Source: Xanthobacter sp. NM-59 (GTDB lineage Bacteria > Pseudomonadota > Alphaproteobacteria > Rhizobiales > Xanthobacteraceae). Taken from it: a stretch of DNA of 64,000 nucleotides. The position numbers and the translations under genes were made by a program. The notes beneath the pieces were generated by a model. It had not been told where the DNA came from. It searched no databases and saw only the letters and a list, made by a program, of their open reading frames with translations. Location of the stretch: contig NZ_JACBFQ010000008.1 in NCBI RefSeq assembly GCF_021401125.1, positions 1-64,000 on the forward strand, written 5' to 3'. Positions 1 to 64,000 of the stretch are shown here, in pieces (position 1 is the stretch's first letter; each line of letters starts with the position of its first letter).

Positions 1-123
1 AAGATCCAGTCCTACAACTACGAGGCCACCAAGCTCGCCATCGCCCGCGCCGTCAAGGGTGAGCCCTCCGCAAAGGAAGCCACCGAAAAGCGCGACGCAG
101 TCAAGCATCCCTTCCAGGCCTAG
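1..123 (+). CDS. fae: Formaldehyde-activating enzyme, C-terminal fragment (5' end outside window)
   Basis: Only the last 40 codons are present, open from base 1 to a TAG. The peptide contains [11 protein letters not shown] followed by [10 protein letters not shown] and ends near HPFQA. This matches my memory of the Fae C-terminus of Methylorubrum extorquens (KIQKYNYEATK, RAVNGEP, HPFAA). Fae condenses formaldehyde with tetrahydromethanopterin (H4MPT) in the cytoplasm. That fits the mtdB and mch genes about 20 kb downstream. The catalytic His region lies outside the window, so activity cannot be judged. Confidence 0.85.
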
Positions 124-984
124 GAAGGAGACCACCCTGGGCAGAGCGAGCCTTCGCCACTGCCGAAGGGACTGCTCCAGCGGTTGGCCGCCATCTTCCT
201 GGGTCGTTGACCTCATCGCGAAAGCCATCGCCGCCACCCTCACGGGTCGGCGGCGATGTGCGTTCAGGCAGACCGGTGCCGCGCGGCGGGCCCAAGACCA
301 CGGGCTGGGATCGCTGGACCGTCACATCCCAAGGCTGGGCCAGGGGCGCGCTCACGCTCCCACGCCCCGAGGAAGGGAGCCACCCGGACGGCCCGGGTGG
401 TGCAGCAGATGGACCCTCAACGCGTCGTGGGTTCCTGGCGCTCCGAGGCCTTGTCCTTTGCCTCGCCGCCGGGCCAATAACACCAATGCTTCACCGCCCT
501 TTCCCCGCAAGCGGGAAGGGCGCCGCGCCGTCGGGAAGGCCCGGAACACCTGGAGCGTCCGGTACACCTCGCGGGGTGGTCCAGTATAAGCCGCGCCACC
601 CACGCCGAATGGCAATGGCTCCGAACTCCTTTCCTTGTTGACGGGATTGAAGGCGTGCTCTGGCTCGTCGAGTTCACGCGTTTTATGCGCGCGAGCCGAC
701 ATCCGTTAGGAGAAAGTGCTCTGGACCGCCGAGAATGCCAGCGCTTGCGCGGGCGGCGGAGGCGGAGGCAAAGCGCGTGCGAGGTTGGCGGCGGAAGGCG
801 CGCCCTTACAGCCCATAGGGGCTTCCAGCACTCGTTTCCTGCACGATCCGGCTACAAGCTCCCCCGCTCCCCCTTGAATGGAGAAAGAGAGGGGTCAGCG
901 GCGCCGGCCTGGGGCGCCGCTGCCGGCCCGCGCAGACTGGGGCCGCACGCACGCGCCGCCGGTCCGCGCGCCCCGGTCCCGCGC
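124..984. other. Intergenic stretch with no supported gene
   Basis: About 860 bases lie between the end of fae and the stop of the convergent beta-propeller gene. The short ORFs on both strands have no start context and low-complexity, Arg/Pro/Gly-rich translations typical of noncoding GC-rich DNA. An imperfect inverted repeat lies at about 495-521 (arms CGCCCTTTCCCCGC and GCGGGAAGGGCG) and could fold as a hairpin. It has no T-run. Confidence 0.6.
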
Positions 985-1968
985 TCAGTCCACATGGCGT
1001 ATGAAGGCGCCGAAGGCGCGCGGCCCATCGCCCAAGGGCAGGGTCGCGACTTCTTTCAGGCTGTCCGTGTCGATCACCGAGAGCGAGTTGTCGAACCAGT
1101 TGGCCACATAGACCCGGCCGCCATCGCCGCTGGCGGCGATCCCCTCCGGATAATCACCCACGCCGATGCGTCCCAGATCCTTCAGGCTGGCCAGGTCGAA
1201 CACACTCACCGTGCCGCCATACTGGTTGGTGACGAAGGCACGGCCGCGGGCCAGCGCAACCCCATAGGGCCGCTCGCCCACCTTCACCGTGGCCACCACC
1301 TTGCGCTCGGCAAGGTCGATGATGGACACGTCGTTGGACCCCACATTGGCCGTGTAGGCGCGCCGCCCATCCGCATCGATGGTGACGCCGAACGGCCGCG
1401 TGCCGACGGGAATCACCGCCACCCGCTTGAGGCCCGTCGTCTCGATCACGGAAACCGTATCGTCATCGCGATCCGCGGTGAGCACGAATGCCCCATCCGG
1501 CGTCACCGCCACCCCGGAGGGCGAAGCGCCGGTCTCTGCCTCGCGGTGGGTTTGCGGCGCATCGGGGTCGATGACCAGGAGGCGCCTGGCATACCAGTCC
1601 GCCACGAATACCGGCGCGCCCGCCGGCGCGACGGCGATGCCCAGTGGCCCTCCGCCCACCGGCCAGCGGGCCAGCACCTTGCGGTTGGCCGCGTCGATGA
1701 CGGTAACGGCCTTGTCCTCCGGGCTCGTCACATAAGCGCGCCGCCCATCACGGGTGACCGCGATGCCGGCCGGCTCGCCCGGCACCGGAATCTGCGCCAT
1801 GAGCGCCTTGCGCTCGCTGCCCTTGCCTGCGCCGGCCACGGAAAGGTCCAGCACCGCCACCCGGTTGGCGGGCTGCTCCGTCACGAAGGCCTCCTCCGCC
1901 CGGGCCGCCGCGCCGACAAGCAGCGCGGCGGCGAAGACGATGGGCAGGCCGGTCGCGAGCCGCCTCAC
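985..1968 (-). CDS. Periplasmic YVTN-type beta-propeller protein of the lanthanide/PQQ cluster
   Basis: A protein of 327 aa with an N-terminal signal peptide (MRRLATGLPIVFAAALLVG, then an Ala-rich cleavage site). The rest is a run of about 40-residue blades. Blade motifs such as RRAYVTSP, FVLTADRDDD, RRAYTANVGSNDVSIID and RVYVANWFDNSLSVID are the YVTN signature. Its role is probably periplasmic. Similar propellers occur in the lut lanthanide-uptake cluster of M. extorquens, but a specific ligand cannot be read from sequence. The start is GTG at 1968, overlapping the stop of the upstream SRPBCC gene by four bases, so translation is probably coupled. Confidence 0.8.
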   Translation of the reverse strand: MRRLATGLPIVFAAALLVGAAARAEEAFVTEQPANRVAVLDLSVAGAGKGSERKALMAQIPVPGEPAGIAVTRDGRRAYVTSPEDKAVTVIDAANRKVLARWPVGGGPLGIAVAPAGAPVFVADWYARRLLVIDPDAPQTHREAETGASPSGVAVTPDGAFVLTADRDDDTVSVIETTGLKRVAVIPVGTRPFGVTIDADGRRAYTANVGSNDVSIIDLAERKVVATVKVGERPYGVALARGRAFVTNQYGGTVSVFDLASLKDLGRIGVGDYPEGIAASGDGGRVYVANWFDNSLSVIDTDSLKEVATLPLGDGPRAFGAFIRHVD

Positions 1969-2504
1969 GACGGCCCCTTCTCCAGCTTGGCCTTCAGCGC
2001 GTCGAGCCCGCCGCGATAGACGGCGGTCACGGCCGCCACCGCCGCGTCGTCATTGAGTTCCGGCGGCGGGTCGTTGTTGGGATAGCCGCGATAGAAGGCG
2101 CCCTTCCACTCGACCTTGGTGTGGGTGGCGTCGATGGGTTCCACGGTGATGGTGGAAGAATAATTGGTCACCGGCAGGACTTTCACGTCCACGGCATTGA
2201 TGCGGTATGAATAGCTCATCTTCTCGGGCTCGTATTTGTAGAGCACCTCGTCGATGGTACCGCCGCCCGTGAGCGTGAGCTTGCGCGTGGCGTCGATGGC
2301 GTTGCCGCCCTGACCGGTGCTGCCTGTGATGGCAGGATGCCAGCTCATGTCCTGGAAATTGCCGATGGCGGCCCACACCTTGGCCGCCGGCGCATTGATC
2401 TCCACGCTCTCGGTCACCTTCTTGCGGGTGGGACCATGGGCCTCGGCCACCAGCGGCGACAGCACCAGCGCGCCCGCGAGCGCGGCGGTCAAAACATGTC
2501 TCAT
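1965..2504 (-). CDS. MxaD-like SRPBCC family periplasmic protein
   Basis: A protein of 179 aa. A signal peptide (MRHVLTAALAGALVLSPLVAEAHG) precedes a polyketide-cyclase/SRPBCC fold. Recognisable elements are SVEINAPAAKVWAAIGNF near the mature N-terminus and the WKGAFYRGYPNNDPPP stretch near the C-terminus. MxaD-type proteins assist electron transfer from methanol dehydrogenase to its cytochrome. Here the partner would be XoxF, which is an inference from context. ATG at 2504 was preferred to the TTG one codon upstream. The stop overlaps the next gene's GTG start. Confidence 0.8.
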   Translation of the reverse strand: MRHVLTAALAGALVLSPLVAEAHGPTRKKVTESVEINAPAAKVWAAIGNFQDMSWHPAITGSTGQGGNAIDATRKLTLTGGGTIDEVLYKYEPEKMSYSYRINAVDVKVLPVTNYSSTITVEPIDATHTKVEWKGAFYRGYPNNDPPPELNDDAAVAAVTAVYRGGLDALKAKLEKGPS

Positions 2505-2563
2505 CAAGCGTATCCTTCCCTAACGACTTCGATTGCAACGCTTATTCTTGCGCCACCCCATGA

Positions 2564-3088
2564 TCAGGGGGCGAGCGGCACCTGTCCCGGCGCCAGGATG
2601 CGGTTCTTCACCAGATAACGCACGCCATGCAGCCAGGATTCGTCCGTATTGCCGCGAATATCCACCTGCCCCGCGCGCACGACGCGACCATCCTCCCCCG
2701 TCTCACGCACCTCCAGCACGAACGACAGGATGAGGCTGGAAATCTTGCGGATGACCCCGACCACCTCAAGCTTCGCCCCGGCATCGCGGGCGATATCCCG
2801 CTCGCAGCCATTGCATTTGAAGAAGGGCTGAAGATCGGCGATCCGGGCCGCCTCCGGCGTCAGATCCACGAAGGTCATGTCGCCGGATTTCGCCAAAAGG
2901 GCCTGGAGCTCCGCATTAACCAGGCGGAGCCGCTCAGCCTGCTCGGCCAGCACCTGCGGGCGCTTGTCCAGTGTGTCGTCGAAGAACTCGAATCCGAACA
3001 TCGCCGTCTTCACCGCAGCCGCCGACGCGGCGGCCGGGAGCAAGAGAAACAGTGCCGTTGCGGCAAGAAGCGTCGAGCTTTTCATCAT
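2564..3088 (-). CDS. Small exported CxxC protein (DUF3280/DUF2380-like)
   Basis: A 174-aa product with a signal peptide (MMKSSTLLAATALFLLLPAAASA). The mature start is AVKTAMFGFEFFDD, which I associate with DUF3280/DUF2380-type proteins near PQQ dehydrogenase clusters. One CxxC motif (FKCNGCERD) lies near the middle and could be redox-active or metal-binding. It is the first gene of the minus-strand trio with the SRPBCC and propeller genes. It is divergent from the lutA-like gene across a 152-base gap that must hold both promoters. The exact function is unknown. Confidence 0.65.
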   Translation of the reverse strand: MMKSSTLLAATALFLLLPAAASAAAVKTAMFGFEFFDDTLDKRPQVLAEQAERLRLVNAELQALLAKSGDMTFVDLTPEAARIADLQPFFKCNGCERDIARDAGAKLEVVGVIRKISSLILSFVLEVRETGEDGRVVRAGQVDIRGNTDESWLHGVRYLVKNRILAPGQVPLAP

Positions 3089-3240
3089 ATCCACCTGAAC
3101 GCGGCGCAGCGTGTCACAGTCCAGCGCCCGGCGGCAAGATGGGAACATCTTATTCTTTCCTTAGATATATCCGGTTGCGCCCGGCGAGCGATGATGCCTA
3201 GATCTGCGTCCCGAGATGGAACCGGCATGGTGATGATCTG

Positions 3241-4515
3241 ATGTCCAGCCTGCGCGCACAGCTTCTCGCCGCCACGACGGCGGCGGCCCGCGCGGGCATG
3301 ACGGTCGGGAGGCTGGCTGTCGCGGGGCTGGCACTGGCGGGAATCGCGCTGCCGGCTCAGACGGCTCAGGCCCAGCCCTCCAATCCGGCCACGGCCGCGC
3401 CGGCGGTGCTGGAGGTTCCCATCGGCCTCCTCACCCGCGAGGTGCCGCCGCCCCCGCTCTATGATCTGGCCGCCGTGCCGGAGGACGATGCGGTGGCGGG
3501 CGCGGCCCTCGCCATCAAGGACAACAATTCCACCGGCACCTTCACCGGCCAGCATTTCACCTTGAACACCACCTCCCTGGCCGAGGGCGACGACCCGGTG
3601 GCCGCCGCCAAGGCGCTGGTGCAAGGCGGCAATCGCCTCCTCATCGTGAACCTGCCGGCGGACGAGCTGCTGGCCGTGGCGGATGCGGTGAAGCCGGTGG
3701 GCGCCATCGTGTTCAATGTGGGCGCGCTGGATGACGGCCTGCGGGCCGAGCAGTGCCGGGCGGATGTGTTCCACGTGGCGCCCAGCCGCGCCATGCTGGC
3801 CGATGCTCTCACCCAGTTCCTGGCCAGCAAGCGCTGGAACCGCCTGTTCCTGGTGGTGGGCCCCAATGCCGGCGACAAGGCCTATGCGGAAGCGGTGAAG
3901 CGCTCCGCCCGCAAATTCGGCCTGAAGGTGGTGGCGGAAAAGCCCTGGACCTTTGGCCCCCTCGCCCGCGAGCGCTCCGACAGCATCACCAAATCCGACG
4001 CGCTGGTGTTCACCCGCGGCGTCGATGCGGACGTGCTGGTGGTGGCGGACGAAGCCGGTGATTTCGGCAATTACATTCCCTATCGCACCGCCGAGCCGCG
4101 GCTGGTGGTGGGCACCCAGGGGCTGACGGCCTCCACCTGGCATCAGGCGCAGGACGCCTGGGGTTCGGCCCAGCTTCAGAACCGCTTCTTGCGCGGCACC
4201 AATCGCACCATGCGGCCCACCGATTATCAGGCGTGGCTCGCCGTGCGCATGGTGGGCGAGGCCGCGACCCGCACCAAGGGCGACGATCCCGCCGCCATGG
4301 CGGCCTATCTGCGCTCACCGGATTTCAGCATCGCCGCCTTCAAGGGCGTGCCCCTTTCCGTGCGCCCGTGGGACCAGCAGGTGCGCCAGCCGCTCCTGAT
4401 CGCCCAGCCCATGGGCGTGGTTTCCGTGGCGCCGGAAGACGGCTTCCTGCACCAGCGCACGCCCCTCGACACGCTCGGCTTCGACGAGCCGGAATCCAAA
4501 TGCCACCTGAACTAG
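3241..4515 (+). CDS. lutA: PQQ-catabolism/lanthanide-type ABC transporter substrate-binding protein (LutA-like)
   Basis: A 424-aa periplasmic protein of the branched-chain amino acid receptor fold. The N-terminal signal (about residues 20-45, ending QTAQAQ) is followed by a Leu/Ile/Val-binding-like two-lobed domain. Family features include the early LLTREVPPPPLYDLAAVPEDDA block and the RNGG-like central domain. This matches the PQQ-dependent catabolism-associated ABC substrate-binding family, whose M. extorquens member belongs to the lut lanthanide-uptake cluster. It leads a plus-strand operon with a propeller, an ATPase, a permease and a small exported protein. The start is uncertain: ATG 3241 or ATG 3298. 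Confidence 0.75.
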   Translation: MSSLRAQLLAATTAAARAGMTVGRLAVAGLALAGIALPAQTAQAQPSNPATAAPAVLEVPIGLLTREVPPPPLYDLAAVPEDDAVAGAALAIKDNNSTGTFTGQHFTLNTTSLAEGDDPVAAAKALVQGGNRLLIVNLPADELLAVADAVKPVGAIVFNVGALDDGLRAEQCRADVFHVAPSRAMLADALTQFLASKRWNRLFLVVGPNAGDKAYAEAVKRSARKFGLKVVAEKPWTFGPLARERSDSITKSDALVFTRGVDADVLVVADEAGDFGNYIPYRTAEPRLVVGTQGLTASTWHQAQDAWGSAQLQNRFLRGTNRTMRPTDYQAWLAVRMVGEAATRTKGDDPAAMAAYLRSPDFSIAAFKGVPLSVRPWDQQVRQPLLIAQPMGVVSVAPEDGFLHQRTPLDTLGFDEPESKCHLN

Positions 4516-4599
4516 GCTGACGCTTTCCAGGGCCGCGCCAACGGCCCCGCAACGCTACAACGGCGCGCGCAAGACGCGCCGAAGACCGGGAGGACCCAA

Positions 4600-5598
4600 A
4601 TGACCGCCTTTCGCCCGCTGCCCTCGCCGCGCGCCCTCTGCGCCGTGCTGACGGGCTCGCTCGCGCTGTTCGCGGCCGGGGCGGCGGAGGCCGGCATGGC
4701 CTATGTCTCCAACGAGCGCGGCAATTCCATCACCGCCATAGACACCGACACGCTCGCCGTCACCAAGACCGCCAAGGTGGGCCGCCGCCCGCGCGGCATC
4801 ATCATGAGCCCGGACGGCAAAGCCATCTATCTGTGCGCCAGCGACGACCATTCGGTGCAGGTGATCGACCCGGTGAGCCTCAAGGTGCTGCGCAAACTCA
4901 AGTCCGGCCCCGACCCGGAGCTGTTCGCCCTGCACCCCTCGGGCAACCCGCTCTACATTGCCAATGAGGATGACAACCAGGTCACCGTGCTCGACGTGGA
5001 GAAGAACAAGGTCATCGCCCAGGTGCCGGTGGGCACCGAGCCGGAAGGCATGGCGGTGAGCCCCGACGGCAAGATCCTGGTGGCCACCTCCGAAACCACC
5101 AACATGGCCCATTTCATCGACACCGAAAGCTTCAAGATCGTCGCCAACGTGCTGGTGGACGCGCGCCCGCGCTTCGCCGAATTCACCCGCGACGGCAAGA
5201 AGCTGTTCGTCTCTGCGGAAGTGGGCGGCTCGGTCTCGGTGATCGATCCGGCGACCCTCCAGATCATCAAGAAGATCACCTTCAAGATCCCCGGCATCTC
5301 GAAGGAGACCATCCAGCCCGTGGGCGTGCGCGTGACTTCCGACGGCAAGACCGCCTTCGTGGCCTTGGGCCCGGCCAATCACGTCGCCGTGGTGAACGCC
5401 GAAACCTTCGAGGTGGTGGACTATCTGCTGGTGGGCCAAAGGGTGTGGCAGCTGGCTTTCTCCCCCGACGAGAAGCAGCTCTTCACCACCAACGGCAATT
5501 CCAACGACGTCTCCGTCATCGACGTGCCGAACCGCAAGGTGGTGAAGTCCATCAAGGTGGGCGGCGCCCCGTGGGGCGTCGTGGTGGCGCCGCAATAG
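4600..5598 (+). CDS. PQQ-dependent catabolism-associated beta-propeller protein
   Basis: A protein of 332 aa. The signal peptide ends near AAEAG and is followed directly by MAYVSNERGNSITAID, then repeated YVTN-like blades (YLCASDDHSVQVID, YIANEDDNQVTVLD, FTTNGNSNDVSVID). The ATG at 4600 has a strong GGGAGG ribosome-binding site. It is the second propeller of the cluster. Its position between the binding protein and the ABC ATPase is the arrangement I recall for PQQ/lut-type clusters. The role is presumably periplasmic, in metal or cofactor handling or as a scaffold for the dehydrogenase. That role is inferred. Confidence 0.8.
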   Translation: MTAFRPLPSPRALCAVLTGSLALFAAGAAEAGMAYVSNERGNSITAIDTDTLAVTKTAKVGRRPRGIIMSPDGKAIYLCASDDHSVQVIDPVSLKVLRKLKSGPDPELFALHPSGNPLYIANEDDNQVTVLDVEKNKVIAQVPVGTEPEGMAVSPDGKILVATSETTNMAHFIDTESFKIVANVLVDARPRFAEFTRDGKKLFVSAEVGGSVSVIDPATLQIIKKITFKIPGISKETIQPVGVRVTSDGKTAFVALGPANHVAVVNAETFEVVDYLLVGQRVWQLAFSPDEKQLFTTNGNSNDVSVIDVPNRKVVKSIKVGGAPWGVVVAPQ

Positions 5599-5620
5599 GC
5601 CGAGCCGGAGAGATCCCCTC

Positions 5621-6373
5621 ATGGATGAGACGAGGCCGGTTCCGGCGCTTCAGGTCGCGGGCGTGAGCCACAGCTTCGGCCGCCGCAAGGCGCTGGACGA
5701 CGTGTCGCTGGAGGTGCCCCAGGGCCGTTTCGTGGCCCTGCTCGGCCCCAATGGGGCGGGTAAGACCACCCTGTTCTCCCTGGTGACGCGGCTTTATGCG
5801 TGCCGGGTCGGCGCGGTGCGCATCTTCGGCCACGATCTGTCGCACGCGCCCTCCGCTGCTCTGTCAGAACTGGGGGTCGTGTTCCAGAATCGCACCCTCG
5901 ATCTTGATCTCACGGTACGCCAGAACCTCGCCTATCACGCCGCCCTGCATGGGCTGGCGGGGCGGGCGCTGACGCTGAGAATCAGCGAACTGCTCGCTTT
6001 GGTGGGGCTGGCGGAGCGCGGCAATGACAAGGTGCGCACGCTCTCCGGCGGTCAGGCCCGGCGGGTCGAGATCGCCCGCGCCCTGCTGCACCGGCCCCGC
6101 CTGCTGTTGCTGGACGAGGCCACCGTAGGCCTCGACCTTGCCTCCCGGCGGGGCATCGTGGCGCTGGTGCGCGAGCTGGTGCGGGAAACGGGGCTCGCCG
6201 TGCTGTGGGCGACCCACATCTTCGACGAAATCGAAGCCACCGATCAGGTCCATGTGCTGCACCAGGGCCGTATCATCGCCGCCGGCGAGGCCGCGGCGCT
6301 GGCGGCGGGCAGCGCTTCCCTGGAAGCGGCGTTCCGCGCTCTGACCGAGCCCGACGAGGACGCGGCGGCATGA
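5621..6373 (+). CDS. lutE: ABC transporter ATP-binding protein (LutE-like)
   Basis: A 250-aa nucleotide-binding domain. The Walker A is GPNGAGKTT near residue 45, the signature is LSGGQARRVEIARALL and the Walker B is LLLLDEATVGLD, followed by an H-loop (WATHIFDE). The family is the ATPase of the PQQ-dependent alcohol-dehydrogenase-associated ABC system. It shares a four-base overlap (ATGA) with the permease gene. In the lut model it would drive export or import of a lanthanide-related ligand across the inner membrane. The direction of transport is not evident, because the partner permease is of the ABC-2 type. Confidence 0.85.
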   Translation: MDETRPVPALQVAGVSHSFGRRKALDDVSLEVPQGRFVALLGPNGAGKTTLFSLVTRLYACRVGAVRIFGHDLSHAPSAALSELGVVFQNRTLDLDLTVRQNLAYHAALHGLAGRALTLRISELLALVGLAERGNDKVRTLSGGQARRVEIARALLHRPRLLLLDEATVGLDLASRRGIVALVRELVRETGLAVLWATHIFDEIEATDQVHVLHQGRIIAAGEAAALAAGSASLEAAFRALTEPDEDAAA

Positions 6374-7224
6374 GTGGCAGCCCTTTCGCCGCGCCGCTGC
6401 GACCTCTCGGGGCCAGGGGCTATGCCATCTGCCTTTCCGGCATCGTGTGGCGGGAACTGCTGCGCTTCGTGCAGCAGAAGGAGCGCTTCCTGTCGGCACT
6501 GGTGCGGCCGCTCTTGTGGCTGTTCATCTTCGCGGCCGGCTTCCGCAGCGCGCTCGGCATCTCCATCATCCCGCCCTACGACACCTATGTGCTGTACGAG
6601 GTCTATGTCACGCCGGGCCTGGCGGTGATGATCCAGCTGTTCAACGGCATGCAGTCGTCCCTCTCCATGGTCTACGACCGGGAGGTGGGCTCCATGCGCG
6701 TGTTGCTCACGAGCCCGTTTCCGCGCTGGTGGCTGCTGTTCTCTAAGCTCATCGCCGGGGTCGTGGTGTCGCTGGTGCAGGTCTATGTGTTCCTGGCCGT
6801 GGCGTTCCTGTGGGGCGTCGAGATTCCCCTTTATGGCTATGTGCTGGCGCTGCCGGCCTTCATCCTTTCCGGCTTCATGCTGGGCGCCATCGGGCTCGTC
6901 ATCTCCTCGCTGGTGCGGCAGCTGGAGAATTTCGCCAGCGTGATGAACTTCGTCATCTTTCCCATGTTCTTCGCCTCGTCCGCCCTCTACCCCCTGTGGC
7001 GGGTCCGCGACGCCAGCGAGGCGCTCTATGTGGCCTGCCTCATCAACCCCTTCACCCACGCGGTGGAGCTGGCCCGGTTCGCGCTCTATGGGGCGTTCAA
7101 CCCCGTCGCGTGCGCGGTGGTGGCGGGCACCACCCTCGTCTTCTTTGCCCTCGCGGTGATCGCCTACGATCCCGGGCGGGGTGTGATGGGCCTGCGCGGC
7201 GGGCCCAAGGGCGAGGCATCGTGA
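6370..7224 (+). CDS. lutF: ABC-2 type permease (LutF/PedC-like)
   Basis: A 284-aa inner-membrane protein with about six hydrophobic segments, for example LLWLFIFAAGF, LIAGVVVSLVQVYVFLAVAFL, LPAFILSGFMLGAIGLVI and the last TM near FFALAVIA. The DREVGSMRVLLTSPFPRWW loop is typical of ABC-2 permeases. The ATG at 6370 overlaps the TGA of the ATPase gene, which sets the start. It pairs with the upstream ATPase. ABC-2 permeases usually export, yet the operon also encodes a binding protein. That is a recognised oddity of this family. Confidence 0.85.
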   Translation: MSGSPFAAPLRPLGARGYAICLSGIVWRELLRFVQQKERFLSALVRPLLWLFIFAAGFRSALGISIIPPYDTYVLYEVYVTPGLAVMIQLFNGMQSSLSMVYDREVGSMRVLLTSPFPRWWLLFSKLIAGVVVSLVQVYVFLAVAFLWGVEIPLYGYVLALPAFILSGFMLGAIGLVISSLVRQLENFASVMNFVIFPMFFASSALYPLWRVRDASEALYVACLINPFTHAVELARFALYGAFNPVACAVVAGTTLVFFALAVIAYDPGRGVMGLRGGPKGEAS

Positions 7225-7273
7225 AAATCCCCATGTTCCGCATTCAGGCGCCATGCCCGGAGGCTCGCCAGCC

Positions 7274-7912
7274 ATGAAGAGCGCATTCCCGTCCTTGCTC
7301 CATCGCCGATGCCGCGGCCCCCTCGTCGTCGCCCTGCTGCTGGCGGCGGCTGGCCCCACGTTGGCCCAGCCAAAGAGCGATCCGGACTGGCCCTGCCCGC
7401 AGCGGCGCACGCCGGACATCAGCCTCGGCGCGGTGTGGAGCGGCCCCGACCTTGCCTCCGCCGGTCCCTGGACCGACGACCAGGACGCCGCCACCCTGGC
7501 GGTGAAGCTCGCCTCGCGCCGCACGCCCCTCGACCAGGTGGCCCCCCTGCTCGACGCGTTCGTCAAGGAAACCGGGCCCGAGGCGAAAACGCGCCTGGTC
7601 CGGGTTTTCGCCGGGGTCTATGAGATCGTCAGCCTGGAGCGCGGCAAGATCGTCGGTGGCATCACCCGCTACGCCCGCGGCCAGCAGCGTCTGGCCGAAC
7701 GCCTGCGCGAGGAGGGCGACGCCCTCAGCAAGGCCAAGGATTCCCCCGAGGCCGCCGACACCCGCGAGACCAAGGAGCTGGAAGAGAAGCTGAACTGGGA
7801 TACCCGCATCTTCGAGGAGCGCTCGCACTCCCTGGCCTATGTCTGCGAAACGCCGGTGCTGCTGGAACAGCGCGTGTTCGAGATCGGCCGCCAGATCCAG
7901 GAGCGGCTTTAG
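7274..7912 (+). CDS. Exported protein of unknown function closing the lut-like operon
   Basis: A 212-aa product. ATG 7274 starts a plausible signal peptide (KSAFPSLLHRRCRGPLVVALLLAAAGPTLAQ). The mature part has two cysteines, in DWPCPQ near its N-terminus and YVCETP near its C-terminus. Between them lies a long charged helical stretch rich in Glu, Arg and Lys (about residues 120-185). I do not recognise a named domain. The position directly after the permease gene suggests a periplasmic accessory of the same transporter, like the small exported proteins of the M. extorquens lut locus. Confidence 0.65.
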   Translation: MKSAFPSLLHRRCRGPLVVALLLAAAGPTLAQPKSDPDWPCPQRRTPDISLGAVWSGPDLASAGPWTDDQDAATLAVKLASRRTPLDQVAPLLDAFVKETGPEAKTRLVRVFAGVYEIVSLERGKIVGGITRYARGQQRLAERLREEGDALSKAKDSPEAADTRETKELEEKLNWDTRIFEERSHSLAYVCETPVLLEQRVFEIGRQIQERL

Positions 7913-8067
7913 AGCGCGCTCGGGCGCGACAGCAGGCGGTGTGCGGAATAAACGCGCATAATATCAACTACTTTCGGGCATTCCGCCGCCATCATGCAGC
8001 ACTCGATATGCAAAGGGGCCCATCTGCGGACCCCTTGCCTTGAAGACCGCGCGCCGTTCCTCCCCGC

Positions 8068-8904
8068 TCAGCTTCCGCCGCCGGGGAACGTGCGTGTGAA
8101 GACCTTTCCTTCCGTATCTTCCGCCCGCACCGTCACCGGCTCGGCGGACGCCTTGTAGCTGAAGCGGAAGGTGGGGTCCTCGCTGATGGAAATGCCGCCC
8201 TCCATGCCCAGCAGCAGGTGACCGCCCTGGGTGACCTTCACCTCGCGGACGAACCAGGCCGGAGTATAGCCGCGCGTCGCCTCATCCATCTGCAGGCCCG
8301 AGAAATTGGGGTGGCGGATCTGCACCTGAGCCTCGTTCTTGCCCGCGTCCGCAAACGAGCGGAAGCGGATGTCGCCGAGATGGGCGATGGAGTCGGCCGT
8401 GTCCTTGGTGGCCGGGGCCGAGCAGCCACCGGCCGCCTTCACATAGGCCTTGGCCATATGCAGCTTGCCGTCATTGGTTTCCGCGATGGCCCGCACATAG
8501 GAATAGGAATTCACCCGCGTGCGCAGCGACAGGGCGAAATCCTTCTGCCCGTCGCCAAAACTGAAGCGACCGGCCACGGGCGACGGATTTTCGTCGATGA
8601 CGACCGTCACCCCCTTGAAGCTGCGCGGATCACCCGGCGGCAGGGAAAGGGACACCGTGAGCGGCACTAGCGCCGCATCCTCCGCCCGGGTCGGCGCGGC
8701 CAAGGCCACCACCCCCTCGGCATCGCCCACCACCTGCTCGGGGAAAACATCGGGCGCGATGGCGCTCCACGTCGTCTCCTTCGGCTCGACCACCGCAGCG
8801 GGCCCATCGGCCTCGGCGGCCCGCGCCGCCGGCGCCGCCAGAAGCGTCAACGCGATGAGGGGCAGCCCCCACGCACGGCGCGGCCGCAACACGTTTTCCA
8901 TCAT
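8068..8904 (-). CDS. Quinoprotein dehydrogenase-associated SoxYZ-like carrier protein
   Basis: A 278-aa periplasmic protein. The signal peptide ends near AARAAEA. The first domain is SoxY-like and ends in the conserved swinging-arm-like motif AAGGCSAPA, carrying the single reactive Cys. The second domain is SoxZ-like (HPNFSGLQMD, then the TQGGHLLLGMEGGISISEDP block). Fused SoxYZ-like proteins co-occur with PQQ dehydrogenases and a SoxH-like metallohydrolase in a quinoprotein relay system. Both partners are present here. It is the last gene of the minus-strand xox run and converges with the lut-like operon. Confidence 0.85.
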   Translation of the reverse strand: MMENVLRPRRAWGLPLIALTLLAAPAARAAEADGPAAVVEPKETTWSAIAPDVFPEQVVGDAEGVVALAAPTRAEDAALVPLTVSLSLPPGDPRSFKGVTVVIDENPSPVAGRFSFGDGQKDFALSLRTRVNSYSYVRAIAETNDGKLHMAKAYVKAAGGCSAPATKDTADSIAHLGDIRFRSFADAGKNEAQVQIRHPNFSGLQMDEATRGYTPAWFVREVKVTQGGHLLLGMEGGISISEDPTFRFSYKASAEPVTVRAEDTEGKVFTRTFPGGGS

Positions 8905-9014
8905 GCCATCCTCCCATTGGCGCCGGAGGCTCTTTCGGCCGCTCGGCAGCATTCGAGATCTGAACGCGCACACGCCCATGATGGATCCACCGCGATCGGA
9001 GCCTCGGGGTGCAA

Positions 9015-9641
9015 TTACCGCGCGGGGCCCGGCTGCCAGGGCTCCAGCCGCTCCAGGGGCAGGCCGGCGGCCTTCCAGCCGTCCACGCCTTCGGGAAACC
9101 AGGCGACCCGGTCAAAGCCGCCCGCAAGCGCACGCTTGGCGGCGTTCCACGACATCCAGCAATCCTTGAGGCAGAACAACACCACGAGCCGATGGCGATC
9201 GCCGCCCGTCAGCGCCGTCAGTCCATCCTCGAAATAGCGCTGGCTTGCCCCATCAAGGGCGCCGAAGCCCACATTGGGCAGCCAAGCCGAGCCGGGGATG
9301 CTGTCGTGGGGCAAATCGCGCCACAGCGTTCCCGCCGGCAGGTTGGCGGGGCGCGGCGGGCGCGGCAGCACATCCACGAACACCGCCCCCTTCGCCCGCC
9401 ACAGGGCCTCCGCCTGGGCCGTGGAGAGCACCTGGGCGCCGGCGAGAGTGGCCGGGGTCGGCGCGCGATAGGGCTCGAAGCGATAATCGGACGGCTCGGC
9501 CACCGCCAGGTCAGCGTCGAGGGCCGGCTCCGCCCCGCGGGCCGCAGGGCCACCAGGACCGAGCAGCACCAGGGCCGCGAGTAGCCCCATGCCCGCAAGC
9601 CGCCGTGCCCCTCCCTTCACCCCCCCGCGCGGGCCGATCAT
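9015..9641 (-). CDS. PQQ-dependent catabolism-associated rhodanese-like CxxxCW protein
   Basis: A protein of 208 aa. The signal peptide (LAALVLLGPGGPAARGAE) precedes a rhodanese-like domain. The hallmark CLKDCWMSWNAAKRAL lies about 50 residues from the C-terminus. The family is named for CXXCW, but here the spacing reads C-L-K-D-C-W. The pair of cysteines suggests thiol/disulfide or sulfur transfer in the periplasm, perhaps with the SoxYZ-like carrier next door. The start overlaps the xoxJ stop (ATGA at 9638-9641), so the two are likely co-translated. Confidence 0.85.
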   Translation of the reverse strand: MIGPRGGVKGGARRLAGMGLLAALVLLGPGGPAARGAEPALDADLAVAEPSDYRFEPYRAPTPATLAGAQVLSTAQAEALWRAKGAVFVDVLPRPPRPANLPAGTLWRDLPHDSIPGSAWLPNVGFGALDGASQRYFEDGLTALTGGDRHRLVVLFCLKDCWMSWNAAKRALAGGFDRVAWFPEGVDGWKAAGLPLERLEPWQPGPAR

Positions 9642-10630
9642 TGGGCGGAACTCCCTCCGCCGACCTTGGCCGGCACAGCGGCGGTGATGAGCTGGTCGTC
9701 GTCGTCCAGCAGCGGCACGCCGTAGCTGAGCAGCACCGCTTCAATGTCACCGGCGCGCTTGCGCAGCACCTGGTTCAGCGTCTGCTTCCACTCGTGGTCG
9801 GTGGGCCGCACACCCATGGTAATGCGATAGGCCAGCGGCGGCCGCTCCGCCTCATGCACCAGCGGCACCACCTTGAACGGCGCGCTCGCCTGACCGGCGA
9901 AATAGCCGGCGGTCGGCCCCCACAACAGCGCGCCGTCGATGTCACCCTTCGCGAGGTCGGCCAGCATCTGCTCCGGCGGGGAATCGAACCGGCGATCCAC
10001 CAGAAGCGAATAGGTCTTGGCGGAACCGAGCAGCCCCAGCTCCAGCAGGTGGTCCGCCGGCGGCGTGCCGGCCACCAGCCCGAGGCGCGCGCTCTTCACG
10101 CGGGGATCGGACAGCCGGTCCACGCCGTCGAGCGGCCCTCCGGCCTTCACCACGAGCGTATAGACGGACTCGTAATAGGGGTTCGTATGCAACACGGGGT
10201 CAGCCCCGGCGGCATAGCCGATCACCACATCACACAGCCGTTTGCCGAGACTGTTGCGCACGAAGCCGGGCCCCTGCGGCATGTAGTAATAGCGCACGGG
10301 AACCTTGAGCTCGTCCGCCACGATCTCGGCGATACGGTTTTCGAAGCCCTCCCCCTTGCGGTTGGTGAAGGGCATGTTGGCGGGGTCGGCGCACACTCGC
10401 AATGCGTCCGCCGACACCGAGCTGGGAATGGTCTGGCCGTTGGCCCCCGTCGAGCTCAGCAACAGGATGGCCGCAAGCCCCGCCGTGCCCAGGGAGGCGA
10501 TGAGATGGGCGAACCCCTCACTCGCCGAGGCAGGCCTTCTCGGCTTCAGCGGTCGCCGGAGACTTGTTCTCGCGCTTGGCGGGGCGGGCGCGTCCAAGGG
10601 CGCCGTCGGAGCGGGCACGCAGATAGACAT
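9638..10630 (-). CDS. xoxJ: XoxJ-like periplasmic binding protein associated with quinoprotein dehydrogenase
   Basis: A family-3 solute-binding fold. The mature part begins near SADALRVCADPANMPFTNRKGEGFENRIAE, and its C-terminal region contains RITMGVRPTDHEWK. XoxJ and its relative MxaJ are thought to activate or chaperone their methanol dehydrogenases; they are not typical transport receptors. The start is unclear. No ATG lies between the xoxG stop and the hydrophobic signal segment. The nearest ATG is at 10630, inside xoxG in another frame, which gives 330 aa and a long basic N-region. A rare start codon closer to the signal is possible. Confidence 0.8.
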   Translation of the reverse strand: MSICVPAPTAPLDAPAPPSARTSLRRPLKPRRPASASEGFAHLIASLGTAGLAAILLLSSTGANGQTIPSSVSADALRVCADPANMPFTNRKGEGFENRIAEIVADELKVPVRYYYMPQGPGFVRNSLGKRLCDVVIGYAAGADPVLHTNPYYESVYTLVVKAGGPLDGVDRLSDPRVKSARLGLVAGTPPADHLLELGLLGSAKTYSLLVDRRFDSPPEQMLADLAKGDIDGALLWGPTAGYFAGQASAPFKVVPLVHEAERPPLAYRITMGVRPTDHEWKQTLNQVLRKRAGDIEAVLLSYGVPLLDDDDQLITAAVPAKVGGGSSAQ

Positions 10631-11063
10631 AGATGTCGTCGAGGTAGCACATGACGTTCTTGTTGAGTCCAAAGGACGGCATGACCTTCTCATTGCCACC
10701 TCCCACGTTTTGCCGGCCGCCCACCACCACTTCCTGGAAGTGATCGAAATCGAGGGTCTTCAGCGAGTCGATGAGGGCCGGCGCATAGGTGGACCCCATG
10801 CCGTCCGGGCCATGGCAAACGTGGCATTCGGCGTGGTACCGGCGGTAGCCGGAATAGGTGAACCAATCCACGGTTCCATCCGGCTGAATCTTGTAGGTCG
10901 GGGCGCCGTTCTTGTCGAAATACTTGCCGTCCTCATCCTTCACGGGGGTGGGATCACCCTGCTTGCTGAAAGTCTGGGTTTCGGCAAAGGACGGCGAGGG
11001 CGCGACAGCGGCGCTGAGCGGCAGCAGGGCCGCGGCAATGGCAAGTGCGCCGGCGCGCTTCAT
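10518..11063 (-). CDS. xoxG: XoxG cytochrome c (electron acceptor of XoxF)
   Basis: A 181-aa periplasmic c-type cytochrome. The signal peptide is MKRAGALAIAAALLPLSAAVA, ending SFAE. One haem motif C79-H-V-C82-H83 lies in the segment ECHVCHGPDGMGSTYAP. The likely distal Met is in EKVMPSFGLN. ATG 11063 sits at the natural signal-peptide start; the longer ORF has a basic extension that is not needed. It would take electrons from PQQH2 in XoxF and pass them to the terminal oxidase chain. It is directly downstream of xoxF. Confidence 0.9.
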   Translation of the reverse strand: MKRAGALAIAAALLPLSAAVAPSPSFAETQTFSKQGDPTPVKDEDGKYFDKNGAPTYKIQPDGTVDWFTYSGYRRYHAECHVCHGPDGMGSTYAPALIDSLKTLDFDHFQEVVVGGRQNVGGGNEKVMPSFGLNKNVMCYLDDIYVYLRARSDGALGRARPAKRENKSPATAEAEKACLGE

Positions 11064-11249
11064 AAGGGCAGAGGAAAACACACGCTCTCTCCAGGCACGA
11101 AGACGGGGACGAGGTGCAGGCTCCCGATCGCGGCGCTGGGCCACGTCTAGGGGCTCAAGGAGCCTGCGCCTTCAGACGATCTCGAGAGACGCCGGCACGG
11201 GAGGGAGCCGTGCCGGCGTCGAGCCAAGGCTCGGGGATTGCCTGCCGGA

Positions 11250-13058
11250 TCAATCCGGCAGCGCGAACACCGTGAGCTGGCCGCCAAGTGCGGTATAGTT
11301 GCTGAGGGCGGAATAGCCGCCCACCGCGCCCAGACCCGCATTGGGATCGGTCAGGCCGGCCGCCAGGCCGATGCCCGCCCAGCCGCCGACGCCCGAGAGC
11401 ACCGCCACGTACTGCTTGCCCTTGTGGGTGTAGGTCATCACGTTGCCGATGATGCCCGAGGGGGTCTTGAACCGGTACAGTTCCTTACCGGTCTTGGCGT
11501 CCACCGCCTTCAGGTAGCCTTCAAGCGTGCCGTAGAAGACGATGCCGCCATCGGTGGACAGAGCGCCGGACCACACCGAGAACTGCTCGGGGTTGGACCA
11601 CACGATCTTGCCCTTACGGGCGTCCCACGCGATGAAGTTGCCCATGCCGCCATGGCTGTTCGGAGCCGGGAACATGGAGAGCGTGGCGCCGACATAAGGC
11701 TGGCCGGGCGTGTAGCTCACATGGAAGGGCTCATAGTCCATGCACACATGGTTGGTGGGCACATAGAACAGGCCGGTCTGGGGCGAGAAGGAGGCGGGCT
11801 GCTGGTCCTTGGTGCCGAGTGCCGCCGGGCACACGCCGGTGGTGTTCACGTCCTCGCCATTGGCCTGGGTCGAATATTTCTCGACCACCAGCGGACGACC
11901 ATAGGTCGGGCTGTTCTTGTCCAGATCCACCTTGGTGGCCCAGTTCACCGCCGGATCATACTTCTCGGCCAGCAACACTTCGCCGGTCTTGCGATCGAGC
12001 GTGTAGGCGAAACCATTGCGGTCGAAGTGAACGAGGAGCGGGCGCTTCTTGCCGTCGATCTCCTGGTCGACGAGGATCATCTCGTTGATGCCGTCATAGT
12101 CCCACTGGTCGTGGGGCGTCATCTGGTAGACCCACTTGGCCATGCCGCTGTCGGCATCGCGGGCGAAAATGGTCATGGACCACTTGTTGTCGCCGGGGCG
12201 CTGCGCCGGGTTCCAGGTGGAAGGATTGCCGGAGCCGTAATAGACGGTCTTGGTGTCCGGATCGTAAGAATACCAGCCCCAGGTGCAACCGCCGCCGATC
12301 TTCCACTGGTCGCCCTGCCAGGTCTTCAGGGACGAATCCTTGCCCACCGGCTTGCCGAGGGACGTGGTCTTCTCGGGGTCGAACAGAATTTCATTGTCCG
12401 GGCCCATCGAATAGGCGCGCCAGACCTGCTTGCCGCTGTTCATGTCATAGGCGGTCATGTGGCAGCGCACGCCGAACTCGCCGCCCGAAATGCCCACCAG
12501 CAGCTTGTCGCCCACCGGCATCACGGTGGCGGTGTTGGTCTCGCCCTTCTTCGGGTCGCCGTTCACGGCCGACCACAGCACCTTGCCGGTCTTGGCGTCG
12601 AGCGCCACCACCTTGGTGTCGGCCTGGTGAAGGAAGATCTTGCCGTCGGCATAAGCCAGGCCGCGATTGACCGTGTCGCAGCACATCACCGGAATGACGT
12701 TCGGATCCTGCTTGGGCTCATACTTCCAGATGATCCGCCCTTCATTATTGAGATCAAGGGCATAGACGATATTCGGGAAGGGCGTGTGCACGTACATCGT
12801 GTCACCCACCACCAGCGGCGAGCCCTCGTGGCCGCGCAGCACGCCGGTGGAGAAGGTCCACGCCGCCTGCAGCTTGCCGACGTTGTCGGCATTGATCTGC
12901 TTCAGCTTGGAATGGCGGGTGTTGGCATAATCACCCGTCTGCAGCACCCACTGGTTCGGGTCCTGCGTCAGCTTCAGGACGCCTTCATTGGCCATGGCCC
13001 GCGCGCCGAAAAAAGCGCTGCACGCCGCCACGGCGGTCACCATCACAACTCGCCTCAT
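11250..13058 (-). CDS. xoxF: Lanthanide-dependent PQQ methanol dehydrogenase XoxF
   Basis: A 602-aa eight-bladed PQQ enzyme with a signal peptide ending ARAMA. Visible active-site elements are the vicinal disulfide C126-C127 ([10 protein letters not shown]), Glu194 (GGEFGVRCH), Asn278 ([10 protein letters not shown]), catalytic Asp320 and the extra Asp322 in WDYDG. The second Asp, two residues after the catalytic Asp, is the diagnostic feature of rare-earth-using XoxF as opposed to calcium-using MxaF. A GGAGG site precedes the ATG at 13058. It oxidises methanol, and probably formaldehyde, in the periplasm. No mxaF-type gene is seen in this window. Confidence 0.97.
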
Positions 13059-13419
13059 CTGGGTTTCCTCCGATGGATGCGCGCCCGCGGCCACATAACG
13101 TGGAACGGGTAACGCACTGAGCGTTGTTTTCGCCTTTGGGGGACTCCATCTACTTCGGCAGCGTGTCACGACCGGCGTGATGCCCTGAAGCCTTGCGGTC
13201 ACAAGGTGTCCCGCAGGCCTGCGAATCAATACCGCGTTCCCCGCGCGGTACCGTTGAAGCCGAAGCTGTGAGGAACGTAAGCAAAGTTCCTCTCGGACGC
13301 AATACACCAATTGTGGAGCGATAGGCTCCTTCTATATTGCACCTGCGAAGTAAACTTCTTTTCTTCTACCGCAGCGCAAAAAGCCCCGCTCCAGCTCCCC
13401 GAGGTCAGCCCGAGCGCCC
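13059..13419. promoter_or_regulatory. xoxF upstream region
   Basis: 361 bases lie between the metallohydrolase stop and the xoxF start. No gene is supported here. The stretch at about 13,255-13,375 is visibly richer in AT than the flanks and probably carries the xoxF promoter for the minus strand. A 7-bp inverted repeat at 13270-13292 is listed separately. A long leader of 200 bases or more would separate that site from the start codon. Confidence 0.45.
13270..13292. promoter_or_regulatory. Inverted repeat upstream of xoxF, possible operator
   Basis: A perfect 7-bp inverted repeat, GAGGAAC at 13270-13276 and GTTCCTC at 13286-13292, with a 9-base spacer. The half-site centres are 16 bases apart, about one and a half helical turns. 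It lies in the AT-richer part of the xoxF upstream region, about 210 bases before the start codon. A regulator-binding role is inferred from geometry only. Confidence 0.3.
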
Positions 13420-14397
13420 TCACTCCCACTCCAGCTCATGAAAAGCGGCGGTGGCGTTGCGGGCGTTGAAATCGTCGAACAGCTCCCAGTCCGGCGCCTC
13501 CGCGCGGCCGGCCGAGCGTGCGGCATCGCTCATGGTTCCGCCGTCGCGCACCAGCCGTCGCACATCGGCCACCAGCCGGTGGAGATAGCGCTCGGTCGGC
13601 TCGGCCGCCTGCGGCCAGGGCTGGGAGGCTGGGCCATGTCCGGGCACCACCCGCGCCGCCGGGCGCCGCTTCAGCTCGTCGAGCAGCGCGATCCAGCCGA
13701 GCGCCTTGCCATCCAGCGCCGGCACATGGCCGAGAAAGAGCAGGTCACCGAGGAACCAGGTGCCTGTGGTCTCGTCGAACACGGTGAGGTCGGTGGCGGT
13801 GTGGGCGGTGGGCCAGGCCTCCAGCAGCAAGGGCCGCGCACCCAGATCGATGGTCATGGGCTTGGTGACGGTCTCGTCCGGCAGCACCACGCGGGTGCCG
13901 GCAGCCCCCTCCTCGCCCACCAGCCTGCGGGTTGCCTCCAGATAGCTTTCCGCCCGCGCGGCAAGGGCTTCGGGCAGATTGTGATGGCCGATGAAGGTCA
14001 CGCCGGGGCCCACGAAGGCGGCATCGCCCAGCACGTGGTCGGGGTGCATGTGGGTATTGATGACATAGCGAATCGGCAAATCGGTACGGGCGCGGATCGC
14101 CGCCTTCAGTGCCTCGCCTGCCTTGAACGATCCGCCCGTGTCCACCACCGCCACCGCGTCGCGGCCGATGATGAAGCCGGCATTGCCGACAAAGCCCAGA
14201 TTGCGCGGCAGCGCGAGGGCATAGGGCGCCTGATGCACGAACACCCCGGGCGCCACCTCCACCACCGAAAGCGGCACGTCCGCCGTCTGCTGCACCGCCG
14301 CCCGCGCGCCGGCTGCGGACAGCGCCCAGAGAGCCGTGAGCAACGACATGAGCAATAGAATGAAGTTTGCCGCGCGCCGCGGCATCACACCCGCCAT
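13420..14397 (-). CDS. Quinoprotein relay system zinc metallohydrolase (SoxH-like)
   Basis: A 325-aa metallo-beta-lactamase-fold protein with a hydrophobic N-terminal signal (NFILLLMSLLTALWALSAAGARAA). The zinc motif THMHPDH gives HxHxDH, with further ligands in AHTATDLTVF, FLGDLLFLGHVP and VVPGHGPASQPW. It belongs to the SoxH-related hydrolases that co-occur with the SoxYZ-like carrier and PQQ dehydrogenases. Its substrate is not established. It lies upstream of xoxF on the same strand. ATG 14397 was chosen because it begins the signal peptide; the longer ORF upstream looks noncoding. Confidence 0.85.
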   Translation of the reverse strand: MAGVMPRRAANFILLLMSLLTALWALSAAGARAAVQQTADVPLSVVEVAPGVFVHQAPYALALPRNLGFVGNAGFIIGRDAVAVVDTGGSFKAGEALKAAIRARTDLPIRYVINTHMHPDHVLGDAAFVGPGVTFIGHHNLPEALAARAESYLEATRRLVGEEGAAGTRVVLPDETVTKPMTIDLGARPLLLEAWPTAHTATDLTVFDETTGTWFLGDLLFLGHVPALDGKALGWIALLDELKRRPAARVVPGHGPASQPWPQAAEPTERYLHRLVADVRRLVRDGGTMSDAARSAGRAEAPDWELFDDFNARNATAAFHELEWE

Positions 14398-14612
14398 GGT
14401 TTCCTCCCGTCCTGGCGCCGCCGCTTTTGTGTCCCCGCCCCCACCGAAGGTCGGGCGGGCCGGGCGCGGTCGGCGCGGGTCATGCTGGCGGATGCGGGGT
14501 GCCCGCGCCAGCGCGTTTTCAGGCCTGTGGCTGCGCAAGCGGCCTCCATGGCTCCTAGCCGTCGGCGCATCGGCGGGCAGACCCGGTATCCACACCGTTG
14601 CGAATGCGGCCG

Positions 14613-15356
14613 CTATGCCCCTTTCAGCATCGGGTGGAGCTCCGCCAGCGCGGCGCGCTGCTGTTCGATCCACTCCGGCGTGCGCAGCTCGCGTGGCCGG
14701 TCCAGCACTTGCTCGCCCACGGCGCGGGCGGGGTGTTCGCCCAGCAGCACCAGCCGATCCGCAAGCGCCAGCGCCTCCCGCACATCGTGGGTCACCATCA
14801 GCACCGCCGCGCCGGTCTCCTGCGCGGCCAGCAGCACGTGGCGGCGCAGCTCCGATGCGGCGCGTGCATCCAGCGACACGAAGGGCTCGTCCAGCACCAG
14901 CAGCTCGGGCCGCCCGGCCACCGCCCGCGCCAGCGCCACCCGCCGCGCCAGCCCCAGGGACAAGGCGCCAGGATAGCTCGCGGCATGGGCAGCGAGACCG
15001 AAAGCCTCCAGAATCGGGCCAAGCCCCTGCCGCCGCAGCGGCTTGGGCAAGGTGAGGCGGATGTTCTCCTCCACCGTGCGCCAGGGCAACAAACGCGGCT
15101 CCTGAAACACGATGCCGATGGCGAGGCCTTTCGGATCGGGCGTCACCCGCCCCTCAAAGTGCCGGTCGAGCCCGGTGAGGATGCGCAGGCTGGTGGTCTT
15201 GCCACAGCCCGAAGGGCCGATCAGGCACACGAACTCACCACGCGCCAGGCGCAGGTCCAGCCCCCTCACCACTTCGACGGCGGTGCCATCGGCGCTGGTG
15301 TGGCGTTTGGAGGCGATGTGGGCGTCAATGAGTAGCGGGGCGCCAGCGGCGGGCAT
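14613..15356 (-). CDS. NitT/TauT-type ABC transporter ATP-binding protein
   Basis: A 247-aa nucleotide-binding domain. The Walker A is GPSGCGKTT, the Q-loop is IVFQEPRLLPW and the Walker B is LLVLDEPFVSLD, with an H-loop in VTHDVREAL. The overall pattern matches the nitrate/sulfonate/taurine ATPases (SsuB/TauB-like). The ABC signature is divergent, LSLGLARR in place of LSGGQ. The 5' end overlaps the permease stop by about 30 bases, so the genes form one operon of binding protein, permease and ATPase. Its position inside the lanthanide cluster suggests a methanol-oxidation-linked cargo. Confidence 0.85.
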   Translation of the reverse strand: MPAAGAPLLIDAHIASKRHTSADGTAVEVVRGLDLRLARGEFVCLIGPSGCGKTTSLRILTGLDRHFEGRVTPDPKGLAIGIVFQEPRLLPWRTVEENIRLTLPKPLRRQGLGPILEAFGLAAHAASYPGALSLGLARRVALARAVAGRPELLVLDEPFVSLDARAASELRRHVLLAAQETGAAVLMVTHDVREALALADRLVLLGEHPARAVGEQVLDRPRELRTPEWIEQQRAALAELHPMLKGA

Positions 15357-16089
15357 GGGCTTCAAACGGTTGCAGCACAAAGTATTCCACGGCCAGCATC
15401 ACGGCCATGAAGGCGAGGGAATAGCCGAGCACGGCAGTGACATCGAACAGCTGGAAATAGACGGAGATGGCATAGCCCACCCCGTTCGGCCGCCCGAGCA
15501 GCTCCACCACCAGCACGATCTTCCACACCAGAGCGAGGCCCGAGCGCGCCGCGCCGGCCACATAAGGCTCGAGCTGAGGCAGCACCACATGGCGCATCCG
15601 GTCCCAGAAGGACAGGCGAAAAGCGCTCGCCATCTCGTCGAGATCCGGCGAAAGGGCGCGCGTGCCCTCCCGCAGCAATACCGTGACGTTGGGGATCTTG
15701 TTGAGCGCCACCGCGAGCACGGCCGCCGCCTCGGTCAGTCCCAGCCAGATGTAACACAGCACGGTGACCACCAGCGCCGGCGTGTTGAGCAGCAGCACCA
15801 GCCAGGGGTCGAATGCCTGATCGAGCCCCCGGCGCCGGCCGAAGGCGATGCCCAGCGCCACACCCACCGCCATGGCGATGACGAACGCCGCCGCCACCCG
15901 CGCCAGCGTGGCCCCGAGATTGAAGAGGAGATCGCCACTCACCGCCTCCCGCGTCACGAAGGCGAGCACCGCCAGAGGCTGCGGCAGCGCCGGGCTGTGG
16001 GCGAATGCGGAGGCAACCTGCCACGCCGCCACGAGAACGGCCAGGGACAATGCCTTCACGGCAATGCGGACAGCCAGCGCGCGCGTCAC
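15325..16089 (-). CDS. NitT/TauT-type ABC transporter permease
   Basis: A 254-aa membrane protein with about six TM helices, typical of the BPD_transp_1 fold (ALSLAVLVAAWQVA, AFVIAMAVGVALGIAFG, ALVVTVLCYIWLGL and a last TM near AFMAVMLAVEYFVL). The cytoplasmic EAA-like loop is at AARSGLALVWKIVLVVELLG. The start is GTG at 16089, overlapping the TGA of the binding-protein gene; no ATG is available. It works with the ATPase at 14613 and the binding protein at 16086. Confidence 0.82.
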   Translation of the reverse strand: MTRALAVRIAVKALSLAVLVAAWQVASAFAHSPALPQPLAVLAFVTREAVSGDLLFNLGATLARVAAAFVIAMAVGVALGIAFGRRRGLDQAFDPWLVLLLNTPALVVTVLCYIWLGLTEAAAVLAVALNKIPNVTVLLREGTRALSPDLDEMASAFRLSFWDRMRHVVLPQLEPYVAGAARSGLALVWKIVLVVELLGRPNGVGYAISVYFQLFDVTAVLGYSLAFMAVMLAVEYFVLQPFEAHARRWRPATH

Positions 16090-17093
16090 AATGCGCCGTC
16101 TCCACGCGGCCAATAGAAATCGTCCGGCAGTGCGCGCAGCGGTCCGATGAGCTCGCTGCCCCCCTGCGCCGCGAGTACCGACACGAGCCGTGTCGCGGCA
16201 GCCGCTTCCGCCGCCACCGGCTGGCGGGGAATACCGGCGATGAAGCCGCGCCGCAGGGCCTCGAAGGTGGCCTCGTCGCCGGCCGCCATCACCGCTCGGG
16301 CGGCGGCCCATCCCTTTTCGGCCGCGGGGCCCGCGCCCGCCAGTGCCGCCTTGGTCTCGCGCGAGGCTGCGGCGAAAGCGGCCAGCACCGCCGGGCGCTG
16401 GCGCGCGAAGGCGCCATGGAACACATAGCCCACCAGGGCCGGCGGCGGCGTGATGCCGAGTGCCGCCAGGACCGCGTCCATGGTGACGAGGCGCCGGAAG
16501 CCCTTGGCCTCCAGCCGCGCCCCGAAGGTCCAATAGAGCAGGGCCGCATCAAGCTCCCCCTGCTCCAGCTTGGCCGCCAGCAATGGGGGAGCGCCAAAGG
16601 AAAGGCGCGCGGAGCGGGCCAGATCCAGGTCGGCACTACGCCGCGCCTCGGCCTGCAGCAGCAGCCAGCTCTTGTCGAGCGGCCCGCCGGCAACTCCAAG
16701 GCGCACACCCGCGAGATCGGTCAGGCCCTTCAGCGCCGAGCCGGCCGGCACCATGACAGCCCCCTCCGCCGCCGAGAAGGGCAGGTAGACGAGATCCCGC
16801 CCCTCCGCCTTCAACCGCGCCGCCCACAACAGGTCGCTGACCACGCCATCCACCGCCCCGGCCAGAAAGGCCAGCCGACCGGCATCATTGTTCGCAGCGC
16901 GGCGTGTTTCCAGAACCAGGCCATGGGCGGCATCGAAGCCGAGCGCCGCCATGGCGGCGAGCTCCCACGCCGCGGTGCCGAACTGGAGAATGCTGAGACG
17001 AATGGACTGCTCCGCCGCACGCGCACCGCCCATTACCAAGCCGGCCTGGAGCGCACCCCCCATGACCGCCAGCATTGCGCGGCGCGTGAGCAT
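16086..17093 (-). CDS. NitT/TauT-type ABC substrate-binding protein
   Basis: A 335-aa exported protein with a twin-arginine-like signal (TRRAMLAVMGGALQAG, then GGARAA). The mature fold is NMT1/SsuA-like, starting SIRLSILQFGTAAWELAAM. The ligand cannot be read from sequence. The gene leads an operon with its permease and ATPase. It is divergent from the lutH-like receptor, so the outer-membrane receptor and this importer may share a control region and a cargo. A metal-chelate or organic chelator ligand is an inference. Confidence 0.8.
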   Translation of the reverse strand: MLTRRAMLAVMGGALQAGLVMGGARAAEQSIRLSILQFGTAAWELAAMAALGFDAAHGLVLETRRAANNDAGRLAFLAGAVDGVVSDLLWAARLKAEGRDLVYLPFSAAEGAVMVPAGSALKGLTDLAGVRLGVAGGPLDKSWLLLQAEARRSADLDLARSARLSFGAPPLLAAKLEQGELDAALLYWTFGARLEAKGFRRLVTMDAVLAALGITPPPALVGYVFHGAFARQRPAVLAAFAAASRETKAALAGAGPAAEKGWAAARAVMAAGDEATFEALRRGFIAGIPRQPVAAEAAAATRLVSVLAAQGGSELIGPLRALPDDFYWPRGDGAL

Positions 17094-17397
17094 CGAGCCT
17101 CCCCTTCATTCTTGTTCCATTCCCACCCACAAGCCGGGACGGGCTGGATTGATGGCGGCAGTCTGAAGAGTTTTACAGCCACTGTCCAGAATGGCGGGAC
17201 TCTCATCTTTCTCTTAGAAATCCGAAAACCCTCTTATGAATGCCAAATATTGACTGACACCGATGTTTCCCTATGTTTCCGCAACAAGAGGTTTTCGGAC
17301 ACCATGATCAATGGGCCGACCTCACCACGAACATGCCCCCGGCGCCATGCGGCGAACAAAGCGGGGTACGAGGAAGCGACAGGGGGAGCGCACCGAC
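17094..17397. promoter_or_regulatory. Divergent control region between ABC importer operon and lutH-like receptor
   Basis: A 304-base AT-richer gap between divergent genes. It contains an interrupted inverted repeat: CCGAAAACC plus CTCTT at 17222-17235, and AAGAGGTTTTCGG at 17286-17298 (13 bp matched with one bulged base). Inside it is a 10-bp-spaced direct repeat, ATGTTTCC at 17263-17270 and 17273-17280. These are good candidates for regulator binding or an RNA leader structure. No known lanthanide-responsive motif can be named from sequence. Confidence 0.45.
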
Positions 17398-19860
17398 ATG
17401 AGGGGGGAAACGTCCTGGCACGCCATTGCGGTGGCCCTCGGCCTTGCGGGAGCGGCGCTGCCGGCAGCCCTGATGATGGCGGCGCCTGCCGCCGCGCAAT
17501 CCGCCCCGGCCGCGGCTGAAAGCACCATCGACCTGCCCACGGTGAACGTGGTGGACACCACGCCCCTCTCGGGCACCGGCATCGACGCCGACAAGGTGCC
17601 GGGCGCGGTGACGGTCATCTCCTCGGAGCAGTTCAACCGGCTGTTCTCCTTCTCCACCACCGACGCCCTGTTCCAGTACACGCCCAGCGCCAACACCACC
17701 GACGTGCAGGGCAACGCCTTCTTCCAGGACTTCCGCTTCCGGGGCTTTGCCGCCTCTCCGCTCCAGGGCACCCCCCAGGGCATCGCCGTCTACCAGAACG
17801 GCATCCGCGTGAACGAAGCCTTCGGCGACACGGTGAACTGGGACCTCATTCCCGAGGTCGCCATCAACCAGGCGGACGTATTCTCCAACAATCCGGTGTT
17901 CGGCCTCAATGCTTTGGGCGGCGCCGTCTCGCTCCAGATGAAGAACGGCTTCAACTTCCACGGCTTCGAGGGGTCCCTGCAGGGCGGCTCGTTCGGGCAG
18001 ATCGGCGGCTCGCTGCAATATGGCGGCGAGAAGGACGGCTTCGGCTTCTACATCGCCGCCGACGCGGTGCGCGATGACGGCTGGCGCCAGCATTCCCCCT
18101 CGGAACTGGCGCGCATCTACACCGATTTCGGCTGGAAGGGCGACAAGGCGGAAGTGCACCTCATCGCCTCCGGCGCCAGCAACTCCCTCGGCGTGGTGGG
18201 CCCCACCCCGGTCGAGATGCTGGCGGTGGACGACACCTCCGTCTACACATGGCCGCAGACCACCGACAATAAGATGGGCCTTCTGGCCCTCAACGGCCGC
18301 TATGACCTGACCGACACCTGGCAGCTCCAGGGCAATGCGTATGTGCGGCGGTTCAAGCAAGCCCATGTGGACGGCAACGACGCCGAGCTCGACGAGTGCT
18401 CCAACACCTGGAACCCCACGGTCGGCGACACGAAGATGTGCCTCGACGCCGACGACTTCAACGGCCCGCCCGGCGGCGGCACGCCGGCCACGAACCCCAT
18501 GTACGCCGCCTTCCGCAGCCAGATGGTGCTCTATAGCCAGAACGGCAGCACCATTCCCTTCGCCGACCTGCCGGATAGCGCGCTCTATGGGGTGATCAAT
18601 CGCACCTGGACCGACACCACCACCGCCGGCGGCTCCGTGCAGGCGGTGAGCACCGATAAGCTGCTCGGCCACGACAACTATTTCGTCGTCGGCGGCAGCG
18701 TCGACCACAGCACGGTCAATTTCAAGTCGAGCACCGAGCTCGGCATCACCAACCTGGCGACGCTTGGGGTGGCGGGCACCGGCATCTACCTCACCAACCT
18801 GCCCAATTACGCGCTGCCTGAGGAATACCAGGCCTTCTACACCCCGGTGAACCTGGACGCGACCACCACCTATTACGGCCTCTACGCCACCAACGCCTTC
18901 GACATGACCGACCGCGCCACCCTCACCATTGGCGCGCGGCTCAATATCGCCGACATCAGTATGAACGATGTCACCGGCACCTCGCCTCAGCTCAACGGCG
19001 ACTACACCTTCTCGCGCATCAATCCGCTGGTGGGCATCACCTACAAGCTCACGCCCAACTCCACCGCCTATGTGGGCTATTCGGAATCCAACCGCGCCCC
19101 GACCCCGCTGGAGCTGAACTGCGCCGACCCCAATCGCCCGTGCATGCTGGAAAACTCGCTGGTGGCCGACCCGCCGCTGGAGCAGGTGGTGTCGCACACC
19201 TATGAGGCGGGCCTGCGCGGCAGCGGCAAGCTGTTCGACGGCGACATCAACTGGAAGCTCGGCATCTACCGGGTGGACAGCGACGACGACATCATCGCCC
19301 TCGCCAGCGAGCAGACCGGCTACGGCTACTACACCAACGTGCCTTCCACCCGCCGCCAGGGCTTCGAGGCCGGGTTCCAGTACATCAACGGGCCGTGGAA
19401 GCTCTACGCCAACTACGCCTATATCGACGCCACCTTCCAGTTCAACGGCTGGCTCGCCTCGCCCAACAATCCCCGCGCCGTGGACGGCGAGGTGTATGTG
19501 ACATCCGGCGACACCATGCCGGGCATTCCCCAGCAGACGCTGAAGGTCGGCGCCGACTACATGATTACCCCCAAGTGGATGGTGGGCGGCGACATCATCG
19601 CCGCGTCGAGCCAATACTATGTGGGCGACGAGGCGAACCAGAACGCCAAGCTGCCGGGCTATTGGGTCGCCAATATCCGCACCACCTACCAGGTGACGCA
19701 GAACGTGCAGATCTTCGGGCTCATCAATAATCTGTTCAACGAGTCCTACGCCACTTACGGCACCTATTTCGACACGGCCTATCTCGGGCTCAGCAATCCG
19801 CAGATGCAGACCCTCGGCCAGCCGCTGTCCGCCTATGCCGGCCTGAAGGCAACGTTCTGA
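17398..19860 (+). CDS. lutH: TonB-dependent outer-membrane receptor, LutH-like (lanthanide uptake)
   Basis: An 820-aa protein. The signal peptide ends near AAAQSAP. A plug domain (about residues 45-170) contains PGAVTVISSEQFNRLFSF and the block FRFRGFAASPLQGTPQG. A 22-strand-type barrel follows and ends in LKATF with the terminal Phe expected of outer-membrane proteins. The plug resembles the receptor of the lut cluster as I recall it. Genome context (xoxF, lut-like ABC) supports a lanthanide or lanthanophore receptor. ATG 17398 has AGGGGGAG eight bases upstream; an in-frame ATG at 17347 adds only a basic leader. Confidence 0.8.
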   Translation: MRGETSWHAIAVALGLAGAALPAALMMAAPAAAQSAPAAAESTIDLPTVNVVDTTPLSGTGIDADKVPGAVTVISSEQFNRLFSFSTTDALFQYTPSANTTDVQGNAFFQDFRFRGFAASPLQGTPQGIAVYQNGIRVNEAFGDTVNWDLIPEVAINQADVFSNNPVFGLNALGGAVSLQMKNGFNFHGFEGSLQGGSFGQIGGSLQYGGEKDGFGFYIAADAVRDDGWRQHSPSELARIYTDFGWKGDKAEVHLIASGASNSLGVVGPTPVEMLAVDDTSVYTWPQTTDNKMGLLALNGRYDLTDTWQLQGNAYVRRFKQAHVDGNDAELDECSNTWNPTVGDTKMCLDADDFNGPPGGGTPATNPMYAAFRSQMVLYSQNGSTIPFADLPDSALYGVINRTWTDTTTAGGSVQAVSTDKLLGHDNYFVVGGSVDHSTVNFKSSTELGITNLATLGVAGTGIYLTNLPNYALPEEYQAFYTPVNLDATTTYYGLYATNAFDMTDRATLTIGARLNIADISMNDVTGTSPQLNGDYTFSRINPLVGITYKLTPNSTAYVGYSESNRAPTPLELNCADPNRPCMLENSLVADPPLEQVVSHTYEAGLRGSGKLFDGDINWKLGIYRVDSDDDIIALASEQTGYGYYTNVPSTRRQGFEAGFQYINGPWKLYANYAYIDATFQFNGWLASPNNPRAVDGEVYVTSGDTMPGIPQQTLKVGADYMITPKWMVGGDIIAASSQYYVGDEANQNAKLPGYWVANIRTTYQVTQNVQIFGLINNLFNESYATYGTYFDTAYLGLSNPQMQTLGQPLSAYAGLKATF

Positions 19861-19913
19861 ACGCGCGCCTTCTTTCGCAAAGCAGCAAAATCTTGCGGCG
19901 CGAAGGTAGATCG

Positions 19914-19948
19914 GGCCGCCCATAAAGACCCTTGCGCAATGGGCGGCC
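19914..19948 (+). terminator. Stem-loop after lutH-like gene
   Basis: A perfect 10-bp stem, GGCCGCCCAT at 19914-19923 and ATGGGCGGCC at 19939-19948, with a 15-base loop. It begins 53 bases after the receptor stop. The T-run after it is short (TT), so it is a plausible but not classical terminator. Confidence 0.45.
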
Positions 19949-20095
19949 TTCAGTCAAAAGTCGAACCGTAATGATTGCGTGCGGGGAAACAACCGCGGCG
20001 TCGCGACCGATGAATCACCTTCAGCGATGAAGCCCCTTCAGCGGTCAAAGGCGCGGCCACCCGCTTATGTTTCCCTTCTGCACGGAGCTGCGTCC

Positions 20096-20989
20096 ATGGC
20101 GGAATCCGCCCCCATTCTGCACATCATCACCCCGCTCAACCATGCCAGCCCGTTCGACGTGAACATGGCGGTGGACGCGGGCTACACGGTGATCACGCCC
20201 TATTCGCGGGTCGCCCTGGAGGAAGTGCGGGACCTGACGCAGGACATGATGTTTTCCCGCCCACCCCAGGCGGCGCCGCGCACCGGCCTGTTCATCGGCG
20301 GCAAGGATGCGGCCCTTGCCCTCGATATGGCGGCGGAAGCGAAGGCGGCGATCTTCCCGCCCTTCGAGATCTCCATCTTCCCGGATCCGGCGGGCTCCTT
20401 CACCACCGCAGCCGCCATGATCGCCAAGGTGGAGCAGGCGCTGCTGAAGGTGCGGCCCGACGGGCTGAGGGGCGCCAAGGTACAGATTTACGGTGCCACC
20501 GGCGTGGTGGGCTCCATCGCCGCCGTCATCGCGGCGGAGGCCGGCGCCAAGGTCACCCTGGTGAGCCACCGCGAGATCGAGCTTGTGGAAGCCAAGGCCG
20601 CTGACTTCAAGCGCCGCTTCGGCGTCGACCTGGCCTGCGCCGCCGCCGTCACGGACCCGGAGAAGGCGAAGCTGGTGCCGGCCGCGGAAGTCATCCTGGC
20701 CACCGGCAAGGCGGGCGTCGAAATCCTCACCCCCGCGCACCTTCAGGCCGCCGAGCAGCTCCTGGTGGCCGCCGACGTCAACGCCGTTCCGCCCGCCGGC
20801 ATCGCCGGCATCGGCGCCCATGATGCCGCCGCCGTGCTGCCCCACGGGGTGGGCATCGGCGCGCTCGCCATCGGCAACCTGAAATATGCGGTGCAGCACG
20901 AGATCCTGAAGAAGATGCGCGTGACCACAGAGCCGCTCTTCGTCGATCTGAAGATGGTCTTTGAGCTGGCCCGCACGCTGAAGGCCTGA
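20096..20989 (+). CDS. mtdB: NAD(P)-dependent methylene-tetrahydromethanopterin dehydrogenase
   Basis: A 297-aa cytoplasmic enzyme. ATG 20096 follows a GGAG site by eight bases and gives the family start MAESAPILHIITPLNHASPFDVNMAVDAG. The nucleotide-binding Rossmann motif is IYGATGVVGSIAAVIAAEAG near residue 130. It oxidises methylene-H4MPT to methenyl-H4MPT, the step after Fae. The length matches M. extorquens MtdB as I recall it. It heads a plus-strand run with mch and the H4MPT-associated orf5, orf7 and orf6. Confidence 0.92.
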   Translation: MAESAPILHIITPLNHASPFDVNMAVDAGYTVITPYSRVALEEVRDLTQDMMFSRPPQAAPRTGLFIGGKDAALALDMAAEAKAAIFPPFEISIFPDPAGSFTTAAAMIAKVEQALLKVRPDGLRGAKVQIYGATGVVGSIAAVIAAEAGAKVTLVSHREIELVEAKAADFKRRFGVDLACAAAVTDPEKAKLVPAAEVILATGKAGVEILTPAHLQAAEQLLVAADVNAVPPAGIAGIGAHDAAAVLPHGVGIGALAIGNLKYAVQHEILKKMRVTTEPLFVDLKMVFELARTLKA

Positions 20990-21161
20990 TGGATGGCCGC
21001 CGGATGCACCCCATCCGCGGCCTCTCGCGCGTCATCTTCCGCCCGCCAGCGGCATGGTTTCCCAACCGGCCGCGCGGGGGCATTTTCGGACCGTTCCAGG
21101 CCAGGCCCCCAGCGGGCACGCTTCACCTGAAACGGCGTTCCGGCTTCCAATGGGGATGGTC

Positions 21162-22145
21162 ATGAACCTCCAGTCTCCCGCCACCGCCGGCCTTCGCCAG
21201 CCGAGCCTCGCCGCCAGCGTGCGCCCGCTCGTGGATGCGCTTATCGCCGATGCGGACGCCCTGCGCATCACGATGTCCCCCGGCCCGCTGGGCTGCCGCA
21301 TCGTCGATGCGGGCATCAACATGCCCGGTGGGCTCGAAGCGGGCCGGCGCATCGCCGAGATCTGCCTCGGCGGCCTGGGCAAAGTGGCGTTCGTTCCCAG
21401 CTCCCGCTTCACGCCCTGGGGCACGCTGGTGAGCGTTTCCACCTGCAATCCGGTTCTCGCCTGCCTCGGCAGCCAGTATGCGGGCTGGAGCCTGGCATCG
21501 GGCGACTTCTTCGCCCTGGGCTCGGGCCCCGGCCGCGCTGTGGCGGCGGTGGAGGAGCTCTATGGCGAGCTCGGCTTCCGTGAGCAGAGCCACGATACCA
21601 CCTTGGTGCTAGAAACCTCTGTGGTCCCGCCCGAGGCGGTGGTGGCCGAGATCGCCACCCGCTCCAACGTGGCGCCGGAGAAGATCACCCTCATCCTCAC
21701 GCCCACGTCCTCCCTCGCCGGAACGGTGCAGATCGTGGCGCGGGTGCTCGAGGTGGCGTTGCACAAGGCCCACGCCATCCACTTCCCGCTCGATCACATC
21801 GTGGACGGCGTCGGCAGCGCGCCGGTGGCGCCTCCCTCGCCGGATTTTCTCACCGCCATGGGCCGCACCAACGATGCCGTTCTCTATGGCGGCGACGTCC
21901 AGCTTTACGTGCGCGGCACCATCGAGGCGGCGCAGGACCTCGCCAAGCGCCTGCCCTCCTCCGCCTCGCGTGATTACGGCCGCCCCTTCGGCGAGGTGTT
22001 CGCCGGCTATGAATGCGATTTCTACAAGGTGGATCCACTGCTGTTCTCCCCGGCCCGCGTCACGGTGACGGCGGTGGAGCACGGCGCCAGCTTCACCGCG
22101 GGCGGGTTCGACCCCGTTCTCATCTCCCGTTCGTTCGGAGCGTGA
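21162..22145 (+). CDS. mch: Methenyltetrahydromethanopterin cyclohydrolase
   Basis: A 327-aa enzyme, converting methenyl-H4MPT to formyl-H4MPT. Diagnostic stretches are CRIVDAGINMPGGLEAGRR, CLGGLGKVAF, FALGSGPGRA and the C-terminal DYGRPFGEVFAGYECDFYKVDP. Three in-frame ATGs sit at 21150, 21156 and 21162. The last has GGGG at a workable spacing and was chosen; the others differ by only a few residues. It lies between mtdB and the first ATP-grasp gene. Confidence 0.93.
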   Translation: MNLQSPATAGLRQPSLAASVRPLVDALIADADALRITMSPGPLGCRIVDAGINMPGGLEAGRRIAEICLGGLGKVAFVPSSRFTPWGTLVSVSTCNPVLACLGSQYAGWSLASGDFFALGSGPGRAVAAVEELYGELGFREQSHDTTLVLETSVVPPEAVVAEIATRSNVAPEKITLILTPTSSLAGTVQIVARVLEVALHKAHAIHFPLDHIVDGVGSAPVAPPSPDFLTAMGRTNDAVLYGGDVQLYVRGTIEAAQDLAKRLPSSASRDYGRPFGEVFAGYECDFYKVDPLLFSPARVTVTAVEHGASFTAGGFDPVLISRSFGA

Positions 22146-22154
22146 GGCGATCCG

Positions 22155-23069
22155 GTGTCCGACCTTCTCATTTTCGCCGAGCGGGTGGATTGGCACACCC
22201 GCTCGCTCCTGTCCGCCATCACCGCCCAGGGCCGCACCGCGCAGGTGGTGTCGCTGAAGAGCTGCGGCTTCGCCGTGGGGGAAACCGCCCACGGCCTGCT
22301 ACTGCCCGGCTTCGGTGACGAGCTGCCCGCCGCCTGTTTCGTGCGCTCCGTGCCCAATGGCACGCTGGAGCAGGTAACGCTGCGGCTCGGCGTGCTCCAC
22401 GCTCTGCGCGAGCTTGGCGTGCCGGTGATGAACGACGCCCGCGCCATCGAGCGCTGCGTGGACAAGAGCGCCACCACCTTCCTGCTCGCCCATGCCGGCC
22501 TGCCCACCCCCCGCACCCTGGTGCTGGAGGACCGCGCCGGCGCCCAGATGCTGGTGGATTCCGCGCCCGGCGACAGCGTGCTGAAACCCATGTTCGGCGC
22601 CCAGGGCCGCGGCCTGGCCCGCCTGCCGCGCGGCGGCGCGCTGCCGCCCGAGGAGGAGGTGGGCTGCGTCTATTACCTCCAGGACTTCGTGGCCGCCGCC
22701 CATGCCAAGACCGGGCCCGACGACCCTGATGACGCCCTGCACGAGGATTTCCGCGTGTTCGTCGTCGGTGGCACGGCGGTGGCGGCCATGGCCCGGCGGG
22801 GAACCTCCTGGATCACCAATATCCACCAGGGTGCCATCGGCGTACCGGTGGCGCCCGAAGGGGTGCTGGCGGATCTCGCGGTGCGCGCCGCCGCCGCAGT
22901 GGGCGCCGATTATGCCGGCGTGGACATCATCTGCGGGGCCGGTGGGCAGCTTCTTGTCCTCGAAGTGAACTCCATGCCGGCCTGGCGAGGCTTGTACGAC
23001 GCGACGGGGCGGAATATGGCGGAACCATTGGCGGCCCACTTGTGCGCCGCGCGGAAGGTGCCGGCCTGA
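22155..23069 (+). CDS. H4MPT-associated ATP-grasp protein (Orf5, RimK-like)
   Basis: A 304-aa ATP-grasp ligase. It has the central KPMFGAQGRGLARLPRG phosphate-binding region and the metal-binding end GVDIICGAGGQLLVLEVNSMPAW. The start is GTG 22155 with GAGGCGA just upstream, nine bases after the mch stop. Homologues next to mch (orf5) are linked to tetrahydromethanopterin-dependent C1 metabolism. They are suspected to add glutamate or a similar residue to the cofactor, as archaeal MptN does. The exact reaction is inferred. Confidence 0.85.
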   Translation: MSDLLIFAERVDWHTRSLLSAITAQGRTAQVVSLKSCGFAVGETAHGLLLPGFGDELPAACFVRSVPNGTLEQVTLRLGVLHALRELGVPVMNDARAIERCVDKSATTFLLAHAGLPTPRTLVLEDRAGAQMLVDSAPGDSVLKPMFGAQGRGLARLPRGGALPPEEEVGCVYYLQDFVAAAHAKTGPDDPDDALHEDFRVFVVGGTAVAAMARRGTSWITNIHQGAIGVPVAPEGVLADLAVRAAAAVGADYAGVDIICGAGGQLLVLEVNSMPAWRGLYDATGRNMAEPLAAHLCAARKVPA

Positions 23070-23079
23070 AGGATTCCTC

Positions 23080-24045
23080 ATGCGCGTCTTCATCTGCGAG
23101 TTCGTCACCGCCGGGGGGCTCCGCGGCCAGGAGCTGCCCGAGACCCTGGTGCCCGAAGGCACCCGCATGCGCGACGCCCTCATGGCGGACATCGAATCGT
23201 TGCCGGGTGTGGGCAGCCTCCTGCTCGCCCATGACGATCGCCTGCCCGCGCCGCAGGAGTCCTCCATCCCCATCTCTGCCGGCGCGGACCCCTGGGCGGT
23301 CTGGGCCGAGCTTGCCGCCCAGGCGGACGTGGTGTGGCCGGTGGCGCCCGAAACCCACGGCCTGCTGGCGCGCCTCGTCCGACTGATGAAAGAGAAGTGC
23401 GAGCACGTGGTGGCCAGCGATGTCGCGGCGGTGGAAACCTGCTCCAGCAAGCTTGCCACCGCCCATCGCCTTGCCAGCCTCGGCCTGCCCCACATCCCGA
23501 CCTTTCCCGCCGCCCAGCCGCCCGCTGAACTCGGCGGCCCGGTGGTGACCAAGCCCGATGACGGCGCCGGCTGCGAGAACACCCGCCGCTGGGGCAGCCA
23601 GGCCGATGCCCCCCGCGATGATGGCCTGGTGATCCAGCCGTTCGTGGAAGGCACGCCCGCCAGCCTCTCCATCCTGGTGCGGCCGGAGGGAGCGACCCTG
23701 CTCACCGTCAACCGCCAGCACCTCACCGAAGCCGAGGGCGTGCTCAGCCTCTCCCGCCTCACCGTGGGCGGCCTCGGTGAGGATGAGCGCATCGCGCGGC
23801 TGGTGCCGGCGGTGGTGGCGGCCTTCCCCGGCCTGTCCGGCATCATCGGCATCGACATTATCCTCACCCCCGCCGGCCCGGTGGTGGTGGAGGTGAACCC
23901 GCGCATCACCACCTCCTATGCCGGCCTGCACCGCGCGCTCGCGGTCAACCCAGCCGCGTTCCTGCGTGAGTTCATCCGTGATGGGCGGCTGCCGGCGATG
24001 CCCCGCCTGCCCTCGGCCACCCCCGTGGAGGTGGGCTTGCGATGA
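23080..24045 (+). CDS. H4MPT-associated ATP-grasp protein (Orf7)
   Basis: A 321-aa protein starting MRVFICEFVTAGGLRGQELP. The ATP-grasp features are VVTKPDDGAGCENTR, then VIQPFVEGTPASLSILV and the Mg-binding segment VVVEVNPRITTSYAGL. It is conserved in methylotroph H4MPT clusters as orf7 beside orf5. It probably acts in cofactor biosynthesis. Its stop overlaps the next start by four bases (ATGA, 24042-24045), showing translational coupling to orf6. Confidence 0.85.
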   Translation: MRVFICEFVTAGGLRGQELPETLVPEGTRMRDALMADIESLPGVGSLLLAHDDRLPAPQESSIPISAGADPWAVWAELAAQADVVWPVAPETHGLLARLVRLMKEKCEHVVASDVAAVETCSSKLATAHRLASLGLPHIPTFPAAQPPAELGGPVVTKPDDGAGCENTRRWGSQADAPRDDGLVIQPFVEGTPASLSILVRPEGATLLTVNRQHLTEAEGVLSLSRLTVGGLGEDERIARLVPAVVAAFPGLSGIIGIDIILTPAGPVVVEVNPRITTSYAGLHRALAVNPAAFLREFIRDGRLPAMPRLPSATPVEVGLR

Positions 24046-25079
24046 ACAGCCCGCGCCTTCTTCTCGGCTGGGATGTGGGCGGTGCCCACCTCAAGCGGGC
24101 GGTGCTGGACCCCTCCGGCCGCCTGCTGAGCGTGGACATGGCGCCGTGCGCGCTGTGGCAGGGGCTGGATCGGCTTGATGCCGCCATCGCCGCCCTGCCT
24201 CCGGCCCCGGATGCCCCCTCGGTGGTCACCATGACCGGCGAGCTGACGGACCTGTGGCCCGACCGCCCCACCGGCGTCGCCGGGCTCACCGAAGCCATCA
24301 CCGCCCGGCTCGGGGCGGACACCCTGTTTTATGCCGGTCCGGACGGCTTCGTGCGCCCGGGTGCGGCCAAGGCCCATGCGGAAACCATCGCCTCCGCCAA
24401 CTGGCATGCCACCGCCGCGGCGCTCGCTCTGCGGCTGCCCGCGGGCGTGCTGGTGGACATCGGCTCCACCACCAGCGATATCCTTTATTTTGCCGACGAA
24501 AAAATAAAGTGTCGCGGCTACACGGATTCCCAGCGCATGGTCGCCGGGGAGCTCCTCTATTGCGGCGTGGCCCGCACGCCGGTGATGTCGCTGGGGCCCA
24601 CCCTGCCCTTCCGCGGGGCCCACGTGCCGCTGATGATGGAGTATTTCGCCACCATGGCGGATGTCCATCGGCTCACTGGCGACCTGCCACCCCACGCCGA
24701 TCTGCATCCGGCCGCCGATGGCGGCGCGAAGACGCGGGAAGCCAGCGCCCGCCGGCTGCTGCGCATGGTGGGGCGCGATCTTGGCCCCTGCTCCCTCGCG
24801 GAGGCGGAGGCGCTGGCGGCCTATGCCTCGGAAATGCAGGTGCAGCGTCTGCACTCCGCGCTCGCTTTGGTGCTGAGCGCACACCGGCTGCCGCCGGCGG
24901 TGCCGCTGGTGGGCGCGGGGGTGGGACGGTTTCTGGTGGCCAAGCTCGCCGCGCGCACCCATCGCTGGTATCTCGATGCCGGACGATTGCTGGCGGCCAA
25001 TGATGCGCTGGCCGCCGCCGCGGCCGATTGCGCCCCGGCCGTCGCGGTCGCCCTCATCGCCCGTGGCCAGGGGCTTTAG
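24042..25079 (+). CDS. H4MPT-linked C1 transfer pathway protein (Orf6, hydantoinase/oxoprolinase-like)
   Basis: A 345-aa protein of the ASKHA/hydantoinase A superfamily. The N-terminal phosphate loop is LLGWDVGGAHLKRAVLD, and a second nucleotide loop is VLVDIGSTTSDILYF near residue 145. It is a fixed member of the H4MPT clusters of methylotrophs and methanogens, and its biochemical step remains unresolved in my knowledge. It is the last gene of the mtdB-mch-orf5-orf7-orf6 run. Confidence 0.85.
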   Translation: MNSPRLLLGWDVGGAHLKRAVLDPSGRLLSVDMAPCALWQGLDRLDAAIAALPPAPDAPSVVTMTGELTDLWPDRPTGVAGLTEAITARLGADTLFYAGPDGFVRPGAAKAHAETIASANWHATAAALALRLPAGVLVDIGSTTSDILYFADEKIKCRGYTDSQRMVAGELLYCGVARTPVMSLGPTLPFRGAHVPLMMEYFATMADVHRLTGDLPPHADLHPAADGGAKTREASARRLLRMVGRDLGPCSLAEAEALAAYASEMQVQRLHSALALVLSAHRLPPAVPLVGAGVGRFLVAKLAARTHRWYLDAGRLLAANDALAAAAADCAPAVAVALIARGQGL

Positions 25080-25342
25080 CCCGAGAGAGACTGAACGTCG
25101 TCCGCGCTCCGGCTCTTCGCGCGAAGCATCAAAAGCCGGGACAGGCCCGCTTCCCGGTATTCTTCGCGCAGATCCCCGAGGGCGGTGCAAGGGGTGGCCC
25201 ATCTGGCCGCCATTCCCTCCTCGAAAGTGGGGTTTGTGGCGGTCCATGGGAATTTGCCACCACGCCCGCGTTGCGGTCCGGCGCGGACGCACCTAGGCTA
25301 AGGGATGGGCTAGTCTGAGCCCCGTTCAACAGCCGTTGCCTC

Positions 25343-27190
25343 ATGACCGTTCATCATCAAAATCCCCGCCATTTCAAGGCCGTGTTCCAAACCTTCGAGG
25401 ATTTGGCCGACGGCGCCGCAGGTCCCGGCCGGCTGGCCGACCTCAGGGCCGAGCTGGCCCGTCGCGGCCTCGACGGTTACGTGGTCCCGCGCGCGGACGC
25501 ACACCAGAACGAATATGTGCCGCCCTGTGAGGAGCGCCTCTCCTGGCTGACCGGCTTCACCGGCTCCGCCGGCCTTCTGATCGTGCTCGCGGACAAGGCC
25601 GCCCTGTTCGTGGACGGCCGCTATACGCTGCAGGCCCCGGCGCAGGTGGAAACCAGCGCCTTCACGGTGGTGCCGCTGGCGGAACTGCGGCCGGAAAAAT
25701 GGCTTGAGACCCATCTGCCCAAGGGCGCGAGCCTGGGCTTCGACCCCTGGCGCACCACCCTTGACGGGCGCGAGCGTTTCGCCAAGGCGGTGGCCACCGC
25801 TGGCGGCATCCTGGTGCCGGTGCCCGAAGACCCCTTCGACGCCATCTGGACCGACCGGCCAGAACCGCCGCGTGCGCCCATCCGCCTGCTCGATCTCGCC
25901 ATTGCGGGGGAGGACGTTCCGGCGAAGCTGGGCCGGGTGCAGGAGGCGCTGGTCGAGCAGAAGCTCGACGGAGCGCTGATTTCCGACCCCCACGGCACCG
26001 CCTGGCTGTTCAACATCCGCGGCGCCGACGTGGACCACACCCCGCTGCCGCTCTCCTGGTGCATCGTCCCCGCCGGCGGCCGCCCCCAGCTGTTCGTGGA
26101 GCACGCCAAGCTCACCCATGAGGTGCGCGCGGCGCTGGAGGCCCACGCGGATCTTCACACCACCGGCGATCTGGAGGCGACCCTGTCCCGCCTCGCCCAG
26201 GGCCGGACCTATCGGGTTGACCAGGCAACCGCCCCGGTGCACCTCGCGCAGGTCATCGAGGCGGCGGGCGGCACTGTGAGCAAGGGGGCGGACCCCATCG
26301 CGCTGCTGAAGGCCTGCAAGAATCCGGCGGAGATCGCCGGCATGCGCGCCGCCCACCTGCGCGACGCGGTGGCGGTGACGCGGTTCCTGGCCTGGTTCGA
26401 ATATGAGGCGCCGAGCGGGCGGCTCACCGAGATCGACGCGGTCGAGGCGCTGGAAACTTTCCGGCGCGACACCGGCGAGCTCTCGGACATCTCCTTCCCC
26501 ACAATTGCCGGCGCCGGCGAGAACGGGGCGATCGTGCATTACCGGGTGACGCGGGCCACCAACCGCACCATCCACCCGCACGAGCTGTTCCTGCTGGATT
26601 CGGGCGCGCAATATCCGGACGGCACCACCGACATCACCCGCACGGTCGCCGTCGGCATGCCGTCGGAAGAAATGCGGGCGCGCTACACGCTGGTGCTGAA
26701 GGGGCACCTGGCCCTGACCCTGGCGGTATTCCCCAAGGGTATCAACGGCGCCCAGCTCGACCCCTTCGCGCGCCAGTTCCTGTGGGCCGCCGGGCTCGAT
26801 TTCGACCACGGCACCGGCCACGGCGTGGGTGCCGGCCTTTCGGTGCACGAAGGGCCGGCCCGCATTTCCCAGCTCGGCCACGTGCCGCTGGCCGAGGGCA
26901 TGATCCTCTCCAATGAGCCCGGCTATTACAAAACCGGCGGCTACGGCATCCGCATCGAGAATCTGGTGCTGGTGGAAGCCCGCTCAGTGCCGGGGGCGGA
27001 GAAGCCCTGCCTTGGGTTCTCCACGCTCACGCTGGTGCCCTATGATCGCAAGCTGATCGACCTCAGCCTCATCACAGTGGCGGAACGCGGCGCCATCGAC
27101 GCCTATCACCGGCTGGTGCGTAACGCCCTGTCGCCCCTGCTCTCGGGCGATGACCTCGCCTGGCTCATCCGCGCCACCGCTCCTCTTTGA
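25343..27190 (+). CDS. pepP: Xaa-Pro aminopeptidase, M24 family, long form
   Basis: A 615-aa cytosolic metallopeptidase. Two creatinase-like N-terminal domains (about residues 20-310) precede the pita-bread catalytic domain. Metal ligands are visible as Asp in LLDSGAQYPDGTTDITRT, His in GTGHGVGAGLSVHEGP, Glu in LSNEPGYYK and Glu in YGIRIENLVL. It removes N-terminal residues preceding proline. It sits next to a dipeptide-type ABC operon on the opposite strand, which would suit peptide use, but the two converge and are not co-transcribed. Confidence 0.9.
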   Translation: MTVHHQNPRHFKAVFQTFEDLADGAAGPGRLADLRAELARRGLDGYVVPRADAHQNEYVPPCEERLSWLTGFTGSAGLLIVLADKAALFVDGRYTLQAPAQVETSAFTVVPLAELRPEKWLETHLPKGASLGFDPWRTTLDGRERFAKAVATAGGILVPVPEDPFDAIWTDRPEPPRAPIRLLDLAIAGEDVPAKLGRVQEALVEQKLDGALISDPHGTAWLFNIRGADVDHTPLPLSWCIVPAGGRPQLFVEHAKLTHEVRAALEAHADLHTTGDLEATLSRLAQGRTYRVDQATAPVHLAQVIEAAGGTVSKGADPIALLKACKNPAEIAGMRAAHLRDAVAVTRFLAWFEYEAPSGRLTEIDAVEALETFRRDTGELSDISFPTIAGAGENGAIVHYRVTRATNRTIHPHELFLLDSGAQYPDGTTDITRTVAVGMPSEEMRARYTLVLKGHLALTLAVFPKGINGAQLDPFARQFLWAAGLDFDHGTGHGVGAGLSVHEGPARISQLGHVPLAEGMILSNEPGYYKTGGYGIRIENLVLVEARSVPGAEKPCLGFSTLTLVPYDRKLIDLSLITVAERGAIDAYHRLVRNALSPLLSGDDLAWLIRATAPL

Positions 27191-27215
27191 GACAAGTGGC
27201 GCCCGCAGGACGCAA

Positions 27216-27242
27216 GGACCCGCGCGCCGAGCACGCGGGTCC
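27216..27242. terminator. Stem-loop between convergent genes
   Basis: A perfect 9-bp stem, GGACCCGCG at 27216-27224 and CGCGGGTCC at 27234-27242, with a 9-base loop. It lies in the 63-base gap between the convergent pepP and ABC ATPase genes, so it may serve both directions. There is no strong T-run. Confidence 0.5.
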
Positions 27243-27253
27243 GCGCCATCAGC

Positions 27254-28918
27254 TCAGAGCGGCGGGTGGGGAATGGCGGCGATGAGGGCGCGCGTATAGT
27301 CCTGCTTCGGCGCCTCCAGCACCTCGGCGCAGCCCCCCTCCTCCACGATGCGCCCGCCCTTCATGACGATGACGCGGTCGCACAGCAGCCGCACCACGGC
27401 AAGGTCGTGGGACACGAAGAGGTAGCTCATGCCGAGCTTCTCCTTCAGGTCCACCAGCAGGTTCAGCACCACGGCCTGCACCGAGACGTCGAGCGCCGCC
27501 GTGGGCTCGTCCAGCACCAGCAGATCGGGCGAGACGGCGATGGCCCGGGCGATACCCACGCGCGCCTTCTGTCCGCCGGAAAGCTGGTGGGGGAAGCGAT
27601 CCAGCAGATGAGCCGGCAGCCCGCACAACTCGGCCAGCTCCGCCACCCGGGCGTCGAGGGCCGCCCGTGGCATGCTGCGTCGATCGCCACGCGCACCCAA
27701 GCGAAGCAAGGGATCGGCAATGGCCCGGCGGGCGGTGAAGCGGGGGTTCAGGCTGTCCGTGGCATCCTGGAACACCATCTGCAGGCGTCCGCGATAGGGC
27801 GAAGAGGCGAACTTGCCCGCCGACACGGCGCCGACATCCACACCGTCGAAGCGAATGATGCCGGAGGTCGGGTCCAGCAGCCGCATGATCATGGCCGAGG
27901 TGGTGGACTTGCCGCAGCCCGATTCGCCCACCAGCCCCACGCTCTCCCCGCGCCCCACCGTGAAGGAAATGCCGTCCACCGCGCGGAACACGCCCGTGGG
28001 ATCCGCCTTCAGCGGATATTCCTTCACCAGGTTTTCCACCTCCAGCAGCGGCGTGACGGCCGCTGCAGGCGCCGGGGCGGGCGGGGCGTCGGCCGGCTGC
28101 GCGTCCTCGGGCAGCAGGTCGCGCACATTGCCGGTGCCGTGGGGCGTCGCCCGCAGCAGACGCTTCGTATAAGCGTGCTGCGGGTTGCGGAAGAGTTCGA
28201 GCGCCGGGGCGGTTTCCACCACTTCGCCGCTCTTCATCACGATGAGGTGGTCGCAATAGGCCGCCGCCAGCCCCAGATCGTGGGTGATGAGGATCATGGC
28301 CATGCCGCGCTCGCGCGTCAGCTCGGCCACCAGGTCCATCACCGCCTTCTGGGTGGTCACGTCGAGGCCCGTGGTAGGCTCGTCGGCAATGAGCAGCTGC
28401 GGCCGGCAGGCCAGCGCCAGCGCGATGACGATGCGCTGGCACATGCCGCCGGACAGCTCGAACGGGTAGGAGTGGTAGCGCTCCTCCGGATTGTTGATGC
28501 GCACGGCCCGCAAGGCTTCGATGGCCTTCTCGCGCACGTTGGAGCGGTCCGCCTGCACATGCTGGCGCAGCACGTCCTCAATCTGGTGGCCGACCTTGCG
28601 GATGGGGTTCAGCGCCGCCCGCGGGTTCTGGAAGATCATGGAGATCTCGCGCCCGCGAATGTCGCGCATGGTGCGCTCGGACGCCTGGGCGATATCCACG
28701 CCATCGAAGCTGATGCCGCCGCCCGCGATCACACCCGCCGCATCGAGAATGCGCATGAGCGAATAGGAGGTGACCGACTTGCCGGACCCCGATTCGCCGA
28801 CAATCCCCAGGGTGCGCCCCTTCTCCAGGGTGAAGCTGACATGGCGCACCGCATGGACGACGCCGTTGCGGGTCTTGAAATCGACGCTGAGATCGCGCAC
28901 GTCCACGAAGGCGGTCAT
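27254..28918 (-). CDS. Dipeptide/oligopeptide-type ABC transporter, fused double ATPase
   Basis: A 554-aa protein with two complete nucleotide-binding domains. NBD1 (about residues 5-265) has Walker A GESGSGKSVTS and signature LSGGMCQRI. NBD2 (about 290-550) has GESGCGKSTTS and LSGGQKARVGIARAI. The domains are joined by a Pro/Ala-rich linker (DAQPADAPPAPAPAAA). It corresponds to DppD plus DppF in one chain, as in GsiA-like systems. It follows the two permease genes and binding protein on the same strand. Confidence 0.9.
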   Translation of the reverse strand: MTAFVDVRDLSVDFKTRNGVVHAVRHVSFTLEKGRTLGIVGESGSGKSVTSYSLMRILDAAGVIAGGGISFDGVDIAQASERTMRDIRGREISMIFQNPRAALNPIRKVGHQIEDVLRQHVQADRSNVREKAIEALRAVRINNPEERYHSYPFELSGGMCQRIVIALALACRPQLLIADEPTTGLDVTTQKAVMDLVAELTRERGMAMILITHDLGLAAAYCDHLIVMKSGEVVETAPALELFRNPQHAYTKRLLRATPHGTGNVRDLLPEDAQPADAPPAPAPAAAVTPLLEVENLVKEYPLKADPTGVFRAVDGISFTVGRGESVGLVGESGCGKSTTSAMIMRLLDPTSGIIRFDGVDVGAVSAGKFASSPYRGRLQMVFQDATDSLNPRFTARRAIADPLLRLGARGDRRSMPRAALDARVAELAELCGLPAHLLDRFPHQLSGGQKARVGIARAIAVSPDLLVLDEPTAALDVSVQAVVLNLLVDLKEKLGMSYLFVSHDLAVVRLLCDRVIVMKGGRIVEEGGCAEVLEAPKQDYTRALIAAIPHPPL

Positions 28919-28975
28919 GGGCCTGTCCTCATACCATCGTCCCGGTGCTGGCGGACCATCCCGGGGGTTTCGGCA

Positions 28976-29872
28976 TCAGCTGCGCTGGCGCGGATCGACA
29001 ATGTCGCGCAGCCCGTCGCCCAGCATGTTGAAGGTGAATACGGCCAGCATCAGCGCCGCGCCAGGGAACAGGGCCAGCCACCATTCGCCAGAGACGATGA
29101 AGCGCGCCCCCTCGGCAACCATGATGCCCCACTCGGGCGTCGGCGGGCGCACGCCCAGGCCGATGAAGGAAAGGCCGGCCGCGTTCAGGATGGCCCAGCC
29201 CAGATTGAGCGAGATCTGCACCATCATAGGCGGCAGCGCATTGGGAAAAATCTGGGTGGCGAGCACCGAGATGTCCGAATGGCCCGAAAGCCGCGCCGCC
29301 TGCACAAACCCGGCCTCGCGCCGGATGTTCACCTCGGTGCGGCTGAGGCGGGCATAGAAAGGCAGGTTCACGATGGCGGTGGCGAGCACGATATTGCCCA
29401 CCGAATTGCCCAGCGCCGCCACGATGCCCATGGCCAGCACGAACAGCGGAAACGCCATCAGCGTATCGAGCACCCGCGACACGATGCGATCGGTCCAGCC
29501 GCCGTAGAAGCCCGCGAGCGACCCCAGCACTGAGCCCGCGGCAAAGGACAGCGCCACCGCCGACAGGGCGATGGCGAGATCCAGCCGGCTTGCCACCACC
29601 ACCCGCGAGAATACGTCGCGCCCGAGATCGTCGGTGCCGAACCAGTGGCTGAGCGAAGGCGGCTTCAGCGCATTGACGGCATTGGTGGCGAGCGGGTCGT
29701 GCGGCACGATGGCGGGCCCGAGCACGGCCGCCACCAGGAATAGCGTCAGCAGCACGAAGGCCAGCAGCGTCATGGGGTTGGCGCGCAGCACATAGAGCAT
29801 GTGCCGGCCGATGCCGCCGCTCGCGCGCGGAGCCGGGGCGGACGTCTGTGGGGTGCCATCCATGATGCTCAT
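28976..29872 (-). CDS. Dipeptide-type ABC transporter permease (DppC-like)
   Basis: A 298-aa inner-membrane protein. The first TM is MTLLAFVLLTLFLVAAVLG and is followed by the periplasmic GTDDLGRDVFSRVV motif typical of DppC/OppC. The EAA loop is around AARLSGHSDISVLATQIFPNA. The ATG at 29872 overlaps the DppB stop (ATGA), so the pair is coupled. Confidence 0.9.
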   Translation of the reverse strand: MSIMDGTPQTSAPAPRASGGIGRHMLYVLRANPMTLLAFVLLTLFLVAAVLGPAIVPHDPLATNAVNALKPPSLSHWFGTDDLGRDVFSRVVVASRLDLAIALSAVALSFAAGSVLGSLAGFYGGWTDRIVSRVLDTLMAFPLFVLAMGIVAALGNSVGNIVLATAIVNLPFYARLSRTEVNIRREAGFVQAARLSGHSDISVLATQIFPNALPPMMVQISLNLGWAILNAAGLSFIGLGVRPPTPEWGIMVAEGARFIVSGEWWLALFPGAALMLAVFTFNMLGDGLRDIVDPRQRS

Positions 29873-30894
29873 CCGTCAAAGCCCACGCGCGGGTCGATCA
29901 GCGTGTAAGAAAGATCGATCAGAAGATTCACGACCACGAACAGGATCGCCATCACGAGAACGAAGCCCTGCACGGCGGCATAGTCCGACACCACCAGCGC
30001 CTCGACCGCGTAGGAGCCGATGCCGGGCCAGGCGAACACCTTCTCCACCAGCACATTGGCGCCGAGGGCGAAGGAAAAGACCATGCCGAAGGTGGTGATG
30101 ACCGGCAGCAGCGCATTGCGGAACGCGTAGCTGAACAGAACCTGCCGCCGCGAGAGGCCCGCCGCCCGGGCGGTGCGGATGAAGTCGCTGCCCAGCACCT
30201 GGAGCATGGCGGCCCGCGTCATGCGCGCCAGGGGCGCCAGCGTGAAGATGGCCAGCGTGACCGCCGGCAGCACCAGCTGGCCAAAGGCCGCGCCCGCCGT
30301 TTCCGCATCACCGGCCAGAAGCGCATCGATGACGAAAAAGCCGGTGACCGGCGGCGGCGAGATATAGGCAAAGTCCAGCCGGCCGATGGGCGCCGGGGCA
30401 AGGCCCAGCTGATAATAGAAGACATAGACCAGAGCGAGTCCGGTGAAGAACACCGGCAGCGACACGCCGGCCGTCACCACCACCCGGCACAGGTGATCGA
30501 TGAAGGTGCCCTGGCGGGTGGCTGCCAGAATGCCGAGCGGCACCGCGATGGCCACCGAAAGCGCCAGCGCCGACAGGGTCAGCTCCAGAGAAGCCGGCAG
30601 GCGCGTGACGATATCCGACAGTACGGTCTGACCGGTGGAGATGGACTGGCCGAGATCGCCAGTGGCCAGATCCTGCACATAGCGCAGGAATTGCGCGGCC
30701 AGCGGCTTGTCGAGCCCCAGCGCCGCACGCACTTGCGCGATGGATTCCGGCGTGGCGGCCGGTCCCGCGAAATAGGCCGCCGGATCACCCGGCAGCGCCC
30801 GCGTCAGGATGAAAGTGACGACGATGACGCCGAACAGCGTTGGGATCGCCTGCGCGAGGCGCTTCAGGACGATCATGCCCCTCGACGAGGTCAT
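29869..30894 (-). CDS. Dipeptide-type ABC transporter permease (DppB-like)
   Basis: A 341-aa permease of the DppB/OppB family. It has LPGDPAAYFAGP after the first TM, then GDLGQSISTGQ and the C-terminal LIDLSYTLIDPRVGF. ATG 30894 was chosen because AAGGAG lies seven bases upstream. The later ATG at 30876 has too short a spacing, and the earlier start lacks a site. It is the upstream partner of DppC. Confidence 0.9.
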   Translation of the reverse strand: MTSSRGMIVLKRLAQAIPTLFGVIVVTFILTRALPGDPAAYFAGPAATPESIAQVRAALGLDKPLAAQFLRYVQDLATGDLGQSISTGQTVLSDIVTRLPASLELTLSALALSVAIAVPLGILAATRQGTFIDHLCRVVVTAGVSLPVFFTGLALVYVFYYQLGLAPAPIGRLDFAYISPPPVTGFFVIDALLAGDAETAGAAFGQLVLPAVTLAIFTLAPLARMTRAAMLQVLGSDFIRTARAAGLSRRQVLFSYAFRNALLPVITTFGMVFSFALGANVLVEKVFAWPGIGSYAVEALVVSDYAAVQGFVLVMAILFVVVNLLIDLSYTLIDPRVGFDG

Positions 30895-30951
30895 CGCCAC
30901 GCTCCTTTTTGCAGATGGGGAAGCCGGCCGCACAGAGGCGGCCGGAACGGT

Positions 30952-32562
30952 TCAGGACTTGGTGAGGGGCCGCGCGTCGGGCTGGCGGTGGAACCAGTAT
31001 TCATAGCCGCCGATCTTGGGCGTCATGGCTGAGGACAAGGCCGGCTGCCACAGGGGGATGCGCGGCACGTCGTCATAGACGATGTCGATCACCTTCTTGA
31101 TGTTCGGCGCGTAGGCGGGATCGGTCACCGGCAGATCCAGCGTCTCGTTCACCAGCTTGATGACTTCCGGATTGTTGTAGTTCGAGCTGTTGAAGATGGT
31201 ACCCGGCATATAGGCCCAGAAGAAATAATAGTCCGGATAGTTCAGCCAGCCGCCGAAATCGTCGAGATGCATGGGCAGGCGCTTTTCCACCGAAGCGGCG
31301 GTGCGCCAATTGGCACCGGGGATCTTCTCGATGGGCGCCTTGATACCGATCTTGGCCAGGCTCTCCTGGATCAAAAGCGCGGTGGGCTCCATCCAGGACG
31401 CAAGGTCGAGATTGATGAAGAAGGGCACGGTGAAGCCGTCCTTGTAGCCGGCCTCCGCCAACAGCGCCTTCGCCTTCTCCAGATCCTGCTTATAGGTCGA
31501 GGGCTGGGGCCAGGCGATGCCCTCCAGCTTTTCCGCGCCCCACATCGGCACGCCGGTTTCATAGGCAGCGGTCTTGAAGATGGCCTCGTAGGGCACCGCA
31601 TAGGCGATGGCCTGGCGCACCCGCTTGTCCTTGAACGGCTCGAAATTCTCGTTCAAAGCCAGAACGTTGATGCAATTCTCGATGGGGGTCGAGACCACCT
31701 TGGCCTTGCCGGCCTCCTTCAGCTCCTTGGCATCCTTGGAGGGGATGTTGAACACGAGATCCACGTCACCGCGCTCGATCAGCGCCCGGCGGGTGGCCGC
31801 GGAGGGGATTTCACGCATGATGACGCGCTTGGCCTGCGGCAGCTTGCCGGAGGTCCACTTGTCATTGCGGGCGTAAACGAGCTGCTGACCGGGCTCCCAG
31901 CGCTCCACCACGAAGGCGCCGGAGCCGGCGGTATTGCGATGGAGATATTCCGTCGCCCACGGGTCTTCGGCGGTGGCGTGAGCCTTGGCCACCTTGGAAT
32001 TGATGATGAAGGGCACCGGCACTGCCAGGTCCGGCAAGGTGAGCTTGGACGAGCGCGGCAGCGTGATCTTGAACGTCTTGTCGTCCACCACCTCGAACTG
32101 ATCGCGCTTCTCCAGCAAGCCCGCCTTCATCTGGGTGGTGGGAAAGCCGCCCAGGCTCACGGCGCGGTCGAGAGACCACTTCACGTCCTGCGCCGTGACC
32201 GGCGAACCGTCCGCGAACACCGCATTGGGGCGCAGCTTGAAGGTGATGGTCTTGCCATCGTCGCTCACGGCCCAGCTTTCCGCCAGATCGGGCTCGATGA
32301 CGCTGGAATCGTAGCTGAGGCTGCCGTCCGGCATGGTCTTCGTGCCGAACTTCACCAGCCGATCATAGGCGTTGACCGCCACCTGGTAGCTGGCGCGGTT
32401 GGTGCCCTGGCGGTGCAGGTCCAGCGAGTTGATGGTGGCGCCGGTGGCGACCACGATGGTGTCGGCAGGGGCCGCCGCGGCGGGCAGCACGCGCGCCAGA
32501 GGCAGAAGCCCGGCTCCGAGGACAACGGCGGCCGAGGACTTCAGGAACTCCCTGCGGTGCAT
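30952..32562 (-). CDS. Peptide-type ABC transporter substrate-binding protein (family 5, Tat signal)
   Basis: A 536-aa SBP_bac_5 protein. The signal MHRREFLKSSAAVVLGAG carries RREFLK, a twin-arginine export motif, so it is probably folded before export. The mature domain contains the family block around KLRPNAVFADGSPVTAQDVKWSLDRA. The ligand may be a dipeptide or another small molecule, because family 5 is broad. It is the first gene of the operon, and the palindrome at 32588-32615 lies 26 bases upstream of its start. Confidence 0.9.
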   Translation of the reverse strand: MHRREFLKSSAAVVLGAGLLPLARVLPAAAAPADTIVVATGATINSLDLHRQGTNRASYQVAVNAYDRLVKFGTKTMPDGSLSYDSSVIEPDLAESWAVSDDGKTITFKLRPNAVFADGSPVTAQDVKWSLDRAVSLGGFPTTQMKAGLLEKRDQFEVVDDKTFKITLPRSSKLTLPDLAVPVPFIINSKVAKAHATAEDPWATEYLHRNTAGSGAFVVERWEPGQQLVYARNDKWTSGKLPQAKRVIMREIPSAATRRALIERGDVDLVFNIPSKDAKELKEAGKAKVVSTPIENCINVLALNENFEPFKDKRVRQAIAYAVPYEAIFKTAAYETGVPMWGAEKLEGIAWPQPSTYKQDLEKAKALLAEAGYKDGFTVPFFINLDLASWMEPTALLIQESLAKIGIKAPIEKIPGANWRTAASVEKRLPMHLDDFGGWLNYPDYYFFWAYMPGTIFNSSNYNNPEVIKLVNETLDLPVTDPAYAPNIKKVIDIVYDDVPRIPLWQPALSSAMTPKIGGYEYWFHRQPDARPLTKS

Positions 32563-32587
32563 GGGGCTCTCCCTTTCGCAATGAAGC

Positions 32588-32615
32588 TGATTGGATGCAA
32601 AATTACATACAATCA
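32588..32615. promoter_or_regulatory. 28-bp palindrome, likely operator of the adjacent GntR regulator
   Basis: The two 14-base halves (TGATTGGATGCAAA and, reverse-complemented, TGATTGTATGTAAT) agree at 11 positions, including a perfect outer TGATTG/CAATCA. It sits between the binding-protein start (32562) and the regulator stop (32740). This is where repression of the transporter operon would act. Size and symmetry suit a dimeric FadR-family GntR protein. Binding itself is inferred. Confidence 0.55.
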
Positions 32616-32739
32616 GTCAAAGCAAGACTCGTGCCAGCCGCAAAGCTCTGGAAGCACCATTCTTCGCCATGACGCGGCGCACATATCCTGGGCATATTGC
32701 ACATCTTCGCGCCACTTGCTGCCGCCGCCAGCAGACTGC

Positions 32740-33435
32740 CTATGACACACTGCGGACGGGCGGGCGCGAAACCATGGCTGACGAGACATCCTTCACGGTG
32801 AGGATATGCGCTTTCATGGCCTCGTAGGCGCCGGCGCCATCCCCGGCGAGGATGGCCGTCACCACCCGGCAGTGCTCCTCGTGGGAATTGTGGACACGGT
32901 TGACGATCCGGAACTGCGCATGGCGGAAATGAAAAACGCGCCGGCGCGCATCCAGGGCCAGCTCGACCAACGCGGAATTATGCGTGCCGTCATAGATCAA
33001 GCGATGGAAGCGGGTATTCAGCTCGTCATAGGCCGTCGCATCCTCGGCTTCGGCCACAGCCGCTGCCTGTGCGTGCACGGCCGTGAGCAGAGCCTTCTCC
33101 TCAGGCGACATGCGCTCGGCCGCGAAACGGGCGCAGGCTCCCTCCAGCTCCGCCATCACCTCGAACAATTGCAGCAGCCGCTCCTGGGATTGCTGCAGCA
33201 CCACTACCCCCCGGTGCGGCCGGCGCTCCACCAGACCGAGCACCGAGAGCTGGCTCAAAACCTCCCGCACGGGCGTGCGCGAGACCTGGAAGCGGTCGGC
33301 CAAAGACTGTTCGTCCAGGCGCACGCCCGGCCCGAGCACCCCGGTGACGATCTCTTCGGAGAGCACGCGGCGCAGCTGATCCACGATCAGCTCACGCTTT
33401 TCAGCCAGCTTCGCCGCACGAGGCGCTTGCGACAT
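32740..33435 (-). CDS. GntR/FadR-family transcriptional regulator
   Basis: A 231-aa protein. The N-terminal winged helix includes ADRFQVSRTPVREVLSQLSVLGLVE. A C-terminal FCD-type helical domain carries metal or effector histidines (YDELNTRFHRLIYDGTHN, NSHEEHCRVVTAI). ATG 33435 starts the natural N-terminus MSQAPRAAKLAEKRELIVDQLRR; the longer ORF upstream is unlikely. It lies upstream of the transporter operon on the same strand and probably controls it through the palindrome at 32588. Confidence 0.85.
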   Translation of the reverse strand: MSQAPRAAKLAEKRELIVDQLRRVLSEEIVTGVLGPGVRLDEQSLADRFQVSRTPVREVLSQLSVLGLVERRPHRGVVVLQQSQERLLQLFEVMAELEGACARFAAERMSPEEKALLTAVHAQAAAVAEAEDATAYDELNTRFHRLIYDGTHNSALVELALDARRRVFHFRHAQFRIVNRVHNSHEEHCRVVTAILAGDGAGAYEAMKAHILTVKDVSSAMVSRPPVRSVS

Positions 33436-33680
33436 CACGACATACCCGGCCCTGAACCGCGCCTTGGGCGCCACCTGAGCCGGCCCCTGCACGGCCGACG
33501 CGCCATGATGCGGGAGCGAACGGCGCTCGCGCAAGAGGTGTGTCGCGCCACCGGCAGCAGGCGAGCTCAGAAAGGCTGGGATGACCCAAGGAAGCATCTT
33601 GAACGACGGGCCAGTGTCCGCTAGAAGCGCGCGATCCACTTAAGGCGTTCTGCTGGAGTATCCGGCGTTCGCACCTCTGC

Positions 33681-33770
33681 GGAGAGGTGGCAGAGTGGTC
33701 GAATGCACCGCACTCGAAATGCGGCATAGGCGCAAGTCTATCGGGGGTTCGAATCCCCCCCTCTCCGCCA
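33681..33770 (+). tRNA. tRNA-Ser (anticodon CGA)
   Basis: 90 bases including an encoded CCA. The acceptor stem pairs GGAGAGG (33681) with CCTCTCC. The anticodon stem CCGCA/TGCGG encloses the loop CTCGAAA with anticodon CGA. A long variable arm typical of serine tRNAs is present, and the T-loop reads TTCGAAT. It is the integration target: its 3' 60 bases recur at 50869-50928. Confidence 0.95.
33711..33770 (+). repeat. attL core: 60-bp repeat at the tRNA-Ser 3' half
   Basis: These 60 bases, from the anticodon arm to the terminal CCA, are identical to 50869-50928. The flanking bases differ at once on both sides (CG before versus GT; GC after versus CT). An exact repeat of a tRNA 3' end with an integrase next to the far copy is the hallmark of site-specific integration. 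Confidence 0.93.
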
Positions 33771-33963
33771 GCAAAATCAACGACTTAGAAGACGAAAAAC
33801 AGCCGCTCCGGCGGTGCTCTTGAAATCCCCAAGTCACCAGCATGCCACCAGCCACAGCGCTGCCGCCAATCGAAGCCAGCGACGCCGCCTCTTTGGCTCT
33901 CCTATGTATGTTCATGGTTTGTACCGACAGCCCCCCTGTGAAGTGGGCCTGGGCTCTGCGGTT

Positions 33964-35910
33964 TCAGAACCGCCTCTTGTCAGCTTCGGTCATGCGGCCT
34001 CGGGCTTTGTTCACGGCGCCCGGCACGGCCTTCATCACCTGTTCGTTGTTCGCTCGCAGCATCGGCCCCACCACGGCCCGAATCTGGTCGGCCGTCATGT
34101 TCGATCCACGCGCATCGATGGACAGGTGCGAGGTGATGCTGGCGCCTCGCGCCACCGGCTGGATCTTCGGCAGTGTGAGGCCGCGCGCCGCCATGCTGGG
34201 CACGCTCACCGGCCCGCCATTGGCATAGCCCTTGGCGCCCCGCCGCATCGCCTCCACCACGGCGACGCCGCCAGCCCGGCGGATGTCGTCCTGAGACCAC
34301 ACCACCTCGCCACGATGGACCACGCCCGCCGGGTCATATTTCCCGCCGGCCCCGGTGTAGCCGCCCGTGGCGTACCAGCCGGTCGTTCCGCCGGACAATG
34401 CGCCGGTCAGCCCCTTCGTGACAGCGCCAAGGAGCCCGCCACCACCAGAGCCGAGCGGGCCTTCTCCCAACAGCGCCGACTTCAAGAGCATCTGCGCCAT
34501 CAGGTCGAGGGTGTCGCTCAGCACATCATTGAGGGACTTCGTGCCGTTGATGAGGCCCGTGATGCTGCTGGTGGCGATGTTGCCCAGCTCCTGCTGCATC
34601 TCCTGCATGCGCTGCTGCGACAGGCGGGTTTGCTCGATTTCCACCGTCACCCGCCCATATTGAGCCGCCAGCTCGCGCATCTGCGCCGTCTGCTCGGGTG
34701 TCAGGGTGATGTCGTGCATCTTCGCGGCAGCGAGCGCGTCCTGTTCGAATCGGTACGCTGCCGCCGCTTCAGTCGTCATGCCCAGAGCGGCTTGCTCGGT
34801 CTGGAGGTCTGCGAGGCGCAGTTGCGACGACTTGTGCAGATCGTCGTAGTCATAGGCGTTCTTCGGCCCCTTGGCCTTCGTGGCTGGCTTGCCCGCGTTC
34901 GGGTCCGGCGTCCACACCCAATCCTCGCTGGTGCCCTTACGCAATGCGCTCTTCTGCCCGGCTGCCAGCCCGGCCGCGAGCCTTGCGCGGGCGATGCTCA
35001 TCGGGTCGTTTGGGTCGATCTTGGTCACGCCGGCCGGCGGGGTGTAGCCGGCGGACAGCTTTGCCCAGCCGCTCCAATTGCCCATGCTTGTCATGAAGGT
35101 CTGAACAGACTGCGCCCACGAATCGAAGGTGGTGGCCACGTTCACGATGGCGCCCTTCATGCGGGCCTCGAAGGTGAGCGAGAGCTGCTCGAACTTCGCG
35201 TTCAGGTCGCTCGCCTTGCTCACGAGTTCGCTGTCCATCACCAAGCCCAGGTCGCGGGCCTCGGCTCGGGCCTCGGCGATGGACTTTCGGCTCTCTTCGA
35301 GGAAGCGCACGAACTGCTCGCCGCCGGTGCCACCGAACACCTCGTCGGAGATGCGGATTTGGGCGGCCGTGTCGAACTTCTTCAGCCGGTCGATGATCTC
35401 CTCGAAGAGCATCACCGGGTCTTTCAGGCTCTCCTTGAGCTTGTCCGCGCTGAAGCCGAGCCGCTGGAAGGCCTCCGCGCCCGAGCCCTTGCCGGTGAGA
35501 ATGAACTCGTCAGCGCGAAGCTGCATCTCCTTCAGGCCGTCGCTCAAGGCGTCGGTTGAAACCTTCGCCTGTCCCGCCGCGTATTCCAGCTCCTGGAATG
35601 GCTCCACGGCGATACCGGCCTTCTTCGCCTCCGCGCTCATGTCGGCAATGGAGGATGCGACCTGGCGCAGGGTGCTGAGCCCCTGCGTGACGCCAAGCGC
35701 GGCCAGAGCGCCGGCCAGCGCCGGCATGGCGGACATGGCAGCGCGCGCATTGGCCGCCATGGTGGAGAAGGCCGCCGATGCCTTCCCCATCTGCCCCTGG
35801 GCACGGCCTCCGAACTTGTCGAGCTCTGTGCCGGCCTTCTTCAGGCTGTTGTTGAACTCGGCGCTGTTGAGGCCAAGGTCTACGTAAAGTCCGCCGACGC
35901 TGCTCGCCAT
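33964..35910 (-). CDS. Phage tail tape measure protein
   Basis: A 648-aa protein with an N-terminal helical region (GLNSAEFNNSLKKAGTELDKFG), typical of tape measures. A hydrophobic middle (SAMPALAGALAALGVTQGL) and long helices follow, then the lambda-type minor tail C-terminal part (GWYATGGYTGAGGKYDPAG, VHRGEVVWSQDDIRRAGG). ATG 35910 gives MASSVGGLYVDLGLNS. It is the last gene before attL, only about 190 bases from the tRNA. In normal phages this is the middle of the tail module, so everything downstream is missing. Confidence 0.85.
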   Translation of the reverse strand: MASSVGGLYVDLGLNSAEFNNSLKKAGTELDKFGGRAQGQMGKASAAFSTMAANARAAMSAMPALAGALAALGVTQGLSTLRQVASSIADMSAEAKKAGIAVEPFQELEYAAGQAKVSTDALSDGLKEMQLRADEFILTGKGSGAEAFQRLGFSADKLKESLKDPVMLFEEIIDRLKKFDTAAQIRISDEVFGGTGGEQFVRFLEESRKSIAEARAEARDLGLVMDSELVSKASDLNAKFEQLSLTFEARMKGAIVNVATTFDSWAQSVQTFMTSMGNWSGWAKLSAGYTPPAGVTKIDPNDPMSIARARLAAGLAAGQKSALRKGTSEDWVWTPDPNAGKPATKAKGPKNAYDYDDLHKSSQLRLADLQTEQAALGMTTEAAAAYRFEQDALAAAKMHDITLTPEQTAQMRELAAQYGRVTVEIEQTRLSQQRMQEMQQELGNIATSSITGLINGTKSLNDVLSDTLDLMAQMLLKSALLGEGPLGSGGGGLLGAVTKGLTGALSGGTTGWYATGGYTGAGGKYDPAGVVHRGEVVWSQDDIRRAGGVAVVEAMRRGAKGYANGGPVSVPSMAARGLTLPKIQPVARGASITSHLSIDARGSNMTADQIRAVVGPMLRANNEQVMKAVPGAVNKARGRMTEADKRRF

Positions 35911-35911
35911 A

Positions 35912-36199
35912 TCACGCCACCTTCGCCATGAAGTCCTTGAGGCCGGCACCGATGGCCGCGCCCACCGCCGCGAGGCCCTGGCTCTCGATCAGTTCATTCG
36001 CCCGCCTTAGATCCCAATCGGACAGGTGGGGGCTGTGCGCCATGAACATCTCGTTCGCAGTACCGGCCGCCACAAGAGCCTGTGTCGTCTGGAGGCTTGC
36101 GCCTGTCTCGCCCTGCAACTCTGCGAGCACATCCGGCATCGGCTTTCCGAGGAGCTTTTCAACAGCGACGAGGCGATTGATATTGTACTTGAAGTTCAT
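35912..36199 (-). CDS. Tail assembly chaperone-like protein (GTA gp10-like)
   Basis: A 95-aa product beginning MNFKYNINRLVAVEKLLGKP, resembling the small GTA-type proteins encoded just before the tape measure. It ends one base before the tape-measure ATG, which supports the chaperone position. Family assignment rests on size, the N-terminal pattern and location. No frameshift product is obvious. Confidence 0.55.
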   Translation of the reverse strand: MNFKYNINRLVAVEKLLGKPMPDVLAELQGETGASLQTTQALVAAGTANEMFMAHSPHLSDWDLRRANELIESQGLAAVGAAIGAGLKDFMAKVA

Positions 36200-36202
36200 G
36201 GC

Positions 36203-36712
36203 TTACCCCTTCTTTGCATTCCGCTTCGCGAGGCGCTTAGCGGTCTTTTCGATTTCCCGGCCCAACTCTTCCTTGATGATGCCGGACACCTTGTCCTGAT
36301 TGGCTCGGAACGCCGGCCCGAGAAACGGTTGGGCCGGCTGCTTGATGGTGCCGAACTCTGCGAAGTGGGCCCGGTACAGGGCCGTTCCCACCTGAACCGT
36401 GGCGGAGAGGCTCTTGCCCGCGTCCGCCTTGTTCGCGGCACGGGCAGCGGCAGCGGCTTCCGTGCGGCTGGCACCTTCCGTCATGGCCTGGGCGAACGCA
36501 GTCTTGCCGGCGCTGCTGCGGTTGATCCTGACGCCGATGCTGCTCTTCAACTCGCCGGTGTCGAAAGGTGCCCAGTTCTGCGCATCTTTCTTGATCGGTT
36601 CGGCCGCCTTCTTCAGCGTCCGCTCAAGAATGTTGCGCTGCGTCGCCTTCTTGAACTGGGCAAGATTCTTGTCCAGCTCGCGGAGGCCGTCAATCTTCAC
36701 CTTCATCTTCAT
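36203..36712 (-). CDS. HK97 gp10-like head-tail/neck protein
   Basis: A 169-aa protein with MKMKVKIDGLRELDKNLAQFKKATQRNIL and then DTGELKSSIGVRI, both typical of the HK97 gp10 family. Later comes ALYRAHFAEFGTIKQPAQPFLGPAFRAN. Such proteins work at the head-tail junction. The start at 36712 overlaps the terminase stop (ATGA), so it is coupled. The tail-completion and major tail tube genes expected next are absent. Confidence 0.8.
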   Translation of the reverse strand: MKMKVKIDGLRELDKNLAQFKKATQRNILERTLKKAAEPIKKDAQNWAPFDTGELKSSIGVRINRSSAGKTAFAQAMTEGASRTEAAAAARAANKADAGKSLSATVQVGTALYRAHFAEFGTIKQPAQPFLGPAFRANQDKVSGIIKEELGREIEKTAKRLAKRNAKKG

Positions 36713-38313
36713 GCCAGCACCATGAGGTCGGGCGTCCATTCCTCGCTATCGTAGATGGAACCCCCATCGCCGGCCGCCGCGAGGCTGACGGCCATCCAGG
36801 CGGCGAAGGCGCCATCGATGCGGCCGGTGCTCTTGCCCTTGTGCATGGTGCGGTTGCCGGCCTGATCGGTATGGATCGCCACATTGTCGAAGCACCAGCG
36901 CAGCACCGGATGGCCGCCGTGCCGGAACCTGCCCTGCAACACGGCCCGCTCGATCTCCGACAGGGCGGGCGATTGTGTCACCCACCCGAGCTGCATCGTC
37001 TGCACCGGCAAGCCGTCGTCCAGCAGCGGCGACATGACGGGCTGGGCATAGGCCCGGTCGAAGCCGATCTCGCGCACGGGGAAGCGGGCGCACAGGTCGC
37101 GGATGCAGTCCTCAATGGCGCGATAGTCCACCACCTGCCCCGGCGTGGGGGTGAGGAAGCCCTGTTCCGCCCACAGGGGATAGGGCACGCCATCCCGTTC
37201 CGCCCGAGTGCGCAGGGCTTCCTCAGGGCAGAACAGCCAGGGATGGACGATGTAGCCGCCTTCCCCGTCCCGCCAGCACGCCACCACGGCGGTGAGGTCG
37301 GTGGTGACGCTCATGTCCACCCCGATCCAGCACGGTTGATCCGCCAGGGCGTCGAGGTCCACCGTGCCGGCGCAGGCGTCATAAAGCCCCATGTCGAGGA
37401 AGGGGCTCGCGGACTGGTCCAGCCAGCGGTTGAGGTTGAACTGCAAGAACTGGTCGCGGGCATGGGGCGAGAGGATCGCCTTGCGGGCCTCGTCGCGGAA
37501 GCCTTCAAGGTCGGGATAGCCGTGCACCATGCCGGGGTTGAGCCGCGCCCACACCGCTTCGCTCTGCCAGTCGTCCCCCTCTTCCAGCATGAAGATGGCC
37601 GGCAGCGTGGCGGGATCATCGATCTCACCCTTCTGCACCTTCATGGCGTAGTCCACCGTCTTCCAGGCGAGGTTCTCCTGTCCCCGGCCCGAGGTGGTGG
37701 CGACGATGAGAAGCGTCTCGGGAACCTTCACCAGCGCGGAGGTGAGGGCTTCCCATTGCTTGCGACCCGCAGTGCCCTCCCAGACGTGCAGCTCGTCGGC
37801 AATCACCACGTTGGGCGTCTTGCCGTGCTGGGTCTTTCCGTCCGAGGCGACGGCCCGATAGGTGACGCGCTGGTCTGGAAAGCTGATCTCCGACTTGTAG
37901 GGCAGCGCGCGCAGGTGCTTCGCCATGCGGCGGTCGCCCGCCACGATCAGGTCAACCTCGCGATAGAGCTCAAGCGCCTGATCGTGCGCCGATGCCGCAG
38001 ACACGATGAGCCCGCCCGGCTGGCGCTCCGGCCCCATCAGATGCAGCAGCGTGATGGCCGCGCAAAGGGAGGTCTTCCGGTTACCGCGCGGCACCACCAG
38101 CACCAGGCGCCGCGCCACGCGCGAGCCATCCGCGTGCCGGGGGCCGTAGAGCCGGCGGATGATCCGCTCTTGCCAGGGGTCGAGGGTGAAGGGGTGCCCC
38201 GGCGCCCGGCTCTTGGGGTGCTTCAGCTTGCGCAGCCACTGCACCGCCCGTTCGCCACAGCCCAGCGAATCGGGGATCTCCGAGCCGTCGTCAATCCAAG
38301 AGGGAATCATCAT
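36709..38313 (-). CDS. Phage terminase large subunit
   Basis: A 534-aa packaging motor. The ATPase Walker A-like motif is VPRGNRKTS, with Walker B NVVIADELHVWEG and the coupling region LLIVATTSGRG. The nuclease acidic centre is at WIGVDMSVTTDLTAVV, with further acidic positions near the C-terminus (GRIDGAFAAWMA). It overlaps the small-subunit gene by 23 bases. Full length, with no visible break, so packaging capacity looks intact. Confidence 0.92.
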   Translation of the reverse strand: MMIPSWIDDGSEIPDSLGCGERAVQWLRKLKHPKSRAPGHPFTLDPWQERIIRRLYGPRHADGSRVARRLVLVVPRGNRKTSLCAAITLLHLMGPERQPGGLIVSAASAHDQALELYREVDLIVAGDRRMAKHLRALPYKSEISFPDQRVTYRAVASDGKTQHGKTPNVVIADELHVWEGTAGRKQWEALTSALVKVPETLLIVATTSGRGQENLAWKTVDYAMKVQKGEIDDPATLPAIFMLEEGDDWQSEAVWARLNPGMVHGYPDLEGFRDEARKAILSPHARDQFLQFNLNRWLDQSASPFLDMGLYDACAGTVDLDALADQPCWIGVDMSVTTDLTAVVACWRDGEGGYIVHPWLFCPEEALRTRAERDGVPYPLWAEQGFLTPTPGQVVDYRAIEDCIRDLCARFPVREIGFDRAYAQPVMSPLLDDGLPVQTMQLGWVTQSPALSEIERAVLQGRFRHGGHPVLRWCFDNVAIHTDQAGNRTMHKGKSTGRIDGAFAAWMAVSLAAAGDGGSIYDSEEWTPDLMVLA

Positions 38314-38689
38314 CTTCGCTGTCCCTCATGGTGGGGCGGGAACGGCTCACCGGCGTGAGGCCCAATTCGCTACCGAGCTGGCGCAGTTGCGTCATGGCGT
38401 CGTGGCGCAACTTGGCCGCCGGGTGCGGCTTGGGGATGCCGGCCTCCGTGCGATAGGTGAGGCCCTCGCTGGCGAGGATGCGGCACGCCTCTTGAAGCTG
38501 CCCGAATGCCGCGCAGTAGGCGGCAAGCGTCGGCAGGTCCGCTTCAGTCAGGGTGCGCCGCTCGTCCACCAGGATCGGCGCGACGCGCTTCCATTCCGCC
38601 TTCGCCTCCTTCGAGAGCCACGACGGGGCCGGGGGCACGGCGGTGACGGGCGCGGGTGTCACGATCTTGCCAGGGCGGGCGCCACGCAT
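38291..38689 (-). CDS. Phage terminase small subunit, P27 family
   Basis: A 132-aa product. The family block is PSWLSKEAKAEWKRVAPIL, then LTEADLPTLAAYCAAFGQLQEA and HPAAKLRHDAMTQLRQLGSELGL. It recognises DNA for packaging by the large subunit. Two bases separate it from the connector gene. No pac or cos site could be located by eye. Confidence 0.88.
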   Translation of the reverse strand: MRGARPGKIVTPAPVTAVPPAPSWLSKEAKAEWKRVAPILVDERRTLTEADLPTLAAYCAAFGQLQEACRILASEGLTYRTEAGIPKPHPAAKLRHDAMTQLRQLGSELGLTPVSRSRPTMRDSEDDDSLLD

Positions 38690-38690
38690 C

Positions 38691-38990
38691 TCAGCACACC
38701 CGCTGCCGGTAGGGGTCGATCAGGTCGAAGAAGCCCAGGGGCGCTTCAGCCAAGTCGCCCGCCATGGTTGCCTCGCGGTTCGCATAGAGGTGCCCGGCAT
38801 AGAGCTTCATGGCGTGCACCAGGGGCTCGGGAACGCCATCGGTGAAATCGTCCAGCGGGCCGCACCAGCCTTCCACGACGCCGCGCGACGCCTCGATCAG
38901 GTGGGCGAAGAGGGCGTCTTCGTCGTCATGGTCGATCCGCAGATGCGCCTTGAGGTCAGCCAGCGGGAGAATGTCGAGGGTGTCGGGCAT
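38691..38990 (-). CDS. Phage head-tail connector protein (gp6-like)
   Basis: A 99-aa protein with LADLKAHLRIDHDDEDALFAHLIEAS and a C-terminal FDLIDPYRQRVC, the usual pattern of HK97 gp6-like connectors. It lies between the HNH gene and the terminase small subunit in the late operon. Confidence 0.85.
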   Translation of the reverse strand: MPDTLDILPLADLKAHLRIDHDDEDALFAHLIEASRGVVEGWCGPLDDFTDGVPEPLVHAMKLYAGHLYANREATMAGDLAEAPLGFFDLIDPYRQRVC

Positions 38991-39059
38991 GGCTAATTCA
39001 CGATTTCCCTAAGTTGAAACTCCAAATCGGCGCTCTCACTTGTGAATGGCGCTCACCGG

Positions 39060-39431
39060 TCAGGAAGCGAGGGGCGGAAGTCGGGAACCACCCCCGGTAT
39101 TTTCACGTCCGCGTTCGGTGGATTGCTTCCATCGGTCATGGCAGGGGCGGCATAGGGGAGCCCAGTTGCTCCGGTCCCAGAACAGCTTCCGGTCGCCACG
39201 GTGGGGAATGCGGTGGTCAACCACGGTGGCGGGGGCACCGCAGCGGGCGCAGGTCTTGTGCACCTTGAGGAAGGCCGCGCGCTCGCTCTGCCATTTGGAG
39301 TCGTAGCCTCGGGCCGCAGCGGTCGGGCGGCGCTTGTCCGCCGCGGCCTTGCGCTTCTGCTCACAGGGGCACAGCTCGCGAGGGGCGATCTTGTAGCCGC
39401 AGGCGCAGCGGCGAGGCGGGAGCATGGGCAT
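39060..39431 (-). CDS. HNH endonuclease
   Basis: A 123-aa protein starting MPMLPPRRCACGYKIAPREL. An N-terminal zinc knuckle (CACG...CPC) and a core HNH fold with CARCGAPATVVDHRIPHRGD and NWAPLCRPCHDRW are visible. Such nucleases beside terminase genes help HK97-type packaging. ATG 39431 is preferred because the upstream in-frame extension crosses a repeat-rich region. Confidence 0.88.
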   Translation of the reverse strand: MPMLPPRRCACGYKIAPRELCPCEQKRKAAADKRRPTAAARGYDSKWQSERAAFLKVHKTCARCGAPATVVDHRIPHRGDRKLFWDRSNWAPLCRPCHDRWKQSTERGRENTGGGSRLPPLAS

Positions 39432-39748
39432 TATGTGTCTTTCCGTCACTAGCCTTGCTCTTTCGTTGGGGAACAAGGGGAACATGGGGTACAATGTTGT
39501 TTTTACAGAGCATAATCCTGTTCCCCACCGTTCCATCACTTGGGGAACACGGGGAACAGGCGGGAGGGGCTGCATCGCGCGCGCCCCTCCCGGTGAGCCC
39601 TTCGCGGTGAAGGAAGCACCGCCGGTACTCGCGACCTTGCCCACCTTGACCCTCCTTGAACCGGCCTGAGCCGGGGGCGCCAGGGAGGTGGGCTTCACGC
39701 TATCGGGCCGGCCGCTACAGGCCCTCAATCAACGGCGCCCTAAGGGGA
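39432..39748. repeat. Gap between capsid and HNH genes with 9-bp GGGGAACA repeats
   Basis: 317 bases with no supported gene. Three tandem 9-mers (GGGGAACAA, GGGGAACAT, GGGGTACAA) occupy 39468-39494. Two more (GGGGAACAC, GGGGAACAG) lie at 39542-39559. An inverted TGTTCCCC sits at 39519-39526. The segment from about 39490 to 39520 is clearly AT-richer than its surroundings. It may be a regulatory or nuclease-target region. Confidence 0.55.
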
Positions 39749-41311
39749 TCAGCTCGCCATGATCTTCATGGTGCGCAGGGCCTCGGGCATCACCACCAGG
39801 CCACCGACACGCCGGCGGGCGTGGAATCGCACGATGCCCTTGGTGGCCTGGGTGTAGGGATCGCGCATGATCGAGAGACCCACCCGGTCGAAGATGCGAT
39901 AGGCGGTGCCGAAGTCGCCGAAGGCCATGGGCCGGGCATCGGCCGCCACATCCGCGAGGTCGGCGAACTCCATCACAGGCCGACCGAGAATGGTGGGCGG
40001 GTTGCCGGCGGCGAGGCTGTCCGCCCACAGATAGGTCCCATCCGTCGCCTTCAGCTTGCGCACGGTGGCCATGGTCTTGCGGTTCATGGCCCACACGGCC
40101 TGTCCCACATAGGCGGTGGGGATGGCGTGGTAGAGGTCAATCAGGCTGTCGCCGGTGAGGGCCGCCGCCGCGCCGCTCGCCACATCGGTGATGCCGGTAT
40201 CGGCGAGGAAGCCCATGGGCTGGCCGGTGCCGGAGCCGGCGACGAAGGCGGTCGCCTCCAGCTTGGCGAAGGCAAGGCCCAGCTCGGCGGCAAGCTCACC
40301 CTCGATGTTGAAGGCCGAATCTTCCAACAGGCGCTGCGACACGTCCACCCAGCACGCGGCCTCATGGGTGGTGACGCTCACCTGTTCGTATGCCGCCGTG
40401 GTCTCGGGGCGGTCGTCCGTCTCGCCCACCCAGGCCGCTGCCGGGGCGGAGGTGCGCCGGGGGATGATGGCGCCGCCGGAGGAAAGGCCGGCCACCCGCG
40501 CGACCTGCCGCATGGGGCTGAACTCGGTCACCGTCTTCAGGATCTCCGCCATCAGCGGGTCGGGCGCCACCAGGTAGCCGGCCGAAGCGTCGTTCGCCAC
40601 CGTGAGGGCCTTGCGCTCCACCTCGGGCACCAGGGCTTCGCCGCGCCGCAGGAAGGTCTCATAAGCCTTCTGTTCCAAGGTGCGGGAACCGGTGTCGGAG
40701 ATGATGCCGGGGCGGTTGAGCTTCGCTTCCAGCTTGTCCAGCCGGTCGGAAAGGCCCTTCTGCACCGGCTCCACCGCCTTCGTTACGATGGCCGCCACAT
40801 CCACGGTGGGCGCCTCGGTCTTGGTCTCCGGCGCTTCGGCCGTCGTTTCGCTCATGTCGGTTTGCTCCGCACCCTTCACAGCGGTCACGCGCGCGCCGGG
40901 GTGCATCGGCACGGTGACAAGAGAGACTTCCAAGAGGTCCAGAGCCGAGATGGTCCGGCCGCCGCCCTTGCGGGGAACGGCCTTCGTGGTCTGGAAGCCC
41001 ACGGAGAGGCCCTTGACGGCGCCGGCCCTCACCATGGCGTGCACCTCGCGGGCGCGGGCCACGTCATCGACCAGCATCTTGCCCTTCAGTCGCAGCCCAT
41101 CGGGGCTTTCGGTCGCTTCGGTCCAGGCGCCCACCGGGTCGCCCATGTCGTGGCCGAAGAGCATGGGGAGCGGCAGGCGGGCGCCCGCGAAGGCGCCCTT
41201 TTCGATCACGTCGCCCACGCGGTCCGGGAAGCCGAACGGCCAGGCGAGGCCCTCGATTTCCCCCGTGGCGCCGGCATCGATGGCCTTCAGCTCGATATCG
41301 AGGCGTTCCAT
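39749..41311 (-). CDS. HK97-type prohead protease-major capsid protein fusion
   Basis: A 520-aa chain. Residues 1-140 are an S78 prohead protease with His54 (LFGHDMGDP) and Ser103 (KGLSVGFQT). Residues 150-215 form a charged helical scaffold-like delta region. Residues 220-520 are the capsid fold, with PMRQVARVAGLSSGG, SRTLEQKAYETFL before it and KGIVRFHARRRVGG near the end. ATG 41311 overlaps the portal stop. An internal in-frame ATG at 40855 (MSETTAEAPE), with a GGAG about ten bases before it, could also make a 368-aa capsid-only product. Confidence 0.88.
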   Translation of the reverse strand: MERLDIELKAIDAGATGEIEGLAWPFGFPDRVGDVIEKGAFAGARLPLPMLFGHDMGDPVGAWTEATESPDGLRLKGKMLVDDVARAREVHAMVRAGAVKGLSVGFQTTKAVPRKGGGRTISALDLLEVSLVTVPMHPGARVTAVKGAEQTDMSETTAEAPETKTEAPTVDVAAIVTKAVEPVQKGLSDRLDKLEAKLNRPGIISDTGSRTLEQKAYETFLRRGEALVPEVERKALTVANDASAGYLVAPDPLMAEILKTVTEFSPMRQVARVAGLSSGGAIIPRRTSAPAAAWVGETDDRPETTAAYEQVSVTTHEAACWVDVSQRLLEDSAFNIEGELAAELGLAFAKLEATAFVAGSGTGQPMGFLADTGITDVASGAAAALTGDSLIDLYHAIPTAYVGQAVWAMNRKTMATVRKLKATDGTYLWADSLAAGNPPTILGRPVMEFADLADVAADARPMAFGDFGTAYRIFDRVGLSIMRDPYTQATKGIVRFHARRRVGGLVVMPEALRTMKIMAS

Positions 41312-42519
41312 CACACGGCCTCCGCATTGGTGGGACGTCCGGCATCTTCCTGCGGCGCAGCGGCGCCGGCCTGATTGGCCCCGGTGTTCGGGTTCGCGAA
41401 GGCATCGCCGCCGGCATAAGGCGGCAGGCCCTCCCAGGTGCGCGCTTCGTTGGGGTTGAGCACGCGGGAGGCGATGAGCGACGAATAGGCCGTGGCCCGG
41501 GCGCCGATGTCCGCGCGCGTGAGGTCGTCCCGGTCGAAGGTGATGCGCAGGCCGGCGGCGCGTTCCTCAGGCGTGAACAGGGCGCGGCGCAGGGCACCTT
41601 CCAGCGCGCGCAGCCAGGGTTCCAGCGTGTAGGTTAGGAACTCGCGGCCCATCTGTTCCGCGTTCGACCATGTGGCGCGCGAGAGGTCGAACAGCATCTG
41701 CGGCGGAACGCGGAAGGCGCGGGCAATGTCGAGGATCACCCCTTGCCGCAGCTCAACGAATTGCGCATCCACGCTTGACAGGGCGAGCTGTGCGTATTCG
41801 GCGCCACCTTCCAGAATGGCCGTGCCGCCGCTCTTGCCGCCACCGTGGGCAAGCTGCCACGCTTCCTTGATCCGCCGCAGGGCCTCGGGGGTGGTCTTAT
41901 CCTTCAGCGTGATCATCCCGGACGGGCGGGCACCGTTGCCGAACAGACGCGCCGCATGGGCATCAAGGGTGAGGGCAAGGCCGATGCTCTCCCGCGCCAG
42001 GGAGACGGGGGCACGGCCGAAGGGTGAGCGCAGATGGACGACGCTTCCAGAGGCAAGCAACTGGCCTTGAAGACGGTAGGTGGGCTCGCCCGTGCCGTGC
42101 GGGTCGTACTCCACCGTGATGTTGCCCGGCTGATAGTGGAGGATCTCCACCGGCCGGCCGGCCACCTTGTTCACCCAGGCGAGGCCGCCGGCGTCGTAGA
42201 TGAGAGCTTGGGCCACCAGATCGCGCAGGAAGCTGAAGGCGTCGGTCCAGTCGTTCACGTCACCGCGCAGCAGGGCCGCCGCCGGGTGGTCGCTCACCTC
42301 TTCGGCGCCGCGCATCACCTTCACGTCGAGGGTGGCGCCGGCTTCCGAGATGGCGCGCACTGCGCAGGCAACGGCCGGCACCGTGAGCGCGCTGGAAGGT
42401 CCGACATTCACCCCCGCAGCAGTCGGGCCGCCCGCGCCAAGAAGCGCCAGCAACGACGCATCAGGCGTGGCGATGGATTTACGCTCGGGCGTGAAGAGAT
42501 GGCGGAGGCGAGAGAACAT
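41311..42519 (-). CDS. Phage portal protein, HK97 family
   Basis: A 402-aa portal. Key blocks are SALTVPAVACAVRAISEAGA, the mid-domain DAHAARLFGNGARPSGMI, and SVDAQFVELRQGVILDIARAFRVPPQML. It forms the DNA entry vertex. It is the first structural gene in the late operon. The stop overlaps the capsid start region. Confidence 0.9.
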   Translation of the reverse strand: MFSRLRHLFTPERKSIATPDASLLALLGAGGPTAAGVNVGPSSALTVPAVACAVRAISEAGATLDVKVMRGAEEVSDHPAAALLRGDVNDWTDAFSFLRDLVAQALIYDAGGLAWVNKVAGRPVEILHYQPGNITVEYDPHGTGEPTYRLQGQLLASGSVVHLRSPFGRAPVSLARESIGLALTLDAHAARLFGNGARPSGMITLKDKTTPEALRRIKEAWQLAHGGGKSGGTAILEGGAEYAQLALSSVDAQFVELRQGVILDIARAFRVPPQMLFDLSRATWSNAEQMGREFLTYTLEPWLRALEGALRRALFTPEERAAGLRITFDRDDLTRADIGARATAYSSLIASRVLNPNEARTWEGLPPYAGGDAFANPNTGANQAGAAAPQEDAGRPTNAEAV

Positions 42520-42612
42520 GCGGCAAGAATTGCACGCGCGCCTGTCCCGTCAACTTCAGAATGTCAAGATGATGGAAGTAAATGTGATTGGATTGGCTTT
42601 GATTGGGCTGGA

Positions 42613-42975
42613 TTAGATGCCGCTCGTCTTGCGCAGCGCCTCAATCTCGATCCGCGCCAGCCGCTCGGCTTCGGAGCGCGAAAAGCCACCGTCATATTCG
42701 AGGATGGCCGCGCGCTCCTCGAAGGCGTCTCGCCATCTCGCTTCATCTCCGGCATCATCGTTTTCAGGTGTTACAAGGGTTACAGGTGTTACAAGATCTG
42801 CAAGTTGTTGATATAAAATTGTTTTTTCCACTACGCGACTTGTAACACCATGTGCGGGCGCTGGTGTTACGGGTGTTACAGCCGGCCGGCCCGTCGCCGT
42901 GCCGCCTTCGCGCAACCCGCGATCATGGGTGCGGGACTTGGAGGCGAAGACGGCGAAGCGGCTGAAGTCGGGCAT
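42613..42975 (-). CDS. Phage-element protein with VTP repeats, unknown function
   Basis: A 120-aa product. The middle contains short VTPVTP repeats encoded by 9-bp TGTAACACC units (at about 42,767-42,881). The C-terminal half, RDAFEERAAILEYDGGFSRSEAERLARIE, looks like a conserved helical domain I have seen in alphaproteobacterial phage replication regions but cannot name. A related, degenerate copy lies in inverted orientation near 49,331-49,456. Start and stop abut neighbouring genes. Confidence 0.6.
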   Translation of the reverse strand: MPDFSRFAVFASKSRTHDRGLREGGTATGRPAVTPVTPAPAHGVTSRVVEKTILYQQLADLVTPVTLVTPENDDAGDEARWRDAFEERAAILEYDGGFSRSEAERLARIEIEALRKTSGI

Positions 42976-44336
42976 CAGCCGAAGTCCCGCTCGGCATAGG
43001 TCGCGGGCTCGGCATCGCCAAGAATGCCGGCCGCGATGACGTAGCAGCGCACCGGATTAGCAAACCCTGGCAACCTCTGGAGGCTCTGGAGCTTCCCCCC
43101 GCCACCCGCCACCAGCAGCCCGCGCCCGTTCAGCACCTTCGCCACCGCTCCCGCGTCCAGGCCGGCGCACACCTCGCTTTTCCACGATTCCGGCAGCACC
43201 AGATATTCGATGCCGCCGCCTTCGGCCCGGCGCCGGAAGCCCACGCGGTTTGTGATGCGTTGGTCAATGGGCGCCCCGATGCCGTCGCGCGGCGCCAGTT
43301 CGCCCATGGCCTCGAAGCGCGAATTGCCGTGAAGCTCGATGAAGCGGCGCACGGCCGCGATGGCTTCCGTCTCTTCCGCCGGCTCGATACCGCCCCGCGC
43401 AGTGAGCCAGTCCCGGAAGCACCGGGCGGCGGCGCGCGTCGCCTCACCCTCGGGCCAGGGCAGGACACCGGCAGCGGTCGCCATCTCCCCGCCAGCGGCC
43501 ACCAGTCCGAAGCGGGCGGCAACGCGGCTCACCTGCCCATCGGCGGCCTTGGGGCAGTTCTCGGCAATGAACTCGTCCACATAGCCCTTCACCGTGGGCG
43601 CGATGGCGTCGAAATTGTTCACCAGCGTTTGCAGGAAGACGCGGGTGGGCGTGCCGTAGTGCTCGCCGGCCGCCATCTTCAGGTGCCGGGCGAAGGCATC
43701 GGCGGAAGGAAAGCCGTGCAGGTTCTCGAACAGGCCATGGCCCGCGCCGGCATCGGCCGGGATGTCCACAATCCGCACCTGTTGGCCGGCGGCGACCTTC
43801 CGGCCGCGCCCATCCTCCGCGATTTTGTCGGACAGGCTCAACTCGCCGCTGGAGAGGAACAGCAGGCGCCATTCGGCCGGGGGCCGCGCTGAACCATCCC
43901 GGCCGGCACGCGATTTGCCGACGCCATTCGCCAGCATGTAGGCGATTTGCCCAGCCTCGCGTCCATCCACCTGCCCCATCTCGTCGAGGCACAGCAGGCA
44001 GTCGCAGTGCATGGCCGCGACGCCTTCGAGCCCGTTGGAGGTGGCGCGCCAGGTGCGCACATAGCCCCGGATGCCACCGCCGCCCCAGGCCGAACCCGCC
44101 ACCACTAGCGCCGTGCTCTTCCCCGTGGAAGAGGCGCCCCGGAAGTGAAAGCCTCCGCTCTCCGCGCCGGCAGGATAGAGCAGCGGCGCCGCGAAGGCGG
44201 TCGAAAGCGCGAGCGCCAGCCGCGAATTGCCCACCGCGTACCGGCCGATATTCTCTTGCCAGCCCTCCAAGGTGCCGGCCTCCCGCAAGGCATGGTCCAC
44301 CGCGCCGTTGGTCTGGAGAATGATCCGCTCACCCAT
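42975..44336 (-). CDS. DUF927-type primase-helicase, C-terminal (ATPase) part
   Basis: A 453-aa segment beginning MGERIILQTNGAVDHALREAG. The Walker A is FHFRGASSTGKSTAL and the Walker B region is LLCLDEMGQVDGREAGQ, matching the DUF927 AAA-type core. The C-terminal part ends with a winged-helix-like region. The domain start lies in the preceding ORF: the two overlap by eight bases and join smoothly if one base is removed near 44330. Either a frameshift mutation or a coupled split gene explains this. Confidence 0.75.
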   Translation of the reverse strand: MGERIILQTNGAVDHALREAGTLEGWQENIGRYAVGNSRLALALSTAFAAPLLYPAGAESGGFHFRGASSTGKSTALVVAGSAWGGGGIRGYVRTWRATSNGLEGVAAMHCDCLLCLDEMGQVDGREAGQIAYMLANGVGKSRAGRDGSARPPAEWRLLFLSSGELSLSDKIAEDGRGRKVAAGQQVRIVDIPADAGAGHGLFENLHGFPSADAFARHLKMAAGEHYGTPTRVFLQTLVNNFDAIAPTVKGYVDEFIAENCPKAADGQVSRVAARFGLVAAGGEMATAAGVLPWPEGEATRAAARCFRDWLTARGGIEPAEETEAIAAVRRFIELHGNSRFEAMGELAPRDGIGAPIDQRITNRVGFRRRAEGGGIEYLVLPESWKSEVCAGLDAGAVAKVLNGRGLLVAGGGGKLQSLQRLPGFANPVRCYVIAAGILGDAEPATYAERDFG

Positions 44337-45582
44337 TGGCGTGCTCCACGGTCTGGTTGCTGAGGGTGAAGGCGACGCCATGCCAGCCGACGCGCCCGAC
44401 GCATCGGGCCTTGGTGTCGGGGCGTGCCGTCGAGATGTATTCGTGCAGAGCATCGCGGGCGAAGCGACCCGGTGCCATGATGAGCCCCAGGGACAGGAGA
44501 CGCTCGCGATAGGCTGTGCCGTCACCGGCCAGCATCGCCATGGGCATGGCCCAATCTTTCACGCGCTTGTCGCGGTCGGTGATCTTCAGCAGACGGCCCC
44601 ATTCCTCACCGTCCGCGCTTCGTGTTTCCGCCGACACCTCAAGGAGCGAACAGAACCACCGCCATTCGATGGTGATGATGCCGGTTTCCTTGTCGGCCTT
44701 CTCCACCCGCTTTTCGACGCCATTGGAGACGACGCGGAACGGCCACTTGATGAATTCCTCAGGTTCGCCGGCCTCGATCCGCCGCAGCGTCTCGCGCTCT
44801 TCGGCATCGCGATAGAGCGGCAGAAAGCCGGGATCGTCGCGCATCGCGGCAACGCGCTCCGCCGTCCACCCCTCTTCCAGAGCGTCGGCAATGTCCCACC
44901 CGGCCGGCAAGGCTTCGCCGCGCAACGTCTTCTCTTCGCCCTGCCAGAGCCAGGCGCCCAGGCGATCCGGCGGCAAATGGAGCACCTGGGCGGCCCCAGC
45001 GGCGCGCGCCAGCTCGCACACCTTGTCGCCATAGGCTTGGCCAGCGTCGTCATTATCGGTCGCGATCACCACCGTTCGCCCGGCGAGCGGGCTGAAGTCC
45101 GTGAGGTGCGGGCTATTGGCGCCATGGGCGGGCGTTGTCGCCACCATGTCGGGGAACAGCGCGGCGGCGGCGTCAGCGACCTTTTCGCCCTCTCCCACCA
45201 ACACGGCAGCACCAGGATCGGCGGAGATTTCCGGCAGGTTCAAGAGTGGACGCAGCCCCTCCATCCCCTTTGAGCGCCAGGCGGTCTTCCCATTCGCCAG
45301 GTCGCAGAACGTCAGCGGAAGGATGGCCTTCGACGGTTTCCCCTCGCCGTCGAGAAACTCGAAGCGTGCCACGCCGAACATGAGCTTTTCAAAAGCATCG
45401 CGGTACTTCCATACTTTGACAGGCTTCCCATATTTCGGATGTCGAAACGTTTCCGGCGCCGGCGCATCGGCCGGCACGGGAACAATGGGTGTCTTTTCCC
45501 CGCGCTTCGGAGCCGCCCGCTCCGAGGCGGACGCCTCTTCCGGCGAGAGGGGGGCGAAAGCGTCATCAAGGGCAGCGTGCAT
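44329..45582 (-). CDS. Toprim/DUF927 N-terminal part of a split primase-helicase
   Basis: A 417-aa protein. The first part has primase-like features: VLVGEGEKVADAAAALFPDMVATTPAHG is a Toprim acidic motif, followed by TVVIATDNDDAGQAYGDKVCELA, a DxD Toprim motif. The end enters DUF927 (GTAYRERLLSLGLIMAPGRFARDAL) and stops at GVAFTLSNQTVEHANG. In relatives as I know them, this continues directly into the next ORF's GERIILQ. ATG 45582 was chosen; the stop of the upstream gene overlaps it. Confidence 0.75.
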   Translation of the reverse strand: MHAALDDAFAPLSPEEASASERAAPKRGEKTPIVPVPADAPAPETFRHPKYGKPVKVWKYRDAFEKLMFGVARFEFLDGEGKPSKAILPLTFCDLANGKTAWRSKGMEGLRPLLNLPEISADPGAAVLVGEGEKVADAAAALFPDMVATTPAHGANSPHLTDFSPLAGRTVVIATDNDDAGQAYGDKVCELARAAGAAQVLHLPPDRLGAWLWQGEEKTLRGEALPAGWDIADALEEGWTAERVAAMRDDPGFLPLYRDAEERETLRRIEAGEPEEFIKWPFRVVSNGVEKRVEKADKETGIITIEWRWFCSLLEVSAETRSADGEEWGRLLKITDRDKRVKDWAMPMAMLAGDGTAYRERLLSLGLIMAPGRFARDALHEYISTARPDTKARCVGRVGWHGVAFTLSNQTVEHANG

Positions 45583-45878
45583 CAAGCACCCCCTTTCACG
45601 TTGAGCATGGCAGCGAGACGGCGCGCGGCGTCCGCCTGGGTGAGGTCGAAGAGGTAGGCAGCGAGCGACACGGGGTCGCCGCCCGCATCGCCCGTCGCGA
45701 AGTCGCTCCACCGGCCCGAGCGCAGATTGATGGAAAAGGAGCCCGGCCGGCTGTCGGCGCGCTTGGGATTGCGCACCACGTATTCGGCTCCCTGCCGCCG
45801 GCCCCCAGGGAGCCAGCGGGCGAGGATGGAGGGCAGGGTCGCCAGAGCGGCCCCGTTGATGGCGGCAAAGTCGATCAT
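45582..45878 (-). CDS. Primase N-terminal-like small protein
   Basis: A 98-aa product with SILARWLPGGRRQGAEYVVRNPKRAD and then SFSINLRSGRWSDFATGDAGGDPVSLAAYLF. This block normally precedes Toprim/DUF927 primases in alphaproteobacterial prophages. It resembles a CHC2 zinc-binding primase domain in layout but lacks the cysteines. It is coupled to the next gene by a TGATG overlap. Confidence 0.7.
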   Translation of the reverse strand: MIDFAAINGAALATLPSILARWLPGGRRQGAEYVVRNPKRADSRPGSFSINLRSGRWSDFATGDAGGDPVSLAAYLFDLTQADAARRLAAMLNVKGGA

Positions 45879-46081
45879 CCGGCGAGGCCCTGACGCATGG
45901 CAACGCGAGCGGCGGCGAGGCTTTCGAAGCGGCGCAGGGACACGAACCTGCCGTTGTCGTAGATCGGGACGAAAAGGCTTGCGGCCAAAGCCGTTGCATG
46001 GTTGAAAGTGCTCGTTGAGTTTTTCTGAGTGCTGCCGCCGTTCCCGATGCCAGTCGGGGCGGCGGTTTTCTTTTTGGGCAT
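45875..46081 (-). CDS. Small hypothetical protein
   Basis: 68 aa, Lys-rich N-terminus (MPKKKTAAPTGIG), no recognised domain. The stop overlaps the next start by four bases, which supports a real, coupled gene in the replication operon. Confidence 0.5.
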   Translation of the reverse strand: MPKKKTAAPTGIGNGGSTQKNSTSTFNHATALAASLFVPIYDNGRFVSLRRFESLAAARVAMRQGLAG

Positions 46082-46085
46082 AGGC

Positions 46086-46304
46086 TCACTTCCTTTCGCT
46101 CGTCGTGCGCTTTTGGTTTTCCGCCTTCGAGAACTCGCCGCACCAGTCGTGGAAACGGGCCACCGGCCACCGCGCTACTCGGCTCCGGGGATCGCGCCTC
46201 CGGCATTCGCCGTGTGAATACTTATCGTCAGGCCAAGTCTTGTGATGAAAGCGGCAGTTCATGCAGACACTGCCGTTTCGGAGCCATTTGTTGAGTTCGT
46301 CCAT
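46086..46304 (-). CDS. Small Cys-rich protein, possible zinc-binding
   Basis: 72 aa from ATG 46304 (MDELNKWLRN). Cysteines in CMNCRFHH, GECRRRDP and HDWCGEF suggest a zinc-binding fold. No function can be assigned. It lies between the AlpA-like gene and the primase operon. Confidence 0.6.
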   Translation of the reverse strand: MDELNKWLRNGSVCMNCRFHHKTWPDDKYSHGECRRRDPRSRVARWPVARFHDWCGEFSKAENQKRTTSERK

Positions 46305-46305
46305 T

Positions 46306-46554
46306 TCAGCGGTCCTCCGAAGTGCTGTTGCGGACGTTCCCGAGGCGCCGTTCAGCCCACTTGTCGAGTTCGTCGGAGGGATAAAGCGGGGTGCGAACCG
46401 ACTTCTGGAACGGCGGGCCGCTGCCAGTGCACGCCATCTTGGCCAGGGTGGCCGGCCGCAAGCCGATGCCATGCTTCAACTCCAAATATTCGCACGCCTC
46501 CCAGCGCCGGAGGCGAGGCTTGCGGAGGTGGGGCGGGAGGTTGATCGCTTCCAT
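46306..46554 (-). CDS. AlpA-like helix-turn-helix regulator/excisionase
   Basis: 82 aa with RWEACEYLELKHGIGLRPATLAKMACTGSGPPFQ and a C-terminal LYPSDELDKWAERRL. This is the MerR/AlpA-type HTH layout (recognise a lead helix, then read through the Y-S/D-L-W block). AlpA-type proteins act as excisionases or activators in satellites and prophages. Its stop is two bases from the next gene. Confidence 0.7.
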   Translation of the reverse strand: MEAINLPPHLRKPRLRRWEACEYLELKHGIGLRPATLAKMACTGSGPPFQKSVRTPLYPSDELDKWAERRLGNVRNSTSEDR

Positions 46555-46557
46555 GGG

Positions 46558-47070
46558 TCAGTTGTTCTCCCCATAACACTCAGTAAGGACGGCTTCCGGG
46601 TGATACCCCAGGGAGGTGGTCACCCGGTCGAATACATTGTTCACCTCAAGAGTGACCCACCCAAGCGGATGATGAAGGTTCGTTCGGATCGTTGCAGTAA
46701 CATCTGTGCCCGGCATCCAAAGAACTTCCGTTGCTTTCGGACCGGCGACACAAAGAAGAGTGAAGCCCGGATCGCGGAACAGCAGAGACGGATTCCGCTC
46801 TTCGTCACCCGTGTGCGCAAACATCGATGCGTGGTGGAACGCGTCGGTGAGTTCTACGCCCAGGTCAATGAGCCCCTTGGCGATGGCGATTTCCATCACG
46901 TTGAAAAAAGAGAATTTGCGCTTGATGCCAGGGGTTCCTGGCATGTCGATTTGGTGGTTCTTGTGTCCGACAATCAGGCCGCGCTTGATCCACGTCTGAA
47001 GGGCGGAATTGGTCACGTCGGCGGCGGCGATCACCTGTCCGGTTGTGAATTCGGCATTGAAAATGCTCAT
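46558..47070 (-). CDS. MerR-like helix-turn-helix regulator
   Basis: 170 aa. The N-terminal HTH is EFTTGQVIAAADVTNSALQTWIKRGLIVGH. A longer C-terminal domain of unknown function follows. It probably regulates the replication and late genes. A tandem ACATCGA repeat (listed as TCGATGT on the plus strand) lies just upstream of its start. Confidence 0.65.
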   Translation of the reverse strand: MSIFNAEFTTGQVIAAADVTNSALQTWIKRGLIVGHKNHQIDMPGTPGIKRKFSFFNVMEIAIAKGLIDLGVELTDAFHHASMFAHTGDEERNPSLLFRDPGFTLLCVAGPKATEVLWMPGTDVTATIRTNLHHPLGWVTLEVNNVFDRVTTSLGYHPEAVLTECYGENN

Positions 47071-47100
47071 ATTGTCATCCGAAGTGTGCGGGTGCCTACT

Positions 47101-47117
47101 TCGATGTACCTCGATGT
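47101..47117. promoter_or_regulatory. Tandem TCGATGT repeat upstream of the MerR-like gene
   Basis: TCGATGT at 47101-47107 and again at 47111-47117, spaced ten bases, one helical turn. It lies 31 bases upstream of the start at 47070. A regulator-binding site is plausible; the protein is unknown. Confidence 0.4.
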
Positions 47118-47233
47118 GTGGTGAGTTGGCAAGCGCAAGTTTTCATCCGCCAACTAACACCAGACATTTCCAGCTATCCACCCCGCGCCATCCGCACCGC
47201 CCATTCCGCCATGCGCACGAGCCCAAGGGAAAG

Positions 47234-47257
47234 CCGAGGTCGGAATACCGACCTCGG
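47234..47257 (-). terminator. Strong stem-loop after the 47282-47948 gene pair
   Basis: A perfect 10-bp stem, CCGAGGTCGG at 47234-47243 and CCGACCTCGG at 47248-47257, with a 4-base loop. It is 25 bases beyond the minus-strand stop at 47282. The following bases on that strand (CTTTCCC) are weakly T-rich. It is likely an intrinsic terminator separating two minus-strand transcripts. Confidence 0.65.
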
Positions 47258-47281
47258 AACTAATTCAATCACTTAGCGGAT

Positions 47282-47599
47282 TCACCCACTCCCCTGCGGA
47301 GCTGCCGCCGCCAGGTACATCAGCTCGACAGAGCGCGCAACGAAGGCGTCTTCAATGATGTCCTCCGCGTGCTTGATGATGTCTGGCGGCACGCCGGGGT
47401 GTGCGCTCAGAAGCTCGCGCACAATCCTCCTCAGTTCCTCCACCGCCCGAGCGTAAGGGTCGTGTCCGCGCTCGAACGAATCGGCCCGCCAGCCCTCCGC
47501 CACACGAGCCGCGAACTGCTCCGCCGCATGCATTCCCAGCTCTTCAATAGGGCGCATCAAGGCGGCAACGGCGGCTTCAATCTTCTCTAGGTCAGCCAT
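47282..47599 (-). CDS. Hypothetical helical protein
   Basis: 105 aa, predicted mostly helical (MADLEKIEAAVAALMRPIEEL, ARAVEELRRIVRELLSAHPG). No domain recognised. The start overlaps the end of the upstream gene, so both are in one transcript ending at the 47234 hairpin. Confidence 0.5.
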   Translation of the reverse strand: MADLEKIEAAVAALMRPIEELGMHAAEQFAARVAEGWRADSFERGHDPYARAVEELRRIVRELLSAHPGVPPDIIKHAEDIIEDAFVARSVELMYLAAAAPQGSG

Positions 47600-47948
47600 T
47601 GCCGTGCCTCCCCTTAGCGTTCCCGGAATTCTCGGAGGGAGGTTTTGTCAGTTCTGTCAGTTCCGTCTCAGAGCGTATCGAAGAATTTTTTTCCGCGCGG
47701 GCGCCGATCTCGCCTCGGTCGAGGCGCTCCAGAAAGTCACGGCTGACAAAGCCGGCCATGGCCACGTCATCCTTGAAGAAGGAGGCGCCCACGGCGATGC
47801 TCGCGTCATTGTCGCGGATTGCGGCGCGCGAGGTGATGTAGCGGCCGGGGTAGATCTCCGCGAGGGCGGACTTGATTTCCTTGATGGCCGCCGCGATGCG
47901 GGCTTCAGGCATAGGGGTGGCGTTTGCCGCCAAGGGGTGCTTGGGCAT
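47592..47948 (-). CDS. Hypothetical protein of the element's regulatory region
   Basis: 118 aa. It has the middle region YPGRYITSRAAIRDNDASIAVG and then MAGFVSRDFLERLDRG. The C-terminal ELTELTKP is encoded by a 9-bp TGTCAGTTC tandem repeat (47646-47663). No recognised domain. Confidence 0.5.
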   Translation of the reverse strand: MPKHPLAANATPMPEARIAAAIKEIKSALAEIYPGRYITSRAAIRDNDASIAVGASFFKDDVAMAGFVSRDFLERLDRGEIGARAEKNSSIRSETELTELTKPPSENSGNAKGRHGNG

Positions 47949-47975
47949 TGGGTTGCTCCTAATAGTGTTTCGGGG

Positions 47976-48179
47976 TCAGTCCCGCTTTTCAGCCTGCTGG
48001 TAGGTCATTCGGGAGCGGACGGCACGAATGACCTCACTGTTTTGGGAACTGCCGTTCCGCTTTGATTCCGTTTCAATCCAGAGCTTCACATCAGGCGGCA
48101 GCCTGACCATAAGCCCCGCACGTTTCTCCGGTTTGCTCAATTTTTCCTCCACCAATTTGGTGTCACGATGATGCGACAC
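47976..48179 (-). CDS. Ribbon-helix-helix (Arc-like) DNA-binding protein, minus strand
   Basis: 67 aa from GTG 48179. The core GLMVRLPPDVKLWIETESKRNGSSQNSEVIRAVRSRM is a classic RHH fold (beta strand VRLPP, then two helices). The start is uncertain: operator-like sites lie over the first codons, so a downstream GTG or TTG may be used. It is divergent from another RHH gene, an arrangement typical of a lysogeny switch. Confidence 0.7.
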   Translation of the reverse strand: MSHHRDTKLVEEKLSKPEKRAGLMVRLPPDVKLWIETESKRNGSSQNSEVIRAVRSRMTYQQAEKRD

Positions 48180-48217
48180 TAAAATGGTGTCAAGCTTCTC
48201 TTGGCACTAATTTGGTG
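48150..48217. promoter_or_regulatory. Three evenly spaced operator-like sites between divergent RHH genes
   Basis: Near-palindromes CACCAATTTGGTG (48150-48162), CACTAAAATGGTG (48177-48189) and CACTAATTTGGTG (48205-48217). All share CAC(C/T)AA..TGGTG-type half-sites. Their centres are 27 and 28 bases apart. They span the divergent start region of the two RHH genes and are probably bound by one or both proteins. Confidence 0.65.
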
Positions 48218-48229
48218 CTATCGGGGCGC

Positions 48230-48502
48230 ATGGCACGACAGGACGATTTCGTTCGCATCACGCTTAGGCTGCCCCAGGAGCTGCATGAGAAGCTCATGGC
48301 CGCGGCGCGCGTGAACTCATTAAACGCGGAGATCGTCCGGAGGCTTGAGCACAGCTTCGGTCAAATCATGTCAGATGAGGAATGGGATGCCGCATCGCAC
48401 CAATCGCCATGGCAGCTCATTCGCCTGATGCGCAGCGCCATCGATGATCTGGAGAAGATCGTTGATCCGGATGGAGCACGGGACCGGGAAGGCGGCGCGT
48501 GA
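48230..48502 (+). CDS. Arc-family ribbon-helix-helix repressor
   Basis: 90 aa from ATG 48230 (MARQDDFVRITLRLPQELHEKLMAAARVNSLNAEIVRRLEHSF), the standard phage Arc/MetJ-like pattern. The C-terminal tail is helical and acidic. It is the first plus-strand gene in the element and faces the other RHH gene across three operator-like sites. It likely controls the lysogenic state. Confidence 0.8.
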   Translation: MARQDDFVRITLRLPQELHEKLMAAARVNSLNAEIVRRLEHSFGQIMSDEEWDAASHQSPWQLIRLMRSAIDDLEKIVDPDGARDREGGA

Positions 48503-48633
48503 GGCTGAAGGACCGAGGATGAGTGCCCGGGCGGGCGCCGCGTGCAATTAATTGCACAAGCCCGCGTCAGGGACGCCTAGGCGCGAGATTGCCGAGAGGG
48601 GCCAGGGGTGAGGTTGAGGAAGGAGAAGCCGGA

Positions 48634-48855
48634 ATGAAAAAGCCGAGCCAGCGCGAACTGAAGGTTCTTCAGCACTTCGTGGGGGACTGCATTGAGGCCC
48701 CGAGCGCCTTCCCCGGTGTCGGCAAGGCAACGTTCGATGCCATGGTACAAGATGGCTGGATTGTGTGGGTGAACTCGCCTGTGACCAATGAGGCCGGCTA
48801 TCGCATTACCAAAGCCGGTGATGCTGCTGCCTATGGTGAGGGTTCGGCGGAATGA
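48634..48855 (+). CDS. Small hypothetical protein
   Basis: 73 aa from ATG 48634 with an AGGAG site upstream. KKPSQRELKVLQHFVGDCIE and then YRITKAGDAAAYGEG resemble a winged-helix-like small protein, but no family is named. The stop overlaps the following membrane-protein start (ATGA at 48852-48855). Confidence 0.6.
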   Translation: MKKPSQRELKVLQHFVGDCIEAPSAFPGVGKATFDAMVQDGWIVWVNSPVTNEAGYRITKAGDAAAYGEGSAE

Positions 48856-49088
48856 GCCTGATCCACAATGAACAGGTGAAGCTCACCGCGAATTGGTTCA
48901 ACACCATGGCTTCGGCTGCCGTGGTCGCGGGGATTATCGTGCCGGCCGCCGCTGCCTTCTATGGCGTGGGTGGATACGATCACGCTGGTGGAGGCTGGCG
49001 CTTCCTGCTCAGCGCTGTGATTTGGATTTGCAGCGGTTCGGCCCTACACTATTTTGCACGGCGCACTCTACGGAGGCTTCAACCATGA
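48852..49088 (+). CDS. Small two-TM membrane protein
   Basis: 78 aa. Two hydrophobic segments: ASAAVVAGIIVPAAAAFYGVG and FLLSAVIWICSGSALHYFA. It is coupled at both ends by four-base overlaps, to 48634 and to the 38-aa gene. Function unknown; the position in a lysogeny region argues against a late holin. Confidence 0.6.
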   Translation: MSLIHNEQVKLTANWFNTMASAAVVAGIIVPAAAAFYGVGGYDHAGGGWRFLLSAVIWICSGSALHYFARRTLRRLQP

Positions 49089-49201
49089 GCGCATCAACCT
49101 TTCTGCTCTATGTCGCCCCCGTCGCTCTCTTGGCTGTGGGCGCCATCGCCTATTGGCTGACGGGGCGAGCCGACAAACATCACCTCCACCCCGGCGAGTG
49201 A
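49085..49201 (+). CDS. 38-aa single-TM membrane protein
   Basis: MSASTFLLYVAPVALLAVGA begins a single TM segment ending near IAYWL. Start ATG 49085 overlaps the stop of the two-TM gene. It is too small for most gene callers but has clear coupling, so it is probably real. Function unknown. Confidence 0.55.
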   Translation: MSASTFLLYVAPVALLAVGAIAYWLTGRADKHHLHPGE

Positions 49202-49311
49202 TGAGCGGCTTGGCCAAAGCCCCCCACCCCAAGGATTGACAGCCCCGCCCCCAAGGTGGGGCTTTTATTTTCTCAATGCACCTTGCGACGCATTAGCCTC
49301 TGCCGGGGGGC

Positions 49312-49322
49312 GGGGGGGGGGG
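49312..49322 (+). repeat. Eleven-base G homopolymer
   Basis: An uninterrupted run of 11 G, preceded by six G and a C. It lies in noncoding sequence between the small membrane genes and the VTP-repeat remnant. Length variation between copies or sequencing error is possible. Confidence 0.85.
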
Positions 49323-49330
49323 CGCCCACT

Positions 49331-49456
49331 GCCAGCTTGTAACACCTGTAACACCTCATGCCGGGGCAGGTGTTACAGATTTTATCCATTACATATCAAC
49401 GCTGTAACACCTGTAACACCTGTAACACCGCGAAAACGATGATGCCGGGGATGAAA
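49331..49456 (+). pseudogene. Degenerate, inverted copy of the VTP-repeat gene at 42613-42975
   Basis: On the plus strand this reads LVTPVTPHAGAGVTDF before a stop, then in another position AVTPVTPVTP with a frameshift. It aligns in reverse with 42,740-42,890: the shared block CCGGCATCATCGTTTTC, a run of TGTAACACC units, the GTTGATAT segment and a second TGTAACACC pair. An 11-bp inverted repeat (CTGTAACACCT at 49346, AGGTGTTACAG at 49368) is included. It is probably a relic of the same gene family. Confidence 0.65.
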
Positions 49457-50704
49457 TCACCCTTCAGGCTCGCGCTTCTTCCCGCCCCTCATCGCCTCCG
49501 CGATCTTTCCGGCGGTGCGGTCCGCCACGGCTTTCAAGGGATCATCCTGAAGGTGCGCATAAATCTCGGTGGTGCTGGCCTGCTTGTGCCCCAGCACCTT
49601 GCCGACGATGAATAGGGACGCGCCGTCAGCCACAGCGAAAGAGGCGAAGGTGTGTCGCAGGTCGTGAAGGCGCAGTCCCGTCAAGCCGGCGCGCTCCCGC
49701 ACCCGCTGCCAAGCACCAGGGGTTGCCGAGATGCGGCCCCACTTCCCGCGTGTGCCGGCGATCACATAGTTGTCAGCGTTGCGCCGTGGGATGCCCTTCA
49801 ACACCTCCACCGCTGCCCCCGGCAAGGGCGTGACCTTGGCGCCGGTCTTGCTGTCCGGAAACCGGATCAGACCGCGCTCGAAGTCGATCCAATCCCATTG
49901 AAGGTTCTCGATCTCGCTGCGGCGGCATCCCGTGAGCAGCAGGAGACGAAACAGGGCGGCGAAGGCGCTCGTGAGTTCACACGCCTCTTCCATGGCGTTG
50001 ATGGCTTCGGCAAGGCCCTCCACCTCCTTCGCGGAAAGGAAGCGTTCCAGCTTCTGCTGGCTGAAGAGCTTCACGCCTGCCCCCGGGTTGGTCGCGATGA
50101 TCCCGCGATTGTGGGCGAAGCTGAGCATGGCCTTGAGGGTCGCTGTAGCGCGCGCGGCAACGCCCCTGCCTCCCAGCACCTTCTTGCGGCCCTTCTTCGC
50201 CTCTGTGGGCCGCGCCGTCTTTCCGTCCGCAACATCCGCTTGGAAGCGCTCCACGTCGGCCCTGGTCAGGCCCTTCACCGGCTTCTTTCCCAGCAGGTGG
50301 AGCACATGAGCATTTAGCAAGGCCGCGTCCGTCTCCCAGGATCGAGGCTTCTTGTTCGGTCGCGCAGCCGGGCCTTCCTTCAGATACACCTCGGCAAGGT
50401 CTGCCACCGTCACGGTCTGCCGTGCGGCTTCCTTCTCGCCAAGAGGATCGTTGCCGTTGGCGATGTCGTAGAGCGCTTGGCGGGCTTTCTCCCGTGCCAT
50501 CTCGCAGGTCCAGGGCGAGCCGTGCTTGCCGATGGTCAGTTCACGCTTGATGCCCTGCTGCGTGCGGTAGCTCACCACATAGGACTTCACCCCGGCAGGC
50601 GTCACCCGCAGGCCGAAGCCCTTCAGCTCCGCATCCCACACCATAACCTTGCGGGCGGGGTCCGGCACGGTGGCATCCACCACCCTCTTTGTGAGCTTCG
50701 GCAT
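49457..50704 (-). CDS. Tyrosine recombinase (phage integrase, DUF4102-type N-terminus)
   Basis: 415 aa. The N-terminal domain (MPKLTKRVVDATVPD...GLRVTPAGVKSY) is the DUF4102/arm-binding type. The catalytic residues are Arg in TGCRRSEIENL, HxxR in LHDLRHTFASFA, His in LGHKQASTTEIYAHL and Tyr in the same segment. It lies beside attR, with a 15-bp direct repeat between gene and att that may be an arm site. It is most likely the integrase of the element at 33711-50928. Confidence 0.92.
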   Translation of the reverse strand: MPKLTKRVVDATVPDPARKVMVWDAELKGFGLRVTPAGVKSYVVSYRTQQGIKRELTIGKHGSPWTCEMAREKARQALYDIANGNDPLGEKEAARQTVTVADLAEVYLKEGPAARPNKKPRSWETDAALLNAHVLHLLGKKPVKGLTRADVERFQADVADGKTARPTEAKKGRKKVLGGRGVAARATATLKAMLSFAHNRGIIATNPGAGVKLFSQQKLERFLSAKEVEGLAEAINAMEEACELTSAFAALFRLLLLTGCRRSEIENLQWDWIDFERGLIRFPDSKTGAKVTPLPGAAVEVLKGIPRRNADNYVIAGTRGKWGRISATPGAWQRVRERAGLTGLRLHDLRHTFASFAVADGASLFIVGKVLGHKQASTTEIYAHLQDDPLKAVADRTAGKIAEAMRGGKKREPEG

Positions 50705-50773
50705 GGTGACTTCCCGGTTGGTGTCGCCGCCAAGTCACCACGAGTCGGCAAACCGAGGCAAACGGGATCGACG

Positions 50774-50841
50774 CCGATCCAATCCGAGAAAACGAGAACT
50801 CATTGAAAATCCGCGCACTATCTAACCCGATCCAATCCGAG
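50774..50841. repeat. 15-bp direct repeats beside attR, possible integrase arm sites
   Basis: CCGATCCAATCCGAG at 50774-50788 and again at 50827-50841. Both sit between the integrase start and the att core (50869). Two copies close to the recombination site, next to the integrase gene, match the usual place of arm-type binding sites. Related but imperfect ATTGG-rich sequence occurs at about 42,585-42,612. Confidence 0.5.
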
Positions 50842-50868
50842 CCAACTCAGGAAAACAGGAACAAGCGT

Positions 50869-50928
50869 CACTCGAAATGCGGCATAGGCGCAAGTCTATC
50901 GGGGGTTCGAATCCCCCCCTCTCCGCCA
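50869..50928 (+). repeat. attR core: second copy of the 60-bp tRNA-Ser 3' half
   Basis: Identical over 60 bases to 33711-33770. It lacks the tRNA 5' half, so it is not a gene. It also encodes, on the other strand, the last residues of the serine recombinase (ending near WRRGGDSNPR). Confidence 0.93.
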
Positions 50929-52545
50929 CTTCGGTATAGAACCGGGAACGCCGATTCCCGCCGATTTCCCTCCCTTAGTGGCTACCAGCGTCCTCAAGAG
51001 GATGTTTTTGTTTCCTTTGATGTAGATTGCGTCGTCTGCGACCTCGACGTGCTGGGCAAAGGCCCGGACGTGTTCCCGCCGATAGCCGCCCTTTCCAAGC
51101 CGGAGCCGGGTGCGTGCTTCGCTCGCCAGTTCCCGCACGGCTGCCCCTGTGAGACGCTGGTGGGTGGAGCTTGCGAGCATGGCTTCGATCCGCGTGGCAT
51201 CGGCCCGCGCCTGATCCCTAAGCGCCGTGAGGCCGGCGATGCGCTCGCCAAGGGAAGACTCGGCCGGGTCGAGCGAACCAGCTTCTATGGCATCGTAGAG
51301 GCGCTTGAGGCGGTTGTCGGCCTCGGCCGCGCGATGGTTCAACTCGGCGATATGCTGGCTGCGCCGCTCGACGCCCTCCTGCCGGCGATCCAGAAGCGAG
51401 GCGAGCACGTCTTCGATCCGCTCGGGGTCGAGTAACCTTTCCTCAATATGCGTCACCACCATGCGGTCGAGCTTGTCCATCGGGATCGCGCGGCCTTTGC
51501 AGCCGGTGTCGCCCTGCCGTGCCCGAATCGAGCAGGCATAATAGCGATAGCGGCCGTTCTTGCCGGTGCGCAGCGTCATCGCGCCTCCGCAATTGCCGCA
51601 ATGGCAAATGCCCGTCAGCAGGTTCGGGCCGCTGACGACACGCGGCGGCGTCACCTTCGGATTGTTGACCTTCAACCGATTCTGCACGGCCTCGAATATC
51701 TCAAGGTCGATGAGGGGCGGCACCGCGACAGTGACGATTTCTTCCTCGGGCTTCACCACGCCCTTTTTGGAGCGGCGATTGAAGCGATGCTCGCCAATAT
51801 AGGTGCGTCGGGTCAGGACGCGGTGAAGCTGGCCGATGCCCCAACGCCCGCCGTTGCGCGTGAACATGCGATGCTTGTTCAGGTGATTGACGATATTCTT
51901 GACGCCCATGGGGCCGGAGGTGCCGTCGCCTTCCGACGCAAGGCGGAAGATCAGCCGCACGGTGTCGGCGTGTAGTGGGTCGATTTCCAGCTTTTTCTTC
52001 ATCTTCGCTCCGCGCTGCTCGGCATCAACGACGCGGTAGCCGATGGGCGGCAGCGAGCCGTTCCAGAAGCCTTGCCGGGCGTTCTCCTTCAAGGCCCGCA
52101 TGACGTGCTTGCCGTTCTCCTTCGACTGGTATTCGTCGAACAGCGCCATGATCTGCCGCATCATGACGTGCATGGGGTCGTCGCCCATTTCCTGCGTAAT
52201 GGACACCAGCTTGACGCCGTTCTTGGCGAGCTTCCTGACGTTGAACTCCAGCTCGAAGTGATCGCGGAAGAAGCGGCTGAACGAATGGACCACGACAACA
52301 TCGAAGGGCACGGGCTTGGACGTGCCGGCCTCGATCATCCGTTGAAACTCGGGGCGGCGGTCATTTGTGGCCGAAGCACCGGCTTCCACGAAGGTTTCGA
52401 CAAGCTGATAGCCGCGCGACGCGCAATAGGCTTCGCCCTGCTTGCGCTGGTCGGGGATCGACACGTCATGCTCGGCCTGCCGCGTCGTGGAGACGCGAAG
52501 GTAGAGCGCGGCGCGCAGGGCGACGTGTGGGGACTGAATGTTCAT
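50896..52545 (-). CDS. Large serine recombinase
   Basis: 549 aa. The N-terminal resolvase domain has the catalytic-Ser motif YLRVSTTRQAEHDVSIPDQR. A recombinase domain and a zinc ribbon follow (CHCGNCGGAMTLRTG, then YYACSIRARQGDTGCKG), with a coiled coil near residues 400-480. ATG 52545 overlaps the TumA-like stop (TGATG). The last codons (SIPKWRRGGDSNPR) are read from the tRNA-Ser repeat. It is probably the integration enzyme of the conjugative element. Confidence 0.88.
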   Translation of the reverse strand: MNIQSPHVALRAALYLRVSTTRQAEHDVSIPDQRKQGEAYCASRGYQLVETFVEAGASATNDRRPEFQRMIEAGTSKPVPFDVVVVHSFSRFFRDHFELEFNVRKLAKNGVKLVSITQEMGDDPMHVMMRQIMALFDEYQSKENGKHVMRALKENARQGFWNGSLPPIGYRVVDAEQRGAKMKKKLEIDPLHADTVRLIFRLASEGDGTSGPMGVKNIVNHLNKHRMFTRNGGRWGIGQLHRVLTRRTYIGEHRFNRRSKKGVVKPEEEIVTVAVPPLIDLEIFEAVQNRLKVNNPKVTPPRVVSGPNLLTGICHCGNCGGAMTLRTGKNGRYRYYACSIRARQGDTGCKGRAIPMDKLDRMVVTHIEERLLDPERIEDVLASLLDRRQEGVERRSQHIAELNHRAAEADNRLKRLYDAIEAGSLDPAESSLGERIAGLTALRDQARADATRIEAMLASSTHQRLTGAAVRELASEARTRLRLGKGGYRREHVRAFAQHVEVADDAIYIKGNKNILLRTLVATKGGKSAGIGVPGSIPKWRRGGDSNPR

Positions 52546-52931
52546 CACCGGCCTCCTTTCGCTGCGCGGCGTTCGAGCAAGGGCAAGGCCAGCTCGACAC
52601 GATCATGCAGCACCTTGGGCACGAGCTTCTGGCCCTCGCCGGGGTCCATGCGGACAAGGCCGTAGCTCGCCATCTTCTTGAGGGTTCGGGACAGGTTAGG
52701 CTTCGCCCGCCCCGTGATCCGCGACAATTCCTCAAGCGAGCCGGGCGACTGCTCGTCGATGACGCGCAGCAACTCGCGGTTCCCACTGGATAGAAGCTGC
52801 GCGAAGGATTCCATGGATGTGAACCACACCTTCGGATCGTCCATCGCCGGCTTTTCTTCGCCGCGCGCGATCCGCATGGTGCGGGCCTTCATTTCCTCAT
52901 AGTCGGCAATCCCGACTTTCAATGTGGTCAT
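52545..52931 (-). CDS. Antitoxin/regulator of the TumE-type module (HVO_A0114-like HTH)
   Basis: 128 aa. The C-terminal winged helix includes NRELLRVIDEQSPGSLEELSRITGRAKPNLSRTLKKMASYGLVRMD. This matches the HVO_A0114/TumA-like DNA-binding antitoxins. It overlaps the toxin-like gene by four bases, toxin first, a common arrangement for this family. Assignment is by pattern and pairing. Confidence 0.65.
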   Translation of the reverse strand: MTTLKVGIADYEEMKARTMRIARGEEKPAMDDPKVWFTSMESFAQLLSSGNRELLRVIDEQSPGSLEELSRITGRAKPNLSRTLKKMASYGLVRMDPGEGQKLVPKVLHDRVELALPLLERRAAKGGR

Positions 52932-53281
52932 GTTACGCCTCGCTCCTTCAACACCGCGTCCACCGCCTGCCAGAAGTCGGCCAGCAGCGTGGCCGCGTCC
53001 TCGTAGGCGTAGGGCTTCACGGTCTGGAGGCGGTGCCGGTGGTCCATCGGCTCGCCGCGCCTGCCCCGGCCGACCGGGTGAGCATTATCGAAGCCGACCA
53101 GCCGTTCGCCCGAAGGCCCGTGAAGCGTGAGCGAGTAATCGAGGCCATGCGGCTTCTCCGGCGATGCCGGAACGCGGGTGACGATGAACTTCACCCAATG
53201 GCCGCCCTCGGGATCGATAACGAGCACCTGTCCGTCGAGGTCCAGAAGCGTGTCGAGGCTCGGGTTACGATCCTCGCTCAT
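52928..53281 (-). CDS. TumE-like toxin (DUF6516 family)
   Basis: 117 aa. It has DLDGQVLVIDPEGGHWVKFIVTRV, then GLDYSLTLHGPSGERLVGFDNAH and HRHRLQTVKPYAYEDAATLLADFW. These blocks recall the TumE/DUF6516 toxin family. It overlaps both neighbours by four bases. Toxicity is inferred from family, not shown by sequence. Confidence 0.6.
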   Translation of the reverse strand: MSEDRNPSLDTLLDLDGQVLVIDPEGGHWVKFIVTRVPASPEKPHGLDYSLTLHGPSGERLVGFDNAHPVGRGRRGEPMDHRHRLQTVKPYAYEDAATLLADFWQAVDAVLKERGVT

Positions 53282-53601
53282 GACTCACTGTTATCATCTG
53301 AGGATAACGATTGCAAGTCCTGATTATCGGGATCGGCGTCGACGGGGCCGAACAGCCGGTCGAGCACGTCGCCAAAATACCGCTCGAAGATTTGCAGTTC
53401 TTCCTCGGTGACTGGCACCTTCTCGGGCCAGTCGTCGAAGACCGGCAGCGTCTCCACATCGACGATGCGAAGCGGCGACCTGCGCCGTTCCCGGCCGTCC
53501 GGCGTAGGTTCGTCGGCATAGTCGAAAAGATCGTCGGGAAGTGTCTCGGGGACGGGCTGTCGCGGTCGTCCTTTGCGGGCACGGTGGCGCTCTGCGCACA
53601 T
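53278..53601 (-). CDS. Hypothetical acidic protein upstream of the toxin-antitoxin pair
   Basis: 107 aa, acidic, with a basic N-terminus (MCAERHRARKGRPRQPVPETLPDDLFDY) and EELQIFERYFGDVLDRLFGP. No domain recognised. Overlaps the toxin start by four bases, so it is the first gene of a four-gene transcript with tumE, tumA and the recombinase. Confidence 0.55.
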   Translation of the reverse strand: MCAERHRARKGRPRQPVPETLPDDLFDYADEPTPDGRERRRSPLRIVDVETLPVFDDWPEKVPVTEEELQIFERYFGDVLDRLFGPVDADPDNQDLQSLSSDDNSES

Positions 53602-53807
53602 GGAATCCTCCTTGGTTGTGGTGGATTACGGGGCGCTCTAAGCCCCGGAATTAGGCGAACAATGGAGGGCTGTCGGCGGCCTGTAGCGTGCCGCATTTGC
53701 GCCTATGCGCTGGCGGCACCCCTGACGATTGGTGTCTCGCCTTGTCTTGTTCTAGTGGATACTGTGGCAGCGATTCATAGCAACGCAGTCATGTGATTTA
53801 GGCCCTG

Positions 53808-55244
53808 TTGATGAACAGCAACATTACGACCACCACTGCAAATAGCCTTGTCGATCCACAGGCCCAGCGTCTAGTGGACTTCCTGCGTGATGTGGGGCTT
53901 CCCCATGAGAACATCATGGCGGACCCGGCCGAGCGCTCGATCATCGCAAGCAACCTTCCCGGATACCTTCAGTCGTTACCGGCGGAGGTCAAGCGCGACG
54001 CGCGATATCTATCAAAGTTTGTGATCGGGGCCGGTTCTGGCCTGTTCGACTATGCCCTCAATGCGATCTGGAACGAGGTTGTGATCGATCTTCGGAAGAA
54101 GGCGTCCCTTTATGGCCTCGACATTTTCTTCGATGCCGCTGTTGGCGGCAATAAAACGCGCGAATTCTACAAGACTGAAAATGATCTTCCAGCTCTCAAG
54201 GATGCCGTTCTCCTTGATACATGCCGAAAACTTGAGCTTATATCCGATACAACATACAAGAAACTCAAGCATATATTAGATATGCGGAACGATATCGGAA
54301 TATCCCATCCAACCAACTACAATATCAATGCCTTCGAGCTACTAGGTTGGTTGCAGACCTGTGTGCAGGACGTTCTAAACGACCGGCCAACCGAAGCGGC
54401 GCTTCAAGTTCAGGCATTTATTGCGAACCTCAAAGGCCATACGGCTCCGCTCGACCCAGCGACGAAACAGACCATTGAACGCCGCTTCACAGAACTGCCA
54501 AGCCACCTATGCGGAAGTCTGCTGAGGACTGTTTTCGGAATCTATGTCGCCCCGGATACTGACCCAGGAGTTCGAAAGAATATCGCGATCCTCGCGCCTG
54601 CGCTCTGGAATACCTGTGCGGATGAACCACGCTATCGGCTTGGGATCGTGCTGGAAGGATACAATACCAATCTTTACAAGGATAAATATACGCTCGGGGA
54701 GCAATTCTTTGCTCTAGTTTCTGGAAATGCATATCGTTCCCCGTCTGAACGCCTCGTTATAGTCGATACGCTGATTACGGAGCTACTGGATAAGCATAAC
54801 GGTTGGGACAATTTTCATCATGAGGCTCCGGTTGCCGCCAACCTTTGGTCCTACGTCCCGGATCAAAACTCGATATTCGACAATCTTGCCGAACGCCTTT
54901 TCAAAACGGTGCTACTTTGCCGGATCGGCAGGGGTGTGTCTTACAACAATGGCGTTTCACCGGGTGGAAAGCGCTACTACGATGCCATCCTAAACCTCGT
55001 CGGTGACAAGTTCGCACCGCATGTTATGGCTGCGTTCACGCACTACGAGGTTTCCGGGCAGTTGGGTCGCTCGATATGCCGCACGCAGGCCAAGCAAGCT
55101 CTGGAAGCTGCTCGCGCCAATGTAATAAACCAACGGCTGATTGAGTGCATGACCTACCTCGTCGATAATATTGATACGAATCCTGCATGCGCGACCAGCA
55201 CGGATTTCAAGCGACTGTCAGCCGATTACATTCGGTGGAACTGA
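53808..55244 (+). CDS. HEPN-like protein, candidate defence cargo
   Basis: 478 aa, the only plus-strand gene in the conjugative part and clearly AT-richer than its neighbours, suggesting transfer. The N-terminal third is helical (SGLFDYALNAIWNEVVIDLRKKA). Residues 160-167 read RNDIGISH, an RN-x5-H pattern (Arg160 to His167) like the catalytic motif of HEPN ribonucleases. The C-terminal 300 residues match nothing I recognise. It sits between the toxin-antitoxin genes and the trb operon, a usual place for cargo. Start ATG 53808 or 53811. Confidence 0.55.
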   Translation: MMNSNITTTTANSLVDPQAQRLVDFLRDVGLPHENIMADPAERSIIASNLPGYLQSLPAEVKRDARYLSKFVIGAGSGLFDYALNAIWNEVVIDLRKKASLYGLDIFFDAAVGGNKTREFYKTENDLPALKDAVLLDTCRKLELISDTTYKKLKHILDMRNDIGISHPTNYNINAFELLGWLQTCVQDVLNDRPTEAALQVQAFIANLKGHTAPLDPATKQTIERRFTELPSHLCGSLLRTVFGIYVAPDTDPGVRKNIAILAPALWNTCADEPRYRLGIVLEGYNTNLYKDKYTLGEQFFALVSGNAYRSPSERLVIVDTLITELLDKHNGWDNFHHEAPVAANLWSYVPDQNSIFDNLAERLFKTVLLCRIGRGVSYNNGVSPGGKRYYDAILNLVGDKFAPHVMAAFTHYEVSGQLGRSICRTQAKQALEAARANVINQRLIECMTYLVDNIDTNPACATSTDFKRLSADYIRWN

Positions 55245-55256
55245 TAAGTGCTCGCC

Positions 55257-55490
55257 TTAAACAGATTTTAATTTTGTCTGACGCCGTGCCTTCGCGAAAC
55301 CGCGATCCGTTGAGATGAACCGCTCCAGCATGGGCACGATCAGCCTGACGGGATCGGCGGCGGGCTGGCCGCTCTCGCGGGCCAGCACCTCGGCATAGGC
55401 GACCAGATCGCGGTGGAGCGGCGCAGGAAGCTCCACCGTCACCTTGACGGGCTTGTCGTCGGGCAGCGGGCCGAGTTTCAGCTTGGTCAT
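55257..55490 (-). CDS. DUF2274 protein linked to trbI
   Basis: 77 aa, starting MTKLKLGPLPDDKPVKVTVELP and then RDLVAYAEVLARESGQ, which looks like a small RHH-type fold. This family regularly follows trbI in such operons. It ends the trb transcript; no function is known to me. Confidence 0.75.
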   Translation of the reverse strand: MTKLKLGPLPDDKPVKVTVELPAPLHRDLVAYAEVLARESGQPAADPVRLIVPMLERFISTDRGFAKARRQTKLKSV

Positions 55491-55492
55491 GG

Positions 55493-56629
55493 TCAACCTC
55501 CTGTCAGCTCGAACACAAGGTCGCGGGTTACGATGATGCGAACCGGGAACCCCGGCCGGATGGTCAGCGTGGGCGCGACCTGCAACTGGCGCTGGACGAT
55601 CTGCTGGCCCGCCTGATTGACGGTATCCTGCGCCCCGTCGCGGATGGCCCGGATAAGCCGGTCCTCGTCGCTGGTCGCCAGCTCCGTGCCGACTGCGAGC
55701 AGCGTGGACAGCCCTGCGGCTTTCATCAGATCCCACCAGTGATAATCAACACCATCCTCAAGGCCGGCGTAACCGCTGGCATCTGCGCCGGGCAGGCGCT
55801 CCAGAACAATGGAACGGCCGCCCGGCAGGATCAGGCGGTTCCACACCAGCAACACGCGGCGCTGGCCGAAGGTCACGCCATCATCATATTGGCCGATGAT
55901 GCGCGTTCCCTGCGGGATCAGGAGCAGCGAGCCGGTTGGGCTGTCATAGACGTTCTCGGTCACTTGCGCTGTGATCTGGCCCGGAAGATCGGACCTGATG
56001 CCGGTGATAAGCGCGGCCGGGATCACGGCCCCGGCCTGAAGGATGTAGGGCGAGGCTGGCGGCGTGACACGATCCGGGGCGACGGTCTGCCGGTCCACGG
56101 GTCCATTGAGGAACGCCGCGTGCCGGTTCTGCGTCGCGGGCTGTCCGCCGAGGCCGAGACCGGCAAGGCCGGGCATGGCCGTTCCGGCTGGTGTTCCCGT
56201 GCGCGGCCCGGACTGAAAAAACACGTTGCTCAAGCGCGCGGCTTCTTCCTCGGCGAGACGGCGCTGTTCGTCGGGATCGACGGCGGGGGTCGCCATCGTA
56301 GGCGGTGCGACGGGCTGCCCTCGGTTCTGGGCGTCGAGGATCGGACGGCCGAGGTCGCCCGGCAGCGCCGGGCCGAGCACCGGGCCAGTGTAGTCGCGCG
56401 GCAGGCCGGATAGCCCGTCCGCCGTGGGCCGGTTCTCGGTGGAATACAGTTCTTCGCCGCCCGGTCCCGCATCGCGGGTCTGGAGCGCGTAGATCAGCGC
56501 CCCGCCGACGCCCAACAGCGCGACGGCTCCGACGCCTGCCAGCATCTTGCGAGACAGGCGGGTGACGCGGGGCGGCTCGGCGCGCAGCCGCATGGGTGCA
56601 GCGGTGTCGGTGATGGTGTTGTCGGTCAT
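55493..56629 (-). CDS. trbI: Conjugal transfer protein TrbI (VirB10-like)
   Basis: 378 aa. One TM near residues 30-50 (MLAGVGAVALLGVGGALIYAL), a Pro-rich periplasmic linker, then the VirB10 domain (SPYILQAGAVIPAALITGI, LIPQGTRIIGQYD, DYHWWDLMKAAGLSTLLAVGTE). It spans the envelope as the core-complex channel. The start overlaps trbG. Confidence 0.92.
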   Translation of the reverse strand: MTDNTITDTAAPMRLRAEPPRVTRLSRKMLAGVGAVALLGVGGALIYALQTRDAGPGGEELYSTENRPTADGLSGLPRDYTGPVLGPALPGDLGRPILDAQNRGQPVAPPTMATPAVDPDEQRRLAEEEAARLSNVFFQSGPRTGTPAGTAMPGLAGLGLGGQPATQNRHAAFLNGPVDRQTVAPDRVTPPASPYILQAGAVIPAALITGIRSDLPGQITAQVTENVYDSPTGSLLLIPQGTRIIGQYDDGVTFGQRRVLLVWNRLILPGGRSIVLERLPGADASGYAGLEDGVDYHWWDLMKAAGLSTLLAVGTELATSDEDRLIRAIRDGAQDTVNQAGQQIVQRQLQVAPTLTIRPGFPVRIIVTRDLVFELTGG

Positions 56630-57621
56630 GACGGGGAGTCTCCGGTCGCGCTGGCGGGCTGCGCGGCGGCGGCCTGCGTCGGGTTAATGCGGACGATCCT
56701 GACGACCTGCTGGCGGTTGCCGCTGCCAAGGCGCAGCTCGGCCGTGCCGAACAGCCGGTCAACGATCAGGACGTTCTGGTGGACTCGACTGTTGACGATC
56801 TGCGGCTCGCCGTCCGATCCGAGCACGAAGATCGGCGGCATCTCGCCCTGCACGATTCCGGCCGGAAAGACGACATAGACGCGGCGGCCATCGTCGAAGA
56901 CAGAGATGGGCCGCCATGGCGGGCTGTCGCCTGTCAGGCCATAGCGGTAGTTCCTAGCAGCCTCGGCCGGGACGACGGGCGCGGCCGGAACGGTCTGGCG
57001 CTGGCCGGCAGGCGGTGCGGGATAGGCCCATGCGACGGCAGGCATGTAGAGCGAGTCCCGCGCGCGCAGCTCGATCATGTAGGTGCGCCGGTCGGTGGTG
57101 ACGACGAGGTTGGTGTAAATGTCCGGGCGCGTCGGCTTCACGAGGATATGGACGCGGCGGTTTGCGCCCGAACCGGATTCCGTATCGCCGATGACCCAGC
57201 GGGCGGTGTCGCCGGCCGCGATCGGCCCCGCGCTGGTCAGGCTCTCGCCCGGCTCCAGCGCAATGGTCGTGATCTGCCCGACTGCGGCATAGACCTGATA
57301 GAGCGCGCCTTCCGACCACGGATAAATCTGGATCGCGTTATAGTAACCTTCCCGGCGCGGCTCGACGCGGGCAGCGGCGTTGGCGTTCTCGACGCGGCCG
57401 GTCGGCGTGCCGGCGGCGGTGCCGCCGCGCGCCACGGTCCATGCCGGGGGCACATGCAGCGGCCGGGGCGTGTTGTCGGTCGCCGCCGCCTGAACGGTCG
57501 GCAGCGGTGGCACGCTGGCGTCGTAGCTGAATTGCGGCGTCCGGTTAGTGGCGCAGCCTGCGAGCATGGTAGCCGAAAGCAGCAAGGCCGCGATTGTCGG
57601 GGTGCGGGTGATCGTCCTCAT
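56626..57621 (-). CDS. trbG: Conjugal transfer protein TrbG (VirB9-like)
   Basis: 331 aa. A lipoprotein-type signal with lipobox LAGC (ATMLAGCATN) at about residue 20. The VirB9-like domain has YNAIQIYPWSEGALYQVYAAVGQITTIALEPGE and the C-terminal block VFDDGRRVYVVFPAGI, ending VDRLFGTAELRLG. Coupled with trbF by a four-base overlap. Confidence 0.92.
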   Translation of the reverse strand: MRTITRTPTIAALLLSATMLAGCATNRTPQFSYDASVPPLPTVQAAATDNTPRPLHVPPAWTVARGGTAAGTPTGRVENANAAARVEPRREGYYNAIQIYPWSEGALYQVYAAVGQITTIALEPGESLTSAGPIAAGDTARWVIGDTESGSGANRRVHILVKPTRPDIYTNLVVTTDRRTYMIELRARDSLYMPAVAWAYPAPPAGQRQTVPAAPVVPAEAARNYRYGLTGDSPPWRPISVFDDGRRVYVVFPAGIVQGEMPPIFVLGSDGEPQIVNSRVHQNVLIVDRLFGTAELRLGSGNRQQVVRIVRINPTQAAAAQPASATGDSPS

Positions 57622-58307
57622 TGGCTCATCTCCCGCGACCACGAAATTGCGTTGACGTAGATGCCCAAAGGATTGGCGCGCAGGCGCTCGGCGTCGCGCG
57701 GGGGCTGGATGACGATGGTGAGGATGGCCGTCCATCGTTCCGTGGTGGAAAGCTGGCCGTTCTCGAAATGGCGTTCGGTCCACGCCACGCGGAAGCTGTT
57801 GGGAGACGCCCGGATGACGCTAGAGACCTCGACGGCGACCTGCTGACGACCGACGCGCGTGAAGGGATCGTTCGCCCTTGCGTAGTCGTTCAACGCCGCC
57901 GCCCCGCGATCCGTGGTCCACTCATACGCCCGAAGCCAGTTCTGGCGGACAATGATCGCGTCGGCCGGGATCGCGCGGACCTGCTCGATGAAGCGGCCGA
58001 GATGGAAAGCGATCTGCGGATCGGTCGGGCGATAGTCGGCCACGGCCGGCGCGACGGTTTGCGCCTGTCCGAGATTATCGACCTGCACCACCCAAGGCAC
58101 CACGGTCCCGCGTGCGGACTGCCACACTAGCGCCGAGGCGAAGCCGGCCGAAAGGATCAGGGAGCCGAAGGCCATGAGCCTCCAGTTCCTCGCCTGCACG
58201 CGGGCCGAGCCGATACGCTCGTCCCAAGCCTGCGCGGCCTTCTGATAGGGCGTCTCGGGTTCCGGCGATTTGCCGTAATGGGTTGCTGGTCGTTTGAAGA
58301 TGCTCAT
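57618..58307 (-). CDS. trbF: Conjugal transfer protein TrbF (VirB8-like)
   Basis: 229 aa. Cytoplasmic N-terminus (PETPYQKAAQAWDERIGSAR), one TM (LMAFGSLILSAGFASALVW), then the VirB8-like NTF2 domain (VAWTERHFENGQLSTTERW). It assembles the inner-membrane part of the secretion channel. Overlaps trbL by four bases. Confidence 0.92.
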   Translation of the reverse strand: MSIFKRPATHYGKSPEPETPYQKAAQAWDERIGSARVQARNWRLMAFGSLILSAGFASALVWQSARGTVVPWVVQVDNLGQAQTVAPAVADYRPTDPQIAFHLGRFIEQVRAIPADAIIVRQNWLRAYEWTTDRGAAALNDYARANDPFTRVGRQQVAVEVSSVIRASPNSFRVAWTERHFENGQLSTTERWTAILTIVIQPPRDAERLRANPLGIYVNAISWSREMSQ

Positions 58308-59689
58308 GAGCGGTCACTTTCGGAAAGGTTGACGGAGGAACCGGAGCCGTGGCTGTCGCCGGAGCGGACGGCATGGGCTGTCATGGTGGTGCCGTGGTTG
58401 ATTGCCTGCCGGCGCTGCATCCGCTGCGCCCAAGCCGGGGGGCTGCCGGCCGGGCTGGATGGCGCGGCTGCGGGTTCGGCGCTTGCGCCGCCGACCGTGC
58501 CCATCGTGGAGCTGCCGCCCGTCACGCCGAAACCGGCCTTTGCGCCAGCGGAGAAGCTGGACTTGACGCTTTCGCTTGCTTGGGATGTTGCGCTGGAGGC
58601 AGCACGCTTGAGCGGGGAGATAGCGGCCGAGCCTGCGGCGCGTGCAACACCGCCAAGGCCGGAAGCAACGCCTGCCGCGCCGGTCTGGCCGAGCGAGCCA
58701 AGGCTATATGCAGCGGTCGCCGCGCCCGCGGCTGTCGCGCCGCCGCGAACGGCCGCGGCTCCACCAGACAGGGCAGCAGCGCCGCCCTTCGCGGCAAGCA
58801 TGGCACCGCCGCCAGCAGCCGCACCGCCGGCAAGCACCATGCCGCCGGCGGCGAGCCCCGTGCCAACGGCCGCGCCCGCGCCGAGCTGCGGGCCACCCGA
58901 GACGATGCCGTTGGCGATACCGGGACCGAAGATGCCGAGGCCGAGCAGCGACAGGGCTGCCAGCACAATCGCCATGGCGTCGTCGATGCTCGGAGTCTGG
59001 CCGCCGAAACCGGCCGTGAACTGCGAAAACAAGGTGCTGCCGATGCCAATGATGACGGCGAGCACCAGAACCTTGATGCCGGACGACACCACGTTGCCAA
59101 GCACGCGCTCGGCCATGAACGCGGTCTTGCCGAACAGGCCGAAGGGGATCAGCACAAAGCCGGCGAGCGTGGTCAGCTTGAACTCGATCAGGGTGACAAA
59201 GAGCTGGATGGCGAGGATGAAGAAGGCCACCACCACCAGCGCCCATGCAAACAGCAGGCACGCGATCTGGATGAAGTTCTCGAAGAAGGCGATCCAGCCC
59301 ATAAGGTCGGAAATGGAATCGAGCAGCGGGCGGCCGGCGTCGAGGCCGGTCTGCGCGACGCGGCCGGGCCGCATCAGGTCTTCGACGGAAAAGCCGGTGC
59401 CCGACGCCATCAGGCCAAGACCGGCGAAGCTCTCGAAAACGATGCGGGCCAGATTATTCCAATTGCTGATGATGTAGGCGAAGACGCCCACGAACAGGGT
59501 CTTCTTCACCAGTCGCGCGATGATGTCGTCATCCGCGCCCCATGCCCAAAACAGCGCGGCGAGCGTCACGTCGATAACGATCAGCGTTGTGGCGATGAAG
59601 GCCACCTCGCCGCCGAGCAGGCCGAATCCGCTGTCGATATAGGAGGTGAAAACCCCGAGAAAATTGTCGATGACGCCCGTGTTGCCCAT
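58304..59689 (-). CDS. trbL: Conjugal transfer protein TrbL (VirB6-like)
   Basis: 461 aa polytopic membrane protein from ATG 59689 (MGNTGVIDNFLGVFTSYIDSG). Several TM segments up to about residue 260, then a long Gly/Ala-rich tail (GGAAAGGGAMLAAKGGAAA...) and a Ser-rich end, typical of TrbL. It forms the inner-membrane channel platform. Confidence 0.92.
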   Translation of the reverse strand: MGNTGVIDNFLGVFTSYIDSGFGLLGGEVAFIATTLIVIDVTLAALFWAWGADDDIIARLVKKTLFVGVFAYIISNWNNLARIVFESFAGLGLMASGTGFSVEDLMRPGRVAQTGLDAGRPLLDSISDLMGWIAFFENFIQIACLLFAWALVVVAFFILAIQLFVTLIEFKLTTLAGFVLIPFGLFGKTAFMAERVLGNVVSSGIKVLVLAVIIGIGSTLFSQFTAGFGGQTPSIDDAMAIVLAALSLLGLGIFGPGIANGIVSGGPQLGAGAAVGTGLAAGGMVLAGGAAAGGGAMLAAKGGAAALSGGAAAVRGGATAAGAATAAYSLGSLGQTGAAGVASGLGGVARAAGSAAISPLKRAASSATSQASESVKSSFSAGAKAGFGVTGGSSTMGTVGGASAEPAAAPSSPAGSPPAWAQRMQRRQAINHGTTMTAHAVRSGDSHGSGSSVNLSESDRS

Positions 59690-59691
59690 GG

Positions 59692-59979
59692 TCAGCGCCC
59701 TTCGCTGGATTGCGGTGCGGCGGGCGCTGGCGGGCGGCCAAGGAAGCGGTCGCGGGATTCTGCCCATGCAGCGAGGCAGTCGCCGTCATTCACCGCCGCC
59801 TCGCCGAGCCGCTGGCAACGGCGCAGGTTCTCGCGCAGCGGGTCAGTCGGCGGCTGTAGGGCCGGCGCTGGGGGTGACGCGGAAGGTTCGTCCTTCCGCG
59901 TCATGTCGATTGCGGTCGCCGTGACGGCGATGGCGACGAACACCACGCCCCCGAGCCGGGCCAGCATCTTGCCGTCCAT
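59692..59979 (-). CDS. trbK: Putative entry exclusion protein TrbK-alt
   Basis: 95 aa from ATG 59979 (MDGKMLARLGGVVFVAIAVTATAID), an N-terminal signal or anchor. The C-terminal part LRENLRRCQRLGEAAVNDGDCLAAWAESRDRFLG carries two Cys and is typical of TrbK-alt. It would limit redundant transfer into cells already holding the element. Confidence 0.82.
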   Translation of the reverse strand: MDGKMLARLGGVVFVAIAVTATAIDMTRKDEPSASPPAPALQPPTDPLRENLRRCQRLGEAAVNDGDCLAAWAESRDRFLGRPPAPAAPQSSEGR

Positions 59980-59993
59980 GGCGAGCCTCCCCG

Positions 59994-60761
59994 TCAATTG
60001 TTGCCGTTGTTGAACATCCGCGCGTTGCCGGGCTGGTAGCCGGTGCCGGGCGTCAGGAACCGCTCGCGCTGGATGCGGCCCTGTTCGGCAGCAGTCGCGC
60101 GCTCTGCTTCGGTCAGTGCATTGGCGCGGCCGTTCGCAGAGATGACCGCGATGAGGTCGGAAAGCTGTTGCGATTGAAGCGCGAGAAGCTGGTTGCCGGC
60201 CTGCGTCGCCTGCAATGCCCCGGTCGCGCCTTGGCTCTGGCCGACAAGGGCGGCCATCTCGGCACGGTTGCTGTCGATATTGCCGACCGCCCCAGCCTGC
60301 ACGCGCATAGCGTCCTGCAAGCCGCCGACCGTGTTCTCCCAACGCGAGCGCGCATCCGCGACAAGCTGGGCGTCGGTCGCCGAAAGCGAGACATTGCCAT
60401 AACGCTGCTGGAACGCTTGGTCGATCTGGCCGACTTCGAACGCGATGTTCTGCGCTTGGCCGAGAAGCTGCTGCGTGCGCTGAACGCTCTGCTGAAGCTG
60501 CTGGAGCGAGGAATATGGCAGGCTCGCCAGATTGCGGGCCTGATTGATGAGCATCTGCGCCTCGTTCTGGAGCGAGGTGATCTGGTTGTTGATCTGCTCC
60601 AGCGTGCGGGCGGCCGTAAGCACGTTCTGCGCGTAGTTGGACGGGTCATAGACGATCCGACCGAAAAGCTGGGCGTGAGCCGGTGCCGCCGCCATCGGCG
60701 AAAGCGCGACGGGCACGGCAAGCGCCAGTGCGAGGGCCGAAGCCATTCTGAAATAGGTCAT
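59994..60761 (-). CDS. trbJ: Conjugal transfer protein TrbJ (VirB5-like)
   Basis: 255 aa, signal peptide ending AAAPAHA, then VYDPSNYAQNVLTAARTLEQINNQITSLQNEAQ, a long coiled coil. VirB5-type proteins sit at the pilus tip. ATG 60761 (MTYFRMASA) is chosen for the signal peptide. Confidence 0.9.
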   Translation of the reverse strand: MTYFRMASALALALAVPVALSPMAAAPAHAQLFGRIVYDPSNYAQNVLTAARTLEQINNQITSLQNEAQMLINQARNLASLPYSSLQQLQQSVQRTQQLLGQAQNIAFEVGQIDQAFQQRYGNVSLSATDAQLVADARSRWENTVGGLQDAMRVQAGAVGNIDSNRAEMAALVGQSQGATGALQATQAGNQLLALQSQQLSDLIAVISANGRANALTEAERATAAEQGRIQRERFLTPGTGYQPGNARMFNNGNN

Positions 60762-60811
60762 GGAAGAATCTCCTGTGTGGGGTGAGTATCGAGCCGGCCC
60801 GGCGCGGCGGA

Positions 60812-63250
60812 TTACGCTCGGTCGGCAAGATTGGTGAGGTTTGGGATCAGGTCGGCCGCCCAATCGACGCCGCGCACCCGTAGCCACGCCGCGAGGAAGC
60901 CGTCGCGGCCGTGCTCGGCGACGATCTGCGCAATGAGCGTCTGGTCGGACTTGGCGGATGCGGCGCAGAGCGCGAGGCCGACTTCGGACAGGCCAAGCTC
61001 GAACAGGCGATTGCCGCGCCGCGACTGGCAGTAGTAATCCCGTTTGGGCGTGGCCCGTGCGAGGATTTCGATCTGCCTGTCATTCAATCCGAACCGCCTG
61101 TAAATCTCGGTGATCTGCGGTTCGATGGCCCGCTCGTTCGGCAGTAGGAGCCGCGTGGGGCAGCTTTCGATAATCGCGGGCGCGATGTTGCTGCCGTCGA
61201 TGTCGGACAGGCTTTGCGTGGCGAAGATGACGCTGGCGTTCTTCTTGCGTAGCGTTTTCAGCCATTCGCGGAGCTGGCCGGCGAAACCTTCATCGTCCAG
61301 CGCAAGCCAACCCTCGTCGATGATGAGCAGCGTAGGGCGGCCGTCGAGCCGGTCGCCGATGCGATGGAACAGATAGGCGAGCACGGCCGGGGCCGCGCCG
61401 GTCCCGACAAGGCCCTCGATCTCGAACGCCTGCACGTCCGCCGATCCCAAGTGCTCTGCCTCGGCGTCGAGCAACCGGCCATAGGCACCGCCGACGCAGA
61501 ACGGCCGGAGCGCCTGTTTCAGATCGTTGGATTGCAGCAGCACCGCAAGGCCGGTGATGGTGCGTTCTTCGACCGGCGCTGATGCGAGCGAAGTCAGCGC
61601 CGTCCAAAGATGTTCCTTCACCTCGGGCGTGATGGCGATGCCTTCCCGCATGAGGATGGCTGCGATCCAGTCCGCCGCCCATGCGCGTTCATAGGCGTCG
61701 TGGATGCGGGCAAGCGGCTGGAGCGATACGGATGCCTCGGCCCCATCGGTCAGCCCGCCACCCAAATCGTGCCAGTCGCCGCCCATGGCGAGCGCGGCCG
61801 CCCTGATGCTGCCGCCGAAGTCGAAGGCAAACACCTGCGATCCTGCATAGCGGCGGAACTGGAGCGCCATGAGGGCGAGCAGCACGGATTTGCCTGCGCC
61901 GGTGGGGCCGACGACAAGGGTGTGTCCCACGTCGCCAACATGCAAAGACAACCGGAACGGGGTTGAGCCTTCGGTCTTTCCAAAGAGCAAAGGGGGCGCA
62001 CCGAAATGCTCGTCCCGTTCCGGCCCCGCCCACACCGCTGATAGCGGAATCATGTGGGCGAGATTCAAAGTGCTGATGGGTGGCTGCCGCACGTTCGCGT
62101 AGGCGTGTCCGGGCAGGCTGCCGAGCCATGCGTCAACCGCGTTGACGCTCTCGGCCATGGCGGTGAAGTCGCGGCCCTGAACGATCTTCTCGACCAGGCG
62201 CAGCTTCTCGTCGGCAATGCGCGGGTCGGCATGCCAAACGGTGACGGTCGCCGTGACGTAGGCCATGCCCGCCACGTCCGCGCCGAGTTCCTGCAACGCC
62301 ATGTCGGCGTCGAGCGCCTTGTTGGCGGCATCGGTATCCACAAGCGCGGACGCCTCGTTGGTCATCACTTCTTTCAGAATCGCGGCGACGCTCTTGCGCT
62401 TGGCGAACCACTGACGGCGGATGCGGGTTAGCAGCCGGGTCGCATCGGTCTTGTCGAGCAGGATCGCGCGGGTGCTCCACCTGTAGGGGAACGGCAGCCG
62501 ATTCATCTCGTCGAGCAGGCCCGGCGTGGTCGCGGTCGGGAATCCCACGATGGTCAGCACGCGCAGATGTGCGGCGCCAAGGCGCGGCTCCAGCCCGCCG
62601 GTCAAAGGCTGGTCGGCAAGCAGCGCGTCGAGGTGCATCGGCACCTCCGGCACGCGCACGCGATGCCGGTTGGTCGAGATGGTGGAATGGAGATAGGTCA
62701 GCGTCGCGCCGTCATCCATCCAACGGCACTCGGGCATGAACCCGTCGAGCAAGGCCAGCACGCGGTCGGTGCGGTCGATGAAGCCGCGCAGCAGCTCCCA
62801 TGGGTCAACGCCCGTTTTCTCCCGGCCCTCGTAGAGCCATGTTTCCGCGCGGGCCGCTTCCTCGGCCGGGGGCAGCCAGAGGAAGGTCAGGAAGTAGCCC
62901 GACACGAAATGCGTGCCTGCTTCCTCGAAACCGGCCTTGCGCTCTGCATCGACCAGCGCCGATGCGGCATCGGGAAACGTGCTGCCGGGATAGGTCGCGG
63001 CCTCGCTGCGCTGCGCCTCGACGAAGATGCTCCAGCCGGAGCCGAGACGGCGCACGGCATTGTTGATGCGGCCGGCGACGGCGACCAGCTCGGCCGCGAC
63101 GGCGGAATCCAGATCGGGACCGCGAAACTTCGCCGTCCTCTGAAAACTGCCGTCCTTGTTCAAGACGACGCCGGAGCCGAGCAATGCGGCCCATGGCAGA
63201 TAGTCGGCGAGCCGGGCGGCGGTGCGGCGATATTCGGCAAGGTTCATCAT
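60812..63250 (-). CDS. trbE: Conjugal transfer ATPase TrbE (VirB4-like)
   Basis: 812 aa from the MMN start at 63250. The Walker A is VVGPTGAGKSVLLALM and the Walker B region is TLLIIDEGWLALDD, followed by KKNASVIFATQSLSDIDGS. It powers assembly and pilus biogenesis. Full length, no break seen. Confidence 0.94.
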   Translation of the reverse strand: MMNLAEYRRTAARLADYLPWAALLGSGVVLNKDGSFQRTAKFRGPDLDSAVAAELVAVAGRINNAVRRLGSGWSIFVEAQRSEAATYPGSTFPDAASALVDAERKAGFEEAGTHFVSGYFLTFLWLPPAEEAARAETWLYEGREKTGVDPWELLRGFIDRTDRVLALLDGFMPECRWMDDGATLTYLHSTISTNRHRVRVPEVPMHLDALLADQPLTGGLEPRLGAAHLRVLTIVGFPTATTPGLLDEMNRLPFPYRWSTRAILLDKTDATRLLTRIRRQWFAKRKSVAAILKEVMTNEASALVDTDAANKALDADMALQELGADVAGMAYVTATVTVWHADPRIADEKLRLVEKIVQGRDFTAMAESVNAVDAWLGSLPGHAYANVRQPPISTLNLAHMIPLSAVWAGPERDEHFGAPPLLFGKTEGSTPFRLSLHVGDVGHTLVVGPTGAGKSVLLALMALQFRRYAGSQVFAFDFGGSIRAAALAMGGDWHDLGGGLTDGAEASVSLQPLARIHDAYERAWAADWIAAILMREGIAITPEVKEHLWTALTSLASAPVEERTITGLAVLLQSNDLKQALRPFCVGGAYGRLLDAEAEHLGSADVQAFEIEGLVGTGAAPAVLAYLFHRIGDRLDGRPTLLIIDEGWLALDDEGFAGQLREWLKTLRKKNASVIFATQSLSDIDGSNIAPAIIESCPTRLLLPNERAIEPQITEIYRRFGLNDRQIEILARATPKRDYYCQSRRGNRLFELGLSEVGLALCAASAKSDQTLIAQIVAEHGRDGFLAAWLRVRGVDWAADLIPNLTNLADRA

Positions 63251-63263
63251 CGACGCGCCTCCC

Positions 63264-63545
63264 TCAAATTGCCAGAAAAGCCGGGATGCGCAGATGCCGC
63301 CGCCCGACCTCGACAAAGAGGGGGTCACGCTTCGCCGCCCATACGGCCGCGAAATGGCCGATGGCCCATATGGCGAGGCCGACCAGCCAAAGGCGCAGGC
63401 CGAGGCCCACGGCCCCGGCCAGCGTCCCATTCAGAATCGCGATGGAGCGCGGTGCGCCGCCGAGCAGGATATGCTCGGTCAATGCCCGGTGGACCGGGAT
63501 TGAAAATCCCGGCACCGCGTCGAGTTGTTCAAGGCCGGCCGCCAT
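63264..63545 (-). CDS. trbD: Conjugal transfer protein TrbD (VirB3-like)
   Basis: 93 aa with VPGFSIPVHRALTEHILLGGAPRS and TM segments (LNGTLAGAVGLGLRLWLVGLAIWAIGHFA). Start overlaps the trbC stop. Confidence 0.9.
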   Translation of the reverse strand: MAAGLEQLDAVPGFSIPVHRALTEHILLGGAPRSIAILNGTLAGAVGLGLRLWLVGLAIWAIGHFAAVWAAKRDPLFVEVGRRHLRIPAFLAI

Positions 63546-63877
63546 CAGATGAGCGCCCCGCCGCCGAACGAGAAGAACGACAGGAAGAAGCTCGACGCCG
63601 CGAAGGCAATAGACAGGCCGAACACGATCTGGATCAGCTTTCGAAAGCCGCCGCCCGTATCGCCGAAGGCCAAAGTCAGGCCGGTCACGATGATGATGAT
63701 GACAGCGATGATCTTGGCGACCGGCCCCTCAATTGATTGCAGGATGCTTTGGAGGGGCGCTTCCCATGGCATCGACGAACCGGACGCATGGGCGGCCGGG
63801 GCGAGCATGAGGCTGAAGGCAAGGGCGGATGCGGCGGTCGCGGCGAAGCGATAGCCGCGCGAAAACGTGCGGATCAT
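63545..63877 (-). CDS. trbC: Conjugal transfer protein TrbC (VirB2-like pilin)
   Basis: 110 aa prepilin. Signal peptide ending PAAHASGSS, then WEAPLQSILQSIEGPVAKIIAVIIIIVTGL and a second hydrophobic helix. It would be processed to the pilus subunit. Overlaps the trbB stop (ATGA). Confidence 0.9.
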   Translation of the reverse strand: MIRTFSRGYRFAATAASALAFSLMLAPAAHASGSSMPWEAPLQSILQSIEGPVAKIIAVIIIIVTGLTLAFGDTGGGFRKLIQIVFGLSIAFAASSFFLSFFSFGGGALI

Positions 63878-64000
63878 GAAGATTCTCCTGTGTTGGGGTT
63901 GGCTTGGATGATGCGGTAGTCGCCGTCCGGCCCCAGCCCCTCGACGCGGGCGAGTTCGGCCAGCCGGCGCGCGGAACCACGCCCGGATAGGACGGCAACA
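63874..64000 (-). CDS. trbB: Conjugal transfer ATPase TrbB (VirB11-like), C-terminal fragment
   Basis: The last 41 codons, continuing past the window edge. It reads VAVLSGRGSARRLAELARVEG and ends YRIIQANPNTGESS, as VirB11-type TrbB proteins usually do. The family matches the operon order (trbB first, then C, D, E). Confidence 0.85.
   Translation of the reverse strand, partial: VAVLSGRGSARRLAELARVEGLGPDGDYRIIQANPNTGESS

Follow-up and report, generated by a model that had tools for sequence, protein, structure and literature searches.

The window analysed here is a 64,000-nucleotide stretch of DNA from Xanthobacter sp. NM-59. Within it, an element of 17.16 kb is bounded by exact 60-bp direct repeats and lies at a gene for tRNA-Ser(CGA), whose 3' end forms the left copy (Table 1). 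These att repeats had been described in the original prediction and are present at both ends; in 100 shuffles the mean number of such repeats was 0.00. No near-identical copies of the element were found on plasmids.

Table 1. Features of the element and its integration site, in window coordinates.
Feature	Position	Strand	Evidence or remark
tRNA-Ser(CGA), integration site	33681..33770	+	ARAGORN
Left att repeat, 60 bp, exact	33711..33770		Repeat search and shuffles
Tape measure protein (TMP), 648-661 aa by start choice	33964..35949	-	phrog_10574 E 3.9e-103
Probable tail assembly chaperone, 95 aa	35912..36199	-	phrog_2115 'tail protein' E 2e-7; position before TMP
HK97 gp10-like tail completion / Neck1 protein	36203..36739	-	PF04883 E 5.7e-9; phrog_5 E 3.8e-28
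Large terminase TerL	36709..38313	-	PF20441, PF03354
Small terminase TerS (Terminase_4)	38291..38689	-	PF05119 E 2e-27
gp6-like head-tail connector/adaptor	38691..38990	-	PF05135 E 8.6e-11; phrog_40
HNH endonuclease, start uncertain (open frame reaches 39728)	39060..39431	-	PF01844
Fused prohead protease (S78) and major capsid protein	39749..41314	-	PF04586; PF05065 E 1.1e-77
Portal protein	41311..42519	-	PF04860 E 9.8e-85
Iteron cluster A, TGTAACAC x4 on either strand, candidate replication site	42768..42880		Inverse match to cluster B (I2, I3)
DUF927 primase-helicase, C-terminal ORF	42975..44336	-	PF06048 positions 132-282
DUF927 primase, N-terminal ORF	44329..45582	-	Weak Toprim matches and DUF927 1-129; same split in L204
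Primase-linked ORF, 98 aa	45582..45878	-	No family match; 98% identity to sibling copy
AlpA-like HTH regulator (weak)	46306..46554	-	PF12728 (HTH_17) E 0.0085, under cut-off
MerR-like HTH protein (weak)	46558..47070	-	PF00376 E 0.025; 98% identity to sibling copy
Arc-like regulator (weak)	47976..48179	-	phrog_582 E 9e-4; PF03869 E 0.0052
Arc-like regulator	48212..48502	+	PF03869 E 6.3e-6
ORF, 78 aa	48852..49088	+	Sub-threshold match to generic holin family PF07332; no PHROG match
Iteron cluster B, TGTAACAC x6	49338..49430
Tyrosine integrase	49457..50704	-	PF00589 E 9.7e-24, PF13356
Right att repeat, 60 bp, exact	50869..50928		Repeat search and shuffles

Genes for building and filling a head are present: portal, protease-capsid, connector, both terminase subunits and HNH endonuclease. 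To call the element head-complete, as had been done, is slightly generous, because neither a head closure protein (Hc1) nor a tail terminator was found in it. The TMP also matches PF10145 (E 6.5e-7, just under the family cut-off), and its stop codon lies 193 bp from the att repeat. Between gp10 and TMP sits a 95-aa gene that was absent from the first account. On one PHROG match it is probably a tail assembly chaperone; a tblastn search returned no phage match at E 0.1, no convincing profile match was seen, and the AlphaFold single-sequence model (pLDDT 50) was uninformative.

Among the element proteins scanned against Pfam and PHROG, none matched tail tube, tip, fibre or baseplate families, as had been claimed. 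The accompanying claim that lysis genes are missing must be softened by a single lysis-like match, that of the 78-aa ORF to PF07332, which is sub-threshold (E 0.014, 15.8 bits, cut-off 28.4). Between the portal gene and the att repeat, every gene large enough for a tube or tip protein has an assignment.

The integrase and the DUF927-type primase were likewise recovered. The primase is encoded by two ORFs with an 8-bp overlap. A frameshift reading was dropped because Methylobacterium sp. J-068 divides the gene alike, down to the 8-bp ATGGGTGA overlap; its two ORFs show 61% and 83% identity. As for the regulators, an Arc-like protein was recovered too, whereas the AlpA-like assignment is weak, though relatives of this gene are found in other satellite-like loci (51-65% identity in the best seven).

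The same genome holds a sibling of the element (G000:C34, L101), 15.9 kb long and inserted at tRNA-Met, which carries a head only and lacks gp10, chaperone and TMP. With the exception of the AlpA-like gene, the block running from regulators through primase to portal is 80-98% identical in the two: 98% for the MerR-like protein and for the 98-aa ORF, 80-90% for DUF927 (a single ORF in the sibling) and 89% for the portal. The gp6 proteins share 84%, and iteron pairs occur at the same two places. In contrast, integrase (57%), AlpA-like protein (56%) and TerL (38%) have diverged. Shared ORFs gave dN/dS values of 0.04-0.35 in six comparisons and look to be under purifying selection.

Of the four PF04860 portals in the genome, one belongs to this element and one to its sibling; the others lie in a third head-only cluster and in a cluster resembling a gene transfer agent, which is a separate locus on C31. 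Gene transfer agents have no integrase or att sites and are fixed in a lineage, whereas the element has both integrase and att. A PF10145 search of the genome returned this element's TMP only, and the PF10145 and PF04860 searches revealed no HK97-type prophage able to supply a tail. Thus no helper candidate was seen in the same genome among the families searched; other phage types may exist.

Relatives were surveyed from the portal onward with our own, non-standard codon-usage gene caller. A satellite had been predicted to keep its gene set, size and tRNA boundaries in several genera, and this is what was found. Eight loci with the same order and TerL followed by TMP were extended, and in all eight tRNA-anchored repeats close an element of 16.9-18.8 kb. 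In named public genomes, 27 of 59 TMP-bearing loci are closed in this way, compared with 4 of 289 in a mispaired control; the 59 include L154 and L157, which repeat two of the eight. Sizes are 15.5-19.0 kb in 26 of the 27; the range leaves out L126, which measures 11.9 kb, has a 15-bp repeat and has neither portal nor capsid labelled. No tRNA-anchored repeat was seen in the other 32, ten of which are shorter than 21 kb, and for at least 18 of the 59 the stretch viewed includes no tRNA.

The TMP is a trait of the group and not a quirk of this copy, and many relatives keep more tail genes. It was present in 59 of 78 loci, a proportion enriched for TMP loci because loci of that kind had served to build the TerL query, A1. 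In a quick tree the window TerL fell in starred sets of 17 and 21 rows, all of them TMP-bearing. Applied to viral contigs, the same query led to 70 loci in which a TerL was called, and TMP followed it in 26; the rest were more distant, and many were short. No relative was found when viral contigs were searched with the element's TMP.

The distribution of tail genes was compared across the 66 loci that had a portal, a capsid and a TerL gene and reached at least 3 kb past TerL. These came from 80 loci collected: two lacked a called TerL, and 12 others were left out for want of portal or capsid or because less than 3 kb followed TerL. The terminator occurs in 47 of 51 loci with TMP and in none of 15 without, gp10 in 47 of 51 and 1 of 15, and the tube protein in 31 of 51 and 0 of 15. 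One locus tallied as lacking TMP, L191, has chaperone, gp10 and TMP ahead of TerL, which corrects the classes to 52 and 14. Tube and terminator genes were thus seen only alongside TMP in this comparison.

L107 (whose contig ends within TMP), L144 (Bosea) and L191 likewise combine TMP with chaperone and gp10 and have no labelled tube, terminator or Hc1. In L200 and L237, TMP is present and gp10, tube, terminator and Hc1 are all unlabelled. Among the families listed for 141 genes behind TMP, up to 25 per library, are tube and distal tail proteins that some relatives retain, and even fibre-like ones; at least one closed relative carries a lysozyme. Part of the group may therefore need helpers less than supposed.

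The element appears related in plan to the capsid-forming PICIs (cf-PICIs). As described in PMC10690885, PMC10803314 and PMC10448857, these are chromosomal, att-integrated elements with integrase, primase, AlpA-like regulator and their own portal, protease, capsid, connector, HNH, TerS and TerL; as here, no tip genes were found. The head and packaging genes, integrase and primase are clear here, the regulator less so. A cf-PICI is expected to take its tails wholly from the helper, but the element has TMP, gp10 and a probable chaperone; it is also 17.2 kb long, where cf-PICIs average 14 kb. The main cf-PICI hosts listed in PMC10803314 do not include Alphaproteobacteria.

A tape measure of its own had been proposed to set this element apart from capsid-forming PICIs. 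Satellite TMPs, including those of cf-PICIs, are already published (PMC12987554; PMC10448857). Putative satellites in PMC10448857 (2023) are att-bounded, with their own major capsid and decoration proteins, a putative TMP, a baseplate component and most tail genes missing; they reportedly lack terminase, prohead protease, alpA, head-tail adaptor and Pri-Rep, all of which except alpA are clear here. Going by the legend to Extended Data Fig. 10b of PMC12987554, cf-PICIs with putative tmp genes may be of the same kind as this element.

A precedent is offered by the Vibrio PLEs, a satellite family in which chimeric tails were found (2026; PMC12987554). PLE11 brings its own TMP, chaperone and hub; its tails are 10 nm shorter, and deleting its tmp lowers transduction by about 99.9% (PMC12987554). 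The likeness is one of gene content: TMP and, probably, chaperone are encoded here too, and the chimeric tail shown there is predicted here. PLEs have contractile tails and use the capsid of the helper ICP1, having none of their own, whereas this element has its own capsid and portal.

The conserved layout, size and tRNA closure across genera support the satellite interpretation of the original prediction. The element is likely to be an integrated satellite that forms its own capsid and contributes TMP, chaperone and gp10 to a chimeric tail, the tube and tip of which come from a helper. On an active helper siphophage, the integrase would excise the element and the primase would replicate it, probably from the iteron clusters. 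The element would build its own HK97-type head and package itself by means of its own TerS, TerL and HNH. Tube and tip, which it would not make, would come from the helper. The satellite chaperone would load the satellite TMP into tails of helper tube and tip proteins, so that tail length and the inner end meeting the neck would be set by the satellite, and gp10 would join this tail to the satellite head. The neck of 80alpha/SaPI1 contains the HK97 gp10 equivalent together with TMP, DNA and connector, an arrangement consistent with gp10 and TMP moving together; the authors are unsure whether the HK97-type protein has the same neck position (PMC11661146).

Alternatively, the element may be a real satellite in which the TMP-gp10 cassette is an inert passenger of phage origin and tails are wholly helper-made. 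Head-only siblings exist, one of them in the same genome, so TMP is dispensable for this kind of element. In addition, 47 of the 51 TMP-bearing relatives have a terminator and 47 have Hc1, neither of which was found in the window copy, and TMP was called as two ORFs in one of 59 relatives (L160). This reading is nevertheless improbable: 57 of the 59 loci have a TMP ORF of 577 aa or more, the two others being L160 and L162, whose ORF runs off the contig, and TMP lies directly behind TerL in 53. In PLEs, tmp deletions cost 96% to 99.9% of transduction (PMC12987554).

A decayed prophage, that is, a once complete siphophage from which deletions removed tail tube, tip and lysis genes and which now does no more than persist, would account for the partial tail gene set, and tip genes do come after TMP in two phages looked at. 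It was rejected as very improbable because layout and boundaries are conserved in many genera and phages are distant. Among 50,697 phage records the best match is 34% identical for TerL and 34% for portal, compared with up to 69% and 89% in satellite-like loci, and no close relatives in the form of 35-50 kb prophages were seen. The element is not a one-off deletion. Its reading frames for head, packaging and TMP proteins are uninterrupted, the sole split gene is split alike in Methylobacterium J-068, and the ORFs shared with the sibling look to be under purifying selection. Least probable of all is a temperate phage that is autonomous though very small, its genes for tube, tip and lysis having gone unrecognised. 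L139 and L143, of about the element's size and with fibre-like proteins besides tube and TMP among the families listed, and the sub-threshold holin-like match lend this something; against it stand the 193-bp gap between TMP and att and the lack, from portal to att, of any unassigned gene large enough for tube or tip.

With the element read as a satellite, what is new is an alphaproteobacterial group of TMP satellites and its nested series of tail genes. Tentatively, this series may run from head only, to TMP with chaperone and gp10, to terminator and Hc1, to tube and to distal tail, hardly ever reaching receptor-binding or lysis genes. Ruler and neck interface would be taken first because these decide whose head a tail fits; the tip would stay borrowed, and host range would thus follow the helper.

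If the series is true, the first tail function taken from helpers would be the ruler with its neck interface. How a satellite TMP is chosen, and what it gains, is left open in PMC12987554. Here a single bacterium harbours both an element that has the TMP cassette and one that lacks it, the two being alike in much of the replication-portal block. Together with the many tRNA-bounded relatives, whose tail gene sets form steps, they open that question to testing. Similar islands adjoin tRNA genes in many related bacteria, which suggests that capsid-forming satellites are common in Alphaproteobacteria.

The island lies between two exact copies of a direct repeat at tRNA-Ser (see the table). Read from right to left, it encodes an integrase, small open reading frames (ORFs) on the opposite strand, Arc-like regulators, ORFs without assignment, MerR-like and AlpA-like proteins, a 98-aa ORF, a DUF927 primase, the portal, a fused protease-capsid protein, an HNH protein, a gp6-type connector, TerS, TerL, gp10 (the HK97-type tail completion or Neck1 protein), a 95-aa probable chaperone and a tape measure protein (TMP). 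The TMP stop codon and the att repeat are 193 bp apart. None of the island proteins scanned matched a Pfam or PHROG family for a tail tube, a terminator, head closure, a tip or a fibre. This gene content and its exact repeats bear out the original prediction. The primase is split at the identical point in Methylobacterium sp. J-068, and is a single 866-aa ORF in the sibling element on contig C34 of the same genome.

Coordinates of features in the window and in related loci
Feature	Position	Remark
Left att repeat	33711-33770	60 bp; end of tRNA-Ser(CGA)
Iteron cluster, TGTAACAC	42768-42880	behind primase
DUF927 primase	42975-45582	two ORFs overlapping by 8 bp, ATGGGTGA
Iteron cluster, TGTAACAC	49338-49430	beside integrase
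Right att repeat	50869-50928	60 bp
Region with serine recombinase	50896-64000	recombinase ORF terminates within right att copy
Split primase, Methylobacterium sp. J-068	L204:2105-4730
TMP called as two ORFs, Phyllobacterium	L160:11606-13599
phrog_5707 protein (cluster c10), example	L034:7562-7969	about 135 aa, behind capsid
Tube, TMP, 264-271-aa protein, fibre-like 586-588-aa protein	L139:13798-16363; L143:13749-16299
Third head cluster of the genome	L104 (G000:C11:1105000-1124900)	head-only

A second mobile element probably sits in tandem with the island at the same tRNA-Ser. The genes beyond its serine recombinase resemble a conjugative type IV secretion set.

Related elements recur across the order. 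A TMP search (E 1e-10) gave matches in 61 of 397 genomes, and stretches of up to 20 kb were taken around 20 of them. Nine (L031-L039) have portal, capsid, TerS and TerL, with the TMP directly behind TerL; four (L040-L043) are arranged differently and share just 26-29% identity in TerL, and seven have the TMP without this head set. Both flanks were fetched for eight of the nine same-order loci, the ninth being on a short contig. In all eight, tRNA-anchored direct repeats of 17-67 bp form the two ends, 16.9-18.8 kb apart; the tRNA genes are Gln in four, Ser in two, and Pro and Thr in one each. Searching 391 genomes from the family for the capsid gave 20 further stretches: the TMP follows TerL in 11, TerL occurs without it in six, and three hold something else.

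Named genomes were searched with an alignment of 20 TerLs, all from TMP-bearing loci. This returned 80 loci, with TerL called in 78. The TMP lies at most five genes behind TerL in 59 of the 78, and is the very next gene in 53. These 59 loci, which overlap the order set (L154 is G099:C2 and L157 is G170:C6), come from 31 Hyphomicrobiales, 24 Rhodobacterales, one Sphingomonadales, two Bosea without rank and one metagenome bin labelled Cytophagaceae. A tRNA-anchored direct repeat of at least 15 bp was found in 27 of them, against 4 of 289 controls pairing left and right flanks from different loci. The 26 closed elements (L126 left out) measure 15.5-19.0 kb, median 17.7 kb. Together with the eight closed loci of the order, these repeats support the satellite interpretation. 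Apart from contig ends, the only visible TMP that is not open is in Phyllobacterium. At E 1e-120, TerL was found in 8 of 385 genomes of a class sample and 5 of 398 of a phylum sample; all belong to a single class, and two genomes, one of them the window's, are in both counts.

The tail genes in these loci are nested. The comparison was limited to loci that have portal, capsid and TerL and extend 3 kb or more past TerL; there are 66 of these, 51 with the TMP and 15 without. The tube protein occurs in 31/51 against 0/15, the terminator in 47/51 against 0/15, gp10 in 47/51 against 1/15, head closure protein Hc1 in 47/51 against 3/15, and a tip-like protein in 6/51 against 0/15. The single gp10 of the TMP-less group is in L191, where a TMP sits ahead of TerL. 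In the four tube proteins scanned, from three loci, and in L031, this label stands for phrog_158, major tail protein. The set seen in the window (chaperone, gp10 and TMP alone) recurs in L107, L144 and L191, in the order chaperone-gp10-TMP. At the other end, L139 and L143 carry nearly whole tails; the L143 element measures 18.7 kb, and the fibre-like protein of L139 is phrog_11439. Behind its TMP, L039 encodes a minor tail protein of gpM-like type (PF05939). A family with a function-less label, phrog_5707, is present in 15/15 loci without the TMP versus 24/51 with it, and absent from the window.

Behind the TMP, 141 proteins of the 26 closed elements were scanned against Pfam and PHROGs. Among the matches listed are seven of the chaperone family and three distal tail proteins. 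A fibre-like protein (in L143 or a similar locus), a minor tail protein, a lysozyme and a weak holin-like match are listed once each, along with regulators, methylases and restriction-like genes. The absence of lysis genes had been part of the prediction. In the island, the one lysis-like match is a holin-like one, below threshold, in a 78-aa ORF; among the relatives the absence is not universal, given the lysozyme and the weak holin-like match.

The C34 sibling is closed by a 54-bp repeat at tRNA-Met and measures 15.9 kb; this repeat lies only 346 bp behind TerL and thus leaves no room for a TMP. Identity to the island is 98% for the MerR-like protein and the 98-aa ORF, 80-90% for DUF927, 89% for the portal and 84% for gp6, and 57% for the integrase, 56% for the AlpA-like protein, 47% for the capsid and 38% for TerL. 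For the shared ORFs, dN/dS is 0.04 to 0.35 in six comparisons, the MerR-like one on just seven changes. The left half of the island, integrase and AlpA excepted, is closest by identity to the head-only sibling, and the island's TerL to TMP-bearing elements; by these identities the island has the appearance of a mosaic. The window TerL falls, in a quick tree of 117 TerL rows, in starred sets with 16, then 20 other rows, all TMP-bearing; TMP state requires 14 changes on this tree. The sibling's placement is unsure because of its long branch.

Both elements also carry paired iteron clusters, which are candidate replication origins. TGTAACAC occurs 11 times in the 64-kb window (0.66 expected), 10 of them inside the two island clusters, whose orientation is largely mirror-image. 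Paired clusters occupy the corresponding positions in the sibling, where the repeated unit is instead TGGGGAACA.

Two other head clusters share this genome. In L104, capsid, protease and portal are in reverse order and the integrase adjoins tRNA-Ser(GCT); a left end was looked for on C11 and not found. L103 (G000:C31) is presumably a gene transfer agent, going by gene order and a 220-aa TMP.

Known phages are distant. The best TerL and the best portal in 50,697 phage records are 34% identical. The best TMP match, in Sinorhizobium phage phi2LM21, is 53% over 30% of the TMP length; there several genes follow the TMP, among them one for a tail fibre protein J.

One of the features that define a capsid-forming satellite (cf-PICI) is a tail that comes wholly from the helper. 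This does not hold for the island, which is therefore a variant and not a plain cf-PICI. The prediction named its TMP as the difference from that class. Satellites with TMPs are already in print, including cf-PICIs with putative tmp genes (PMC12987554); other putative ones with capsid genes, a TMP and a baseplate component were described earlier (PMC10448857). The literature searched held no report of an alphaproteobacterial TMP-bearing group, a nested tail series, or a pair with and without the TMP in one genome.

Gene content, closure at tRNA genes and recurrence in relatives are observed directly. From these, the island would build its own head, depend on a helper, and complete its particles with a chimeric tail. 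The Vibrio satellite PLE11 is the precedent. Its report describes a satellite-encoded TMP, chaperone and hub and tails that are shorter by 10 nm. Western blots and mass spectrometry showed the helper TMP to be excluded, and without tmp transduction fell by about 99.9% (PMC12987554). In the neck structure described for SaPI1/80alpha, the HK97 gp10 equivalent stands together with DNA, TMP and connector, although its authors voice doubt about this arrangement for HK97 itself (PMC11661146). The island, with its own gp10, probable chaperone and TMP, may likewise contribute part of a tail that a helper would complete.
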